Positions 1 through 64,000 of a stretch of DNA of 64,000 nt are shown piece by piece. A model generated the notes under the pieces. The model ran no database searches, was not told the DNA's origin, and saw nothing but the letters and a program-made list of their open reading frames with translations. Each line of letters starts with the position of its first letter. Positions within the stretch are counted from its first letter, which is position 1. The stretch spans positions 434,001 through 498,000 of the forward strand of contig JAFCMP010000379.1 in the NCBI GenBank assembly GCA_017506865.1, given 5' to 3'. The stretch comes from Tribonema minus. Lineage: Eukaryota > Sar > Xanthophyceae > Tribonematales > Tribonemataceae. The position numbers and the translations under genes were made by a program.

Positions 1-3000
1 TATGTTCTGCACCAGGAAATCATGCATGAACAGGATAAGTGTAAGTGTGTTCAAAGGGCCAGCATCTGCGCTACCTTTGGTGATGTGATCTTTCAGGTGA
101 CACATGCTGAGGTTGACCCCAGTTGAGGATTGAGACGGACATACAAACCTAGGAGACGCCATGTAAGACATCTCGGTTGAACAGCTTCACACATGAAGTA
201 TCACCTGTGTCCAAAAGCAGCTGTCCCCGGACGCAGACATTGCCATTAGTCTGGCCCCTGGTCAGTCACGCTGGCGGCTCGTCATCGGCTCCCAACTCAA
301 GCATTAATCAGGAGTATGCAGACCTACCGTAGCAGGTGATAGTGGGTGTCGGTGGTACAGTAACTTTTGGCCTCACCATTGATGCTCCGTAAACGGCACC
401 ATGTAAGATGCTTCCAACGCTGGTGACCCTAGTGGTCGACAAGTTCACAACTAGCACACTTCATGCACACCAATGCACCACAATGCATGATTAATCCGGA
501 CCATAAGGTCGAGGTTAGGGCTAGTAGACTTAGTTGTAAGCTCAACCAGCATCCGCACAAAACACAGCACCAGATACTTCAAGAAATGATTGGTCCAAGC
601 CCTGGGACCTAGTTGTGAGCTCACCATGAGCGCTTCCGCGCCTATGCTCCCGCTGCGAGACAATGCCGCCGCGCCTGCCTTGTTGGCGTCGCCTCCGACC
701 TGCAGACCGCCGCAGGCAATGGCAGCACGGCTCAGTTAGTGCACTGACTTCCATGTCAGCAAAGTGCTGTATTCAAGACGTCGTAGCATCAGTCAGCTGT
801 TAACTACGATCCCCCGATGCATGCAGGCGCAAGTGATGCAGCATCATTGCAAGGTGTAGGTGCACAGACAAAGGACCGCACTGGAGGTCAACATGATTAT
901 AATGATAAATCAGTGTGATTTGGCATGTCAAAATGACCATTATTCATTGCAGTTAGGTAAGCTCCAGCAGTTTGCGAGCGATTCGTGCCTCCTCTGCCAC
1001 GTGACACCGTTGTATACACCGTATGGCACTCAACAAGCACAAGCAATATGTTACGTCCGCACATCAAGCACCTGACGCTGCTGGGTTCACACATTGATCA
1101 TACTTCAAGTATGAATTCGAACAGGTGATGCACCTGCTGTCTGCTGCCGCCGCCGCCCTGCGTAGAAGCCTTGAACGCCACGGTGGGGTGGTCCTCGCGC
1201 AGCACCTTTGTGCAATCAGAAGCGACAACCTCCACACACCCAAGCACCTTACCCTTGTTGGTGCTGCACATCAATCAAACTTCAAATATGGTTGCTTCCT
1301 AATTCAAACAGGTGTCGCACCTGCTGCCTGCTGCCGCCGCCGCCCTGCGTCGACGCCTTGAATGCCACCGTGGGGTGGTCCTCCCGCAGCACCTTTTATA
1401 CACCATACGACGTTCACGATCACGCCACGCAACTTGAGCACTTGATCACACACATCTGTCATACTTCAACTATAGCTGCAAGCAGGTGACGCACCTGCTG
1501 CCTGCTGCCGCCGCCCTGCGTCGACGCCTTGAACGCCACCGTGGGGTGGTCCTCGCGCAGCACCTTTGTATACACCATACGACGTTCACTATCACGCCAC
1601 GGAACTCGAGCACTTGATCACACACATCTGTCATACTTCAAGTATAGCTGCAAGCAGGTGACGCACCTGCTGCCTGCTGCCGCCGCCGCCCTGCGTAGAA
1701 GCCTTGAACGCCACCGTGGGGTGGTCCTCCCTCAGCACCTTGAGCCACTGCGCCACCACCTCCTTGGGCACCAGATCCACCTTATTAAGCACCAGGACCA
1801 GTTTCTTCCCGGGTCTGCTGAGCACTGCCTCCTCCACTGCTGACGCGCGTGAGCCCAGGGGATCGCGCGCGTCTAGCACCTGTGTACATGTGAGATGCGT
1901 TACGGTACAGAGTCATTAATTTCAAATTGTCATAGGTTGCTGTACTTCAGGAAGAAGTGTTCCAGTATTTAGGATCTGATGTGCCTCTCTGCCCTGCTGA
2001 TGCTCTCAGGCGTGTGCGATTTGCAGATCCCTTGGTTCAACCAAGTCTTTACGCATGTCTACATGCAGAGGACACAAGCAGTATCCCTTAGTCCTACGCT
2101 TTTGATATGTTGCTCATGATCCTTGCTATGATGCCTGTTGAAATACAGCACTTCTCATATGCGTCCCGACGATATTGGAAGTACAGATAACAATAGCAAC
2201 AATGACAACATGCTGATGGCCTCTGGCCACCGGAAAGTCGGGTGCTCCAGCATTTACCACAGCTCCCGCAGACACAACGATCCTCATGCGATAATATGAA
2301 TTTGATTGTATACCGCCTCAACTGCACATGAATCATGATGATAATGATGCACGCTTTAGAACGTTGAAGCTGTGGGCCACCTGTTGCCATCCCATACCCA
2401 AGTGACAGCACAAGCACGCTTTATACACATTTCAAGTTAGCTGTTGAACTGGTCCTCAAAGTTCAAGTATCTGCACAACTTTTTTAAAAACGGTTTTGAC
2501 CATCCCATCCATACACTGGTGACAGCACAAGCACACCTTACGACAGCTCAAGCACTCCCTGCAGCTCGTAAGACACAGGGATGTCGTACCCCGTCAATAA
2601 GCAAGTGACATGACCAATGATTCCTCCGTAACGGGCGTCAATATAGCTCATGTACAGTATGTACCCAGTACAAGTTATAAAGTACCTCCTGCAGCACCAC
2701 GTACGAGTGGTCCACGACCTTCCGCAGCTATGAATCTCAGCAGTAGACGTCAGCGCAAGCACCCCCTGAAATCAGCTCAACTTGGCTGCTACCTGGTCCT
2801 CAAAGTTGAAGATTCCTCAGTAGTGGACGCCAATAGCTCAGCTCCACAGCGAAAGTGGAAGCTCCACAGAGCAAAGATTGAAGTACCTGCAGCACCACGT
2901 CCAAGTGGTCCACAACCTTCCCCAGCTGTGAATTCTCAGCAGTGGACGTAGCTCATCTATACAGCAGAACTTGAAGTTCACCCATCAAAAGTTGGAGTAC

Positions 3001-4810
3001 CTGCGACATCACGTCCGAGTGGTCCACGACCTTCCACAGCTATAAATCTCAGCAGCGGACGTCAGCGCACCTACCCATCAAAAGTTGAAATTAGCAAAAG
3101 CTGAAGTTCTGCACAGAGCACAAGTTGAAGTACCTGCAGCACCACGTCCGAGTGGTCCACGACCTTCCGCAGCTCCCGCAGGTACGCGCGCCGGCTCTGC
3201 TCCCCATGGCGCCGCTCCTTAGCCTCCATGCCCGCGTCATCGCCCGCTGCGTTCGCGTCGTCCGTCTCCATAAACGCCGCCTGCGTCGCCGCCGCCTTCT
3301 CCGCCAGCGACTCCATGGTCGCCTCCGGCGGAAGCAGGCCGCGGCGCCGCGCCTGGAAGGGTTTTTCCATAGCAGAATTTAAGTTGCAGAGTTGAGGCTG
3401 TAGATAGTTGCAGTTTTCAGGGCACGCGCGTGCTCGGGGTGGGCCTTCTCCGCCAGCGACTCCATGGTCGTCTCGGGCGAGAGCAGGCCGCGGCGCCGCG
3501 CCTACACGGTGTGTATGGTGTGAAGTTGAAGTTGAGGTTGTAGGGTTGAAGTTTGGGGTCACGCCTTGTGGCCGGGCTCTGCCAGCGCGGCTGCATTGTG
3601 CTGCGACAACAGCGCCGCTACGGACAGCGCGGCACCGGTATCGCTTGCTAATGCTTCTGACAACTCCACTGCTGCCACCGGAAACAGTAGCGACCCACTG
3701 TGCCGCTCCTGAATTAGGACAAATTGATATTTCAGCAGTTGAGTTTCAGAAAGCAGAAGCAAAAGTGATTTCGCAGCGTCCATGGAGTGGGTCCTGTGTT
3801 CGACCTTCTCGCTGTCTTGCTTACAAGCAACGTCACGACTTGAACATACCGCAGCAGTGCCTAATCTCCACGCAGTATTAAAGTGCCGCGACACTCAACA
3901 TGAGGGGGTGCTGGTGATGTGACATATGTAACAACAGTACCGAGTGCCACACCGATTGCCGACATGGGTGAGCCTGTATAATGACAACACAGTTCAACGC
4001 ATATTGTTCATGGACATTTTGCGCCGTCTGGTGTGCAGACTCGAAACACCAGGTTGAGGGCATGCACCAACAAACACATTTGCTTACCAGTTCTAGCTTT
4101 CGTTTATCCTTTTGCGCCTGCTTGTGCTCCTCTGCCCGCTTCTTTGCATATTCTATCTCCGCCAGAACCTCCGCCTTGAAAGGGATTGAGTTGGGGATTC
4201 CTGGGTCCTTCTTCTTGTGTAAATGCGGATTTTTCTTTGCATCTTTTCGCTGCTGCCGCTTGTGCTCCTTGACCTGCGAAACACCAAGAGCACAAGGAAA
4301 CGCGAGAGAGTTGATCATTATGCAGTTGAAATCATTGCAGTCAACAAATTCTCACAGAGCAAGCGGTCGGTCAAGTGTGTCCTGACCCACCCTACAGCGA
4401 GTGCAATGTACTGCTATGTATGCCGCCGCCTGCTGCACGCGCAGTAGCCTGCGGAAAGGAATTAACAACAGGTGTGCTGCACCAGCACAGTAGCTGCAGG
4501 CCTGGTGATCACTACCCAGGCTTGCACACTTCAACGCTTGATGCAAAGTGAAGTTTTCGTTCAATGACGGCGATCGAGGTGCGGCACCACTACCAACCAC
4601 TTGCAGCGTATTCGGCACTATGAGTAATTGGGTTATGGCGACCATTCAAGCTTTGAATCCCGCTGGCGGACCACTGAAGACCCAGCATGCTGCAGATCAC
4701 GATCAACGCGACCCTACGTTGACACCAAATGCTTGCTGCTTCACCTTGCGGTCGATCTTGTACTTCTGCTTGAGAGTCGTCCTCCCGCTCTTTCCCTTCT
4801 TCTTCACCAT
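1..4810 (-). CDS. GNL3: GNL3/nucleostemin-Grn1 type circularly permuted GTPase (partial, 3' end outside window)
   Basis: Nucleolar GTPase of the GNL3/GNL3L/Grn1 family, which acts in ribosome large-subunit maturation. Five exons read in one phase: 4810-4745 (basic start [18 protein letters not shown]), 4273-4088 (Grn1 box with [15 protein letters not shown] and a basic [19 protein letters not shown] stretch), 3352-3134 (ending [19 protein letters not shown]), 1879-1667 ([11 protein letters not shown], then the G4 motif NKVD) and 699-625 (ending GSIGAEALM). G4 precedes the P-loop, as is usual for this circularly permuted family. The P-loop exon (GxPNVGKS) is not seen before the left edge, so the gene runs out of the window. 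The start at 4810 is supported by the family-typical first residues. The introns after exons 3 and 4 carry repeated copies of the exon tails. The family assignment is firm; the exact paralogue (GNL3 or GNL3L) is not. Confidence 0.9.
1128..1567 (-). repeat. Three tandem copies of the GNL3 exon 4 tail plus splice donor
   Basis: Units at about 1489-1567, 1315-1394 and 1128-1209 repeat the real exon 4 end (1667-1741), coding for [15 protein letters not shown], a short Gly run and SRQQ, followed by a GTGCG-like donor. The period is about 173-187 bases, and intron spacer is duplicated as well. Each exon-like block is 66-72 bases long and phase 0 to phase 0, so inclusion would keep the frame. Acceptors in front of the copies are weak (AAAG with little pyrimidine), so they look more like decoy donors than full exons. 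Confidence 0.9.
2690..3047 (-). repeat. Three copies of the GNL3 exon 3 tail plus splice donor
   Basis: The end of exon 3 (real copy about 3131-3180, coding [14 protein letters not shown], donor GTACTT) recurs at about 2999-3046, 2883-2929 and 2690-2735 in the following intron. All keep the donor-like GTAC or GTAG-like context. The copies differ at several bases, so they are not an assembly stutter. Confidence 0.88.
3428..3508 (-). repeat. Duplicate of the GNL3 exon 3 head with acceptor
   Basis: This stretch upstream of exon 3 repeats the exon start (acceptor AG, then [19 protein letters not shown]) with a few changes ([14 protein letters not shown] against [14 protein letters not shown] in the real exon at 3352). 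It lies in the same orientation, about 150 bases before the real acceptor. It could serve as an alternative 5' part of the exon, but the sequence after LAEKA no longer matches the exon. Confidence 0.8.
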
Positions 4811-6655
4811 GTTGGCGGGCCTCCAGGTCTGTGCCTTTTTCCAGGCACTCAACTTCAAGTTTCCGTGTGTGGTCCCACAACTTCAAGAAGCAAGGCGAGT
4901 CACGTCAATGCAGTTAGTTCATGCGCGCGAACTTCCGGCAGAGACGGGCTGGCAGAGACAGACAAAAACAGTAAACACGCATGTGAAATGGTCGCCAGGA
5001 TGTATTGTGACCGGTGTGTGGGGGGTCTCATGGAAAATCGACCCCCGGCCCAAGCCTCCCCACCCTCCCTCGCCCTCTCCTGACAAAAATCGGGCGGGCG
5101 GGCGGACTCAAAAACGACTCCCGGAATACCTGCCTACCCCAGCGTGATCGTTTTTCATTACCTTTCAAGTTTTACGTGCACCTCCCTCTCATGCGCACGC
5201 TTCATGTACACAGCTGTCAAACATTGCTCAGGCTGTCGCATCGCCGCTGCTGTCCACGCTTAGGATCCGCAGAGCCCAGCTTGCTTCTGTGCTGCATAGG
5301 CTCAATGCTGAAGAGTGCTACTGCAGGATCAGCAGCACACTTGCAAGAGAGTCCATGTACCTGACAGCTGCGCCTGTTGAGCGCTGCCTCAAAGCGTGGC
5401 AGCGCTCAGCGCTCAGCTTTGTGGCAGTGCTCATGTATGCAGCAGCTCTAGAACAGCACGTCACGGCATGGCACAGTTGGGTTGCCTCACATTTGATGTA
5501 ATACAATTTGCATATAAGTGTGCATCTGGACAACACGGCATGGTTGCAGTTGATGACTTCACGAACCTCCGCCCTCTGCTAAAGAGTAGTTCAGGTTTTG
5601 CAGCCCACTCTATTGGTGAAGTTGCATCGTCACAATCTGCGGAGCGAGCACTTTGTGCTGGCCAAACCCTGACGCAGGACCAAGAAGGACACAATGGGCA
5701 TTCAAGCTGTATCCGTGTCATATGACATGCAGTCGGCATTGAAAGGCTGGGCCAACGCTGCAATATCATTGAGATGCAGTGCACCAGTGCCAGCTGAAGT
5801 ATCAGTGCAGGGCTTGCGTCAGTACGTATGGACTTGTATTTATAAAGGCCCAAGGGAGGCCGGGTTGGTTGCCTATGCAATCAAAAAGCTTGCGTCAACG
5901 CATCAGCCTACGTCAGTGCTTGTGAACTTGTTGTCATCGAGGCCCCAGGGAAGCTGGGTGTCTATTGTTCGCCAAGTGCATTCCTGTGCAGCAGCCTGGT
6001 CTGCACTGTCTATGACGATGTTGAATGATGCTCAACATACAAGACCATAGCCAGCAACTCTCTGGCCACCAGCAAGCGCACAAACAAACAAGTGTACAGC
6101 ATTCAGAGTGTCATTGGCAGTGTCACGAGCACCACAGCACAAGGTAGAAATAGAGGCAAATGCGTATTGCACAACCTGTAACATTTGAAAAGAGGCTCTT
6201 CACGAGCAGCTGTGTGGCGACACAACATAATCCAACCCCACCACTGACACCACTGGGTCAGAACACAACACGACACAATCGTTTCAACACGAGCAGGCGA
6301 TGCAATCATTGGGCCGCAGATTGTCTAGCGTGCCCTATGCATGCCCATTGCGTACCCCCTCTCGTCGACTGGCGATGCTTTTGAGCGTAGCCACAATTTT
6401 CACTTGTTGCAGCGCAGGAAACGGGCTGCATCAAAGGGGGTCTCAACAGGAAGAACTTGACAGCACAGGTGGTCCACCAACGGAACTGAAACCCATATCT
6501 GCAGAAACACACATGAACACGGGCCCCCTGCGGTCAACATCAGGTCACTGCTCACACGGAGGCCATTCTGCTCACAATACCCCCATCCCACACACACGGA
6601 CAACGTGGCCTTTTTTGGAAATGCTTCCACAAGTATGGAAATCCGCCCACGCCCA
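4811..6655. other. Intergenic stretch without a supported gene
   Basis: This lies between the GNL3 start and the end of the Ala-rich gene. No open frame here shows a recognisable domain or consistent splice structure. About 5025-5120 is a C-rich/G-rich low-complexity patch with CCCTCCC-type runs. The plus-strand frame 5694-6050 is open for 118 codons but resembles nothing I know. The GNL3 promoter must lie in the first few hundred bases. Confidence 0.5.
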
Positions 6656-9412
6656 CTACTTCCGCCTGCCCCTGCCGCGAGAGGCTGCGCCAGCGCTCAG
6701 CCTGGGCCTCTCAGACGCAGCTGCGCCTGCAGGGGCAGCAGCGCTCCGGTGCGTGGGCGCTGCGGCGCAGCGCGACGCGACGCGCGGCGCATTGGCGGTG
6801 CGGCCAGCGGCTGTGGGCGAGAGGCGGTTCGCAGCAGCAGCGCCGCCGCTGGCAGACGCGGCGCGCGTAGCCCGGCCGCCTGCTGAAGCGCCGGCAGCAG
6901 CGACATCTGCAAAGCTGGGGCGGCGCCCCGGTGCAGCGCTGAGCGGTGCTGCCACCGGGGGTCCGCTGCTGCCGCCGGCAGCGTGAGCGCTGCCGCCAGT
7001 GGCACGAACAGCCCCGCCACCACTACCAATTGTTGAAGTTGAAGCGGCGCCGCCAGCTGGATGGGGGCGTGGCGAAGGGGTGGCGACGGCGGCAGCAGCA
7101 GCAGCACGGTGGCGTCCGCCCGCAGTCGGCGAGCGTGACGCCCTAGCAGGAGCTGCCGCCGCTGTGGCGCACGTGTGCGCCGCGCCAGTGCGCGCCCCTC
7201 GGGATGGCGGCGCGGCGGCAGCGGCGGCAGCAGTCGCGTCGCTGTCGTCGGCCGCGGCAGCGACCGGTTCCGCCGCCGCTGCCTGCAGCTTCGCCTCGGC
7301 AGCGGACAAGAAAATGACTGCGGCTGCAACGAGATCATCTGCTGCCTCTGCCTCTGCCTCCAGCTGTGGCAGCTTCGACTTGGCCGCCTGCACGGCAGCC
7401 AGCGCTTCGGCAGCGGAATGCTCGGCCTGCGCGTCAAGGCGAAGCAGGTGCTCCAGGTTGGCGGCGCCGCGCTTCTTGGCGGGGATCTGCAATTTGCGCT
7501 GCGCCTCCTGCCAGTGCTGCAGCGCGACGCTGCTGATGCGCTGCAGGTCTCCCACGTGCTCCTCTGCCTGCGCGTGCGCCTCAGCCGCCTGATCGGCCAG
7601 TCCTGCGCCATTGCCACAGCGGCGCTCGCGTCCTCTACGTCCGCTGCGGTCGCCGTCGCTGCCGCGCTGCCGCTGCCGTCCATGCCGAGCGTGCGCAGCA
7701 CCGCGGCGCGCTTCTGCGCCGCCGATGCGCACTCCTGCGGAGCGCTGCCAACAGCTTCAGCAGCGCTCGCCTGTTGCACCTGTTGAGCACTGCCATCAGC
7801 AGCAGCAGCGCTCATCTGCTGAACAGTGCCATTAGCACCAGCGGCTGTAATCGCGGGAGCGCTGTCACCAGCGTCGGCGGCGCTTGCCGTGGTTGCCGTA
7901 GCTACCGTGGCTGTCGTCTGCAAATGTACAATTGGCTCGGCGGCGGCAGACGTCACCCCTGCCGCCGCCGCGTTTGTGGACAAAGTGGGCTGAGCTGCTG
8001 TAGGCGCTGCCGCCGCCGCCGCCGCCTCTGTGGATGAAGTGGGCTGAGCTGCTGTGGCCGCCGCCACCGCCGCTGTGTTGGTGGATATGGTGGGCTGAGC
8101 GGCTGTAACCGCATCCACCCCCGCCGCTGCCGCTGCCGCCGCCGTTGCCGGCGCCGTCGCTGCTGCAGCGTGCACCCCAGTCTGCGCTGGCGGAGCACGC
8201 GCGCCCTGCGAAGAGCCCGCAGTCGCACTGCCAGGCCTGTTCTTCTTGCGCTTGCTCTTCTGCTTGCCTTTGGCAGCGGCGCCGGTGCTGAGAGATGCTC
8301 GCTGCGCGTCCTTAACCTCGTGCGTCGCGCCGGCTGCCTGGCCGCTCGCGTTGCTGGTGGTGGCATCAGCGGCCGTCCCCGCCTTCTGGTTGCTAGGAAT
8401 ATCCTTGTGGGCAGCTGTTGCAGTGCTCGGCACGTGTGGCTGAAGTGGCGCAGGCACAGCTTCTGCGACGGCCGCGTCCGCTGTGGGTGGTGGGGACTTC
8501 GCAGGTGGCGCCGGTGCGCGCTTCTGTCAAGAAAAGATTGTGCACACATACAAGGCATCTGCGTCAGTTGTGCTGCTGTTGAAGGCAATGAAGTTGCTCA
8601 CTTGGTTGAGGTCAGCTGCGTGATGAAAGCATGCTGCACCGACACTCAACCTCGCAGGGACCATCCCAAATATGGCATCATATAGGTTGAGAGCAGTTGA
8701 GAGCACTTGGCATGACCCCACGCATGAGCTCCCGTGCTGACACTGCGTACACATTGCTTTGCACCTGATACACCCACTGTCTGAAGTATCGCTTTTACAT
8801 CTTAATTCAGCCAGATAACAGGAGGTACGACAGCTGTTCACTACACAAAAGTCCCTGTCCACAATGACGAACCTGCTTGGCGGACGCCTTTGCTGCGCGC
8901 TGCTGCTGCTGCTGCTGCCTCAAGGATTGCTCGGCAGGGGCTTTGCTTACGCCAACAACAACCGTCCCTGCCTCCTCCATTCCGGGACCCTTGTCGTGCG
9001 CACCCGCAGCAGAGCTCAGCGCGCGCGGCTGAATCGAGCGCACCCCGTCCGCAGACGCCAGCGCGCTGCCAGCCTTAGCATTGCGTACCGCATACAGCAC
9101 GGCGATCAGTGCCACATGCACGTGACGAAGCCCGTCCGTAGAAGCTAGCGCGCTGCTGCTGCTGCTGCTGCTGTTGCCGCTGCTGGCCTTAGCATCGCGC
9201 ACTGCAAACAGCACAGCGATCAGTGCCACGTGAACGTGACGAAGCGTCGTCGCCACTGCAGTCGCGCCAGCCGCTGCCGCCGGCGCCGCCGCCACTGACT
9301 GCTGCTGCTGCTGCTGCTGGATTGAGCGGTGCTGACCATCTGAAATTGAAGTTGAGGTTGCCGGGGGCGTCGTGCGCTGCTCTGCGCTGGTCGGACTGCA
9401 CTGCTTGAGCAC
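6656..9412 (-). CDS. Ala/Gln/Ser-rich protein with coiled coil, function unknown
   Basis: Two exons fit: 9412-8873 (180 codons, start MLKQCSPTSAEQ) and 8523-6656, joined in phase 0 by an intron with donor GTTCGT and acceptor TTGACAG. The first exon holds poly-Gln and poly-Ser runs and two near-identical hydrophobic segments, RHVHVALIAVLFAVRDAKA and RHVHVALIAVLYAVRNAKA, which could be membrane-facing or amphipathic. The second exon has a basic KSKRKKN patch, long Ala-rich repeats (AAAAQPT, STN/STE), a helical coiled coil (HAQAEEHVGDLQRISSVALQ onward) and a basic GRGRRK end with a TAG stop. The coiled coil is in a different frame from the sequence before about 7610, so there is either a one-base error, a real frameshift or an unseen small intron there. 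I do not recognise the family. Confidence 0.55.
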
Positions 9413-10697
9413 TGTCGCGGGTGGCTCGGCGACCGATTCCTGCTAATTGGATGAGCGGGCAACGCACACAGGGTGCAGCATGATTAGGCATGAAGCGTGC
9501 AACAAGGCATTGCAGCTTGTCATGGATTTTAGGATGACCCTAACCCTGACTCCCCTGAGCCACAACAAGGAGAGGTGGTGTGGGGGTTGCCGATTGGGTA
9601 AATGATCGTCGCACTGCTTGAGCTGTCACTGACAGGTTGTCAACGAGCACTGCTGGCGAGCTGTGCACTGCATAGTATGTACTGATAGGCTAACTAAATT
9701 TATTAATCTCAGCAGACTATAAACTACAATCTGTTGCCCATGTTACAGGTACTACAACTGTAGGAGCATGCGCACTAGAGCACTGCAGGGCATGATGCAG
9801 GTTACTGTTGTTACTGTAGCAGTTCTACACATTCAATTTGTACTGCCAGGTGGCCCAGTTACAAATCTCATTCATCTGCAATGTACATGAGCGAGCCGCA
9901 TACGGCGCGACACAAAGAGTGCGGGCGTACCTGAACTGTCCGTTGTTGGACTGCTGCGCCCTAAACCCATGCGGGGGTACGCTGTGAAGGAGAGCGGCGC
10001 GGGCAGGGGAGAACAAGAACTGAAGTTGTCAGAAATACTCTAACAGTATAAACAGTTTCTGCCATTATGGCAGAAACTGTGATGCGAAAGGGGCTGTTAT
10101 TGCATATGGGTGGTGAGCAGCAGCTTGATGAGTGCATCTGGCCACTCGCATGCCGCAGCACCGCGTGTTGCAAGCAGCAAAACTTGAACTTTAAGTTGAA
10201 GTGTGCGACATGACATTGTGCTGTAAGTTTAATTTACTAAGTTACAGGTGAATGCTGCTGCGTTCTGCACTAAGTCTTAGACTAGTAGTCTACTAGTAAG
10301 CGCGCTTTCGAAGTTGCCAAGAAGGCAGTTCGGCCGCCGATCTCAGGCTGCAGTGCTTGTCAACAAGCAGTGACTGTCATTGGGACAAGCCAGCGCTAAA
10401 TGCCTTGCATCATGTTGTGCCATCAGTGAGATCATTTCGCCCTCGGTGTGACATAACAACGCACGTCCAACGGTTGTCACACTGTGGCGCCATCCTCCTC
10501 CCACCAGTCGTCACGCGCTGCTGTCTGATGCGCTCTCGCCTGGCAGTGCCATCATGGCAGCGTCATCGTGATTATTACTCATTGAATACCGCTTTCCCCG
10601 CTGCTGCTTCACAGACGCAAAGCCACGCACGAAGCGCATCGGGTCGGCAGGGTGCGAGGGATCTGACAACAAGAAGTCCTGCGCGTGGCTTGCTGAG
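9413..10697. other. Intergenic region between divergent genes
   Basis: This lies head-to-head between the Ala-rich gene (minus) and the M11 peptidase (plus). It contains a short TTAGGG-related run near 9535-9550, a GCCATTATGGC-centred palindrome near 10055-10078 and no convincing exon. Upstream exons of the peptidase, including a signal peptide, could lie here but were not found. Confidence 0.45.
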
Positions 10698-12771
10698 ATG
10701 ACGCACGAAGCCATGCCTTCCCCACGCGCGCTGATGCCGCCCCACCAGCGCTCCCTGCGCGGCATGGACGCGGCGGCTGCCGCCGCAGACGCCGATGCAG
10801 AGTTTGTGCGGCGTCTCACAAGCGGCGATGCCGGCATCGACGCGCTCGCAGAACTTGAGCGTGCTGGCGGCGAGTTTGACGAGTTTACTGGCAGCGTGCT
10901 CATGCCTTCTGGCAGGCGCCTCGACGCTGGGTCCGTGGTGCGCGTGCTGTGGGCGTACACGCCGAGGGTGGAGACGCTTGCGGGCGGCGCGGCGCGCGTG
11001 GCGACCATTATCAACGGCGCGTTCACGAGCGCCAACCAGGTGCTGACCAACAGCGGCCTGCCCTTCATCCTTGAAGCAGCCTACTTCAAGGTGAGCTGAG
11101 CGAGCGTGCACGTCGAGTCGTCATGATGAAGATATATTATCCTGTACCTCCAAGTATAAATTATTGAGCACAACTATTACACTCAGTCTGCAGACAGCGT
11201 ACGCTTGAACCACACATCGTCAATTGACGTGAGTGTTCTCAGGCTGCCAGGGCCTCCAGAAAAAGGAGGACGTGTACTACTTCTAAGCAATATGCAACAC
11301 TGACCAGGCTTGCCAAGTGCAGACTCCACGACGGTCACTGATGCCATCACCGTGCGACAGTGTCACATACATACCATTATGGCTAACCTCGCTCTCAACG
11401 ACGCCTTCGCAGGTGTCCTACACGGAGTCCACGGCAAGTGACGGCCACAGCGGCGCCCTGACCGCTGCTGCCACCAATGTCATCCCAAGCCTGTGGAGCG
11501 TGCATGACTCCGGCAAGTATGACATCGTCCAGCTCGTGATAGACAACGGCTACTACTGCGGCTTGGGCTATGTCATGTCGTCCGCGACCACCGGCTTTGC
11601 GCCATCGGCATACAGCACAGTGCACTGGGGCTGCATGGACACCAGCAACCTCGCGCACATCCACGAGATGGGGCACAACTTTGGGGGGCTGCATGATAGG
11701 TGCGGCCTGCCACTGACTTGAAGTAACATTTGCTTTTCTATAATACTAGGTCTTACAAGTACAGCGATGTACTTCTAACTGATTGCAGCAGCAGTTACTG
11801 CTCACTCCAAGTCTATCTGATTGTTTGCGCAATGTGTTAGCCTGAGGGTTCTCCTGGGATTGGCAACGACCTGCCGGTGCAATTCGCGATGGTCAGAAGA
11901 CGCTTGCACTGCACGTCTGTGCACTGCACGTCTGTGCAAGACTCTCAGAGATGAGTGGCCTCATTCACTCCTAATGTGCACTACTATAGTGTCCATACTT
12001 CTCCATCGTTGCAACGCAATGGCATGACCTTCACTGAATCGGCACTTGGCGACGTCATGCAGTTCAGGCACACCCGTCCAGCCGATGAAGTCTTGCCACA
12101 GTGTGCGCACGCTGTGTCACTAAAAGTATGCAGTTTGCTGCTCCGCGTGCTGGGCCGACTGGCAGGCCATACATGCGCTTCTACTTCTGCCAGAGTAAAT
12201 CAACCTCTGAGTCATCCGCACAGTGCTCATCGTCGCCACCCATGACTGTCGCTGCACACCCAGGGCGAGCAACACTCTGACGACGGCCTGGCCCTACGGC
12301 TACGGCTACCGCTCGTGCCCGTCCGCTACGGCGGAGCGCGTGAAGAGCGTCATGGCTTACTGGAGTCCTAACTGCCCTGGTCAATACAATGTTCCGGTCT
12401 TCTCCACGCCCACGCGGGCATGGTCTGGTTACGCTATGGGCGATGCAAACACCGACAACGTGCGCGTTTTCAAGGCGAACGCCGTCACCATCTCGAACTT
12501 CCGCCAGAGCGTCACGGGTGAGTACACAGCAAACGGCTTGCTGATGCTTGCTTCAAGTTGTACACATGCAAATTGTCTGAATCAGATGAGTCACCCACCC
12601 ATGTTGCTCAATAACAGCAGAGACGCACACCAAGTCTTTTATCACACCTCACAATGAATTTATCAAAGCTTTAAGAAACGCACAGCTCTGCCCTGGGGGC
12701 TCAAGCTTGTACACTTTGTCACCCGCACAGGTGCCTTCAATCTCAACCCTTTGCAAACTCTGCTGCACTGA
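10698..12771 (+). CDS. M11 (gametolysin-type) zinc metallopeptidase
   Basis: Secreted or wall-degrading zinc endopeptidase of family M11, known from algal gametolysins. Exons: 10698-11090 (GSVLMPSGRRLDAGSVVRVL ... NQVLTNSGLPFILEAAYFK), 11413-11699 (VSYTESTASDGH ... VIDNGYYCGLGYVMSS ... HEMGHNFGGLHD), 12264-12517 (ASNTLTTAWPYGYGYRSCPS ... VFKANAVTISNFRQS) and a likely terminal exon 12731-12771 (GAFNLNPLQTLLH, TGA). Phases agree throughout, giving 324 aa. HEMGHNFGGLHD contains the full HExxHxxGxxH zinc site. The first ATG used gives no signal peptide, so an N-terminal exon may be missing upstream. An apparent exon at 11187-11228 was left out because direct joining restores the family's VxYTxSSD segment. 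Confidence 0.87.
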
Positions 12772-15700
12772 CAGCATGTGCATACATAGAGCGTTTAACA
12801 TGCTAGGATCATGGCACTTGATCTAGTCTAAGAGCACCTGCTGTGTCAGGCTCCTGCCCTTTTCCACAGCTATGCAGATGCATCAGCTTCTTGTCCCAGA
12901 CTGTGAGTGTGCGTTGTGCCACCTGCCATCACTAGATAGGTTTGGCTTTATCTGATTCAGTGAGCAGCCGGTCTGCAGCACGTCACATTGAGAGCACCTT
13001 CCACGTCTTGTTGGACTCTGCTGCCCGCATGCAGGCACCACCACATCGCTAGGCCAATGCGGCAGCGCAAATGGCAAGCAGTGCCCTACAGGGCAGTGCT
13101 GCTCTCAGGTACGCACGTGCGTGCCACAGTGAGTGGGGGTAACCTACCTTGCAATGCATGCACATGAAAACCATACATGCACACAACTAGGCCACTGGTA
13201 TAGTATACCATCCGCTCGGCTCGTCCGCGACCGACAACATTCCGGACGCAACTTGCATAGTATCTCTATGAAATGCTACTTCTAATACAGATTGTCACAT
13301 AAGTCCCGACAGGCTATGGGAACTTGAAGGCAGCGAGCATCTCTATGTACCATCAGATGCCGCCTCGCTCAGTGTAACGTCACCGACGGAAGAACCAAAC
13401 TAAATAGGGGGTCGTTACCGCTCCCCTCATCAGTGCACCATGTACATGGCAACCTTCAGCTTCAAATTCTTGTTGCTGGACTTGACTGAGCCCAGTGCCA
13501 CCACGTACTACGTCCGCCATCAGCGCATTATGTGTATGCGTAACAAGTAGTACTACAATGATTTATATTTGCTCAGAGAGCTCATGTGCTCTGAAATTGT
13601 AGGTAAAGTAGGTGAGGCTCCAGTTACCGCTGCACAAGCGCATGTATTCAAGCTTCTTCCTGGCATCCCTACTCATAGGAGAAAAGTGTAATACACTGTG
13701 TGACACAGTCACAGTGACTGTTCATCAACACATCATGGTGCGTTGCAAGTGTTTCAGGGTAGTATGCTATGTGGTACTACAGCACACCTGGCCAAGTGCA
13801 AGTGTAGTCAACAGCACTCGCGCCTAGTGCATGTTCAGCCACTCTCAGTAAAAAAAGGCAGCAGATATTGTCACATCATCCCGCATCTTGAAGTTTCTCC
13901 CCTTGACGCAAGAGTGGCTCCTGCAGGCACAATAATAGGTGCTGGTGCTGCAGTATGGAATGCGCTCACGTATGGGAAAACGTACCTCATCGCGCATCGG
14001 AGAATCTCTCATTGCGACGACGATTTCATCCTGCCTCTTGGCCGTGCCGCTTACACCTAGGCGCTCAGCAGCACCATTGCTTGATGTCACTTTGTAAAGT
14101 CTCCACTCCCTACACTGCCTCTAGCACTGCACACGACCTGCCATGAATCGTCGCGTGTGCCCGCCTCATGCGTCTGTGCGCCCTGCATGTGCGTGTCCTC
14201 CCTGAACGCAGTACAACTGGTGCGGCACTGCCGCCGACTGGTGCGGCACGGACTGCCAGCGCACATATGGCGCGTGCTGGTAGGCGATGCTGACTTGAAG
14301 CTTTCTCATCAATGAAGGCCGACACATGCCCGTACGGCACATGCTAGTAGGCATGTGGTGTGTGCGGCACCGCTGGCAGCACCGGCCAGCGACAGCAGTG
14401 CCCCACTGCTGCAGCACATGGCGCCACCGCTGTGTTATTCATTTATTAAGCGCGCGCGACAAAAATTTAGAAATCAAAGACGCGCACGACAGTAATTTAG
14501 AATCAAAGGCCTCCCCGACTGGTGCAGCACGGGGTTCCAGCGCCAATTACTTCAAGTATGTGCCAGTAGTACTTGCTGGTGGTCAATTCCAACGCCGGCA
14601 CCAGTGAAGGCCGGCATGTGATTTTTGGCGGGTGCTTGGCTTATTAGGCGATGCCAGGGGCGGCGTCAATGAAGGCTGGCGCGTGCGCGTATGTGATGTG
14701 ATGCGCCGACAGCCACCTTCTTGCCGGTCGCTTGCAAACTAGGATACACGCGTATCCGCGTGTGTCAGTACTATAGAAGTACTTCTATAAGTATAAGTAT
14801 AAGTTAGTGAGTGTTCATGCTGCAGGGCCGTAGTGACTTCTGCTTCTTTTGGGGGGGGGCGCTAGTGCCGGGGGGGGCAAATTATCCGTCGCTTGATGGT
14901 GCAAAGCACGTTGATAGTTTGAGCAATGAGATTTCTTATTTTCTGTTGCAAAAGCTGCTGTTTCCAATTGTGAAACTGTACGTTCGCGCCCCTTCTGTGT
15001 GAGTGGCCAGTGCTTACAGTGTGTTGCTTGGTGTTTGATGCATCCACAAACATGGTCGTCATATTGAGGCATTGCTCCACAAAGTATGACCAGCTTTCTT
15101 GTACTTTAGCTTAAATGCTTGAATGCACTGTGAGTCATATCAGCGCATGATATTGTGTTGTACCGTAGCAAGCAACTTGAAGGATCATCATGTACGTATA
15201 CATGCCATTTTAGCAATCATCACATCTGCACACTTTGACGTGATGTGAGCATGACCGGCTTTGACGTTGGATCACATGCTTACCTACTAGGAGCCAGGCT
15301 GAGCACTGGCAGCTTGAAAGGTGAGCAGGCACCTGCAGCGTGTTCATTGCGAACATGAATGCGTCAGTTCCGTGAGAACTCACACGCAAGTGGTCTCGCC
15401 GCACAATTCATCAGAACATATTATACGATTAATGTGTTGTGTAAGCAAAAATTTGGACAACTAGAAGGCCGTCTGTTACGGCAATCAAATCGGGCGCCCA
15501 GGATTGGGGCCCACACGTCCCTTTTCCAATCCACGCCAGCTTCGAAGAAAAGTGACCTTGACTTTTGCCTCAAAATGAGGCAAACAGACGGCCACGCAAA
15601 TCGGGAACGGACTCTGTGAGTCAAAAAGGCGCAGAACTGCTCACGTATGCATGTCGCAGGCTCAACGCGGCGACGCCCGATCCGTTTTGACTGGGACTTT

Positions 15701-17420
15701 TGTGCCCCCTAAAAGACGGCCTACGTCTCTCAAATGCGCGATGACAACTTGAATCACTGCATACGTGTAATCTTCACTGCGACTGCTCAGACACAAATTT
15801 AGTGTCAACTGCCAGCCTGAAGGTTTAGAGGTGGTCGCCAGGCTGACCCAATGTTGCATCTCAGGTTGATGCATTTGTCGATGCCACTGGCTGCACAGCA
15901 GTCAGTCACGCTGATGGCAAATGGTACATAAAAACTGTAATCGCAACGAGATGAGACCTACAGGTACCACCAGCGGGCTTCTGCAACAATGACTTGTACT
16001 CACTTTTGAGGCTTTTGCAACAATGACTTGTACTTCTACTCACTTTTGAGGCTCCCTTTATCGCTAGCATCTGGTGAATCGCAGAGACCAGCTGGCTGGA
16101 TATGCCTGGAAGAAGGCCCAAAGCTGCCGCGATACAGAAGAAGCAAACAGAAGTGTGAAGGCGAGGCAGCAGCGATGAATGATTCGACACAAGTTATCAC
16201 CATATTACGATGCTTCCTTCTTCTTTCAACAATAAAAGGTCCTTTCAAAGTGCAACTAGGTAGTGCTTGTAAAAAGTCGGCTGCAGCATCTACGCTCCTG
16301 GATCGTGCGAATCAGATTCTGCCTTGCGCAGCCTTTGTGCCACGCGTACTAGTAGAGCAGGTGCAGGCATAACAACACTGGCACCATTGCATTGCATGCA
16401 CATGCGCGCCTGCTCCAGCACTTACCAACATTGCTCTCTGTGAAGGTAAGGAAAGACTGTGCAAGGTTGTCAGACCGAGCCCTGCTTCCCTGGATGTGTT
16501 GCAGTGAGGTCAGGCACTTGGCAAAGCAGCTCCTTGTTTCCCCCCCGGTCACATGACACCGACGAAGAGGATCGTAGCGATAATCTGGTGAGCACGAGCC
16601 CTCGTACTTTGCTAGTGTTGCTGGCAGCTATTGGGAATGCCGGATGAACCGTGTGGAACTGTCAAAGTTGCACCATCGACGGCGCACGACAGTGCGGCTC
16701 GCGTATATTACTAAGCTCGTAATAATCCACTTGCTGTGCGGTACTGCCACTATGCCAGCATGAGCTGCTACGTAAATCCTTGCTGCTGCTGTCTTGGCGC
16801 AGCTGCTATCGCCTGCATTTGCCAGCCATCTTTCCTGCTCTCACTCACACACACTCGGATAGATTTTTTCGCGGTTTGCACTTCAACTTGCAGTTTAAGC
16901 TGAAAGGTCCGCTTCAAAACTCAAAGTGACATACAGCGACGAAGGCCGTCACTTGCAAATCTACAGAGCACAATCATGTTCAGCTCTTGCCACAACCCTG
17001 CAGATCCATCGTTGTCGACGACTGAGCTGTGCATTCATCTCGACCTTCAGGTGCAGAATTGCAGGTGAATCGTGCTGGCACACCCAGAACAACTCAAGCG
17101 GAAAAGGGTCTTGTCACAGAGCTTCTTCTTTGATGTGTATTGTTGAGGCATGCAAGGTGCTCAAATGCATGTTCAAGCCATGGTAATGCAATAAACCCAC
17201 CTAACACAACTTGCAGCTGCATACAACAACAATGTCATCGTCGAAATCTCAGCAGTGGACATGCACGCATCCTCTCAATACTACTTACTGTAAACACTTC
17301 AACAAACGTACTTGAGGTATTTATTATAATCAACGCCGACTGTCGGAGACGGGCCGAGCAACAACCACACGACAACGATTGCATGCATGCTTCAAGTTGT
17401 TGAGCACTGCTTGAGCACGG
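12772..17420. other. Gene-poor, repeat-bearing region between convergent genes
   Basis: No supported exon was found in 4.6 kb. It lies between the ends of the M11 peptidase gene and CYRI. Between 14200 and 14700 there are three degenerate copies of an ACTGGTGCGGCAC-like word and three of CAATGAAGGCCGGC-like words, probably a decayed tandem or transposon fragment. Near 14850-14878 are two G runs. A 10-11 base inverted pair (GGCCGTCTGTT at 15465, its complement at about 15583) brackets a 130 base block that could be a small inverted-repeat element. The rest shows nothing I can name. Confidence 0.45.
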
Positions 17421-20400
17421 TCACGCCTGCAGCGCGCGTCGGATGTTGTTGGGCGTCGTCTCCGAGTTGAAGTGCTTGGTCGCGTACATGATGCAGTTGC
17501 GCAGCTGCAGACCCGCGTCGCCGCCGTGCTTGTTCAGCACCTTGATGCAGCGCGATACCTGCATGGAGACAGGTCGTGAGCACATTGAGAGGCCAGTGCT
17601 TCTGAACAAGAGTACTTCAAAAAGTGTACGTCAAATTACGCGGTTCATGACTACACCGCATCAACCACCACCCAGCTTTCATTGTGTGAACATACTGTAG
17701 TTCAAGCCCACTGCTGCTGGCATGCCCTGCAGCAGGCACTGCAGTATGCTCATGTGCTCTCACAAACAACAAATTACACGCATGCTGACATGCCGCTTAC
17801 ACCTTGCGCACATGAAAACTACTCGTCAAGAGTTTGACATGGAAACGTACTTCAACTCATACTCACCCCAACGTCACCGCCTCGCGCGAACACGCCCTGA
17901 ATGGTGATCCTGTTGTACACGACAACTGCCTGAGTCATGCCCAGCAGCAGTTTTCACAGACAACACACCAACTACATATATGCTGACATGCACTTACATC
18001 CTGCATAGAATTATGTGAAAGCTGTTCGGCAAAGTTTGCCACGCAAGCGTACTGCAAGCAAGAGCAGGCAATCTCAAACTCATCCCAACGCCTCCGCCTC
18101 GTGCAAACACGCGCTCGATAGTGATCCTGTTGTACACGACAACTGCCTACGTCATGCCCAGCAGCAGTTTTCACAGACAACACACCAACTACATATATGC
18201 TGACATGCACTTACATCCTGCATAGAAGTGTATGAAAGCTGGGTGGCGAAGTTTGACACGCAAGCGTACTTCAAGCAAGAGCAGGCATCTTCAACTCACC
18301 CCAACGCCACCGCCTCGTGCGAACACGCCCTCAATAGTGATCCTGTCGTACAAGACCACTGCTGAGGTCATGCCCAGCAGCAGTTGCCGCAGTGTCGCGT
18401 CCTGTCGATAGCCGTCCGCTCGTGCCACTGTACCACAGCATAGGTTCGCTACCTGCGCGCAGACACGTGCACGGGTAGCTTACAATGATCAGACACCCTG
18501 CCACCTGTTGAGCCAGAAGAAGTGAACTTGAATGGCAACTTTGCCAAGCACTACTTCGAAGTATCATATGAAGCAGTGCAGACAAGCTCCAATGCGCTGC
18601 CAAATGCTCACATGAACAACTGTGGTGAGAGTGTCGGTGACATTCACACATTCGCGTGTTTTTCTTAGCAGCTACTAAATATGCAAGTGTTTGCAAAGCG
18701 GTTCACCAAGCTATTAGCTCTTCGGAGTCCGCGTGTCTTGGAACTAGTTGTCTCACCCACATGCGGCCTTCGGCTCGTTGTACAAACGGGTGCGATACGT
18801 GTGATCGTGTCGGCAGACAGGATAAGTTTGCCTCAAAAATGTCATGCTTCGGCACAGGCATTGCATCGGGTAGAAGGAACGGAACATCAGCAGTCACCGA
18901 CAAAAATTGCAGACAACCGTGGCGGTATAACATGACGGCGGTCGCGTATACCGCAGACTTCAGTAAATGTAGAATGAACCTTTTATCAGTCACAATGGTC
19001 AGATGTAACGGTAAGTTATCATTGAATCATTACATATGATTCGCTTATGCAGGGGAGCACATACTGTGCCCTGCATTATGTCAATAAGTCGAAGAAAATG
19101 AACCTCCTACGTACGGCATAGATTTCTTTTTTAACACTACGACGGACGACCCGGCACGGAAAGGAAACTGGGCAGCTGGAGCTAGAGGAAGGAGGCTTAC
19201 CCTCTAGCGCGGCGAAGCTAGGGGGTCAGACAAGACTCCTGACCCGCGCTTCGCCTGCTATGCTACTGCTCGTAGGTGACGAAAGGAGAACGCTACGGAT
19301 AGCTCGTGCTAAACAACCTGGAGCCTCCTTGTCGCCGCATGGATTGGTTCAAAACCCGCTCATCACCTTCTGCACTACGCGCATTCAAGAGCGCTGTCAC
19401 TAGCTGCTGAGCCTCTGTGTTGGGCTGCCGGCTGGAGCTGGCCTACCGAACACGTGAGACCTGTCCATACTGAACACCCATGCCTCGAACGCTAAAAAGC
19501 TTGCACACAGAAGTCTTTTTGTCTACTGTGGTTATGGTGGCACTGTTTGACTCGTGGCCAATGACTGCAGCAGCGGCGACCACGGTTATTGGTGGAAGGC
19601 ACTTGCGGCTAACCATCCCTTGTCACCTAGAGCTCAACGATCTGTTTAATTCGTTTTTCATATATATGACAGCCCACATGGGTGACATGGGTGCCAACAG
19701 ATGGCAAGCACGGCCAGACAGTGTCATGGCTTTGCGCACTTTGCTGCACGGGCTCTCAGTTTGTGCTGTTGCCTGTCAGTAACGCTAGCATTGGTTGTTC
19801 GCAGACAAGCTGAGTTTGCAATGACTGGCCCCCCGGCCGCGGTTACCCCAGCCCCTACTAGGTAGTACAGCATGTGCAATCCAGTAGTTTGCTGATGCTC
19901 AGTAGGAGATCTACCAAATGTTGAACCTCTAGGCGTGGTGGAGCACAGGCTTCACGGCACAATTGCTCAACTGATCTCAGAGCTAGGCACCTGGGACCTG
20001 TCAATCATAGACTGACTAAATGTGCACTGCGCCAACAAAAGTGCACTGAGGTGCTGCAGCCTCTGGACTGTACCTGTGCGATAATGTTGGCAGTGCGGCT
20101 GGCTGTTGTGTTGTCACGCAATGCCGTGGACAGCGCCACCTGTTCACCACAAATGCAGAAAAAGTGTAGCGTTAGCACGGCTCAACATCAACATCAAATT
20201 GAAGTGATAATGACGACGCGGGGTCAACTGCTCATGACCATGACCAGCTCAAGATGAGCATCATCATAAAAAACCTGCCCGTCACTGAGAGCATGATCTG
20301 TTTATTGCCATCATCGAAAAGTGAGCGCAAGATTGGCCAGCATGCCCTTTCATCATCACTATGAGCTTGATGAGCATCACTGCTGTCAGCACGAGTGTGA

Positions 20401-23400
20401 ATTGCCATCTGGCAAGCTGTTGCAGAATATGGAACCCATATGCACTTACAAGCTGCTTAGCGCTCCGAAAGGTGCGAGCATCCTGTAATATCATCATAAT
20501 GTCAGCAAGTCGAAGAAAATGAACCTATTACGTAAGGCATAGATGTCTTTTTTAACACTACGACGGACGACCCGGGACGGAGCGGAAAGTGGGCACTGGA
20601 CCTAGAGAAAGGAGGCTTACCCTCTTGCGCGGCGAAGCTAGGGGGTCAGACAAGACTCCTGACCCGCGCTCCGCCTGCTATGCTACTGCTCGTAGGTGAG
20701 GAAAGGAGAACGCTACGGATAGCTCGTGCTAAACAACCTGGAGCCTCCGTGTCGCCGCACGAATGTTTCAAAACCCGTTCATCACCTTCTGCACTACGCG
20801 CATTCAAGAGCGCTGTCACTAGCTGCTGAACCTTCGTGTTGGGCTGCCGGCTGGAGCTGGCCTACTGAACACGTGAGACCTTTCCATACTGAACACCCAT
20901 GCCTCGAACGCTAAAAAGCTTGCACACAGAAGTCTTTGCCTACTGTGGATATGGTGGCACTGTTTGACTCGTGGCCAATGACTGCAGCAGCGGCGACCAG
21001 GATTATTGTTGGAAGGCACTTGCGGCTAACCACCCCTTGTCACCTAGAGCTCTACGATCTTTTGGTTCGTCTTGCATCATCAAACGCCGCACAGCAGCTA
21101 CTTCAATACCCTATTTGAGAGTGTTCTTGAGTATTTTAAGTACAGTTTTAATACGGTGCAATGTCTTTGACATCGCGAGGTGCCTATGACCACAACACAT
21201 ACACATGTGCGAAATTGTGCCGACCAACGCCATTGCCGTGCACAGCAAGTAGTCAATGGTATCATAGATATGCACACACATAGCGGCATGTTTGCTATGC
21301 ACTTGCGGTGTTACTCACCGTCAACGGCATGTTTTCCGCAATGAACATGCTGATGGTCCCCGCGTGCCGGTCGGACACTGTCAGTTGCTCAAGCTGCGTG
21401 CACAGAAAGAACGCATAGTCAGAGAGTAGAACCGCAAATCATGTGCATTTGGCGGTGGAGCGCCACTGGCTGACATCTGGTTAAAGAGTGCTGAAAGGGG
21501 TGAGAGGACAAGTAGCATGCATGCTTCTTGGAACATCAGCTCCCTTGGCTTCATGTGCTTGTGCTGTTGTGCATACTTTCACGTAGCTCCAGTAGCGAGC
21601 GCAGCAGATTATGTTTCTTTTCTTTTTTTGTGCTACCCCGTGCTTTGCAGTGCAAGTCAGGACCCTGTGCGTAGAGCAGTGCCAATGGCCAATGGCATTT
21701 TCCTTTCTAAGACTGAAAGCAGGAAGCAGGTTTATACGGTATTAGTAATGCAGGCGTTCTCAAGGTGGAGGAAGCAAGGTGCCAAGTGAGAAGATGGATA
21801 TTTACGCTTGAGATTGCGGTTACTGTCAACAGACGTCTGTGTGGGGTCATGCAAGGCACCTGCAAAGTTCCCTGTTTGCCCAGACTCCTGTTGGCCTATG
21901 CCAACCTCATTGAGGCCCATAACAAAAATTGGCAATTTAAGGTGCTGCTGACCATTTTGGATGGGCTTACCGTATAGTCGCTGCTTGCCACCATTCGAGG
22001 CATCAGCCGCTTGTAGAATGCAAAATCATTCTGGATCTGCGACAGCGTGACGAGACGGTCGTAGTGGTCAAAGTGAGTGCGTTGCAAAGTGTACGAGGGT
22101 GCGCTAAACATGACACGCTACGCAACGCTTGGTAAGCTCTTTCAGACAACGGCAAGGCACAGTTGCACCACCAAGCGAATGAGATGCGACATGAAACTCG
22201 TTAAGGAGAAATTGTTGTCTGATGCAGGTGCTGTCACACAGCCTGCTTGGAGTGGACTTTCAGCTGAATTCACAGTATGGTGCCCCGTCTCATAAGTTAT
22301 GTACATGTGCTAGGGTGAACAACCACTAGTGAGCTTGGCGGCGCATCAGAAAGTGGTGCATGCTGCACAGCAATGCCAAGCGTGACGCGATCTCGGTATG
22401 ATCGAAGATGTTCGCTGTAGCAGGAGGTGTCGCATGCTGCAACAGCTGGTCCCTCAGGTGGTGCTTCCAGGCAGTGGGCGTACAGCGGGTTGATCATGCT
22501 GCTTCATGAAGTACACACTCAGTGCAATGACCACGGCAGTGCACCGGTATCGTTAGTCCAGTCAGTGACCATGACGCCTCTAGGGCAACACTTGCATGAG
22601 TACACTCAGTGGCCATGAAAGCGCAGTTGTTCATCATGAGTACGCTGGATGGTCATGACAGCGCCGTAGTACACCATCAGGACAATCAGTGACCATGACA
22701 GCCCACCAGTACATCATGAGTACACTAAGATCATAGCAGCGCAGAAGTACATATGAGTACACTGACTGCCCATGGCAGCGCAGGAGTACACGATGGGTAC
22801 ACTGAATGGTCATGGCAGCGCAGAAGTACATTATGAGTACAATGAGTGACCATGGCAGCGCACCTGTGGCCGCATCATCTTGGCTTGGTCCCACTCTAGT
22901 ACATAGGCCAGCATGGCCACTACTTGCCGCACAAGCTCTGGCCTGCAATGACAAACGCACCCGAAGGCATATGCCGAGTGAGCCATTATAACACTTTGAT
23001 GGTCAATTGAAGTTAGACGATTGAAGTTAGGCTAAACACAAGGGGCTGTTGTCAGAATGCCCGTGGCTCCGCAGTTGGAGATGTCAAGCGTGCGTCAGCA
23101 CAAACTAATTGAGAGTGGCATGGGACTGTAAATTGCCAAGTAGGAACCAGGAGGTGCCCATGTGCGACAGGTGTACAGAGAATGAATCGACAAGCAAACA
23201 GTGTCGAGCAGGCTACGCATCTGCCCGCGACATGCTCACGTCACCATACCCCATAGTCACAGCCATGCTTCGAGAACAAGCACCTAAAGTGCTATGAACC
23301 GACTCTCCGTACACGCATGCAACAACAAAAACCAGGAACGGTGGCCCTACGAACAACGCACTTGCAGTGCCAAGTATGAGAAACGCGAAGCACTTGATAG

Positions 23401-26205
23401 ATTTCAGGAACTCGCGTACAAATAAGTGGGCATCACGTATCTTGAATGGCATACATGAAAGCATACGTCCTACACAATGCGGCTGATGCACACATTTATC
23501 AAGCATCCGCCCTACTCAATGCGGCTGATGCATACATTCACCAAGTGCCCCCTCGGCATGCTGACTGACCTGTCAATGATGGTGTGCAACTCAGACAGCC
23601 GCAGCAGCAGCCGCGGCAACAGCGCCGCCAGCGTCTGTTGCATCAGAAAGATCATGCCAGTGGCATCAGCAACAGCAGCAGCAGCATTGGCAACAATGTA
23701 AGCAGACTGTCAGAAATGAGCAGCTGTGATCCGATGCAGCTTGCAGCTGCACTTTGCACTCACAGCGCTTGATGCTGATGTAGAGAACGCGTTTGCTTTG
23801 CGTAGCAGCTATCACTTTGTCAGCAAGCAACGAGCACTGATAACATAAGCTCGACAATTGCAACACTCCATAGTAGTTTGAGTACAATGAGTGCGCACGT
23901 GGCATCCGAATTGATGCACTGGCTAGCTCGTCAGCCACGTGCCAAAGGCTGTGCAATCAAATCATGCACTCCTGAATCATTGCCACGTCCTTCATTAACA
24001 AAAAAACACTCGCTATCACTCACACACACACCAGCTTATCATATGCAGCAGCGCACAAATGGCGTAAAATAAGGCGATGCAGTCCACATTGGGCACGAGC
24101 ACGTCAGCAAAGCCCAGCAAGGTTCGTACCACACACCCCTCATTTCTTCAACAGCAAAGAAGTGGAAGTGCTCACCACCACCGTAACCAACTAGCTTCTC
24201 AGATGAACTTGCCTGTGATGTGGCATGCAATGAGGCGATGCGGTCCACATTGGGCAGCAGCGCGTCAAAGGCTGCGCGCTGAGCACTGTGGTCACCAGGC
24301 GCGCTCATGCTGTGCCGTATCACATCGGCACACCTGCAACACGCATTGCAGCAGCAGGTCAGTTGCTGTTAGCTGATGCTGTGCCAATATCACCTCGGCT
24401 GCTAGCTCATGCTGTGCCGTTTCACATCGGCACACCTGCAACACGCGTTGCAGCAGTAGATGAGTTGCTGCTAGCTCATGCTGTGCCAGAATTTATTCGG
24501 CACACCTGCCGCAACATGAATTACAGCAGTAGATGAGTTGCTGTCAACTCATGGTGTGCCGATGGCACATTGGCACACCTGACGCAACATGTATGTCAGC
24601 AGTGAATGAAGTGTTGTTAGCTCATGCTGAGCCCATATCACATTGGCACACCTGACGCAACACGCATTTCAGCAATGAATGAGGTGATGTTAGCTCATGC
24701 GGCGTCGTATCAAATCGGCATACCTCCCGCAACACATGGCGTAAACAATATGTCAGCCGCTGCTGCTTCTGCTGCTGCTGTGGAGGAAATGGCACAGCAG
24801 TTTGCTCTGTTCGTGATTGCGAAGGTGCTCATGCTAAACCATCCGCAGGTCTCTCACAAACAAAACGGCCGTTGAAGTCTTAAGGCGTGTGCACAGCTGC
24901 GGCCAGTGGCATTGTCGCTGACTGCACGTTGCTCTGACTGCAGTTCCTGCTGGGTGTAATCGCGCAGTAGAGTGACACATCACCAGTTGTGCCAACACCC
25001 GCCGTGCAAACGCGGCATAGGCTGCAGCAGCCACGCTACCGCTCACTGAGCATCAACATACTTGAAGTACTACATATGTTGGGCATCGGACACCAGCATG
25101 GCATTGAAGTTTTTTACAGTGTTACCTCATGAACATGTGCTGCAGCAACCCCACAATCGCTCAATCAGCACTAACATAGGTAACACATCAGCATGGGGCA
25201 GGGGCATTGCGTACCCTGTATACGAAGTAGAATGCTGCAGCTGCTACACTACTGCTGAATGAGCATCAACGTAGGTTAAAACACTAGTATGGGGCAATGC
25301 TTACCCAGTATACGGGTTGACCACGCCACCACTCACCGAGCGTCAACACACAACATATCAGGTATCAGACACCAGTATATGGGGCATTGCTTACCCAGTA
25401 TATGCGTTGACTGCCTCCAGCGCCCCGTGTATTTGAGCCTTGCACCGCAGACACTCCTGCATGACCGTGCGCACAGCACAGCGCAGCGGTGATGAACTGT
25501 GAGCATGTTGGTGGCACAACGCGTGACATGCATGCTACTTCAAATATGTGGAAGCAGACAAGGCTTTGGTGATGAGGCGTGTGAGACCGCTGTGAACTCC
25601 ATGAAGCTTGTATTTCAAGGTAACAACTGCCAGCAGGCTGAGGCGAGGAATTCTAACTTGAAGTTTGTAGTTAGTAGCATACACGCAGATTACATATATG
25701 ACATTAGGACAATGAGGCACCTCAGGTCATATGTGAACCGCCGTGGAAACGCTGGCTTACCAGCTCATCGCTGATAATCATAGAGATCGAATCTCATGTT
25801 GTTGACGTTAGAAGACAGTGTGTGTAACAAACATAGGAAGAAGTGAACAGTTCAACTTTTGATCCGATTGGCCCGCTCGCCTTGACAACACATAGCCCAG
25901 CATCATCATCAGGTACCACTGCCTACTATTCTGATTTGCAATGCACATTGTCTGAACGGAGCAATGCACATCGCCTGAACGGAGTTGAAGCACAGCGCCT
26001 CTTGCAGCAATGCGCCCCAACAACTCCTGCTTTGACCCTGATGCCAACTGTACCTCCAGAGTTATGTGGTCTGTATATAGAATATACATACATCTACATA
26101 GTATTACATACCTGGAGAAGTTCAACATCCGCATCTCCTCGTCCGGCCAGCGGCTCATTGTCCAGTGCTTCAAAGTCCAGGAAGTAGTCAAAGCCGGCGG
26201 TGTCT
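17421..26205 (-). CDS. CYRI: CYRI (FAM49), CYFIP-related Rac1 interactor
   Basis: Cytosolic regulator that competes for active Rac1 and restrains SCAR/WAVE-driven actin assembly. Exons, all in phase: 26205-26112 (DTAGFDYFLDFEALDNEPLA), 25456-25395 (ECLRCKAQIHGALEAVNAYT), 24278-24213 (RAAFDALLPNVDRIASLHAT), 23634-23570 (TLAALLPRLLLRLSELHTII), 22942-22864 (PELVRQVVAMLAYVLEWDQA), 22036-21971 (IQNDFAFYKRLMPRM), 21393-21319 (SMFIAENMPLT), 20139-20074, 18401-18300 (LGMTSAVVLYDRITIEGVFA) and 17558-17421 (CIKVLNKHGG ... YATKHFNSETTPNNIRRALQ, TGA). The order and spacing match animal CYRI-B (FFLDFENA, IQNDFSYYRR, CIKVLK, TKHLNDETTSKQIR). One short exon (after NAYTG, near 24.3-25.3 kb) was not located. 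A 14-base microexon at 26291-26278 (GSLLR) with its ATG at 26419-26417 would give MGSLLRDTAGF, close to the family start MGNLL, but this is tentative. The intron after 24213 uses a GC donor. The introns are full of repeats. Confidence 0.88.
17860..18170 (-). repeat. Two copies of the tail of CYRI exon 18401-18300 with donor
   Basis: The real exon codes LLLGMTSAVVLYDRITIEGV and on to FARGGGVG, then GTGAGT. Downstream copies at about 18087-18165 and 17860-17945 repeat 80-90 bases of it plus flanking intron at a period of about 215-220. The nearer copy has an in-frame stop (TAG) and a lost donor; the farther one keeps an open frame and a GTGAGT donor. The real exon was chosen because only it has an acceptor in phase and the VLYDRI residues typical of the family. 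Confidence 0.87.
19078..19655 (+). repeat. Long dispersed repeat, copy A
   Basis: About 575 bases, nearly identical to copy B at 20498-21075. Both lie in CYRI introns, antisense to the gene. The left part contains a strong stem-loop: GGCGAAGC and GGGTCAG face CTGACCC and GCTTCGCC around 19212-19257. The right 110-130 bases (from GACTCGTGGCCAAT to a CTAGAGCTC/ATTCGTTT end) recur alone at four more places in the window. No long open frame fits a transposase. It looks like a non-autonomous mobile element of which mostly the right end is kept. The family is not identified. Confidence 0.8.
20498..21075 (+). repeat. Long dispersed repeat, copy B
   Basis: Second near-full copy of the element at 19078-19655, in the neighbouring CYRI intron and in the same orientation. 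Differences from copy A are scattered single bases and small gaps, so the copies are recent but not the product of a simple assembly duplication. The flanks differ beyond the AATGTCA/AAGTCGAAG start and the GATCT-rich end. Confidence 0.8.
22505..22862 (-). repeat. Minisatellite starting at a CYRI splice donor
   Basis: Six to seven units of roughly 45-57 bases, each containing a CCATG(G/A)CAGCGC-like core followed by GTACA. On the minus strand the array begins directly at the donor GTGCGC of the exon ending at 22864, so the repeated unit is the first part of the intron itself. Confidence 0.75.
24300..24760 (-). repeat. About 93-base tandem array in a CYRI intron
   Basis: Five to six units, each with a CGGCACACCTG core (on the plus strand), then CAACACGC..TTGCAGCAG and TAGCTCATGCTG. 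On the minus strand each unit shows a CAG/GTGTGCC donor-like junction preceded by CTGCTGCAACGCGTGTTG, so the array may derive from the tail of the unlocated CYRI exon. Confidence 0.7.
25195..25330 (-). repeat. Two copies of the tail of CYRI exon 25456-25395
   Basis: The exon end GTCAACGCATATACTGG with donor GTAAGC recurs at about 25300-25325 with the donor intact, and more weakly at about 25205-25230 (donor GTACGC). The surrounding intron text (CAGTATGGGGCA, GGGGCATTGC) is repeated with it. Confidence 0.75.
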
Positions 26206-26419
26206 CTGTCAGGAACACATGGCAATTGGAATCAGGGTTGGCTTAGGGGATAGATGAGGCCTGTCACAACACATCACCTCAGCAAGCTTCCCTTTGGGGA
26301 GGATCAGTGGTGCACGTCAATTAGGCCAAACAGCAACAGTGCGGTCTCAGCCCACACTCATGTGAGTGTTAACAGGCATGCATCGCCCTTGCGTGTGTGA
26401 AGCAGCAGCGCATCACCAT

Positions 26420-28168
26420 GTGCCTTCGCAGCAGGGTCACGTTGTTGAAAATGGCAGGCTGAACAGCTCGCCTTCGCTGACAGCGCTTGCTGCAGAGCGC
26501 CACCTTGTGACTGATGTGACATGGTTCTTCTGGCTTTGCTACTGCACTAAAAGGCTTGTGAACTCTTAGCAAGGCAGCCTCCCCCTTTCGATTTCGCCTC
26601 CTTTGTGTTGCCAGGACACCAGACTGACCAGCTTGCGATTGATGTCAGCACCTTCGGCTGGGCATCTCCGGAATTAAAAAATTAAGCTACGCAATGGAAG
26701 TGCAGCGTTTGTGTAGCTTGGCTTGAGGCTGATACTTGTGAGCAAACCTTGAAAGCCGCTGCCTGGCGCATCCGATTGCATGGCATGCGTATGGTGCGTA
26801 TGGTGATGCAGCTGCCAATTATGATGCTACATATTATGTAGAAGTCACCCTGTTGTGCTATCTTGTACCTTGCGTGGCATCCCGTGGACTCTGGACTTCT
26901 CATGACCACATGCGCTGTTCTTGGTGAAATCATTGTGTACCAATGAGTGAGCGCGTGTGTTGAATAGACATGACGAGCATTTCTCACTTGCAGCTGCGAA
27001 CTGTAAGAACCTAGTACATTGAGTCATTGAACGATTGAAGGTTCAATGCAACATCATGTTGCAGGGAAGAAGGTTTCACCTGAGTCGCTTTGCAACTTTG
27101 AGCTATCAGTCAATCAAAAGAACGCGCATCAAGCCGTAGGCGGTGACAGAAAGGAAATGTGAAAGCAATTCTTGACAGAGCTGAAACTGTCGCTGTTGAA
27201 ATCATAAGATAATATTCAAACTGCGGCCCTGCCACTCCGCAGAGATTACGCCAACAATATTTATAAATGCCTGCTGCATACGTGCATGACGCACGCACTA
27301 CGTCAACACGTAGTACCACCCTCTGTGTTGACCCTGCTCACCTGTACAGCCCCACTAGATTGCCCATTTTTTAGCGATCGCCACCACCGTCCCGCACCCT
27401 CTGAGTCCCGCTGCTCCACTCTGTATCGCCACTCACAGCAAGAGCCTGAAATGGTGATGACATCATGTACAAGGCCGGGTTGGTGGCAAGTTATTGCATG
27501 CAAAACGTGACCGCGGCATTCGTGCAAGCCACGCTCATCGGACAGCACTGGCATGCAGAATGCTTCGACAATCTGCTGGGCAAGCTTGACGTGCAGGGCA
27601 ACAGCTGAAAGCTGTCATTGCCGCCTTTGCCACACAACTTGAAGGGTCCGATGGCGATGACTTCATTCGTCAGATGTTCAGCTCAGGGTCCTTCGTGGCC
27701 AACCCACAGCTGGCACTACACTGGCATGCAGACGAAAGCATGCATGCTTTTCAGCCCATTACTAACAGCCAACGTATGCGCTCAGAGACACCGCTAGCCC
27801 CATGCAGCTGACCGAGCCTGCCTCACCAGTGTCTATTTTGTTGCGCCCCTCTGTGAGCCCCAGGTCACCGCCGCTTTCGCCTTCGCCTGCTTGAGATCCG
27901 CGGATCGCGTGCGGAAATCGCCAACCAGCTTTCTAGAGCCCTGCTGCTATCGCGCTCGTTGCTCGTTGTCGCATATAAAAGCCTGTTACATGCGTGATAC
28001 TTGAAGTTCAGGGAAGTTTCGTGGGAGAGACAAACACAGGTGCTTTTTAGCAGCGCTAGAGCTGAAGCAGCGCTCCCTGGTTCAGCAAGGGCAAGAACAG
28101 AAATCCTGCTTGAGGCTTCTGGATTTGGGCACCCAAAAAGACTGTTGACCAAACTTCACAGCTCTAGG
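26420..28168. other. Intergenic region between divergent CYRI and bL9m
   Basis: Several ATG-led frames of 60-95 codons occur, none with a domain or splice partner I recognise. The region must hold the 5' ends and promoters of CYRI (minus) and bL9m (plus). A 14-base CYRI microexon and start codon are proposed just inside its left border. Confidence 0.4.
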
Positions 28169-30659
28169 ATGATGCTGGCAGTGCACGGCGCTGTGTGCAG
28201 GTAGTCTGCCATGATGACTTAAGCTGATGATTTAATGTCTATGACTGCGCTCCACAGTCTGCTCCAGTGCCGACATGGATGCGTGCATCCTGACAGCGTA
28301 GCTATGGGCTCAGGCTAACGTGACATTTGTGTTGACCTGACATTCATGCACTCTGTTTGTCACTCTGTTTGCTGTCCTGCAGAGTGCCTCAAGGGCGAGC
28401 AGCAATACTGACGACCACACGATCACTGTAAGTCACGCGGTTACATGCATGCATCTGCTAGAAGTCGAGGCAATCGCTCGTGCCCTTATGATGCAGCCAT
28501 GTGCATAGCTCTGTCACACGTTTTGTGTGGTATGCATCCTGTAAACATTGCCAGCTTTCAACGCTGATGGTGTCAGTGTCTGCCAGATTCATTTCATGAC
28601 AGAGTGAACACGACGGGCTGCTTGCATGTATGCGAACAAGTAGCTGAGTATGCTCACATGCTCATATGCTCATGTGTGCAATGCCTGCAAGTGCATACCA
28701 TACGAGTTTTATTCCACACTATCAACCGCTTATGCCCTTCGCTTGTCGCGTTTGTATGGATTGCTGTCCCGTTGTCACAGGCACGCAAAGTTGCGAAACG
28801 TCAAAGTGGTGCTGCTGCAGGCAGTACAAAACAAAGGCGACGTCGGCGACGTTGTTGAGGTACGTCAGACATGAAACACTTCAATCAGTACCAAAGGCAA
28901 GGCAATGAAAGTCCCTTGCACGTGACTGACGCATCAAAGAACAAAACTGCCCTGTACATATCGGCATCTCATGAAGAGAGCCACTGCTCCCATACAGAGC
29001 AACTCCTGCTGGTGATGTTGTATGCCACACTTTCTTCGCATACAGCCTTATGCCCCATCACCAGTTGAAACCGCTCCCCACTCAGCCCACACCACCGCGC
29101 CGCCCCCCCCCCGCCTACAGGTGCGGCCAGGCTTTGCGCGCAACTATCTATACCCCACCGGCAGGGCCGTATATGCCACGCGCGAAAACCTCCTCAAGTA
29201 TAAGCCGCTGAGAGACGAGCGGCTGGCAGCAGAGGCGCGTGCGGCGGCGGAGGCAGCGGCACAGGCGGCCGCGGCTGAGGCAGCGGAGCGGGCGGTGCAG
29301 GCGGAGGCGGCGCGGCGAGCTGCCGAAGCGGAGGCGGTAAGTTTTGTGGATCTCTCATGTTTGCTTTGAGACATGCCTTTTGTAACTCTGGTCATGAAGT
29401 AGGTCAGCAATTTCGTTGCATTGGCAGTTTTGTTTTGGTGAGCTGCTTCATCGCAGTGGGCACAAACGGAGGCGGCGCGGTGAGCTGCGGAAGCAGAAGC
29501 GGTGGGTTTGCGCATCTCTAACATTCCCTTCGAGGCATGCCCTTTGTAACTGTGGTCATGACGTAGGTCAGCAATTTTGTTGCGCTGGCGATTTCGTTAC
29601 GTTGAGCAGAAGTTTTGTAGTGGCTGTTAAGGCAAGCGCAGGCGGAGGCGGCGCGGCGAGCTGCGGAAGCGGAACCGGTGAGTTTTGCGCAGCGTTGTGC
29701 AATTTTGCGCCGTAGCTTTGAGATTTGTTGTGCAATTTTGCGCCATACCTTTAAGATCTACCTCAAAGCACGCACTTTTCAACTTCATTCATGCAGTAGG
29801 TATCTCCAGTCATGTAGCAGGTCAGCAATTATGTTGCGTTGGCAGTTTTATTACGTTGAGCTACTTTCTTGCAGTGGAAGATGAGGCAAGCGCAGATGGA
29901 GGCAGCGCGACGAGCTGCTGAAGCGGAAGCGGTGGGTTTGCGCAGCGTTGTGCATTTTTTTTGCGCCATAACTCTAAGAGGGACTTTGAGGCATGCACGC
30001 CCACACCTCACAGGATGGGGGGTCATATACCATAGCATAAGACGGGGGCGTCTCATACCAAAGGGGGGGTGTATATCCCGTTATGTATGGCACGATGATG
30101 TCGCGTCTTATACGGTGCTGTTGCCTGCGGTACAACTGGTATAGTATGGTGGCTGGGTTCATGGACTTGAGTTTGACAGGAATGCTGCAATGGTGTTGAT
30201 TCACTCCCAGCTGTGTGTTCAAACGGCTGTCTGCCAGATAGAAGTACCACCTCGTCACCTCCTCCTCTACTGCCTCCAGATGTTTGTTAGCGCATATGTA
30301 ATCAAAACCGCTGTTCAGCGTACTGAGCCAAGTGAGCACTGTCACGTGTGCTGAGCACTGTTACTTGTGCTGCGCCTCAGGCCGCACTTGAAGAAGAGGG
30401 TGGCGCTGCGCCAGCCGGCGGTGACGGCAGCAAAACGGACACATCACAACCGGAAGGCGCACTGTCAAGTGGGGACGCACCAGCAGGCGTTGCTTCTTCA
30501 GAGGAAGGTGCACCGTCTGATGCAGATGAGGTGCGTGGCCTGGCTATCATCTGTTGTGTATCGGTTGTAATGTGCGTGCAAAAGCTTCCAAACGCGCCGA
30601 GATGTCGGCCACAAACTGTGTGCGCCAAGCATTCCATGCCAAGCCAACCACAACAGTGA
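28169..30659 (+). CDS. MRPL9: Mitochondrial ribosomal protein bL9m
   Basis: Large-subunit ribosomal protein L9. Exons: 28169-28200, 28383-28427, 28781-28859, 29121-29336 and 30381-30530, all in phase. The first three code an Arg/Ser/Thr-rich presequence without acids up to the core (MMLAVHGAVCRVPQGRAAI, then LTTTRSLHAKL), typical of mitochondrial import. The L9 N-domain follows: NVKVVLLQAVQNKGDVGDVV, then GFARNYLYPTGRAVYATREN. Next comes the expected long helix (LAAEARAAAEAAAQ...), extended by Ala/Glu, and an acidic low-complexity exon (AALEEEGGAAPAGGDGSK). The C-terminal L9 domain (LFGSVT) was not found. The last donor-like GTGCGT at 30531 may lead to an unlocated exon; without it the frame stops at 30659. 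The N-terminal half is secure and the 3' end is not. Confidence 0.86.
29465..29940 (+). repeat. Three copies of the bL9m exon 4 tail plus donor
   Basis: The exon end coding AEAARRAAEAEA followed by GTAAGTTTTG recurs at about 29466-29515, 29638-29692 and 29884-29945, each followed by a GTGGGTTTG or GTGAGTTTTG donor-like start. Blocks of intron between copies (GTAGGTCAGCAATT, GCGTTGGCAGTTTTGTT) are repeated too. The period is about 170-245 bases. Confidence 0.88.
29995..30140. repeat. G-run and TATAAGACG inverted-motif patch
   Basis: A compact stretch with two GGGGGG runs and opposed copies of a (C)ATAAGACG / CGTCTTATA word. It resembles in style the inverted-motif element at 56907-57353 and may be a related small element. 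Its limits are unclear. Confidence 0.4.
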
Positions 30660-31640
30660 GAGTTCAGCACGTGAAGGTATTGTGACCGGTGGTACTTATT
30701 TTAATGACAACGCATAGTTGACTTGTGCGCAGCACATGGCCATAGTTATGCCTCATTGCGAAGGATGGTGGTGATGATCAAACCACCTGCTGCTCAGCTT
30801 TCGAATCAGTACGGACTTGGTGTTGCCATGCACTGACTTGTCTAGTGTGTTCACCATTACTGTTGTTCAAATAGGGTTGACGCACCTGAGTGCAGAGCAC
30901 CAAGCCGCCGATCTTGAGGTTTACCTGTATGTTTACGTTCTTGCTATGATCAATGCGTGCATGCATGCTCCTCAATCCCAACCCCCGCAAGTGATGTCAT
31001 CGCCAAGCATCATAGTTTTGCGTGCATTGTTGGAGGTGTGCAAGCTGCGAACTGCGAACAGCTGTGCCCTATTTGCGCTATTGTGACAGAAACGCTGAAT
31101 ATTTAATGGCGATGGCAATTGGCTCACATTTCCTCTTTACTTTTCGCTGTTGCCGCCGTGCAAATGCGGGACTGTTCAGCAGGAGCAGCTGTCGGAGCAA
31201 CCCAAGACATAGCATTCGCACATTGCGTGCCTCCGCTGCAAATATCACACTGCTTTGACCAATTTTGAGGGTGCATGCTCTTTCTTTTCCTGGTGTTCTG
31301 GTGCTGTGCTTCTGGAGCCTTTTGTTCATTCTATTCAGCTGCCCACGCGATTTTCACACGTGTGCCTCAAGAGTTCACAGTTGAAGTCACTGGTGCGCTC
31401 TCTTTTGCATAAAATGCCGCAGTACCTTCCCGAATGGTATCATCACATTGTGCACCATGGATGTGCATCAATCTATTCCCAGCGTACCTATGAGATAGTA
31501 AATGATCAGTGCTACTTCAGCTGCGGGTGGGTTTGCCAAACTTCACCTACTGAAGTTCGAGTTGAAGTTCACTTTGAGTCGTGCATACGTCCGTGGCAGG
31601 AGAGGCGTTTGTGGACACACCGCGCTCGCACGGCCCAGCT

Positions 31641-34600
31641 ATGACGACCGGCCGCCACCTGAGCGCCTTGCTGGTGGTATGCACCTGGGCTGCCGTGCGG
31701 AGTTTTTTCGTCGCTCCAGTATCACACACATGCGCAGGTAACAATCTCCACAAGAAGCAGGCAGCGACAGGCAGCAGGCAGCGACACTCGCATGGTTGGA
31801 GATGATATGATGTACACGCGTGTAGTGCACTGTTCAAGAAGCCGCATACGGCAGCTGAGCGGCAGCTTGCCGCCCGCGCTAATGTCATGTGAGTTGACGT
31901 TGACGCGTCGTGGTGTAGCGAAATTCTGCCCGCGAACATGCTCTAGCATTATACCTCCTGCTTAACGCGCTATCTGAAAAATGTCGTTGTTGATGAGGGC
32001 GCAATCAGGTGGTTGTTGGTGTTGAACTGACCCACAACAGGCTTGCAACCCGTATTATGTACGTTTTGTACATAAGTCGTTGCCATGGCTAACGGGCCAC
32101 CCTTTAGCTGCGTCATTTACTCGTCATACTTGACTAGCAGTCGTGTTGGTGAAGCAGTCCTTGCGGGGGGGTGCAGGGTTGTAGTGCTGCGCTGTGGTGT
32201 GTTTTGCAACGCGCCTGCTGGCGAGCGACCCTTTCATCTTCTGCTCTCTCCTTTGTAATCTCTTATCTTGTTGGTTTAAACGCATTGCTAGCCTCATCAA
32301 CCACTGCTCGCTGGTCATCATCTGCCACTCGCATATAGTGGTCTCAAAACAGCGCCTGCACTTTTGCCCCTTACTGCACAGGATACCGCCGTGGCGGCGC
32401 CCTTAGCGTGGCATCGCTGGAACTTCAAACGGAGGTGTCTGCGGCAGTTGGCGTGGCAGCAGCACCAGCAGCAGCGACAACGGCGGCTGATGCTGGAGGC
32501 GCTAGCAGCGCACCGAAGGAGCCACAAGTGAGGGGGCGCTTACAGACTTAATAACTTCGCAAAATGTGTTTTTCACATTTGCTGACTGCGCGATGCTCAT
32601 CAAGTGTAGTTGAACTGCAAGTGTGCTTTTGTAGCATCACTCACATTGGATGGGGGCGCATTTGCAACTTTACATTTACCAAGATCATTCAGCGATAAGT
32701 GGTGATGGTCACACCCATGACTGTCCGTCCGCACACCAGTGTGCCTATCGCTGCTCGTGAAAGAGGTTTCGCAGTGGCCTTGTTGGAGTGTATGATGCAC
32801 AAGCAACTACAACTCATGTGTGAACAGAGGCAAGCGCAGCATGCAGATCTCCGCCAGTCACAGCATTGTTCGAGGTACATGAGCCGCTTGTCAACAGCGA
32901 GCACAGTGCACATATGATGTACATGGTGTTCCGTGACAGGTGTGTGATTCGTGACTCATTGTAGTTCTCACAAGGTCTTTGCACGGTTTACAGACTCATT
33001 ACTCATAGTAATGATGTTCTAGCGCGCTTGCTGACATGTGCTTGTGTGGATCTCAAACACCATGTAGCTTCTACCCCGGTCTTGCCAACGTGTGTCGTAG
33101 CCGATGCTGAAAGGCGCTTGTGCTTGTGGCTGGTGCAGATGGGAGACCCCTACATCAAGTGCGGCAGCTGCTCAGCAGTGTACACAATTGACCCTCAGGT
33201 GCGCATCACCCTTGCAATACTCGCATTTAATCTATATGTGCGCCCATCACGCTTTGGCTTGTTGAAGTGCCGCATCATCTGCAACTATGCATGCGTCACA
33301 GCTGCTGTAGCATATGCTTAGTGTCCTGTGGTTTGAGTTGTTGCAGATAACATAGCTGAACACATTCTTTTAGCTTCAATGCGCTTTGAAGAAGAATTGC
33401 AGCAGTGGGTGGGTCTCAAGTAACGCGGTCACGTGATGAGCTGCAACTTCAGACCCAGAGCTGCAACTTCACGCCTTGTGATTGAGGCGCCTCATTTGAA
33501 ACAGCATGGTTTAGCGGATAGACTCATGTGTGCTGCTATGATATGTCATTAATGCATTTCCTTCTTCAAAGTCAAAATATTGTGTTGTAATTTGCGTTCA
33601 TGTCTTTATGAGCATGAAAGTCATGTGGTTGCTTCCTCAGATGCGCAGAAGGGTGGACAATGTTCCAGTGCTCAGAATGTGACCACCACATGTAAGTTGC
33701 ACAAATACAAACAACGTTGTTGTCAGTGATCAACACATTACTCAACTCAGTCATTTGCTTGATGTTTCAATGCTGTCTGTGTACAGATGCTGGGGGAGAG
33801 GGGTCGGAGAGTGCAGTGCTCAGTATGTGATCACAGCTGGTTCCAGGCGTCGGAGCGTGTATTCAGGCTGGGCAATGGATTCTCCATGAAGGTCGGCATT
33901 GTACCTACCCTATAGCCCCCCCGCCGCCCCCTCTCACACACTGTGTCACTCCACATCAAGGTTTTGATAGCCCAGCATTTTGTGATGGACACTGAGTGTG
34001 GGTAGCGATGGCTCAAGCGATGTGGCGTCGGTATCAGCAGCTGTCATTTTGGACATGGCCGCATGCTTTATAGTAATATGTGGTATGCTTTTGAATGTAT
34101 AAGAACTGTTGGTTGTTTGATGCATCATGAATTACTATGGCAGTTCTATGTACCTCCGTCAGGTCATGAGGCGGTGACCACAGTAAGTAAAGTAGTCATA
34201 CTTTTGATGTGGTCGACTGAGGCACTGAATCTACACGCAGCTTGGGGGCCAGTGCTAGTGCTGTGGTCTGTTGTGGTACAAACCCAGATGGTGAGATCTG
34301 TACTGCACTTGGCCATGCTGTGCACAGACTGAGCCTATCCACAAGTGCAACAACGCATGAGTTTGAGGTCTACAAATTGGCATGTTTGCATGTTGCAGCA
34401 ATGCTGTGCTGACAAGTGCATTTGATGCCCATGTTGCAGTGTTACACACCTTTGTTGTGCAGTAGACTATTAGACGCGGTCAAGTAGCTATACTTCAGGG
34501 GGAGAGTCATCTTCTCCCCCACAGCCCGCCCTTCACTGCAATGAGGACAGGATTTACTTGATCATCCATGCCATCAGCGTCTGACGGAGTCCACTTCGCA

Positions 34601-37222
34601 GACCCCTGGCAGAGTTGAACTCACGCACAGTGTGGCGTCCTTGTTGAAGTCACCTATCTGCGGTCGTTCTTGATTCCTGACCTATTGGATCATGCGACCG
34701 TGCGTCTCTGCAGGACTTTCCTGAGGAAAAACTTGCTGCTATCAAGGCCAATATTGAGCAGGGCTTGACTGCAGGGGGGGCGCCCAAGGGGAATGGGCGC
34801 AAGGGGGAAATGACCATGTTCGTCGGTGAGTACGCAGGAGTACATGTCAGTACTTTTTATTAATTCTCGCTCAGGGCGCGAAAAAGCCCAGATGATGGTC
34901 TAACTTGATGCTGCTGTACGGAATCTGCATGTCGTGTGACTTCTGAAAGTGTCTCAACGACAACCACTCAAACGCCGCCGCCGCCAAATGGCATCTCGGG
35001 ATCCTCCCCTACGTCCTCCTCCCTCCATGTGCCCCCCCCCCCTGGATTCTGCCATGTGTGTCATGACACGGCCAGAGTACGCCATGAGGAGCGCTGCCGA
35101 CAGTGCCGAGCGTAAGCGCGCCAGGGCGATGCCCTTGAGAGCTGTAGGGCGCGCTCCTCCGGGCACTGACATCCTGCTGGCATACTCCGTCGCCACAGCC
35201 TCCAGCAGCTTCCGCCCCTGCATGTGTGTACTTCAGAGAGTACACTTCTGGGTACATGGACTCTGCAGCGTGTAGGCCTGGAAGCATGAGTGCGGGCCCA
35301 ACACGACGGCCATGCATGATGGGTTGGCACCCAAGGAGCATGGGTGCATAAGGGCGATGATCATGTTGTACACCGGAGTTGCTCATATATTTTAAGAACA
35401 CTCTGAGTGATGCAGCTCCACAGAGCCTGGTGTCAGGCCATGTAGGAAACCTTGATTTGGTTCCAGTAAGGCCATGTAGGAAACCTTGATTTGGTTCCAG
35501 TAACGCACGTGCGGCATCAGGTACTTGCAAGTGCGCTGTGCAAGCCGTTTGGCAGTACAGTACTGCATTGAACGTACCTTATCTACACTAGTGCGGGGCT
35601 CATTGGGCTGAGCTGACTGGCACTGCTTGTGTGCTTGCTGTTGTGTGCTCTGCGCAGGCAACCTGCCTTTCTCATTCGGGGAGAAGGATCTGTCCGATCT
35701 GTTTGCTGATCACGGCGAAGTGGTCTCAGCCGTCATCATCAAGGACAACATGGACCGATCCAAGGGATACGGCTTTGTTGAGGTCAGCATTGCTCAGCAG
35801 TGTTCAGTGTATGTGTTTCCTGCATGATGTTTGCAGAGGCATGTGCTTGTTGTGTGTCAGATGTGTCATTGCGCGCTCGTGTCATTGTGGCATTGGTCAG
35901 CATTTCGCAACATGTATCAGTGTATGCGTAGCCTGCATGGTGTCTGCAGAGGCATATGCTTGTTGCCTGCAATTTCTGTGTCAGAAGAAGATGTCATTGC
36001 GCGCCCCTGTCATTGTGGCATTGGCACTAGCTTCAAGGACAGAACAAGTCATGCAAAGCATGGTTTTGTTGAGGTCAGCATTGCGTAGTGTAGCCTACAA
36101 GTGTACCTGATGTCTGAAGCACACAGAGTCAAGTGCGCCGGTGCCATTTTTTGGTCAGCAAAATGGTCAAATACTTCCAAGCAGAGCATAAGTATATGAA
36201 AAGTTTGGGATTGTTCGCATTACAGTCTGAGCTAGGGTTAGGGTTAGGCTGCCAGGCAAGGCTGTAACCTCTTCCACTGTTGTTGAAAGCATGCCATTGG
36301 TGCGGGAGGTTGGTGGTTATGCTTATTCACTTACTCAAACAAACACTTGTAAACCTCCACCATGGAGGACTCAATAGCTGAGCAATCAATTTCTCAAAGA
36401 GATAATTGGGGTTGTTTGAGTCTCACTTGGTCATCGACCTTCATTCAAAGAGTATGCTCAATAGCGTGAAGCCAAGGTCTTCAATGCCTCTCGAGCACAG
36501 CTCCTGTCACGTCATGCGGTTGTGCTCATAGCTGATGTTCGTGCCTGATCACTCTGTAATTCCTTTTGCGTGCAGATGCTCAACAAGGCACAGGGGCAGG
36601 CAGCGATGGACACTCTGCACAACTACCAGATCAACGGGTGAGTACTCAGACAGCCTCTAGGCCACCATCTGCCTTGAAGTGGCCATGAAATAGTTGATGC
36701 CTGCTTTTTGCAGACTACACTGGGCGCGAAACATTGCAGTTTGCAGTGGTCGCAGCACCACATGTTCAAATTTGCAAACAAGCACCTACAGTAGTTTCAG
36801 AGCGATCGTTGAAAGACTGATGAATGAGCATGGTTGAAATCATGGTTTTCATGACATGACGTAGGTCAAGTGAGTTTATGCAGGTTGGTCTTCAGGCAGT
36901 CACGTGCAGGGATACAGTGGTTGGGCTGTTTGCATCGGCTGCCTCAGAGTGCGTAGGGAAATTCAAGCTGCTTGTTGCTGCTGAGCTTTGTGCTCCATTG
37001 GGCCTTACTTGAGGAGAGGATGCCACCGTGATATATACTTGCAGTGACACTAGCAACGGCTGGTGTTTGCTGCATTGTCACGATTATGGAAGACGATGCA
37101 TCATTTCAAGTGCAATTCGATCAGTGCCGTTGCTGACACATACACCCGCATGTCGCTGTTCTCGCAGGCGGCCAATCACAGTGCGCGATGGCAGCACGTC
37201 GAGGGACGGCAACCGGCGTTGA
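31641..37222 (+). CDS. Plastid-targeted zinc-ribbon (MJ0042-like) and RRM RNA-binding protein
   Basis: Complete gene of eight exons, 253 aa: 31641-31737, 32382-32527, 33139-33198, 33787-33891, 34714-34825, 35658-35782, 36576-36637 and 37168-37222 (TGA). All phases agree. The protein starts with a signal peptide (MTTGRHLSALLVVCTWAAV) followed by SFFVAP, the pattern of stramenopile-type bipartite plastid presequences. An Ala/Thr-rich linker leads to a two-CxxC zinc ribbon (YIKCGSCSAVYTIDPQ and VQCSVCDHSWFQ), then a linker, then one RRM: MFVGNLPFSFGEKDLSDLF (RNP2 region) and KGYGFVE (RNP1), ending NGRPITVRDG. It probably binds plastid RNA, but the target is unknown. The start is fixed by the presequence and codon phase. 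The 3' end converges on RAD50. Confidence 0.9.
33639..33692 (+). repeat. Decayed copy of the head of RRM-gene exon 4, with acceptor
   Basis: CAG, then ATGCGCAGAAGGG..., matches the real exon start at 33787 (CAG, ATGCTGGGGGAGAGG...) and shares CAGTGCTCAG.ATGTGA.CAC about 30 bases in. It reads through to a stop in the phase the gene needs, so it is not the functional exon. It is the same kind of acceptor-plus-head duplication as in RAD50 and GNL3. Confidence 0.65.
34846..34970 (+). repeat. Dispersed repeat at an intron 5' end, copy 1
   Basis: This starts about 20 bases after the donor of exon 34714-34825 and matches the minus strand at 51530-51690 over more than 100 bases (TACTTTTTATTAATTC, TCGCTCAGGGCGCGAA, AAAAGCCCAGATG, GTACGGAA, GTGTGAC, CGAC.ACCACT). 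Both copies lie in sense orientation immediately behind a splice donor of unrelated genes, as expected for introner-like sequence. Confidence 0.75.
36054..36087 (+). repeat. Copy of the RRM exon 6 tail with donor
   Basis: GGTTTTGTTGAG followed by GTCAGCATTGC repeats the real exon 6 junction at 35771-35793 (GGCTTTGTTGAG, GTCAGCATTGC). The intron between also holds a repeated pair around TGTGTCAGA...TCATTGCGCGC and GTCATTGTGGCATTGG, giving a period of about 120-160 bases. Confidence 0.75.
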
Positions 37223-38718
37223 GTCGCGCTTCATGTTGAAGTATACACGGAACGCGCAACGGCATGATGAGAGCAGCTGTGGCTGCCGTAGCAGCACAGC
37301 AGTAATTCCAGGCACTCTCTTGAGGCTCCACTTTGAAGGGTGTGATACGGCTAGAGATGACTGGCGTGTGCCAGTCCAATACAGCGTAAGTTTTCTACTG
37401 CTTTTGGGTGGGTGCAAGTGGCAGTAGCGTCACTTGCCACTCCTTACCGTGCGTGTTGGTTGCTATTTCTTTGAAAGCATGAAGAGGTGGCAGAGAGGCA
37501 CAGCCCATCCTGGGGCTGTGCAGGTTGTGCTTTGGTCAAATCGCTTCAATAGAATGTCATGACTGCTGCTCTCACACAATCATGCGACAGAGTTGACTCA
37601 CATCCTGTTGCTGCGGTTCGTGCGCATGCCATCTGCTGCCGCCCGCATAACTAATGGCAGCGCATCTATGTTCTCTGGCACAGTCAATGCCTCTGTGCAC
37701 ATTCGTCTGCCTCAGTAAACCTTGCATTTGCATCAGTAAAGCCTTCCGGCGATGGTGTGCAGTCGTGACACTTGTTGGTGGAGTTGTGAAGGGCAGTGTG
37801 GACTTGCTCAATGTTTGCCTGAGGTTATGCTTGGCGTCGGTGTTATCCAACTCCATGTTTATGCAAGATGTAGTGCGGGCCATGGAATGTGTGCTTTCAG
37901 AGTGAACAAGTCTAACAGGTTAACATGGTTGAAGAGTCTTGAATGTACTTGAAACACGCGCATGGGAGTTGCGACAGCAGGCTCACATATGCTAGACTAC
38001 AGAGCCATGGCCGCTGGTTAAGAGGTACAGGCACACTCTGGCATGTCCTGTTGAGCATTGCCATGCAAAAGTGGTGTTGCACAGCAAAAGCCAAGACACC
38101 TGAGACTTTGCCACCCTATGTGTCGTGCCCATTCATTCAGGTTGGCTGCGAAATCATCACTGCACTCAACACTGCTGACAGTCTCTTGCCATTTCCAACT
38201 CACTTGCATCGTTTCTTGTGTCGACAGCAATGCACAGTGCGGTGCCGACTATGTGTGTGCCACTGACCGTGCCACTGACCGCACAGTCTCGTTCCGTCGT
38301 GACAACGCATGCTGGCACAGCTGCAGCATCAGGTTGGGGCACACACCGTAGCAGCAGCGCAAATCCTTGTGTCATTGCCTACATCTCGATGCGCACTAGG
38401 CACTGCTGTGAAGCGGCTGAGAAATGCTGGGTCGAACTTGTCCGTCAGAATCAATCTGCGAGGCCCACACACGTGACGCGTCTGTGTATGAATCAGTGTA
38501 GGCGCACGCCATTTCATGGGCCACCTAGCATGTCATGTCACTGACGACTACTGTAGAGGTCGTTTGCGTGCCGGTGGACACTTCACGGCAACCCTGCTCC
38601 AGAGTCTTGAAACCTAGATTGCCATGCCCAAAGGCGTCTGCCACCATCTTGTGGCAGCTCCGCAGCATGCATCACTTGAGAGTAACGAGTACTTCCACAG
38701 GCGCGCTGGGTGGCTGTC
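37223..38718. other. Intergenic region between convergent genes
   Basis: This lies between the stop of the plastid RRM gene and the stop of RAD50 and should hold both 3' UTRs and poly(A) sites. No further exon or RNA gene was recognised in 1.5 kb. Confidence 0.5.
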
Positions 38719-41700
38719 TCACAGCGGCTTGCGCGTCATGCGTGAGTAGAACTGTCCTGAGGGGCCGCACGTCTGCTCTCGCGACACGCACCAGTAGTAC
38801 TCCGGCATGTTGAAGCCGGCGATGGAGCCCAGTTGCGTGCGCATGGTGCCCACAAATTCCTGCACGAGTCAAATGCAAAAGATCACAGAAATAAAAGCGT
38901 CAGATCGTCGCTGAGGTGAGTTTGTCGTTGATAGAAAGGAGCTGGCGGAGCGGAGCGCATCATGCCGTACACACGCGGAGAGTGGATGCTAAGCTGCATT
39001 GCACTGCCGGTGCCCACGCTCTTGGGGCGTAGGAGTAAACCCTCAAACAAAGGACACATGGCCTCTCCTGGGACCTTCATACATACTTACAAGTCCACAA
39101 GTACGCACAGCACGAGCCAACAGTTGCAGGGGAGAGTGTTGCTGCTGCCCCTGCATACAGCAGGTCACTTCGGGTCATGGGACACATCTCCCATGCCCAA
39201 TAGCTTGTGGTCGCTGCAGAATCTAGCCCCTCTGCCCACGTATTGCCGACACGAGAGCATGGGCACAGACACGACAGCACGGGGGCTAGATGCAGCAGCC
39301 ACAGGCTGTCGGGAATAGAGGATGTTGTGAGCACGCGTTGCAAGTGGCAGGCGTGCAAGAAGCAGCCAGACTTCAGACACAAGGGCATGGGGGCTACTTA
39401 GGTTGTGCGACGGTCAAAACCTGTTGGAGCCGGGACATGTCTTCCATTACAAGCAGCGCTTGTGCGACATACTTCTATGTTGCATGCCCAACAGCTTGTG
39501 AACGTCACAGAGACTAGCCCCCATGCCCTTGTGTATGAAGGTTGATTACTGTTGCAGCTCTGCCGCTTGCAACGCTTGCGCCAAACACCTTGCAAGCCCA
39601 ACTTCTTGTGACCTTGTGTGTGTGTGGTTCAAGTGCAAGTTGGGGCATGCAGTAGGTCATGGACACTGGGCATTCACAAGCACCATATTGATACAGGTAG
39701 ATTGGTCAGAATGCTGGTCGCTCATTTATCACCGTCAGTCGCTGATGAACATGCGTGACCCCTTGGTACTGCTGCAGATGAAGGTCACCATAGCGTTGTT
39801 AATCCATGCTCAGACGTTGAGGTGCAGCTGACGGTACACTGCATGGGAGCCAACAGTGCTTACCGTTGATGTCGCCCACTGCAGGTAGGGATGTGATAAT
39901 CAAACACCATCACACTAACTTCAACTCGACATTCCAATGTGCCAGGCACCAATCACACCAAAGTCAGAGCCTTCACTTGTTTTCAAAGCATCCTGGCACG
40001 TTGAGAAGTCTAGGAAGACCATAAGATGCGCCATTGAAGTACTGCAATATAAGCTATCTTGCTCCTCATACTTATAAATATGACATGCGCGTGTCCGGGT
40101 CTTGCAATGGCCCACATCTTCTTGATCAAGCAAGTATGTGCTGATATGGTGGCGCTGTTTGACTCGTGGCCAATCAGCGGCGACCACGGTTATTGGTGGA
40201 AGGCATTCAATCTGACGACTAAACACACCTTGTCAGCTTTAGCTTTACGATCTTTTGATTCGTTTCCATTGCAACATGATGTTTGAACATACATACCTCG
40301 TCGTGGGTGATGACGATGAGCTGGAAGTTAGACTGCTGGCTGCGCTGAGCAATGATGCGCGCGAGTGCCTTGGCCAGGCCGTCCTTGTTCTCAAAGTCCA
40401 GGTTGGTCGTGGGCTCATCCAGTGCAAGGCTGAGACAAATAGTCAGAAGTGCAGGCAACAGACGTCAAATGCTTGTTCAGATGCTGCAGCGAGCGCAACT
40501 TTCAGGTTGGTTGTGGGCTCGTCCAGCTCAAGGCTGAGACAGATGTCAGCAGAGCAGGCAACAGGTGAAAACTCTCATGCTTCAGATGCTGCAGCCAGCG
40601 CAAGATTGCGCACTGGTTTTGACAACGGGGCACGAGGGTTGCCGGCTTTGGGTGGAGCGCGGGAGGTGAAGCACATGCTCAAAAAATGACATGGGCTGTG
40701 AGCTGCGCTTCAGTGGTGGATCAACAAGCATTGGCATACAAAGGCGTAGAGCCCTTTTGGAGCAGCAAAGCAATGCGTGCATCTGTGGAAGGCGGCAGAT
40801 GAAACGCAGCAGCTGACTTGCGGTCATGTACAATCCACAACACTGCTCGCCACTTGCTTCAGAGCATGCACCTTGGAGCCACCTCTGTCCTCTGGCAGCA
40901 CTTGAATGATGAACCCATGTGCAATGATATTGTGCCCCGTAGCGGATGTGAGCACAAGGGAATGGTGCTTCAATGGCATGCTCGCTGGATTGCGAAATTG
41001 CAATGAGCCATATGTACCATGATAACGCACAATGGAGGATACGATGCCCGTCGGCACACGTTGTACTCCTGAAGTATGTCACTGTCCTCAGGTTACTTAC
41101 ATGCCGCAGTTGATGCAGAATGTCTCTGCCAGCGCCAGCCTGATGACGATGCTCGCGAGCACCCTCTGACCCGCACTGCAGCGGCCCTTCATGTCCAGTA
41201 TGGTTGAGCCCTGACACACACCACACAGCGCAATGGTGATGATGGTCATCAGCTACCGTGTCAGTTGGTGTGTGCAAGGCATGACACTCGTTGATGTAGA
41301 CAGTGGTGACAACCTACGAGATGCACTTGTACCAGCCAGGCAGGTACCACAAACACAGTGTCATGACACTGCCGAAAATTCAGTGTTGAAATTCATAGCA
41401 ACGCTTCAAGTGAAAAGTGTGCGGAAGTGAATCATACTGTGCGAGCTAATGCAGGTAGGTGCATGCAAGCGTCTACTGCAGTCAGTGCGAGACATAGTTT
41501 ACTTAGATGACCATAGGATGCTTGAGTATCAGTTACAATGCGGGTCGCATTCTTGACGCAGCAGATCCTGCATGGCCAGACTACAGTAGCTGCACACATG
41601 GCTTGAATGCCAACCCATCATTGTCAGGAGTTTGATGCACTGATTCATGAAGTCTGTGCGAGTTGCACCCTCCCAAACAAAGCACCTTGCGCATCGCGAC

Positions 41701-44700
41701 GCGGTAGTTGTAGCTGCGTCCCGCCCTGTTGGAGGCACCGTCTTCGCCCGACACAATCTCAATCATGTCAATGTCGCCGCCCTTGTAGGTGATCTGCCAC
41801 AGCTCGCGGATGATCTTGTTGATCTCAGCAATCTTCATGTGGTGGTAGCGCATCAGGGCCTAGTCAAGGGACGCAGCAACAGGGAGGGAGGTCATCAATG
41901 GCGATGTTAGTGAGAGTTAGAGGGAGGGGTCGGGCTGCAATGGGTTCCTCGGATAAGGTTTCACTTGGTTTCAAGCTGTGCAGAAGTGGTCGCGTCATGT
42001 TAGCAGCATGCGGCATCAAAAAAATCTTTCGCAATCTTCCTCTTGTTGAGCGCTGCACGACAATCATTCATCCACCAGAACTTGTGTTCACAAGGTTCAA
42101 ACAACTACAGAGCTGTGGTCGATTCATGGCCACAGCGTGATATTATCGAAGCATGATTCTTGATCACAATTACCACCTTGTCGAGCGCAGTCCAGTACTT
42201 CTCGAGGTCCGCAACGGCCATGGCGGTGGTCTCAACGTCAATGAGCTTCTTGCGACGCTTCTCCTGCACTCCTGCGTAAGAGCCGCCCTTGAGCCTCTGC
42301 TTCAAGTCCCGGCCCTGCGTTGCCATGACAATGAAATGGGATGGAGTGAGAGGCGATGAGGCTTGTGCATGGCAGGCTGGCATGAAGGAAGTACGGTGTG
42401 CTCTGCAGCGGCTGGCAAATGGGATGGTCTTGCTACTGCAGCTAATTGAGCAGTTGCAAATGTTAGAGGTGGAAGGCACACTTGCGGCTACCCATCCCTT
42501 GGCACCTAGAGCTCTACGATCTTTTGATTCGTTTTCGTTAGAGGTGCGACATGCCATGCTGACATGACGGCGCATGGCAAATGCTTGCCATGACCACTAC
42601 CTGTGTCCAGTTTCATGACCACTGGCAGTGGGATGTTGAGGGAGGTCTCTGCTGTTAACCGTCGAACCCCCAGGATGTGTCAGCAATAGTGCTACTGCAA
42701 TTATCATATTGACTTTGCACTGGTTCTCGCCCTGCAGCACGCACACAAACCTGTCACTCCAACAATTACAATGCCGTCATCTATTTGCTGCATTTCAGAC
42801 CTGTACACCACCATACTGTAGCAAACGAACCAGACTTGATGCTGCCCCACTACTGTTGCAACGCGCATTCAAAGCGGCAGCCGACCGACCTGCCATGCAA
42901 TCGCATTCAGTCTACTGGCCAGATTGCAACTCGTTGCGGGTGTGCTGCATCCACCTTGGTACTGCATCAGGCTGGTCTTCAAGCTGATCTTAACTAAACT
43001 CTTGGGCCGTCAGCCTACCTGTATTCAAGTCCGTATTCTGGCTTTACCAAATCTCTGAACGATGTCAGCCTGCCGTGCGTGTGAGTTTTGTAGGTTTACC
43101 TGAACTCTGAGTGCTGTCAGCCTGCCTGTATGCTTTTATTCTAGCCCGTATCCTGGGTTTAAACAATATCTGAACGATGTCAGCCTGCCATGCATGTGAG
43201 TATTGTAGGTTTACCTGATCTCTGAGCGCTGTCAGCCTGCCACCAAGCTCTGCGCGCGACTCCTTGCACTCCCCCATGCGGTTCTGCACCTCGGCCATGT
43301 TCCTGACAGCAGCGGTGATACAGGTGCATGATGTGAAGGAAATGTGTTGCATGCCTGTGCACATGCACAACCTTTTTGGGTTGTAGCCAAGTGGTAAGGC
43401 AGCGGACTTTAACTCCGCCATTCGTAGGTTCGAGTCCTCCCAGCCCAACGTGAACTTGAAAGTCAAGGTTGACAAAATGTCATCTGTTTTGATGTCTCTC
43501 TGAAGGAGATGCATGTGCCCTGAGCTGAAACTCATTGTGGCAAAACGCTCTTGTCATGATGTCACGTTTCAGTATTGAAAGCAGCTGTGCCCACTTCATG
43601 CAGCATGCGCCCTTGCGCTTCTAGACTGTTACTGATATGGCAATGCGACTACAGACCTTGCTAATTGTGTAAAACAATCGTACACCTGCCGCTGCAAAGC
43701 GTATTTGTGCTATGTATCATACAGCTGCCTCTGCGAAGCATCCTTGTGCTGTTGGTCCAAGCGTAGATTTGCACACAAAGCTCACTGAGATGCTCCACCC
43801 TTCAACACAGGACGCCCCACTTGCACTGCACCCGCTGATCTCAGCACAGAGTCAACAGTCTACGTCATTTCAACATTGAAGCTGGTGTGGTGACACACCT
43901 GCTTATCTCAGTCACAGCCCACAACACTTCAACATTGAGGTTTGTGCAGTGACGCACGGCTGATCTCAGTCGTTACTCCACAACACTTCACTGTTGAGGT
44001 TTGGCGTGGTGACGCACCTGCTGTTCTGTGTGACGCCCTGCTGGTGCTGGCGCACGCCCAGCATGAAAAATTCACTATTGAGGTTGGCATGGTGACACAC
44101 CTGCTGTTCTGTGTGACCCCCTCCTGCTGCTGGCGCACGCAGCATGGAAATTCAACATTGAAGTTGGCACGGGTGACGCACTGCTGTTCTGTGTGACGCC
44201 CTCCTGCTGCTGGCGCACGCCCAGCGCCAAAACTTCACTATTGAGGTTTGCATGGTTGCGCACCTGCTGTTCTGTGTGACGCCCTCCTGCTGCTGGCGCA
44301 CGCCCAGCGCCAAAACTTCACTATTGAGGTTTGCATGGTTGACGCACCTGCTGTTCTGTGTGACGCCCTCCTGCTGCTGGCGCACGCCCAGCGCCTCGTG
44401 CTGCGCCTGCATGTCCTTGACCTGGCGCTGCAGGTGTCTCAGCGACAGGTTGTCCTGCACGCTCTTGCGCTGCTCCGTCTGCACACGCATGGGAGAGAAA
44501 GTCGAGACATTAGAAATCAACGACAGCCGCAGCGACAGTTGTATGGCGTACGCTGCACGCGTCATGACATGTACATAAATGCCGCACCGCTCCAACACGC
44601 ATACGCGCACACAAAGTAGCACTTGAGTCGGTGGACGACAGCATAGCCATGGTAAGAAGAGGCTGGCTACGGTGTCACTACTATGCTACTGCGGTGACGC

Positions 44701-47700
44701 ACTTGTGGGTCCGCAAGTATGTGGCATCAGTAGCAGGCCCTCCTCGCATGCCATGCAATCCAATGTCAAACAGGTAGCCGTGGACTGAGGCTCCATTGAG
44801 ACACTTTCTTCAAGTCCGTGACAAAGGTGCTTCAGGGGGGCTGCTTTCCTGTGCCCGCGTTGAGCATCAGGCAACCTGGAACCTGCTTCATCAGCGGCCC
44901 AAAGGGCTTCAGCTCCAGCAATTGTCACATGTTGTCCATGCCAAACACTGCTTCAGGAAACTGTTGGAGGAGCAAATGCTTTACAAAGTGGTAACCCTCA
45001 CCCTCACCTAACCCTAAACCTAACCCTAACCCTACCCGACCTAACCTTAATCCTAGCCCTAACCCTAACCCTCGCCCTAGCCCTTGCCTGCTTCTCTGTG
45101 CCGGCCTTCAACATCCTCTCCTGCTCAGCAGCCTCAGAAAGCTCCGCCTCCAGGTGGTCGTGCATCTCCTTGGCACGCTCAATGTCCCTCTGAGTTGTTA
45201 GCTTCCTGCCGGGATTGGCAATGACAGCTTGTGAGATTAAGCTGCTCAGAGTGTGCAGTGTGAGCAGCAGAATGCTACGCAGTGTTGCGCATGACTTTGG
45301 AGGCACTTGCAGAGCACGTGGTGCACCCGTGCTTGGGCATGACTCATTGTGTTCATGTTTTGCAGCCAGTTTTAGCCAGGGTCCAACTCAGGCTAGCAGC
45401 TGTGTGGGCAAGCAAATTGTACTTTATCGAGGTATGCCAACGAGCAATCAGCATTGAACCAAACTTGTCTGATTTGTGACATGATCTGAGAAAAGCAACG
45501 CTCTGCAATGCAGCAACTTGAGAGTGCACTAAACCGGACACTTCAAAGCCTGTGTACTTCAGGTAACAGCACTTCAAAGCCTGGGTACTCGAAGTACATG
45601 AGGTGATGCGCATCATGCTTGCGTGCCAGGCAGGTCACTCTTGGCGATCACTCGTGGCGCTCTGCAATGCAGCAACTTGAGTGCACCGACTGGAGCTGAT
45701 ACTTCAGAGCCACTGTACTTCAACTTGAAGTTTATCAGCGGACACAATTGCTTGCCTGCCAGGCAGATCGCTCTTGGTAGCCGCCTCTGCTGCCCTGGAC
45801 AGCGCTGCCAGTTGCGACGCGTCTCCCCTGCACATCTGCAGCTGCTGCGCCGCAGCGTCCTCTGCGGATCGGTTCTGAGCGCGCACACTGGGGGCGCACA
45901 AGCGCCAGCATCACAAGGCCTAGGTGAGCGTCATAGTGTTGTCACTGCAAGGCGGCAGCACTGACAGATAGCAGCAGATGCAGCAGAACCATGCAGCCTA
46001 GGTGAGTCAAGCGGTTGTCACCCAAGGCGGCAGCACTGATGGATTGAAGCAGAATATGGCCTAGGTGAGAGTAAAAGCGTCAAGCGTCGTCACCGCAAGG
46101 CGGCAGCGCTGATGCATAGCAGCAGATAATTGCAAGCGCGTGACACATGGTTTCAGGGGTTCGTTGCATAACAGCATCGTGGGGTCAGTGAATGACAGAC
46201 GCGCAAAGTCCAAGTCATGCCATTGATACATTTTGTAGTGTCGTTTGTGCATGCAGGTCACGTAGGTCGAAAAGCGGTGTAGGCGTACTTCTGAGTACGC
46301 ACACACAGACAGCGCAATGGCCAATTCGGCACGCGCGTGGTTGTGATGGTATGATACAATAACTGGCTGTGGCAATGACCCTGCAATAGCTGAAATGAGA
46401 CACCCCAATTTGCCATTTCCAGCCTAATTTCATAAGCACTGTCGCAGAGGGTACACCTTTCGAGCTGGTGTGAGACGGTGGCCAGCTCCTGCCGCAACGG
46501 CGCCTCGCGCGAGTCCAGCTTGACAAGCTGGGACAGAGAAACAGAACAGAGAAAAAGCACAAATGCACAACATTGCTCAGCTATGTGCGCGCTAAAGTGC
46601 TAAGTGGCGGTCTTCGCGACATGTGCATGATCAGGGAGGGGAACAGGCTGCCACGCAGGCAGCCTGTGCACGGAATGTGCCGGGACCAGTTCTGACAGCA
46701 GAATGGGCACACACAGTTGTGTTCATGCGTTGATCGCAGTAACGCTCCGGGCCGCAGGCAGCATAAGTTAGTCGTGAGCCTCACACAACATAACCAAGCG
46801 CAAGGTATGCTGCACTGGTCACTGCAGCCATACAACGTAAAGCAGGTCTTCACGCAGGCCATGAAAACAATGCGCCAAAGCCGTTACAAGGCGGCATTTC
46901 AATTGAGCCTGAGAACTCATGCCACTGCAGACAGTACATGGCCGTCGTGTGGAAGCAACAAGGTGGTCATGACAAGCAATCGGACAACTTCATGCGCACA
47001 CATGATGGTGAATGAAGGGCACGGCATCTCCTCAACGCACATGATCATCAACAAAGGTGACGATATCACTTGGTATGTTAGGACTGACCTCAGATGTCAG
47101 GCTCTCCACAAGTGTCTGGGCCTCGGAGAGCTGCTGGCGTGTGCGCTGCAGGCTGTGGAGCGGTGAGGCACACATGCATCATGGCGTTGCGTTGAGATAT
47201 GACATGACTGAGGTGCATGCTAGTATAGTAGTACACAGGTGAGCGACACATGAGCAATCACCATGCGTTAAAGGCTAAAGTGTAGCGCCACAGATGATGG
47301 AACACAAGTGAGGCTTCGACGCCATTCAATTTTCATATCCAATTTGGACTTCAACAAAGCTTGGGGGTTGCTCACGATTGCAGGGGGGGCACTGCCACTG
47401 CAAGCGCATCCCGACATTAATTAATTCACACCTTGAAGCAGTCATAAGGGCTTCAGTGCCGTAATAAGAATCCAGGCAAGTGCATGAATGCGCTGCTAGC
47501 TGATCAAGCGCTTGCTTTGTAGACTATGCTTAGCATGGCTAAAGCAGGCAAAAAGACTGCATGTGCAGGGTGCGCAATCCTGTGTGCTGTGAGCTGGGGG
47601 CAGCATGTGCATGTACTCTGATAGTACCTGTCAGACTTCTGCTTCTCCATTTCAAAGTCCCTCGCGGTGTCATTCTTCTTGTTGGTCAGGCTCAGGGCCC

Positions 47701-50700
47701 TCCTGCAATGCCACAAAGACGCGCAGGAAGTGGTCAGTATGTAGCTGATTGTGAGATTGAAACGCCTTATGCTTCGCGAAGGGCACGCCAGAGGTCGAGA
47801 GTGTGCAACAAAGTAGTTGGGTCAGTTACATCATTGCGTGCGCGCAATGCAGTACGGAACCACCAGGTGAAGCCAATGGTATGCATGCATGGTGCTCAAC
47901 ATGCAATATGACACAACTTTGCTCCTATTCAATTTTGCTCCTAATGACCACCTTCAGGAACCGAAGCGGACGCACTTAGAGTGAGGGTGATAGAGAGGAC
48001 TGGTACTTACGCCATTTGCGAGTGCTGCTCGGCCCTGGCAGAGCTCAGATCCCTCTCCAGCTTCTCCTTCTTGTCCTGGTTCTTCTGGTAGGAGGCCTGG
48101 TGGAAGCAACAGGAAATGGCGACAATCCGATCAAATGCCGTGCAGCGCCACAACACATGTGCGTCAAGAGGGGGTGCAAGGCAGTGTGCCGCACTTCATG
48201 GTGATTGCTTGACGATCACGCATGCACACAGTACCATGTCAAACTCGTTCCAGACATTCAATACTACTCTATCCCGCCTCAGGGTGGCGCCATCATTTGT
48301 AGCAGTGGCGCCAGATGACCATATCTATGCGTGTACCACATACTTGTGACGGGTATGATGCAACTATAGTATATACTTTGAAGTATACTACTTCTATGAT
48401 ATGGCCAATTGCCGCAGCAGCGGCGACCACAGTTATTGGTGGAAGGCATTTGCGGCTAAGCACACCTTGTCACCTAGAGCTCTACAATATTTTCATTCAT
48501 TTCCGTATGACACAACTGAAGGCAAACAGTTGCAGGGGCTTCACCTTGAGCTCATCCAACCTGCGCCCGTCCATGGACGCAGATGCCCAGTTGTTGAGCT
48601 TCTGTTGCAGGACCTTGGCTTCCTTGGCATGGCTCTGAAACACAAGTGGCACAAGTGGGGCAGATAGGAGGCATGAGCAATTGGGTCAAACATCAAAGGC
48701 AAGCCTGCAGCCCACGCATACACGAATAACTCTTTAAGTAGTACTTCAGCAATAGGCCGTGAATACGAAAGACGCGCACTGTCGATCATCTACAACCAAT
48801 GTACCAGGCAAGACACACGTAAGTAGAAGATTGGGCTACTACAGGTGGTGCAATAAATAATCTCTTGTCGACCTAGGCAATTGTTGTAGGCTGCAGACCA
48901 ATGGAGGTGCCACAAAAGCAACTTCAGTAGATGAACCAATGAGCCAGGCATTACAGTCATGAAGCGCAGGTCGAAAATCGTCACGCAAAAGGTCGCCAGC
49001 AGAAGCACGCAATACGTTGCACTGACAGGGTATCAGTTGATGAACTTATGAGCCAGGTATTAAAGCAATGAAGCACACCATACCATCACTCGCTAGGTCG
49101 CAAGCAGAAGCACGCAATGCGTTCCACGGCAGAATATTAGTTGAGCATGTAAATCTCGCCTCACCTCGATGCGGTTGCTCTCTGTGACGAGCGCCTGTGC
49201 CTGTGAGAGGGCCTTCTCCACAAGATCCACGCGGCTGCTGCACGAGGCCAGCTTGGTGGCGCTGGCACGCAGCTTCTCCTGTTGTAACAAGGTACGGTGC
49301 AAAGGATGATCGTCGTTGGAGCGAAGGAACAGACTGAGTGTAGGTAGAAACCTTGTGTATGGGGCCTAGGGCAAGGCAAGTGCTATGCATGTGGTCATGG
49401 TTTTCATGACATGGCACTTGCAGATGCTCATGTTGGCGGCTCTGGTATGCACCCTCTGCTGTGAAGACAAGTCAAGATGCAGTACGCGTACAGCAGAAGC
49501 TGCGTGGCACTTGATGTTGATGAGTCATGTCTTGCGGCAATTTCGCTGGCCTGCACGCGGGGTCATCCATAGGCTCTGACGCACATTAGCTTCACGCTCG
49601 CATGACCTCATTGGTGACGCAGACAACGTTTCATATGAGCACTGCTCTTGACCTGCTTTGCATGGCGACACACCCGCGCTACACCTGCTGCCTTTACAGC
49701 ATACAGCTACTCAACACAGCCGCGTGCCTGAGCGCAGAGCAGCAAGCGTGCGCAGCATTGACACACTGAATGCATCGAGAATGTGACTGATGCGCCATCC
49801 GACCCACGAAGCCAGCCCTACATAGCTTTGACAACTTAGGGGAAACAAAACCTTTATTGTGCTTGCTGAGCACTGACCTCAATCTGCGTAGCCTGTGTCC
49901 TGGCCGCGTCCCTCTCCACCAACAGCCCCTCCTCCTCGGGGACAAGCTCCTTGAAGCGGCGCCACGGGCGCGCCTGCGCTTGAAGTGCGGAAGTGAAGGC
50001 CGCACACCTCTTCTCGCGCTCCTTGGTCTGCGCCACCTGGTGGTGTTTCAAATAAGTGACGACAGTGCACGAGTGCGGAAAATCAGGCACTTGCTGTAGT
50101 GGATGCAGCAGGGCTCAGTCGTAATACATTAAAGAGACGTTCTTCAAGTTGAAGAATATTGAAGAAGACTGTTATTGCACAATCAGCGGGGAGGTGAACT
50201 CTGCACAGGCTTTGTGCTGGGGCAAGTTGCACTTGAAATGAGGCGGGCAGAACATGGAGTGACCTGCCGCAGCAGGGTGGCAATCGGCACAAAAAACAAC
50301 AATCATGATAGCACGAAGCGAGATGGCACATGCATAACGACATGTTTGCAGCCTTGATGCTCAAAGGGAATCAGGGTGCGCATACGCATGAACGCAGGTT
50401 AGCCGGACAACACGATACCTGAGCAGCATAAATATGGCTGACTCTGCTTCTCCCAGAGCGTGCTTCTACTTGCTGTCACGCTCAATCATTCATCAAGGTC
50501 TCAGTGACCACACAGTGTCGCAACGACAGTTGTAGACAATATGATGGCTCATGTAAGATTGCCCGCGAATACTTCACACAGCCTGAACCCTAATCCTAGC
50601 CCTACCCCTACCCCTAACCCTAACAACACAGGCGCTCACTCATACCCTTACACATACACACATAGAAGTATACGGATGCACGTGGGTGAAAGGCAGCAGG

Positions 50701-53700
50701 CTCTAGATTCACTTGCGGGGAAGCAAGACTGAGAGCACCCTCCTTGTGAGTCTATGTGGTGATAGCGATCATTCTGACCAGCTCACCTGTCGCTCAAAAG
50801 ACTCGCCAACATTTTCCTCGCAGTTCGTCTCACAGGCACCAAGTCTACGTGATGAAAATTATTATTCTGACCAGCTCACCTCTCGCTCAAAAGACTCGCC
50901 GATATTTTCCTCACAGTTCTTCTCGTACACCGTGTACTCCGCGTTGCTCAAGACGCGACGGCAGCACCTGCACTCCGGCTGGCGCCCCCTGTTGCAACAG
51001 CACACACGCACAACCAGGATGTTTTGAAGGAGGTGACGAGGGTTAATGTGGTTCTCTATGCGATGATTGAGCCTGTATGATGCACACATTACCTACTTGC
51101 GACAAATTTGAGGCTTTACAAAAGATACACTACAAACTGGCCTGACAACGACATGCATATGTGTCTGGCTTGTGCTTGACGTGTCTGGTTACATCCGCCG
51201 TGTGTGCAACATGAAATGGAACCCTATGGCCTCGCGCTAACTATCTGGGGCAGAAGGCGCTGCAAATGGACCAGGGATACTGCATGCAACGGCTCTTTGC
51301 TACTCGCGTGTTTGACATTGCACACCTCACAGCACACGAATGCAGGCACCATCGACAGCATCACCATTGTGATTGACCTGAGACAGGAGCACAGACCCGA
51401 ATGGCTCTTCAGCAGGCAGCCAATTCCGAAACGAAGCAGGCAGCGGCAACAGATGTACTGTATGTGTACTCCACAGTTCACCTGGCAGCTGTGACCGAGT
51501 ACTTTCGTGTACTGTGCTAGTGCGTAGTGGTCGTCTTTGAATTCTTTCATACTGTCACACGGCATGTAGTTTCCGTACAATAAGCTCCAAGTTAGATGCC
51601 AATCCATCTGGGCTTTTTCGCGCCCTCAGCAAGAATGAATGAAAGGTACATTTCGCGCCCTGAGCGAGAATTAATAAAAAGTACATTTCACTCACTTTGC
51701 CACCTCCTTGCGGGCCTTGCTTAGAAGGTAGCCAAACACTTCCTTACGCCCTTCCAGGCTGCCCGTGTATTTCTGTGAAAAAGGGCAGAAAGGTCGGACA
51801 CGCATGCAAATAAGTGCCTTCTGAGTGACACAAGGGACGCTCTGGAGACGCTGTACAGTAGTGCGCGTACGCCGTTTTGTCGTCTTGTAGCCATGTGTGC
51901 ATATGGGTCTGCATGAACTGCCACGACATGGGGCAGGGAGCCAGACCAAACGCAAGCACCATAATTATGAAGAGCTTGTGGTATACTTATATCCCTCAGG
52001 TGCCCCCCCTCACACACAAACACAAATGCAAACATACACCCACACACACATCTTGGACATTTAACCATTCAATACTCTCTCACTTTCCGCAATGCTCACT
52101 TGCAATAAGAAGGTTGATCAGTGAGGCAATGGCGTTGCTGCCAGTACATGTTGAGTACGTCGACATGCATACGCAACAGAATAGTTAAAACCTTGAGCTA
52201 TGCCACGGCCAACACTGGTTTGAGCACTGATGCTGTCAGCAAGCTGCGCGTAAACAAAGCATTCAGACATACGATAGTCATTTGATACCTAGCCAAGCCC
52301 ATGCTTGGTACATGCGCGCGCCGACTCTGACCAAGGGAGCACTGTATTTACTGGCAAGATGTACAGCATAGGGCATGTCATAACGGAGTTGATCAGACGT
52401 GACAAAAAGGTATTGGGTTCTTGCTCCAGGCTGGCAGGCATGCAACGTATATAGCATGTACATGGCTCAGCCACCTCTGGCCCTTTCACCGAATCCAGGA
52501 GACCGATTCACTGTCAGCTACATATAGCTTTCCTTCATAGTTACACTTCCCCGGTAGACTATACTTTATGTGTACAACCGCATGAGGTACATGCATGTGT
52601 TTGTTCTAACCTGCGTGCGCTGAGCATCCTGCGCCAGCACCTGCGGCATTATACTTCCCTGGTAGGCTATACTTTTATGTGCAAAACAGCATGTAGTATA
52701 CTTCTTGAAGTATACCTTAATGATATACTTATAGAAGTACATGTGTTTATTCATACCTTATAATATACTTACAAATAGAAGTGCGTGCGTTTGTTCTGAC
52801 CTGCGTCCGCTGAGCATCCTCCGCCAGAACCTGCAGCGCGCCGGTGAGGTCGTCCGCGGCCAGGGGCTCCTTGATGGGGTTCTCAATATCAGGGCTGTCA
52901 TCAACGCTCAGGTTGTTGTAGTAGGACATCACCTGTTTGCACACACGCATTGAAGGGTGTGGCGTTCCGTTCAGGCAACAAACACAACAAACTGTCAGGA
53001 CTGTCATCAACGCTCAGGTTGTTGTAGTAAGACATCACCTGTTCGCACATTCGCAGTGAAGAGCGGCGTCGCGTTTGGATCGACGAGTGGATTGATGAGG
53101 AGCCTGATACTGTTTGTAAGAAACCAGGCATCATCGACAAACAAGTGCAAGGGGTGTCGCGACAGATGCGACCAATGGCAGCGTTTAGATTGACGGGTGG
53201 ATTCCATGGGGAGTCTGACATTGTTGTTTAGAAGAAAGCAGGCATCAACAAACAAGTGGAAGGTCATGACAGATGCGACCAATTGCAGGGAGCTTTGAAG
53301 AAAGCTGGCATCAACAAACGAGTGCAAGGGTTGTCGCGAGAGATGCGACCATTTGCAGCGCTCAGGTGGACAGGTGGGTTCGATGAGGAGACTGGACTTC
53401 AAAGAAAGCAGGCATCGACACATAAGTGCAAGGGGTCTCCAACAGATGCGACAGATTGCAAGGCGACTCTGTGGTTCAAGGAGACACCGCAGGATAAACA
53501 AACCAGGTGTTGCAGCAGCACTGTCACACTTCAAGTTCTACTATTACGGCGTACAGCGTATCGATGGACCAGCACAAGCTAGGATGCGCATGTACGCACC
53601 TCTGCGATGATCTTAGTGACGGTGGTGACTGCGCCACCGGGCGCGGAGAGCTGGTTCTTCTCCTGCTGCACACGCGCAAGGCGCTGCTGGGCCTGCCTCA

Positions 53701-55663
53701 ATAGCGTCTGCTGCTCAGCCTGCACGCGAGCAAGGCGAAAACAACTCGTCCAAGTTATTGTGGCAACGAATCAAAAGATGGTAGAGCTCTAGGTGACAAG
53801 GTGTGGTCAGCCGCAAGTGTTTTCCACCAATAACCGTGGTCGCCGCTGCTGCGGCAATTGGCCACGAGTTACACAGTGCCACAATTATGCGAGCAGCACA
53901 ACAAGGGAGGGGGTGTTAGTTTTCAACAGCTGACAATGTGTGTCGGCTTGGTGGTGCCACGTACTCTAGCACTGGCAGATAATGACATCCGCCAAAGGGG
54001 ACGTGCAGTCCTGTACAGCAGTCCTGCAAATGCCGCTGCTGTATGACAAACTGTTGCGTCATGCTTCGCTTGTAGGGTATGTACCAGTGTCACTGCGCTT
54101 TGACCAGGCATGGCCGTATGCACAGGTCCCGCTGGGAGGGAAATGGCAAGGACATCACAATGCCACGCAGCAAGACAAACGGCATTACACTTGGCTGGGA
54201 CACACGGGCTGCAAAGCTGACTTCGCAATGGTCCGCCCATGCATGTAGCAAGACACATACACATAAGTGCTGCTTTTATGCAAGAGGCCGATGATAGGGT
54301 TCACGTTCAGCCGGTGACTTGCCTGTGCCCGCTTGAGCTCCATGTCCGCCTTGCGCGCATCAGTCAGCGAGGCCTCCGCCTCCAACTTCAAACGCCGCAC
54401 CTGTCGACAACGAGCGTCACAAAAGCCGCCAGAGTTGAAGTCGGTATCACAGCCGAAACGAGGTGACATCGCATGGTTTCATGGTGTAAGTTGCCGATGC
54501 AGTATCAGTGGGTCTTACTTGATTAACAGCTTTCATAACAGTTGCAGGATGTATTGGCCGCCGTCTCCAGCGTGTGCGCCGTGGCACTCAATCCATCTGT
54601 ACGTTCGCGCAAGTTGCAGCTGTAGGGCAGCGACACGGTCACCCAAAGCAGGGACTGCTTCACCAGCAACGCTACGCACACACAGCCTCCGCGACTTCAA
54701 CAGCGCCCGCACACCTCAGCAGCGGCCGTCTCCACCGTGTGCACAGTGGCACTCAATCAATCTGTTTGTGCGAAAGCTCCAACTGCAGAGCAACAATACA
54801 AAAAAGCAGCGACTCTATGCGTACACAGCCTCCACTACTTCAACAACGCCCACGCACCTCAGCTGCCGCCGTCTCCAGCCTGTGCGCGGTGGCACTCAAT
54901 CAATGTGCATGTTTGCTTGCGCTTCAATCGTAGAGCAGGAAAACGGTCACAAAAGCAGTGACTCGCAATGACTCCTTCTAGTTAGACATACTTCTACACA
55001 CTTCAACAGCGCCCACGCACCTCAGCAGCCGCAGTCTCCAGCGTGTGCGCAGTGGCGTGCCATTTGTGCATTCGCGCAAGCTTCAACTGTAGGGCAACGG
55101 CACGGCTACAAAAAGCAGAGACTCCTTCTACCTTAGCAAACGATGTTCGACAGCGCCCACGCACCTCAGCAGCCGCCGTCTCCAGTGTGTGCGCAGTGGC
55201 ATCAGCCAGCGGCGCCCCCAGCAGCTCTGCCAGCGCCCTGCTGCTCATGGCCTCCTGTAACAGCTGCTCGCGGTCCGCCGCCACCGCGCGCAGCCTCGCA
55301 GAAAGGTCGCGCTGCTCCTCTTCGTTCTCGCTGGCAGCCGCGATGGCCTGAGCAGCGGGAGCGTTGGCGGCAGCGCAGTCGGTGAGTAAAGATCATGTGC
55401 CGTGGTACAAGTCAGAAAGGAGACATCCCTCGAGACAAAGAGTATGCAACAGAGGAAGGACGCTGCATGCATGCAGACCGCGCCAACAGGTCACGCTGTT
55501 CCTCCTCATTTTTGCTGGCCGCCGCAATGGCCTGAGCAGCGGGGGCGTTGGCGACAGCGCAGCGCAGTGGTTGGGAGAAGAGACGGTGTGCAGCGCTGCT
55601 GCTCGGACACAAAACATGAGATGTATTTATTGGACAAAACACACCGTTACCACCCTCATAACG

Positions 55664-55696
<33 letters not shown>

Positions 55697-58600
55697 GGGA
55701 GTATATTAAGACAGGGAGCATATCACAGAGGGGGGGGGGCGGGCGCTGCGTGCACAAAGGTCAAATGCAAACTGCGATGTACCTCGTCCATGGCCTGAGC
55801 AGATTGAAGCTGCGCTGGCAGCAGCGTTTACGAAGAAACAGTGCATGCCCCATCGCCTAGACCCTGTCTGAGACGCATGTAGGTGTTCCAGTGTGCCAGT
55901 CTGAGATGCGTTGAACCTCAAGATATGAGAACTTGCAGTGTGTGCATTGTGATGTGAATCAGACCAGGCGGACATGCCTGCAAGTAACGTGACACAGACC
56001 AAGTATATTATTGGTCACATTGCCAAGGCAAGATCAGACACTGGTGTTTCAGATGCATTTATGTCCAGCTCTCGCAGTGCTGATGGAGGAACCACATGTA
56101 CAAACAGACAAGTGATTTGGTATGTGTATACGTACAAGCATACACTACCATACCTGCGACTCCTGCTCCCTTAAGCACATTGCTCATGAGTACTTGCTGG
56201 AGTACTACCTTTCTGTCCAATGTGTAGTCCACCCACTCAAGTACTACTCCAAAGTGCTGGTAGTCGTCCTGAGTGCAAGGTTTGCATTGTACGCATACTG
56301 ACATTCATATGGTATGTATGTATACTTGAACAACATACCTGTGACTCCTGCTCGAGGTCAAGCTTGAGTACGTTGTGCTCGCGCTCCAGTGCATGGACCT
56401 TCTTGTCGGCCTCTCCTACGGCATTGGCGCGCATGAATGACTCGTACTGAGCCTTCGCCTGCACGCGACGCAAACGCACATGGCGTGCACAATAGGCCGC
56501 AATACGTAGAAAAGTCAGTCCGTCATACATATACGTTGAAGGTGCGCATGGTGACAGCGTGCACAAGGTATTGTCTTTAAGGTCCTGGGCCCTTCACCTT
56601 TGAAAGGACGAGGCAGAAGAAAACAGCGGCATCACCAGCCAATAGCGCAGCACGATCAAAGTTAGGTGGGGCTCCATCAGCTATCATGTTTATAAATACT
56701 GGCGTGTTGCCTGACGTACAGGAGCGAACAAAAGCGACACAGCCAGCAAAGAGCCCAGCAAGGCGGCTGGCTCCATCAGCTCTTGAGGCCATACTTATAT
56801 ACCCCACCACATGACCACAGTGCCCAAATTGGGGTTTGCCTGGTATTAGCACAATGCAATACTGAGCATTGCAGGGCAGCAAAGACCCGCCTCAATTGTT
56901 GCATACAGGGGGGGTCACGATATAAGAGCGGGTCCGTCCCGCCAGCCTCACCGCTCTTATACCGTGACCGCTCTTATATGGTCCTGGGGCTTAACTAGGG
57001 TTAGGGCTAACCCTAGGCTAACCCTAGCCCTACACCTAGGGTTTGAAGTACTTGAGTAGGGTTAGTGTGCCAAAAGTTGAAGTTGGCTTTGAATTAAGCC
57101 GGAAAAGCAACCGCACCGTGCGCTATACGCTGTGACTGATTGATACGCGCTTGACTGTTGTTGATTGTCACACAAAATCCGCTGTTCAAGCATCGTTCGT
57201 GAGGCGGCAAGTGGTAGGTGGATACGTTATAAGAGCGGTCAGCCCAGAGCAGCACCAAACCGCTCTTATATCGACCACATCCGTGTTCAGCCGTCAGACC
57301 GCTCTTATACCGTGACCGCTCTTATATCGAGCGCTCTTATATCGTAGCCCTCCCTGTAATGACGTGAACAATTTGCCATGCCTCAGACCCGCAAGTGACG
57401 TGAGCACTGTTGTTGCATCACACTCCGCATGATATCTTGCGACATGGTTGTTCGAAGAAGTATGCAAAATCAACGAGTCGGCTGAAAGCGGAACAAGACA
57501 CATGCAGGCTTGCCAGGAGTGCATTCGACATCCGCTGCCGGAGAGAATCGCGGTGTCTGCTATCACATCCTCGCAGAGAGCAGCTTTGGTGTACCACATT
57601 GCCATGCTGCTTCGCTGGATTTCCCTGTTGCTTGCAAATGGCAGCTTTAGAGCAACATATTGCCATGCTGCAAATCTATCTGTTGCGCGCATTGTTGTGC
57701 CGCTCAAACAAGCACTTGCACGTTGCGGCTGACTGGCGCAATCATCTGCACACAAGGATGTGTCCATGGATACGCTGGCCGCAAGCATCAAAGCCCCTGT
57801 TCCAACGACTGCTTGGTCTTGAAAGGGAGCATTTTGATGCAATGGGCACAGGGGAGAGAAACGCATGGTACAGTCACCATGCCATCGCTTGTGAACTGAC
57901 ACGCATACATTGTGATCATCTGTGACTACCGCAATCACCACTGCCACTGACACCGCTTTCCTAGGACTCTGTTGACATAATGATGATTGAAATGGTGTGT
58001 ATGACTCATATAGTTACCGGTTCGTACTGACGCATTATGATCACTCACCGCACTCATCTTCTCCTCCGCAGCCTCCAGCTTGCTCGCATTGATTTGCCGA
58101 CTCTGTTGGACAGAGAACATCGCACAGGCGTCAGTGGTGTTTACCCCAACAGTGCTGGCACCGTCAATGATATTGATGTTGCGCATGCGGGATTATCACT
58201 GCAGTACTATCGCAGTGCGAAGACAGCACCTGTTGCACCTGAGGAAGGCCAGTTTGAGCGAGATTCAATGAGGTTATTGGTTCACAACAAATCAAGACAA
58301 CGTAGCCCACATATGGTGGACATGATGAGTTCAAGGGGAGCAAAAGCGTGTTTACCCCAACAGTGCTGGCACCGTCAATGATATTGCTGTTGCGCATGCG
58401 GGATTATCACTGCAGTACTATCGCAGTGCGAAGACAGCACCTGTTGCACCTGAGGAAGGCCAGTTTGAGCGAGATTCAATGAGGTTATTGGTTCACAACA
58501 AATCAAGACAACGTAGCCCACATATGGTGGACATGATGAGTTCAAGGGGAGCAAAAGCGAAGACGCGTTACAACAGAAATTGCGCACCGACAAAGGGAGT

Positions 58601-61600
58601 GAGGGTAGAAGTGAGGTACATGTGAATGGGCAGCAAGTCAGCTACTCGTGCAGCAGATGACTACGCCTTGCCAACGTTGTGCCCTTTCACATGCAGGACT
58701 AAGGTAGATGTGAATAGACAGCAGATCAACTACTGAAGCAGCAGATGACTGCGCCTTGCATCGATGAGCCCATGCGACACATGTATAGTGCTCAACGTAC
58801 ATGCATACATACGATGCTTTGCCCATACCTGCACTTGCTTGGTCTGCTCCAGCTCCTTCATTCGCTGTGACACCTGAGGCAACCAGGGTAATGCAATGCC
58901 AGGCACGGGTGAGCTTGGCCTGCGTGTCGTCTCATTCAGAGTAGATGGTAAATTGCCCAAACTTATCAGACCTGCCACGGCCAATTGGCGTAGCAAGGAC
59001 AGAAGTCATAGAACAAGGAGCGGCAAAGAAGTGTGTACATGCTTGGTGGAGAAGTACACTATGTATACTTCAAGAAGTATGCACATGCTCCATGTGACAT
59101 CAATAAACACTGTTGTGTTCGATGACCGAGGCAGTATGAGGGCAGCTACTTAAGTACGCACTGCTTCCAATGAGAGCACATGATCAGTGTCCATGTTTAC
59201 TTGTGTACAGCAATGTCCACCTGGCTCACAATGCACACTCTGGCATGCTTTGAACAACTGACGCGACAGAATCCATAGGCTCTGGCATATTCAGCCGGCT
59301 GCCCTGGCTGCAATCAGTATATCATGAAAGGTCTCCCTGTGCATACTTCCAGGCTTTCACAAAATCCTCAGTACGTTTCCAAACAAATGAATCACGGAAA
59401 CCTCTCTTACCTTTTGCAGTTCTGAGTCCTTGTGTGCCCTGGAGGCGCTGTTGGTGCGCTGGTCTGCCTGCAGGCGGCTCATCTGTCACAAAACAGTAAC
59501 CAGCAGCATGTCAACATTACAGTCAGTGCAGGTTTGCCATGTTGAGCCGAGCAGTAGTCAAGACTCCGCAAAGCCACACTCATAGTGAAGGATGAAGATT
59601 GATGCACTGCTGCTGCTGCAGCAGTAGCAGCAGCAGCAGCAGCATTAACAGCAGCAGGGGGCATGTGACCTCGCCGATATGGTCGTGCAAACTATGGCAG
59701 AGCCTTGCCAGTGTCATGTGCACTGCTGCACAGGGCTGGCTTAACTGCAAAGTCGAGTGTGGGTCAATGACCGCACCGGGTGTGACAGAGGGGCTTTCGC
59801 TTGAGTGCGTGACACACATAGGCAGAGGCCGTTCAGAGGTGTCATGAGCAATAGGGACCATCTCAACAGCAGGTAAACGTTGCGCAAGCAAGCATCACAA
59901 ATGCGGTTCCAGATTGAGCGGATGGAACAATCATGACGGCGGCATCCAAACTTGCAGAGCTGGACACTGGAACGTGTGTTCGCATGTAACGGTTCACTTA
60001 CGAAGCGTGCTTCACGCACTTCTGCATTGGGGCTCCCTTGCGTGCATTCACCAGGTGTGGGGTTCAGCAACAGAGGCACTGACCACAATTGGGCTACTGC
60101 TGCATGTCTATACATGTTGCGCTGAGCACTGACATTTTGGAGTTTGTCAAAGACGCATGCCCACATGACCAGTGCATGCGGTTGCTGCTTCACCAGCATT
60201 ACAGTCACAACTTTACATGTCTCTGATGTGTCGGATCAGACCGACACCGTGCGGAATATCGATTTTTGTAGTTCCCTTTGTGGCAGCAATGTGTGCGCTG
60301 TCTGCACTGACCTCCTGAGCAAGGCCATCTTCCTTGGTGCGGGCTTGGGCCCTCACAGCCGCAAGCTTCGTCTCCATCTCCTTCACCTGAAAAGAGACGT
60401 CGATGAGGCAGTGTGAGGCACAGGCACTGTGGCATGGACCCGATACTCATAAGCTACTGGGTGGAATCTACAAGCACTTCAGATATGTGTTGCAGACGAG
60501 TCAACGAAAGATGGCCGCAGACGCTATTGCTGCTTCGGAATTTTTTTTGGAGTACTACTTGAAAGTACCTCACAGTATGTACAGTCGCTAGCCACACAAG
60601 GTCTGTCTGCAAATCAGCCCTGTGTATACTGCCACGGTGAACCAACTATGCGTTGTGTGCCAGACTACAACTCAGATCTTACGAGGACATTGCATCTCAA
60701 GGGCAACAGCTGGAACCCAGCTGTCACAGACCTGCACGACTCAGAATTCGCTGTCAGTGTAACATTGACTGATCCCCGTCACAGTCAATCAACTCCCCGC
60801 TGTTCAGCACCGGTAAAGCGCTTCTGACATGCAATATGTGCATAGAGGCAAATAAGCTCTCCACCATGTCTGGTGCTATGACCCACATGCCCCCCCCCTT
60901 GTTAGGCGCGTGCAAAGCACCTCTCACATGCACCATGCAGACAGGCTAATTCCATACAACCGCAACTGCGGTTTCACCTTTCAACAAGCACATTCATACA
61001 GGCAAACAAGCGTTTCCATTTAACAGGCATTTGAAGTTTTACCTTCTGCTGCAGCGCCGTCAGCAGCGCAGCGGTGCCATTGGGCGCCAGCTCCAGGTGG
61101 TGCTTTCGCGCTAGCTCCTCAGACTGCCGTATGCGCTTCTCCTGAGGCAGCAAGTGACGCAGGGCAGATACGATGCGTGAATGGCCTGACTGAATTGGCA
61201 ATGGTGACACTCGGCCATCTGCGCCTCGACGCTCCCCAGCTCGCATCGTGCAGCTGGCGCTGAGCCATGCCACGGCGCACACAAACTTCAACTTCAAGCT
61301 GAACCACAGTGGTGCTAGCATGGCTGCGGCAGTCACAGCGAAAGCGCGTGCGCACTTGCTCTGCCATCTGCGCCTTCCCGCGCCCCAGCACGCGGCGTGC
61401 AGCTGCTGAGCCATGCCGCGGCGCGCACAAACTTCAGCACAAACTTCAACTCAAAATTCAACTTCACGCTGAGCCCACTCTGTGGCAGCCACAACGAAAG
61501 CGCGTGCCCACCTGCTCCGCCATCTGCGCCTCGACGCGCCCCAGCTCTCCGTGCAGCGCATTCCGAGCATCCAGCTGCTGAGCCATGCCACGGCGCGCGT

Positions 61601-64000
61601 CGGCCTGCGTGGCGCGCAGGCCCTCCAGCTTCTCGTTCTGCCCCGTGAGCGTCGTGTCAAACTTGTCGAGGTACGCCTGCAGGTCGGCGTCCGACTCGTT
61701 GAGGTAGAGGTTCGACATGTGCGCCTCCTTCTCCGAGATCTGCGCCTGCGTCTCGCGGATGCGCGCCGTCAGGTTCTGCATCTCCTGCCGCAGGATCGCC
61801 GCCTGCATCAGCAGCGCGGTCATGTCAGAGGCGGAGGCGCAGCGTCAGACGCACGTGAAATCGTGCTCTTGTGTGCACTGAATTCGGCCGGAGGTGATAT
61901 TTGCGCTTGGGGTTATCCTGAAGTTTTCTGCATCTCCTGCCGCAGAATCAAGTTTTCTGCATCTCCTGCCGCAGGATCGCCGCCTGATGGGGAGAAGCAG
62001 TACCGCGCAGTCATGTCAAAGGTCATGTGCTTGCTGGTGTTTGAGGATAGCGTCAGGTGTTCCGCATCTCCTGCCGCAGGATCGCCGCATGGCGCGGAGG
62101 TGCAGCAGCAGCGCTGTCGTGTCAGGACTGCGTGAGGGCGCGATTGTAGCATTGGTGTTGTCTGGAGTCTATCAGGGTTGCACTTGTGTTCAGGTTTAGG
62201 GTAAGCATTCTGCATTCCAGCAGTAGGATCGCCACCTGGGGCAGAGGTCATGCATATACTTTAAAGTCGGCCAGTAATGTACTAACCGGTGTTTGAGGTT
62301 AAGCTAAGGGGTTCTGCATCTCCGGCAGGATCGCCGCCTGACGCGGAGGTGCAGCGGCACTGCAGCCGCGTCGGGAGCACGTGAGGTCGCGCTCATGGAA
62401 TGCACTGAGGTCGATCAGAGATTCACTTGTTGCAACGCAGCCAACGAGAACGCCGTGCCTGAGCACGCAACTACAGTAAGGGACGTTTAAGTATCAATGA
62501 GCACACGCCGTCAGCATGATTCGATGGTTCAAATCCTGATCCTGTTCGTTTTTGCCCCATTGCATTGCCGGCGCCATGCGCGGCTGGCCTGGTGTGCTGC
62601 AGCACCGAGCTGAGACATCGGACACTAGTTCAACAACAATTGGCACTCAGGATTATAGGTATGGACTGGATGGATGAAGTCTTGACTGGGCCGCATGAAT
62701 TAACACTGACATGCGCCTTCACATCATCTGTTCGGTGGGTTGAATCCTACTCACATGTGCTCCAAATTGTACATGCGCCCATTCATCACCAATAAGGTGG
62801 CAATTTCGGTAAACTATACTCCAGCGGCATACTACGCACGCACACTTCAACTGTGACACTTCAGAAACACCCATGCTGACGCTTACTACGCATGCACACT
62901 TCAAGTGTGACACATGCTGACGCTTCAGGACGTCTGTGATTGAACTTCAAGAAGCGCACCTGCTGCGCTCTGGCCATGTGCTCATCCAGCTCCTCTTGCA
63001 GCTCCTTCATGGCCTCCTCTAGCTGCGCCATCTGCTCCTGCACGTCCGCGCACTTCTGCTCCGTCTGCTGCAGGTCATTCTACAGAGCACCAACAGCAAT
63101 GCAGCGCAACATGATGAGGCAAAGGGGGCGACAGATAGAGTGTGCAGCGGGAGTTGGCGGGAGGTATGGCCTTTGTGTGGCCACCTGAGACTGCACAAAA
63201 AAGGCACTTGACAGGGGCATATGATGCCAGGGATGATGAATGATGCCAGCGGATCGACTTACATGCACGGCCATGTTAAGCTGACCACATTGTGACATTG
63301 ATGCATGCTTTCATATCCATCAGCCCTCCGTGACCGATTGATGAGCCACGAGGCTACACAGGAAAGGTAACAGTGCAACATGCATTCTGGAGCTTGATGC
63401 CTTGGTTGGGAATCAGAATGCAGTTAGCAGAACCTTGGAGTGAAGAGGCAGCAGACAAGCACAGCTCGGGATCTGGTACGTGAAAATGGGTGCTGCTGTA
63501 CAACACAACTTGTACTATAGGCCCTCATGCGTTACAGCACTATGTCTTGTATACAACGCTTTGCAAATCATGGCAGACAGAAGCACCACCGCACGCGAAT
63601 GCCGACATCTTTCAGAGCAAGATCCAATGTCTTGAACCTTTGCTTCTTCAGCCCATATGTCATGGCGCAAGTCGATTCACCAACAGGTCACGTGTCTCGC
63701 AGCATGGCGTCATGATGTGATACGGGCAGTTACACATGCCATGTCAACGCACCCTGTCAAGCGCAGCATCAGACGCAGACACCCTTGAAAGTCAGTCAGA
63801 TGTGATGTCTCATACGGTATGCATCATACCTGAAGGGCATCCGCGGCCTCCGAATGCGCCGTAAGAGCCGCCAGCTCCCCCTTATAGTCCTTGACCTTGT
63901 TGGCCAGCTCCACACGAGTGGCTTTGATCACATCCAAAGCCTGACATTGCAGTGACAACAAATGGCAGCACGTGAGGACGTTGGTGGCAGCGTCATAGCA
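38719..64000 (-). CDS. RAD50: RAD50 DNA-repair ATPase (partial, 5' end outside window)
   Basis: SMC-like ATPase of the MRE11-RAD50-NBS1 complex. 31 exons, 1169 codons, with all phases agreeing: 63940-63830, 63079-62960, 61802-61512, 61141-61043, 60386-60312, 59482-59411, 58873-58829, 58102-58049, 56458-56339, 55347-55165, 54400-54323, 53719-53600, 52932-52801, 51772-51696, 50988-50880, 50036-49878, 49278-49165, 48634-48545, 48096-48011, 47702-47628, 47152-47089, 46527-46457, 45887-45756, 45205-45088, 44478-44348, 43302-43215, 42314-42177, 41859-41686, 41210-41101, 40429-40297, 38859-38719 (TGA). Long coiled coil ([12 protein letters not shown]...); zinc hook PECRCCRR in exon 50988-50880; then [19 protein letters not shown], signature [12 protein letters not shown], Walker [12 protein letters not shown] and ITHDEEFV. 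The N-terminal Walker A exons lie past the right edge. Three introns (after 54323, 45756 and 45088) have GC donors. Small exons could still be missing. Confidence 0.96.
39380..39532. repeat. Inverted repeat in the last RAD50 intron
   Basis: The 19-base arm at about 39380-39400 (CACAAGGGCATGGGGGCTA) is exactly complementary to TAGCCCCCATGCCCTTGTG at about 39513-39532. Partly complementary text continues inward (GTTGTGCGAC, CAACAGCTTGTG). A related, weaker inverted pair lies at 39190-39300 (GAATCTAGCCCC against GGGGCTAGATGC). It is likely a small hairpin-type element. Confidence 0.65.
40146..40270 (+). repeat. Dispersed repeat right end, copy C
   Basis: Matches the right 120 bases of the 575-base element (GTTTGACTCGTGGCCAAT, GGTTATTGGTGGAAGGCA, TACGATCTTTTGATTCG) with a small gap. 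It lies about 25 bases behind the donor of RAD50 exon 40429-40297, in antisense to the gene. Confidence 0.75.
40498..40545 (-). repeat. Duplicate of the head of RAD50 exon 40429-40297 with acceptor
   Basis: On the minus strand, CTCAG then CCTTGAGCTGGACGAGCCC and ACAACCAACCTG repeats the real start (CTCAG, CCTTGCACTGGATGAGCCC, ACGACCAACCTG) about 100 bases upstream. It codes [10 protein letters not shown], a Walker B-like fragment, in the same phase. Confidence 0.85.
42468..42545 (+). repeat. Dispersed repeat right end, copy D
   Basis: About 75 bases matching only the last part of the element (GGAAGGCA, ACTTGCGGCTA, CACCTAGAGCTCTACGATCT, TTTGATTCGTTTTCG). It is the shortest copy and lies in the RAD50 intron before exon 42314. 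Confidence 0.75.
43005..43200 (-). repeat. Three copies of the RAD50 exon 43302-43215 tail plus donor
   Basis: The real tail codes [10 protein letters not shown] and is followed by GTAAACC. Copies at about 43155-43195, 43090-43128 and 43030-43070 repeat GGCAGGCTGACA.CG.TCAGA with decaying donor sequence at a period of about 60-65 bases. Only the middle copy keeps CAG before GTAAACC. Confidence 0.82.
43377..43448 (+). tRNA. Gln-type tRNA with anticodon UUA (putative ochre suppressor)
   Basis: 72 bases fold as a full cloverleaf: acceptor TGGGTTG with CAGCCCA, D arm GCC-AAGTGGTAA-GGC, anticodon stem GCGGA with TCCGC, loop CTTTAAC, variable CATTC, T arm GTAGG-TTCGAGT-CCTCC with one U-C mismatch, and discriminator A. 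The loop gives anticodon UUA, which pairs with the stop codon UAA. The body resembles bacterial or organellar tRNA-Gln(UUG), including the U1-A72 pair used by GlnRS and the AAGTGGTAAGGC D arm. It lies inside a RAD50 intron on the opposite strand. It may be an inserted organellar tRNA that changed one anticodon base, or a working nuclear suppressor. Confidence 0.85.
43800..44312 (-). repeat. Graded array of RAD50 exon 44478-44348 tail copies with donors
   Basis: The real tail codes [15 protein letters not shown] and is followed by GTGCGTC. Copies follow downstream about every 80-85 bases (near 44258, 44175, 44093, 44005, 43960 and 43890). The nearest is almost identical over its exon part; farther ones lose donor bases and similarity. 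The intron spacer (TTCACTATTGAGGTT) is repeated with them. Confidence 0.9.
44995..45087. repeat. Telomere-like repeat starting at a RAD50 GC donor
   Basis: About 90 bases of CCCTAA-type units with variants (CCCTAAACC, CCCTACCC, CCTTAATCC, CCCTCGCCC). On the minus strand the first intron bases after exon 45205-45088 are GCAAGGGCTAGGG, so the GC donor is part of the repeat itself. Confidence 0.85.
45618..45656 (-). repeat. Copy of the RAD50 exon 45887-45756 tail with GC-type donor
   Basis: The real tail codes TKSDLPGR and is followed by GCAAGC. About 120 bases downstream, GCCAAGAGTGACCTGCCTGG then CACGCAAGC repeats it, including the GCAAGC, though the AG before it has changed. Confidence 0.75.
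48398..48505 (+). repeat. Dispersed repeat right end, copy E
   Basis: Matches TGGCCAATTGCCGCAGCAG, CGGCGACCACAGTTATTGG, TGGAAGGCA, CACCTAGAGCTCTACAAT of the 575-base element. It lies about 40 bases behind the donor of RAD50 exon 48634-48545. Confidence 0.78.
50578..50632. repeat. Interstitial telomere-like repeat
   Basis: Units CCCTAATCCTAGCCCTACCC followed by CTACCCCTAACCCTAAC, in the RAD50 intron between exons 50988-50880 and 50036-49878. Related short runs occur at 36231-36249 and 56994-57047. Confidence 0.75.
50773..50832 (-). repeat. Copy of the RAD50 zinc-hook exon tail with donor
   Basis: The real tail codes [13 protein letters not shown] followed by GTGAGCTGG. About 100 bases downstream the copy reads [13 protein letters not shown] followed by GTGAGCTGG. 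Donor and frame are intact, and the flanking TTCTGACCAGCTCACCT text is duplicated too. Confidence 0.88.
51530..51690 (-). repeat. Dispersed repeat at an intron 5' end, copy 2
   Basis: Minus-strand match to 34846-34970, beginning within ten bases of the donor of RAD50 exon 51772-51696. This copy has a further internal tandem duplication of about 35-38 bases (AATGTACTTTTTATTAATTC against AATGTACCTTTCATTCATTC, each ending in GGGCGCG). Confidence 0.78.
52598..52650 (-). repeat. Copy of the RAD50 exon 52932-52801 tail with donor
   Basis: The real tail codes LAEDAQRTQ followed by GTCAGAACAAACGCACGC. The copy codes LAQDAQRTQ followed by GTTAGAACAAACACATGC, about 190 bases downstream. A GTATACTT/AAGTATAC-rich spacer lies between. 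Confidence 0.85.
52984..53480 (-). repeat. RAD50 exon 52932 head copy and an intron tandem array
   Basis: 52984-53042 repeats the acceptor and first 50 bases of the exon ([15 protein letters not shown]) upstream of the real one. Beyond it, about 53050-53480 holds four copies of an ACAGATGCGACCAATGGCAG-like word spaced 70-105 bases, with AAACAAGTGCAAGGGG-like companions. Confidence 0.82.
53765..53872 (-). repeat. Dispersed repeat right end, copy F (inverted)
   Basis: Reverse-complement copy of the shared right end (CGAATCAAAAGATGGTAGAG, CTCTAGGTGACAAGGTGTG, CCACCAATAACCGTGG, GGCAATTGGCCACGAGT). It lies close to the acceptor side of a RAD50 intron, opposite in orientation to copies A-E. Confidence 0.8.
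54540..55062 (-). repeat. Four copies of the RAD50 exon 55347-55165 tail with donors
   Basis: The real tail codes [13 protein letters not shown] followed by GTGCGTGGGC. Copies end near 55018, 54855, 54710 and 54550, spaced about 145-165 bases. The nearest three keep a GTGCG or GTGTG donor, and the fourth has lost it. The nearest copy is in frame with the exon through an open spacer. Confidence 0.9.
55478..55570 (-). repeat. Duplicate of the RAD50 exon 55347 head with acceptor
   Basis: CGCTGCTCAG-like acceptor then [20 protein letters not shown] against [20 protein letters not shown] in the real exon, about 180 bases upstream. A third, shorter fragment (GCTCAG, GCCATGGACGAGG) lies at about 55784-55812. 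Confidence 0.85.
55665..55695. repeat. Run of 31 G bases
   Basis: Unbroken poly-G in a RAD50 intron, followed within 40 bases by a second run of ten G. It would make strong G-quadruplex structures. The length is likely unstable and may be misestimated in the assembly. Confidence 0.9.
56144..56176 (-). repeat. Copy of the RAD50 exon 56458-56339 tail with donor
   Basis: The real tail codes EQESQ followed by GTATGTT. The copy reads GAGCAGGAGTCGCAG followed by GTATGGT about 190 bases downstream. Confidence 0.78.
56907..57353. mobile_element. Small inverted-repeat (MITE-like) element
   Basis: The left end GGGGGTCACGATATAAGAGC faces the right end GCTCTTATATCGTAGCCCTC as an imperfect terminal inverted repeat. 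CGCTCTTATA(T/C) words recur inside in both orientations. The core holds a TTAGGG/CCCTAA patch with opposed units (56994-57047). It has no coding capacity and lies in a RAD50 intron. Ends and target duplication are not certain. Confidence 0.6.
58137..58558. repeat. Two-copy 211-base tandem duplication
   Basis: 58137-58347 and 58348-58558 are identical apart from one base (GATATTGATG against GATATTGCTG) that I could find. It lies within the RAD50 intron upstream of exon 58102-58049, so it is a very recent event or, less likely, an assembly artefact. Confidence 0.93.
59616..59660. repeat. CAG/CTG-type triplet run
   Basis: Interrupted run of about 15 CTG/CAG-type triplets in a RAD50 intron. Similar short runs occur at 8901-8921, 9152-9172 and 9300-9320, where they code Gln or Ser in the Ala-rich gene. 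Confidence 0.7.
61200..61435 (-). repeat. Two long copies of the RAD50 exon 61802-61512 tail
   Basis: The last 70-80 bases of the exon ([28 protein letters not shown], donor GTGGGC) recur at about 61350-61430 and 61205-61275 in the next intron, with CGCGCGCCG(T/C)GGCATGGCTCAG starts. The first keeps a GTGCGC donor. The spacer with AAACTTCAACTTCAA-like text is duplicated as well. Confidence 0.83.
61918..62345 (-). repeat. Several copies of the RAD50 exon 61802 head with acceptor
   Basis: The start of the exon (CAG, then GCGGCGATCCTGCGGCAGGA, GATGCAGAA) recurs four to five times upstream at about 61918-61948, 61950-61985, 62058-62092, 62208-62238 and 62310-62342, most with the acceptor CAG and often with the GCGCCAT or GCGTCAG-like intron text before it. 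Confidence 0.86.

Follow-up and report, generated by a model that had tools for sequence, protein, structure and literature searches.

Pervasive local tandem duplication as the probable source of serial exon-end copies in introns of Tribonema minus

We analysed a stretch of 64,000 nucleotides of the Tribonema minus genome (hereafter the window), together with other parts of the same assembly (158 Mb, 554 contigs). Alignments in GNL3, a bL9-like gene and a RAD50-like gene confirmed that introns contain same-orientation repeats of the tail of the neighbouring exon with its donor, or of the acceptor with the head of that exon. These copies are probably what remains of a pervasive tandem duplication, in units of roughly 70-230 bp, that operates across introns and is filtered by selection, rather than the product of a process targeted to exon-intron junctions.

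Pfam matches supported four of the genes in the window: GNL3/Grn1 (PF08701), CYRI (PF07159, corresponding to its C-terminal exon at 17558-17425), a bL9-like gene (PF01281) and an RRM protein gene (PF00076). The GNL3 exons matched a JGI metagenome protein at 60%; of the matches with names, Phaeothamnion, a PX-clade ochrophyte, stood at 58%. Protein matches of the genome pointed to ochrophytes near brown algae, and an initially supposed green-algal affinity was rejected. The stretch adjoining the window (L016) gave a short MMR_HSR1 match, and short CCTAACCC runs were seen in its GNL3 introns. A fifth gene was identified as RAD50-like from its C-terminal exon, which matched a protein with the name RAD50 at 76% (5% query coverage), and from long coiled coils; a composite search returned three proteins with good alignment over the Walker-B exon only. 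Most of the 25 exons of this gene were modelled from codon usage and splice sites and not from homology. Unrestricted exon chaining proved much too permissive, and only high-scoring RAD50-like exons, chosen by hand, were kept. PDB searches returned no match. The window also contains metalloprotease open frames at 10572-12654 (+) with a HEMGHNFGGLHDR motif, of the gametolysin-like family, an alanine-rich, putatively coding open frame of 609 codons in GC-rich DNA at 6700-8526 (-) with an internal 51-bp repeat, and a direct repeat of 588 bp (19074-19661 and 20495-21077, 93% identical, 833 bp apart) that possibly represents the ends of a retroelement.

Most exon edges were called from splice motifs and codon usage, and not from RNA. 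Concatenated CCT alpha exons from another locus (L019) were 97% identical to a EukProt entry (P0124), apparently transcriptome-derived because it carries a TRINITY name, and 79-83% identical to proteins of brown algae, Vaucheria and Chrysoparadoxa. When P0124 was aligned to L019, two of nine exon-sized stretches were 100% identical, and in the others the differences lay mainly at the edges, where the alignment enters the intron; from these matches, P0124 probably comes from the species whose genome was analysed. One exon model started about 14 residues short of P0124, and other predicted edges may therefore also be inexact. The chaperonin scan found no exon-end copies in the L019 gene encoding the P0124-like protein.

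Exon-end copies were present in all five genes named in the initial annotation, but its count of 14 or more exons was revised to 12 exons with 16 junctions within the window: seven exons and ten junctions in the RAD50-like gene, two and three in GNL3, and one of each in CYRI, the bL9-like gene and the RRM gene. In GNL3, the tail of exon 1879-1667 (-), its donor and some intron are repeated three times downstream with a unit of about 172 bp (1053-1741), the copied exon ends lying at about 1495, 1321 and 1134. The tail and donor of exon 3352-3134 (-) likewise recur in three downstream copies (2689-3174) ending at 3001, 2887 and 2689, the last of which has lost its GT, and the acceptor and head of this exon are copied 149 bp upstream (3294-3503, copy start 3501). 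The bL9-like exon 29121-29336 (+) is followed by three copies of its tail and donor, ending at 29501, 29677 and 29931 (29121-29979), one of them with an in-frame stop. Copies in the remaining two genes were seen by eye in the sequence: CYRI exon ~18452-18300 (-) has two downstream tail copies with a unit of about 217 bp (17760-18453, edges by eye), ending at ~18084 without a donor GT and at ~17867 with a donor, and the RRM exon ~35658-35782 (+) has a decayed copy of its tail and donor ending at ~36073 (35658-36090).

In the RAD50-like gene, whose copies are all on the minus strand, the acceptor and head of the Walker-B exon (40429-40297) are copied about 103 bp upstream (40297-40603). Exon 43302-43215 has a copy of its tail and donor ending at 43100 (43022-43302), and exon 44478-44348 has four such copies with a unit of about 83 bp (43850-44478). 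A short tail copy lies about 133 bp downstream of exon 45887-45746, whose donor call is weak (45499-45887). Exon 52932-52801 has both a head copy upstream (53038) and a tail copy downstream (52611; 52541-53075). Upstream of exon 55347-55165 lies a single head copy (55531), and downstream of it there are four tail copies (55021, 54858, 54715 and one truncated; 54557-55562). Exon 61802-61512 is preceded by three or more head copies (61983, 62088 and ~62337) and followed by two tail copies (61207-62391). Other arrays served as controls: an intron-only duplication at 58137-58559 (211 bp twice, 99.5% identical), and two arrays without detected exon sequence within 48924-50924, at 48924-49144 and 50749-50924. 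Interstitial telomere-like AACCCT repeats also occur in the RAD50-like region (44992-45084 and 50586-50624). An intron region of this gene contains, on the opposite strand, a tRNA with anticodon TTA (43377-43449, +, 63 bits), which would read the stop codon TAA; 51 bases of it have a partial match on C290, and we take its body to resemble a plastid-type glutamine tRNA. A changed genetic code, which this tRNA suggested, was rejected, as conserved exons are open in the standard code.

All 64 repeat pairs within 2 kb of each other in the window were direct, compared with 10 direct and 7 inverted among the 17 pairs farther apart. Direct orientation was also seen in 94 of 95 local pairs from 13 other genome stretches, giving 158 of 159 overall, with copies close by and in many degrees of decay. 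At a score of at least 40, 38 of 136 exons matched sequence outside themselves, compared with 3 of 136 reversed exons, and a chance origin of the repeats is excluded. The minimum repeat unit had a median of 133 bp and a 5-95% range of 71-231 bp, close to the periods of 60-245 bases first proposed. As in minisatellite or tandem-repeat turnover, units stand head to tail in direct orientation, with decay and change in copy number. A separate tandem array with a 903-bp period (about 2.8 copies, 97% identity) lies at the end of a small contig (L012, 3780-6282).

Exon-end copies extended beyond the window, to four of eight random stretches (L005-L008) and four of seven chaperonin genes (L018, L020, L021 and L022), which supports the suggestion of a wider pattern. 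Beside the window, a further GNL3 exon, in L016, is preceded by two head copies and followed by three tail copies. A whole-genome Pfam search also points to such putative copies, through profile positions that overlap between neighbouring places (C51, C5 and C135). Copying was indeed serial, with up to six copies at one junction. However, the proposal that most junctions are affected was too strong, since a copy was detectable at either end of 39 of 136 exons only. One gene-bearing stretch with 11 predicted exons (L004) had no local repeats at the thresholds used, and the duplication load therefore varies between genes.

All 67 donor-type copies lie downstream of their exon and all 39 acceptor-type copies upstream, as the initial annotation had observed, with 4 of 110 copies interior and the other 106 touching an exon end; no whole-exon copy with both splice sites was present among the 66 scored for both ends. 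This direction is expected because the duplications retained would cross one splice site, and the geometry of a tandem duplication across a splice site allows nothing else. We scored 60-bp segments at junctions, in introns and in exon middles for duplication, and found duplicated 40 of 177 junction segments, 60 of 295 intron-only segments and 2 of 71 exon middles. In the window and L016 (33 exons) the corresponding counts were 16/66, 25/130 and 0/33, with acceptors at 6/33, donors at 10/33, and introns at 14/65 (250 bp) and 11/65 (500 bp). In 56 exons of seven chaperonin genes they were 24/111, 35/165 and 2/38 (exon middles from exons of at least 120 nt only), with acceptors at 8/55, donors at 16/56, and introns at 20/90 and 15/75. 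Exon ends are thus copied far more often than exon middles, in agreement with the original claim, but the further claim that every duplication straddles a splice site failed against the intron-only rate and against exon-free arrays such as that at 58137-58559.

It is unlikely, but the strongest of the alternatives, that duplication is targeted to junctions through transcription or the 5' splice-site region (for example by R-loops or exon-positioned nucleosomes). Junction and intron segment rates are equal, and repeat coverage of 136 exons and their introns was 0.13-0.26 in the 100-bp bins of introns, starting at the splice site and reaching beyond 900 bp, with no clear trend, dropping inside exons from 0.199 at the edges to 0.026 beyond 100 bp. 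An 80-exon version gave 0.24-0.25 within 200 bp of donors and 0.17-0.19 further on. Donors argue for targeting. When the exon set was moved along each record as a null (136 exons), acceptor crossings matched expectation (15 against 15.3) but donor crossings exceeded it (29 against 14.9), and interior or whole-exon duplications fell short (4 against 19.4); the unscaled nulls were 15.1, 14.6 and 19.0, respectively. Donor-side copies are also more numerous (70 on 33 exons, compared with 40 on 20 exons on the acceptor side). By group, the donor counts were 9 against 3.2 in the window, where the null also spans intergenic DNA and may inflate the excess, 9 against 3.9 in random stretches, and 11 against 7.7 (P 0.09) in the chaperonins, the cleanest set for this test with one gene per record. 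The excess is therefore weak where the test is cleanest, and selection against new upstream acceptors could yield the same asymmetry. Together with the lack of a clear trend in intron coverage, the acceptor result does not support a process acting on junctions as such.

Counts of arrays also favour targeting. An exon edge was included in 43 of 67 arrays, compared with 12.4 expected, or 16.4 with introns shrunk by the arrays they now hold. By size, this held for 18 of 36 two-copy arrays (7.4-9.3 expected) and 25 of 31 larger ones (5.0-7.1 expected); earlier versions gave 27 of 44 against 7.0 and 22 of 40 against 6.0. Where intronic columns, which include exon-derived parts of copies, sufficed alone to detect the array, the count was 29 of 43 against 7.2-9.7. 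When exon bases and bases derived from them were masked, 37 of 60 arrays still held or touched exon-derived sequence (11.1 expected), as did 9 of 14 with at least 90% spacer identity, figures on which we do not lean, the score-28 mask being lax and firing also on 21 of 136 reversed exons. Part of this excess is expected because exon-bearing arrays stay recognisable longer, their exon side not drifting, and because large clusters merge several events. Against targeting, the three arrays with a best intronic identity of at least 0.90 in one array set had no exon edge, and exon sequence was present in none of eight repeat pairs at that identity, compared with 9 of 28 at 0.85-0.90. Pervasive duplication filtered by selection remains our preferred reading, although it does not account in full for the donor bias, the array excess and the slowness with which exon-derived copies decay.

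This decay was followed in several ways. Exon and copy mismatched at 0.093 in the exon part and 0.193 in the intron part, the former about half the latter, as expected with conserved exons and drifting copies. Where donor copies could be aligned across the junction, 55 of 60 retained GT, and AG was retained in 33 of 37 copies, both above the 0.72 expected from intron-part mismatch; the expectation becomes about 0.86 if half of the mismatch sits on the copy. The N fraction of exon-copy differences was 0.447 in one set (n=322), compared with 0.760 for random changes, and the chaperonin set (n=182) comprised 93 S and 89 N. Comparison of copies with each other is cleaner, because a protein-conserving exon adds silent changes to every exon-copy pair. 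Divergence between copies was 0.117 in exon-derived parts and 0.195 in spacers (ratio CI 0.49-0.73), gap openings per 100 were 0.53 and 2.88, and the third-position fraction was 0.46 (CI 0.39-0.53), compared with 0.353 under neutrality from CpG-corrected spacer rates. A star-like history, in which each copy is made anew from the conserved exon, gives an effect in the same direction; the low indel rate of exon-derived parts is less easily explained, alignment bias apart. In 20 arrays the copy closest to the exon resembled it more than the most distant copy did; the reverse held in 9, and 1 was a tie.

Somewhat less likely again than junction targeting is a process of mutation that favours the donor side of exons and keeps re-copying tails and 5' splice sites downstream, by which introns would grow by accretion and carry graded fossils of the exon's past sequence, some of them (in GNL3) still usable as interchangeable exon ends. 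The GNL3 array at exon 1879 has a repeat unit readable as GT...AG, by which each of the copies could stand in for the tail of the exon, and all 12 pairwise differences among its copies fall at third positions; it is one of 28 arrays, and these differences represent about six independent events. This array and the slow decay of exon-derived parts favour the improbable reading that copies are functional, kept under coding selection as alternative or mutually exclusive exon ends. However, each copy holds one exon end only, 6 of 66 contain in-frame stops, other arrays (GNL3 exon 3352 and the L016 exon) show mostly amino-acid-changing differences, and re-copying of a conserved exon can itself produce third-position bias. 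Coding throughout the copies was rejected, as the arrays are mixed. That the copies are an assembly artefact or collapsed alleles is hardly credible: the work is based on the assembly and not on reads, but the copies mostly differ by 5-30% with a nested unit structure, lie on several contigs, and one gene of the assembly agrees within exons with an independent, apparently transcript-derived protein.

Gao and Lynch reportedly described internal gene duplication, including tandem duplication across exon-intron boundaries, in 2009. The duplications reported here are alike in having a direct tandem unit that crosses the boundary, the segment spanning the splice site having a direct copy nearby. 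They differ in affecting many junctions of one genome, serially, with up to six copies and mostly without an evident new intron. In the Rogers AGGT model of intron gain, a within-gene tandem duplication likewise supplies extra splice sites, but there an exonic AGGT segment is duplicated into a new intron, whereas here existing introns grow. Of 43 donor-type copies, 7, belonging to four arrays, had AG precisely at their edge, against about 2.7 by chance; AG/GT breakpoints were thus rejected as a rule for copies in general. The GNL3 array at exon 1879, with AAG/GT a few bases inside the edge, does by itself fit the AGGT model.

Boundary-crossing tandem duplication is already known from gene-level cases, such as potato RdRp, and two fission-yeast genes carry serial 24-bp exonic arrays (PMC4974935). 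The papers compared here treat intron gain gene by gene, although one review tabulates 188 tandem-duplication gains in several species (PMC3443670). Duplications that give rise to mutually exclusive exons carry part of the adjacent intron, as here, but involve whole exons, where we find exon ends only (PMC6071210). Introners also change introns genome-wide through repeats, but they are elements dispersed to many genes, whereas the copies described here match their own neighbouring exon and intron (PMC9860276); in the window, 64 near pairs stood against 17 far pairs, and exon-end copies matched their own exon. A literature search with coverage of few subscription journals returned, in the text accessible, no description of serial exon-end copies across a genome.

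In the preferred reading, frequent local tandem duplication, in units of about 70-230 bp, would occur all over introns; an event confined to an exon would add some 25-75 residues and such events are depleted, and one crossing a single splice site would leave the exon intact and be kept. New upstream acceptors may be less tolerated than extra downstream donors, which would produce a donor bias without a hotspot. The molecular event may be a small tandem duplication at breaks or nicks, with fill-in of staggered ends followed by end-joining. In the human genome, insertions shorter than 100 bp most often take the form of small tandem duplications, and break-repair duplications yield short direct tandem copies, as here (PMC8355091). 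Direct orientation, locality, unit size and the clean 211-bp event appear to fit break-associated duplications of this kind, although that paper concerns human insertions under 100 bp and the units here are mostly 70-230 bp, with the mechanism inferred from one young event (58137-58559), a single case with at most 1 bp of microhomology at the joint. Serial arrays would reflect repeated events at one exon edge, in which the copy closest to the exon tends to have arisen last. Most copies would be neutral side products whose effects are longer introns and decoy splice sites.

Gene finders should take warning: a copied exon end whose splice sites are intact scores like an exon, and we dropped such copies from our exon sets. 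In this genome the growth of introns through local tandem duplication can be traced one event at a time, with copied ends of conserved exons as datable fossils, and the frequency with which these duplications seed alternative donors or new introns becomes open to test.
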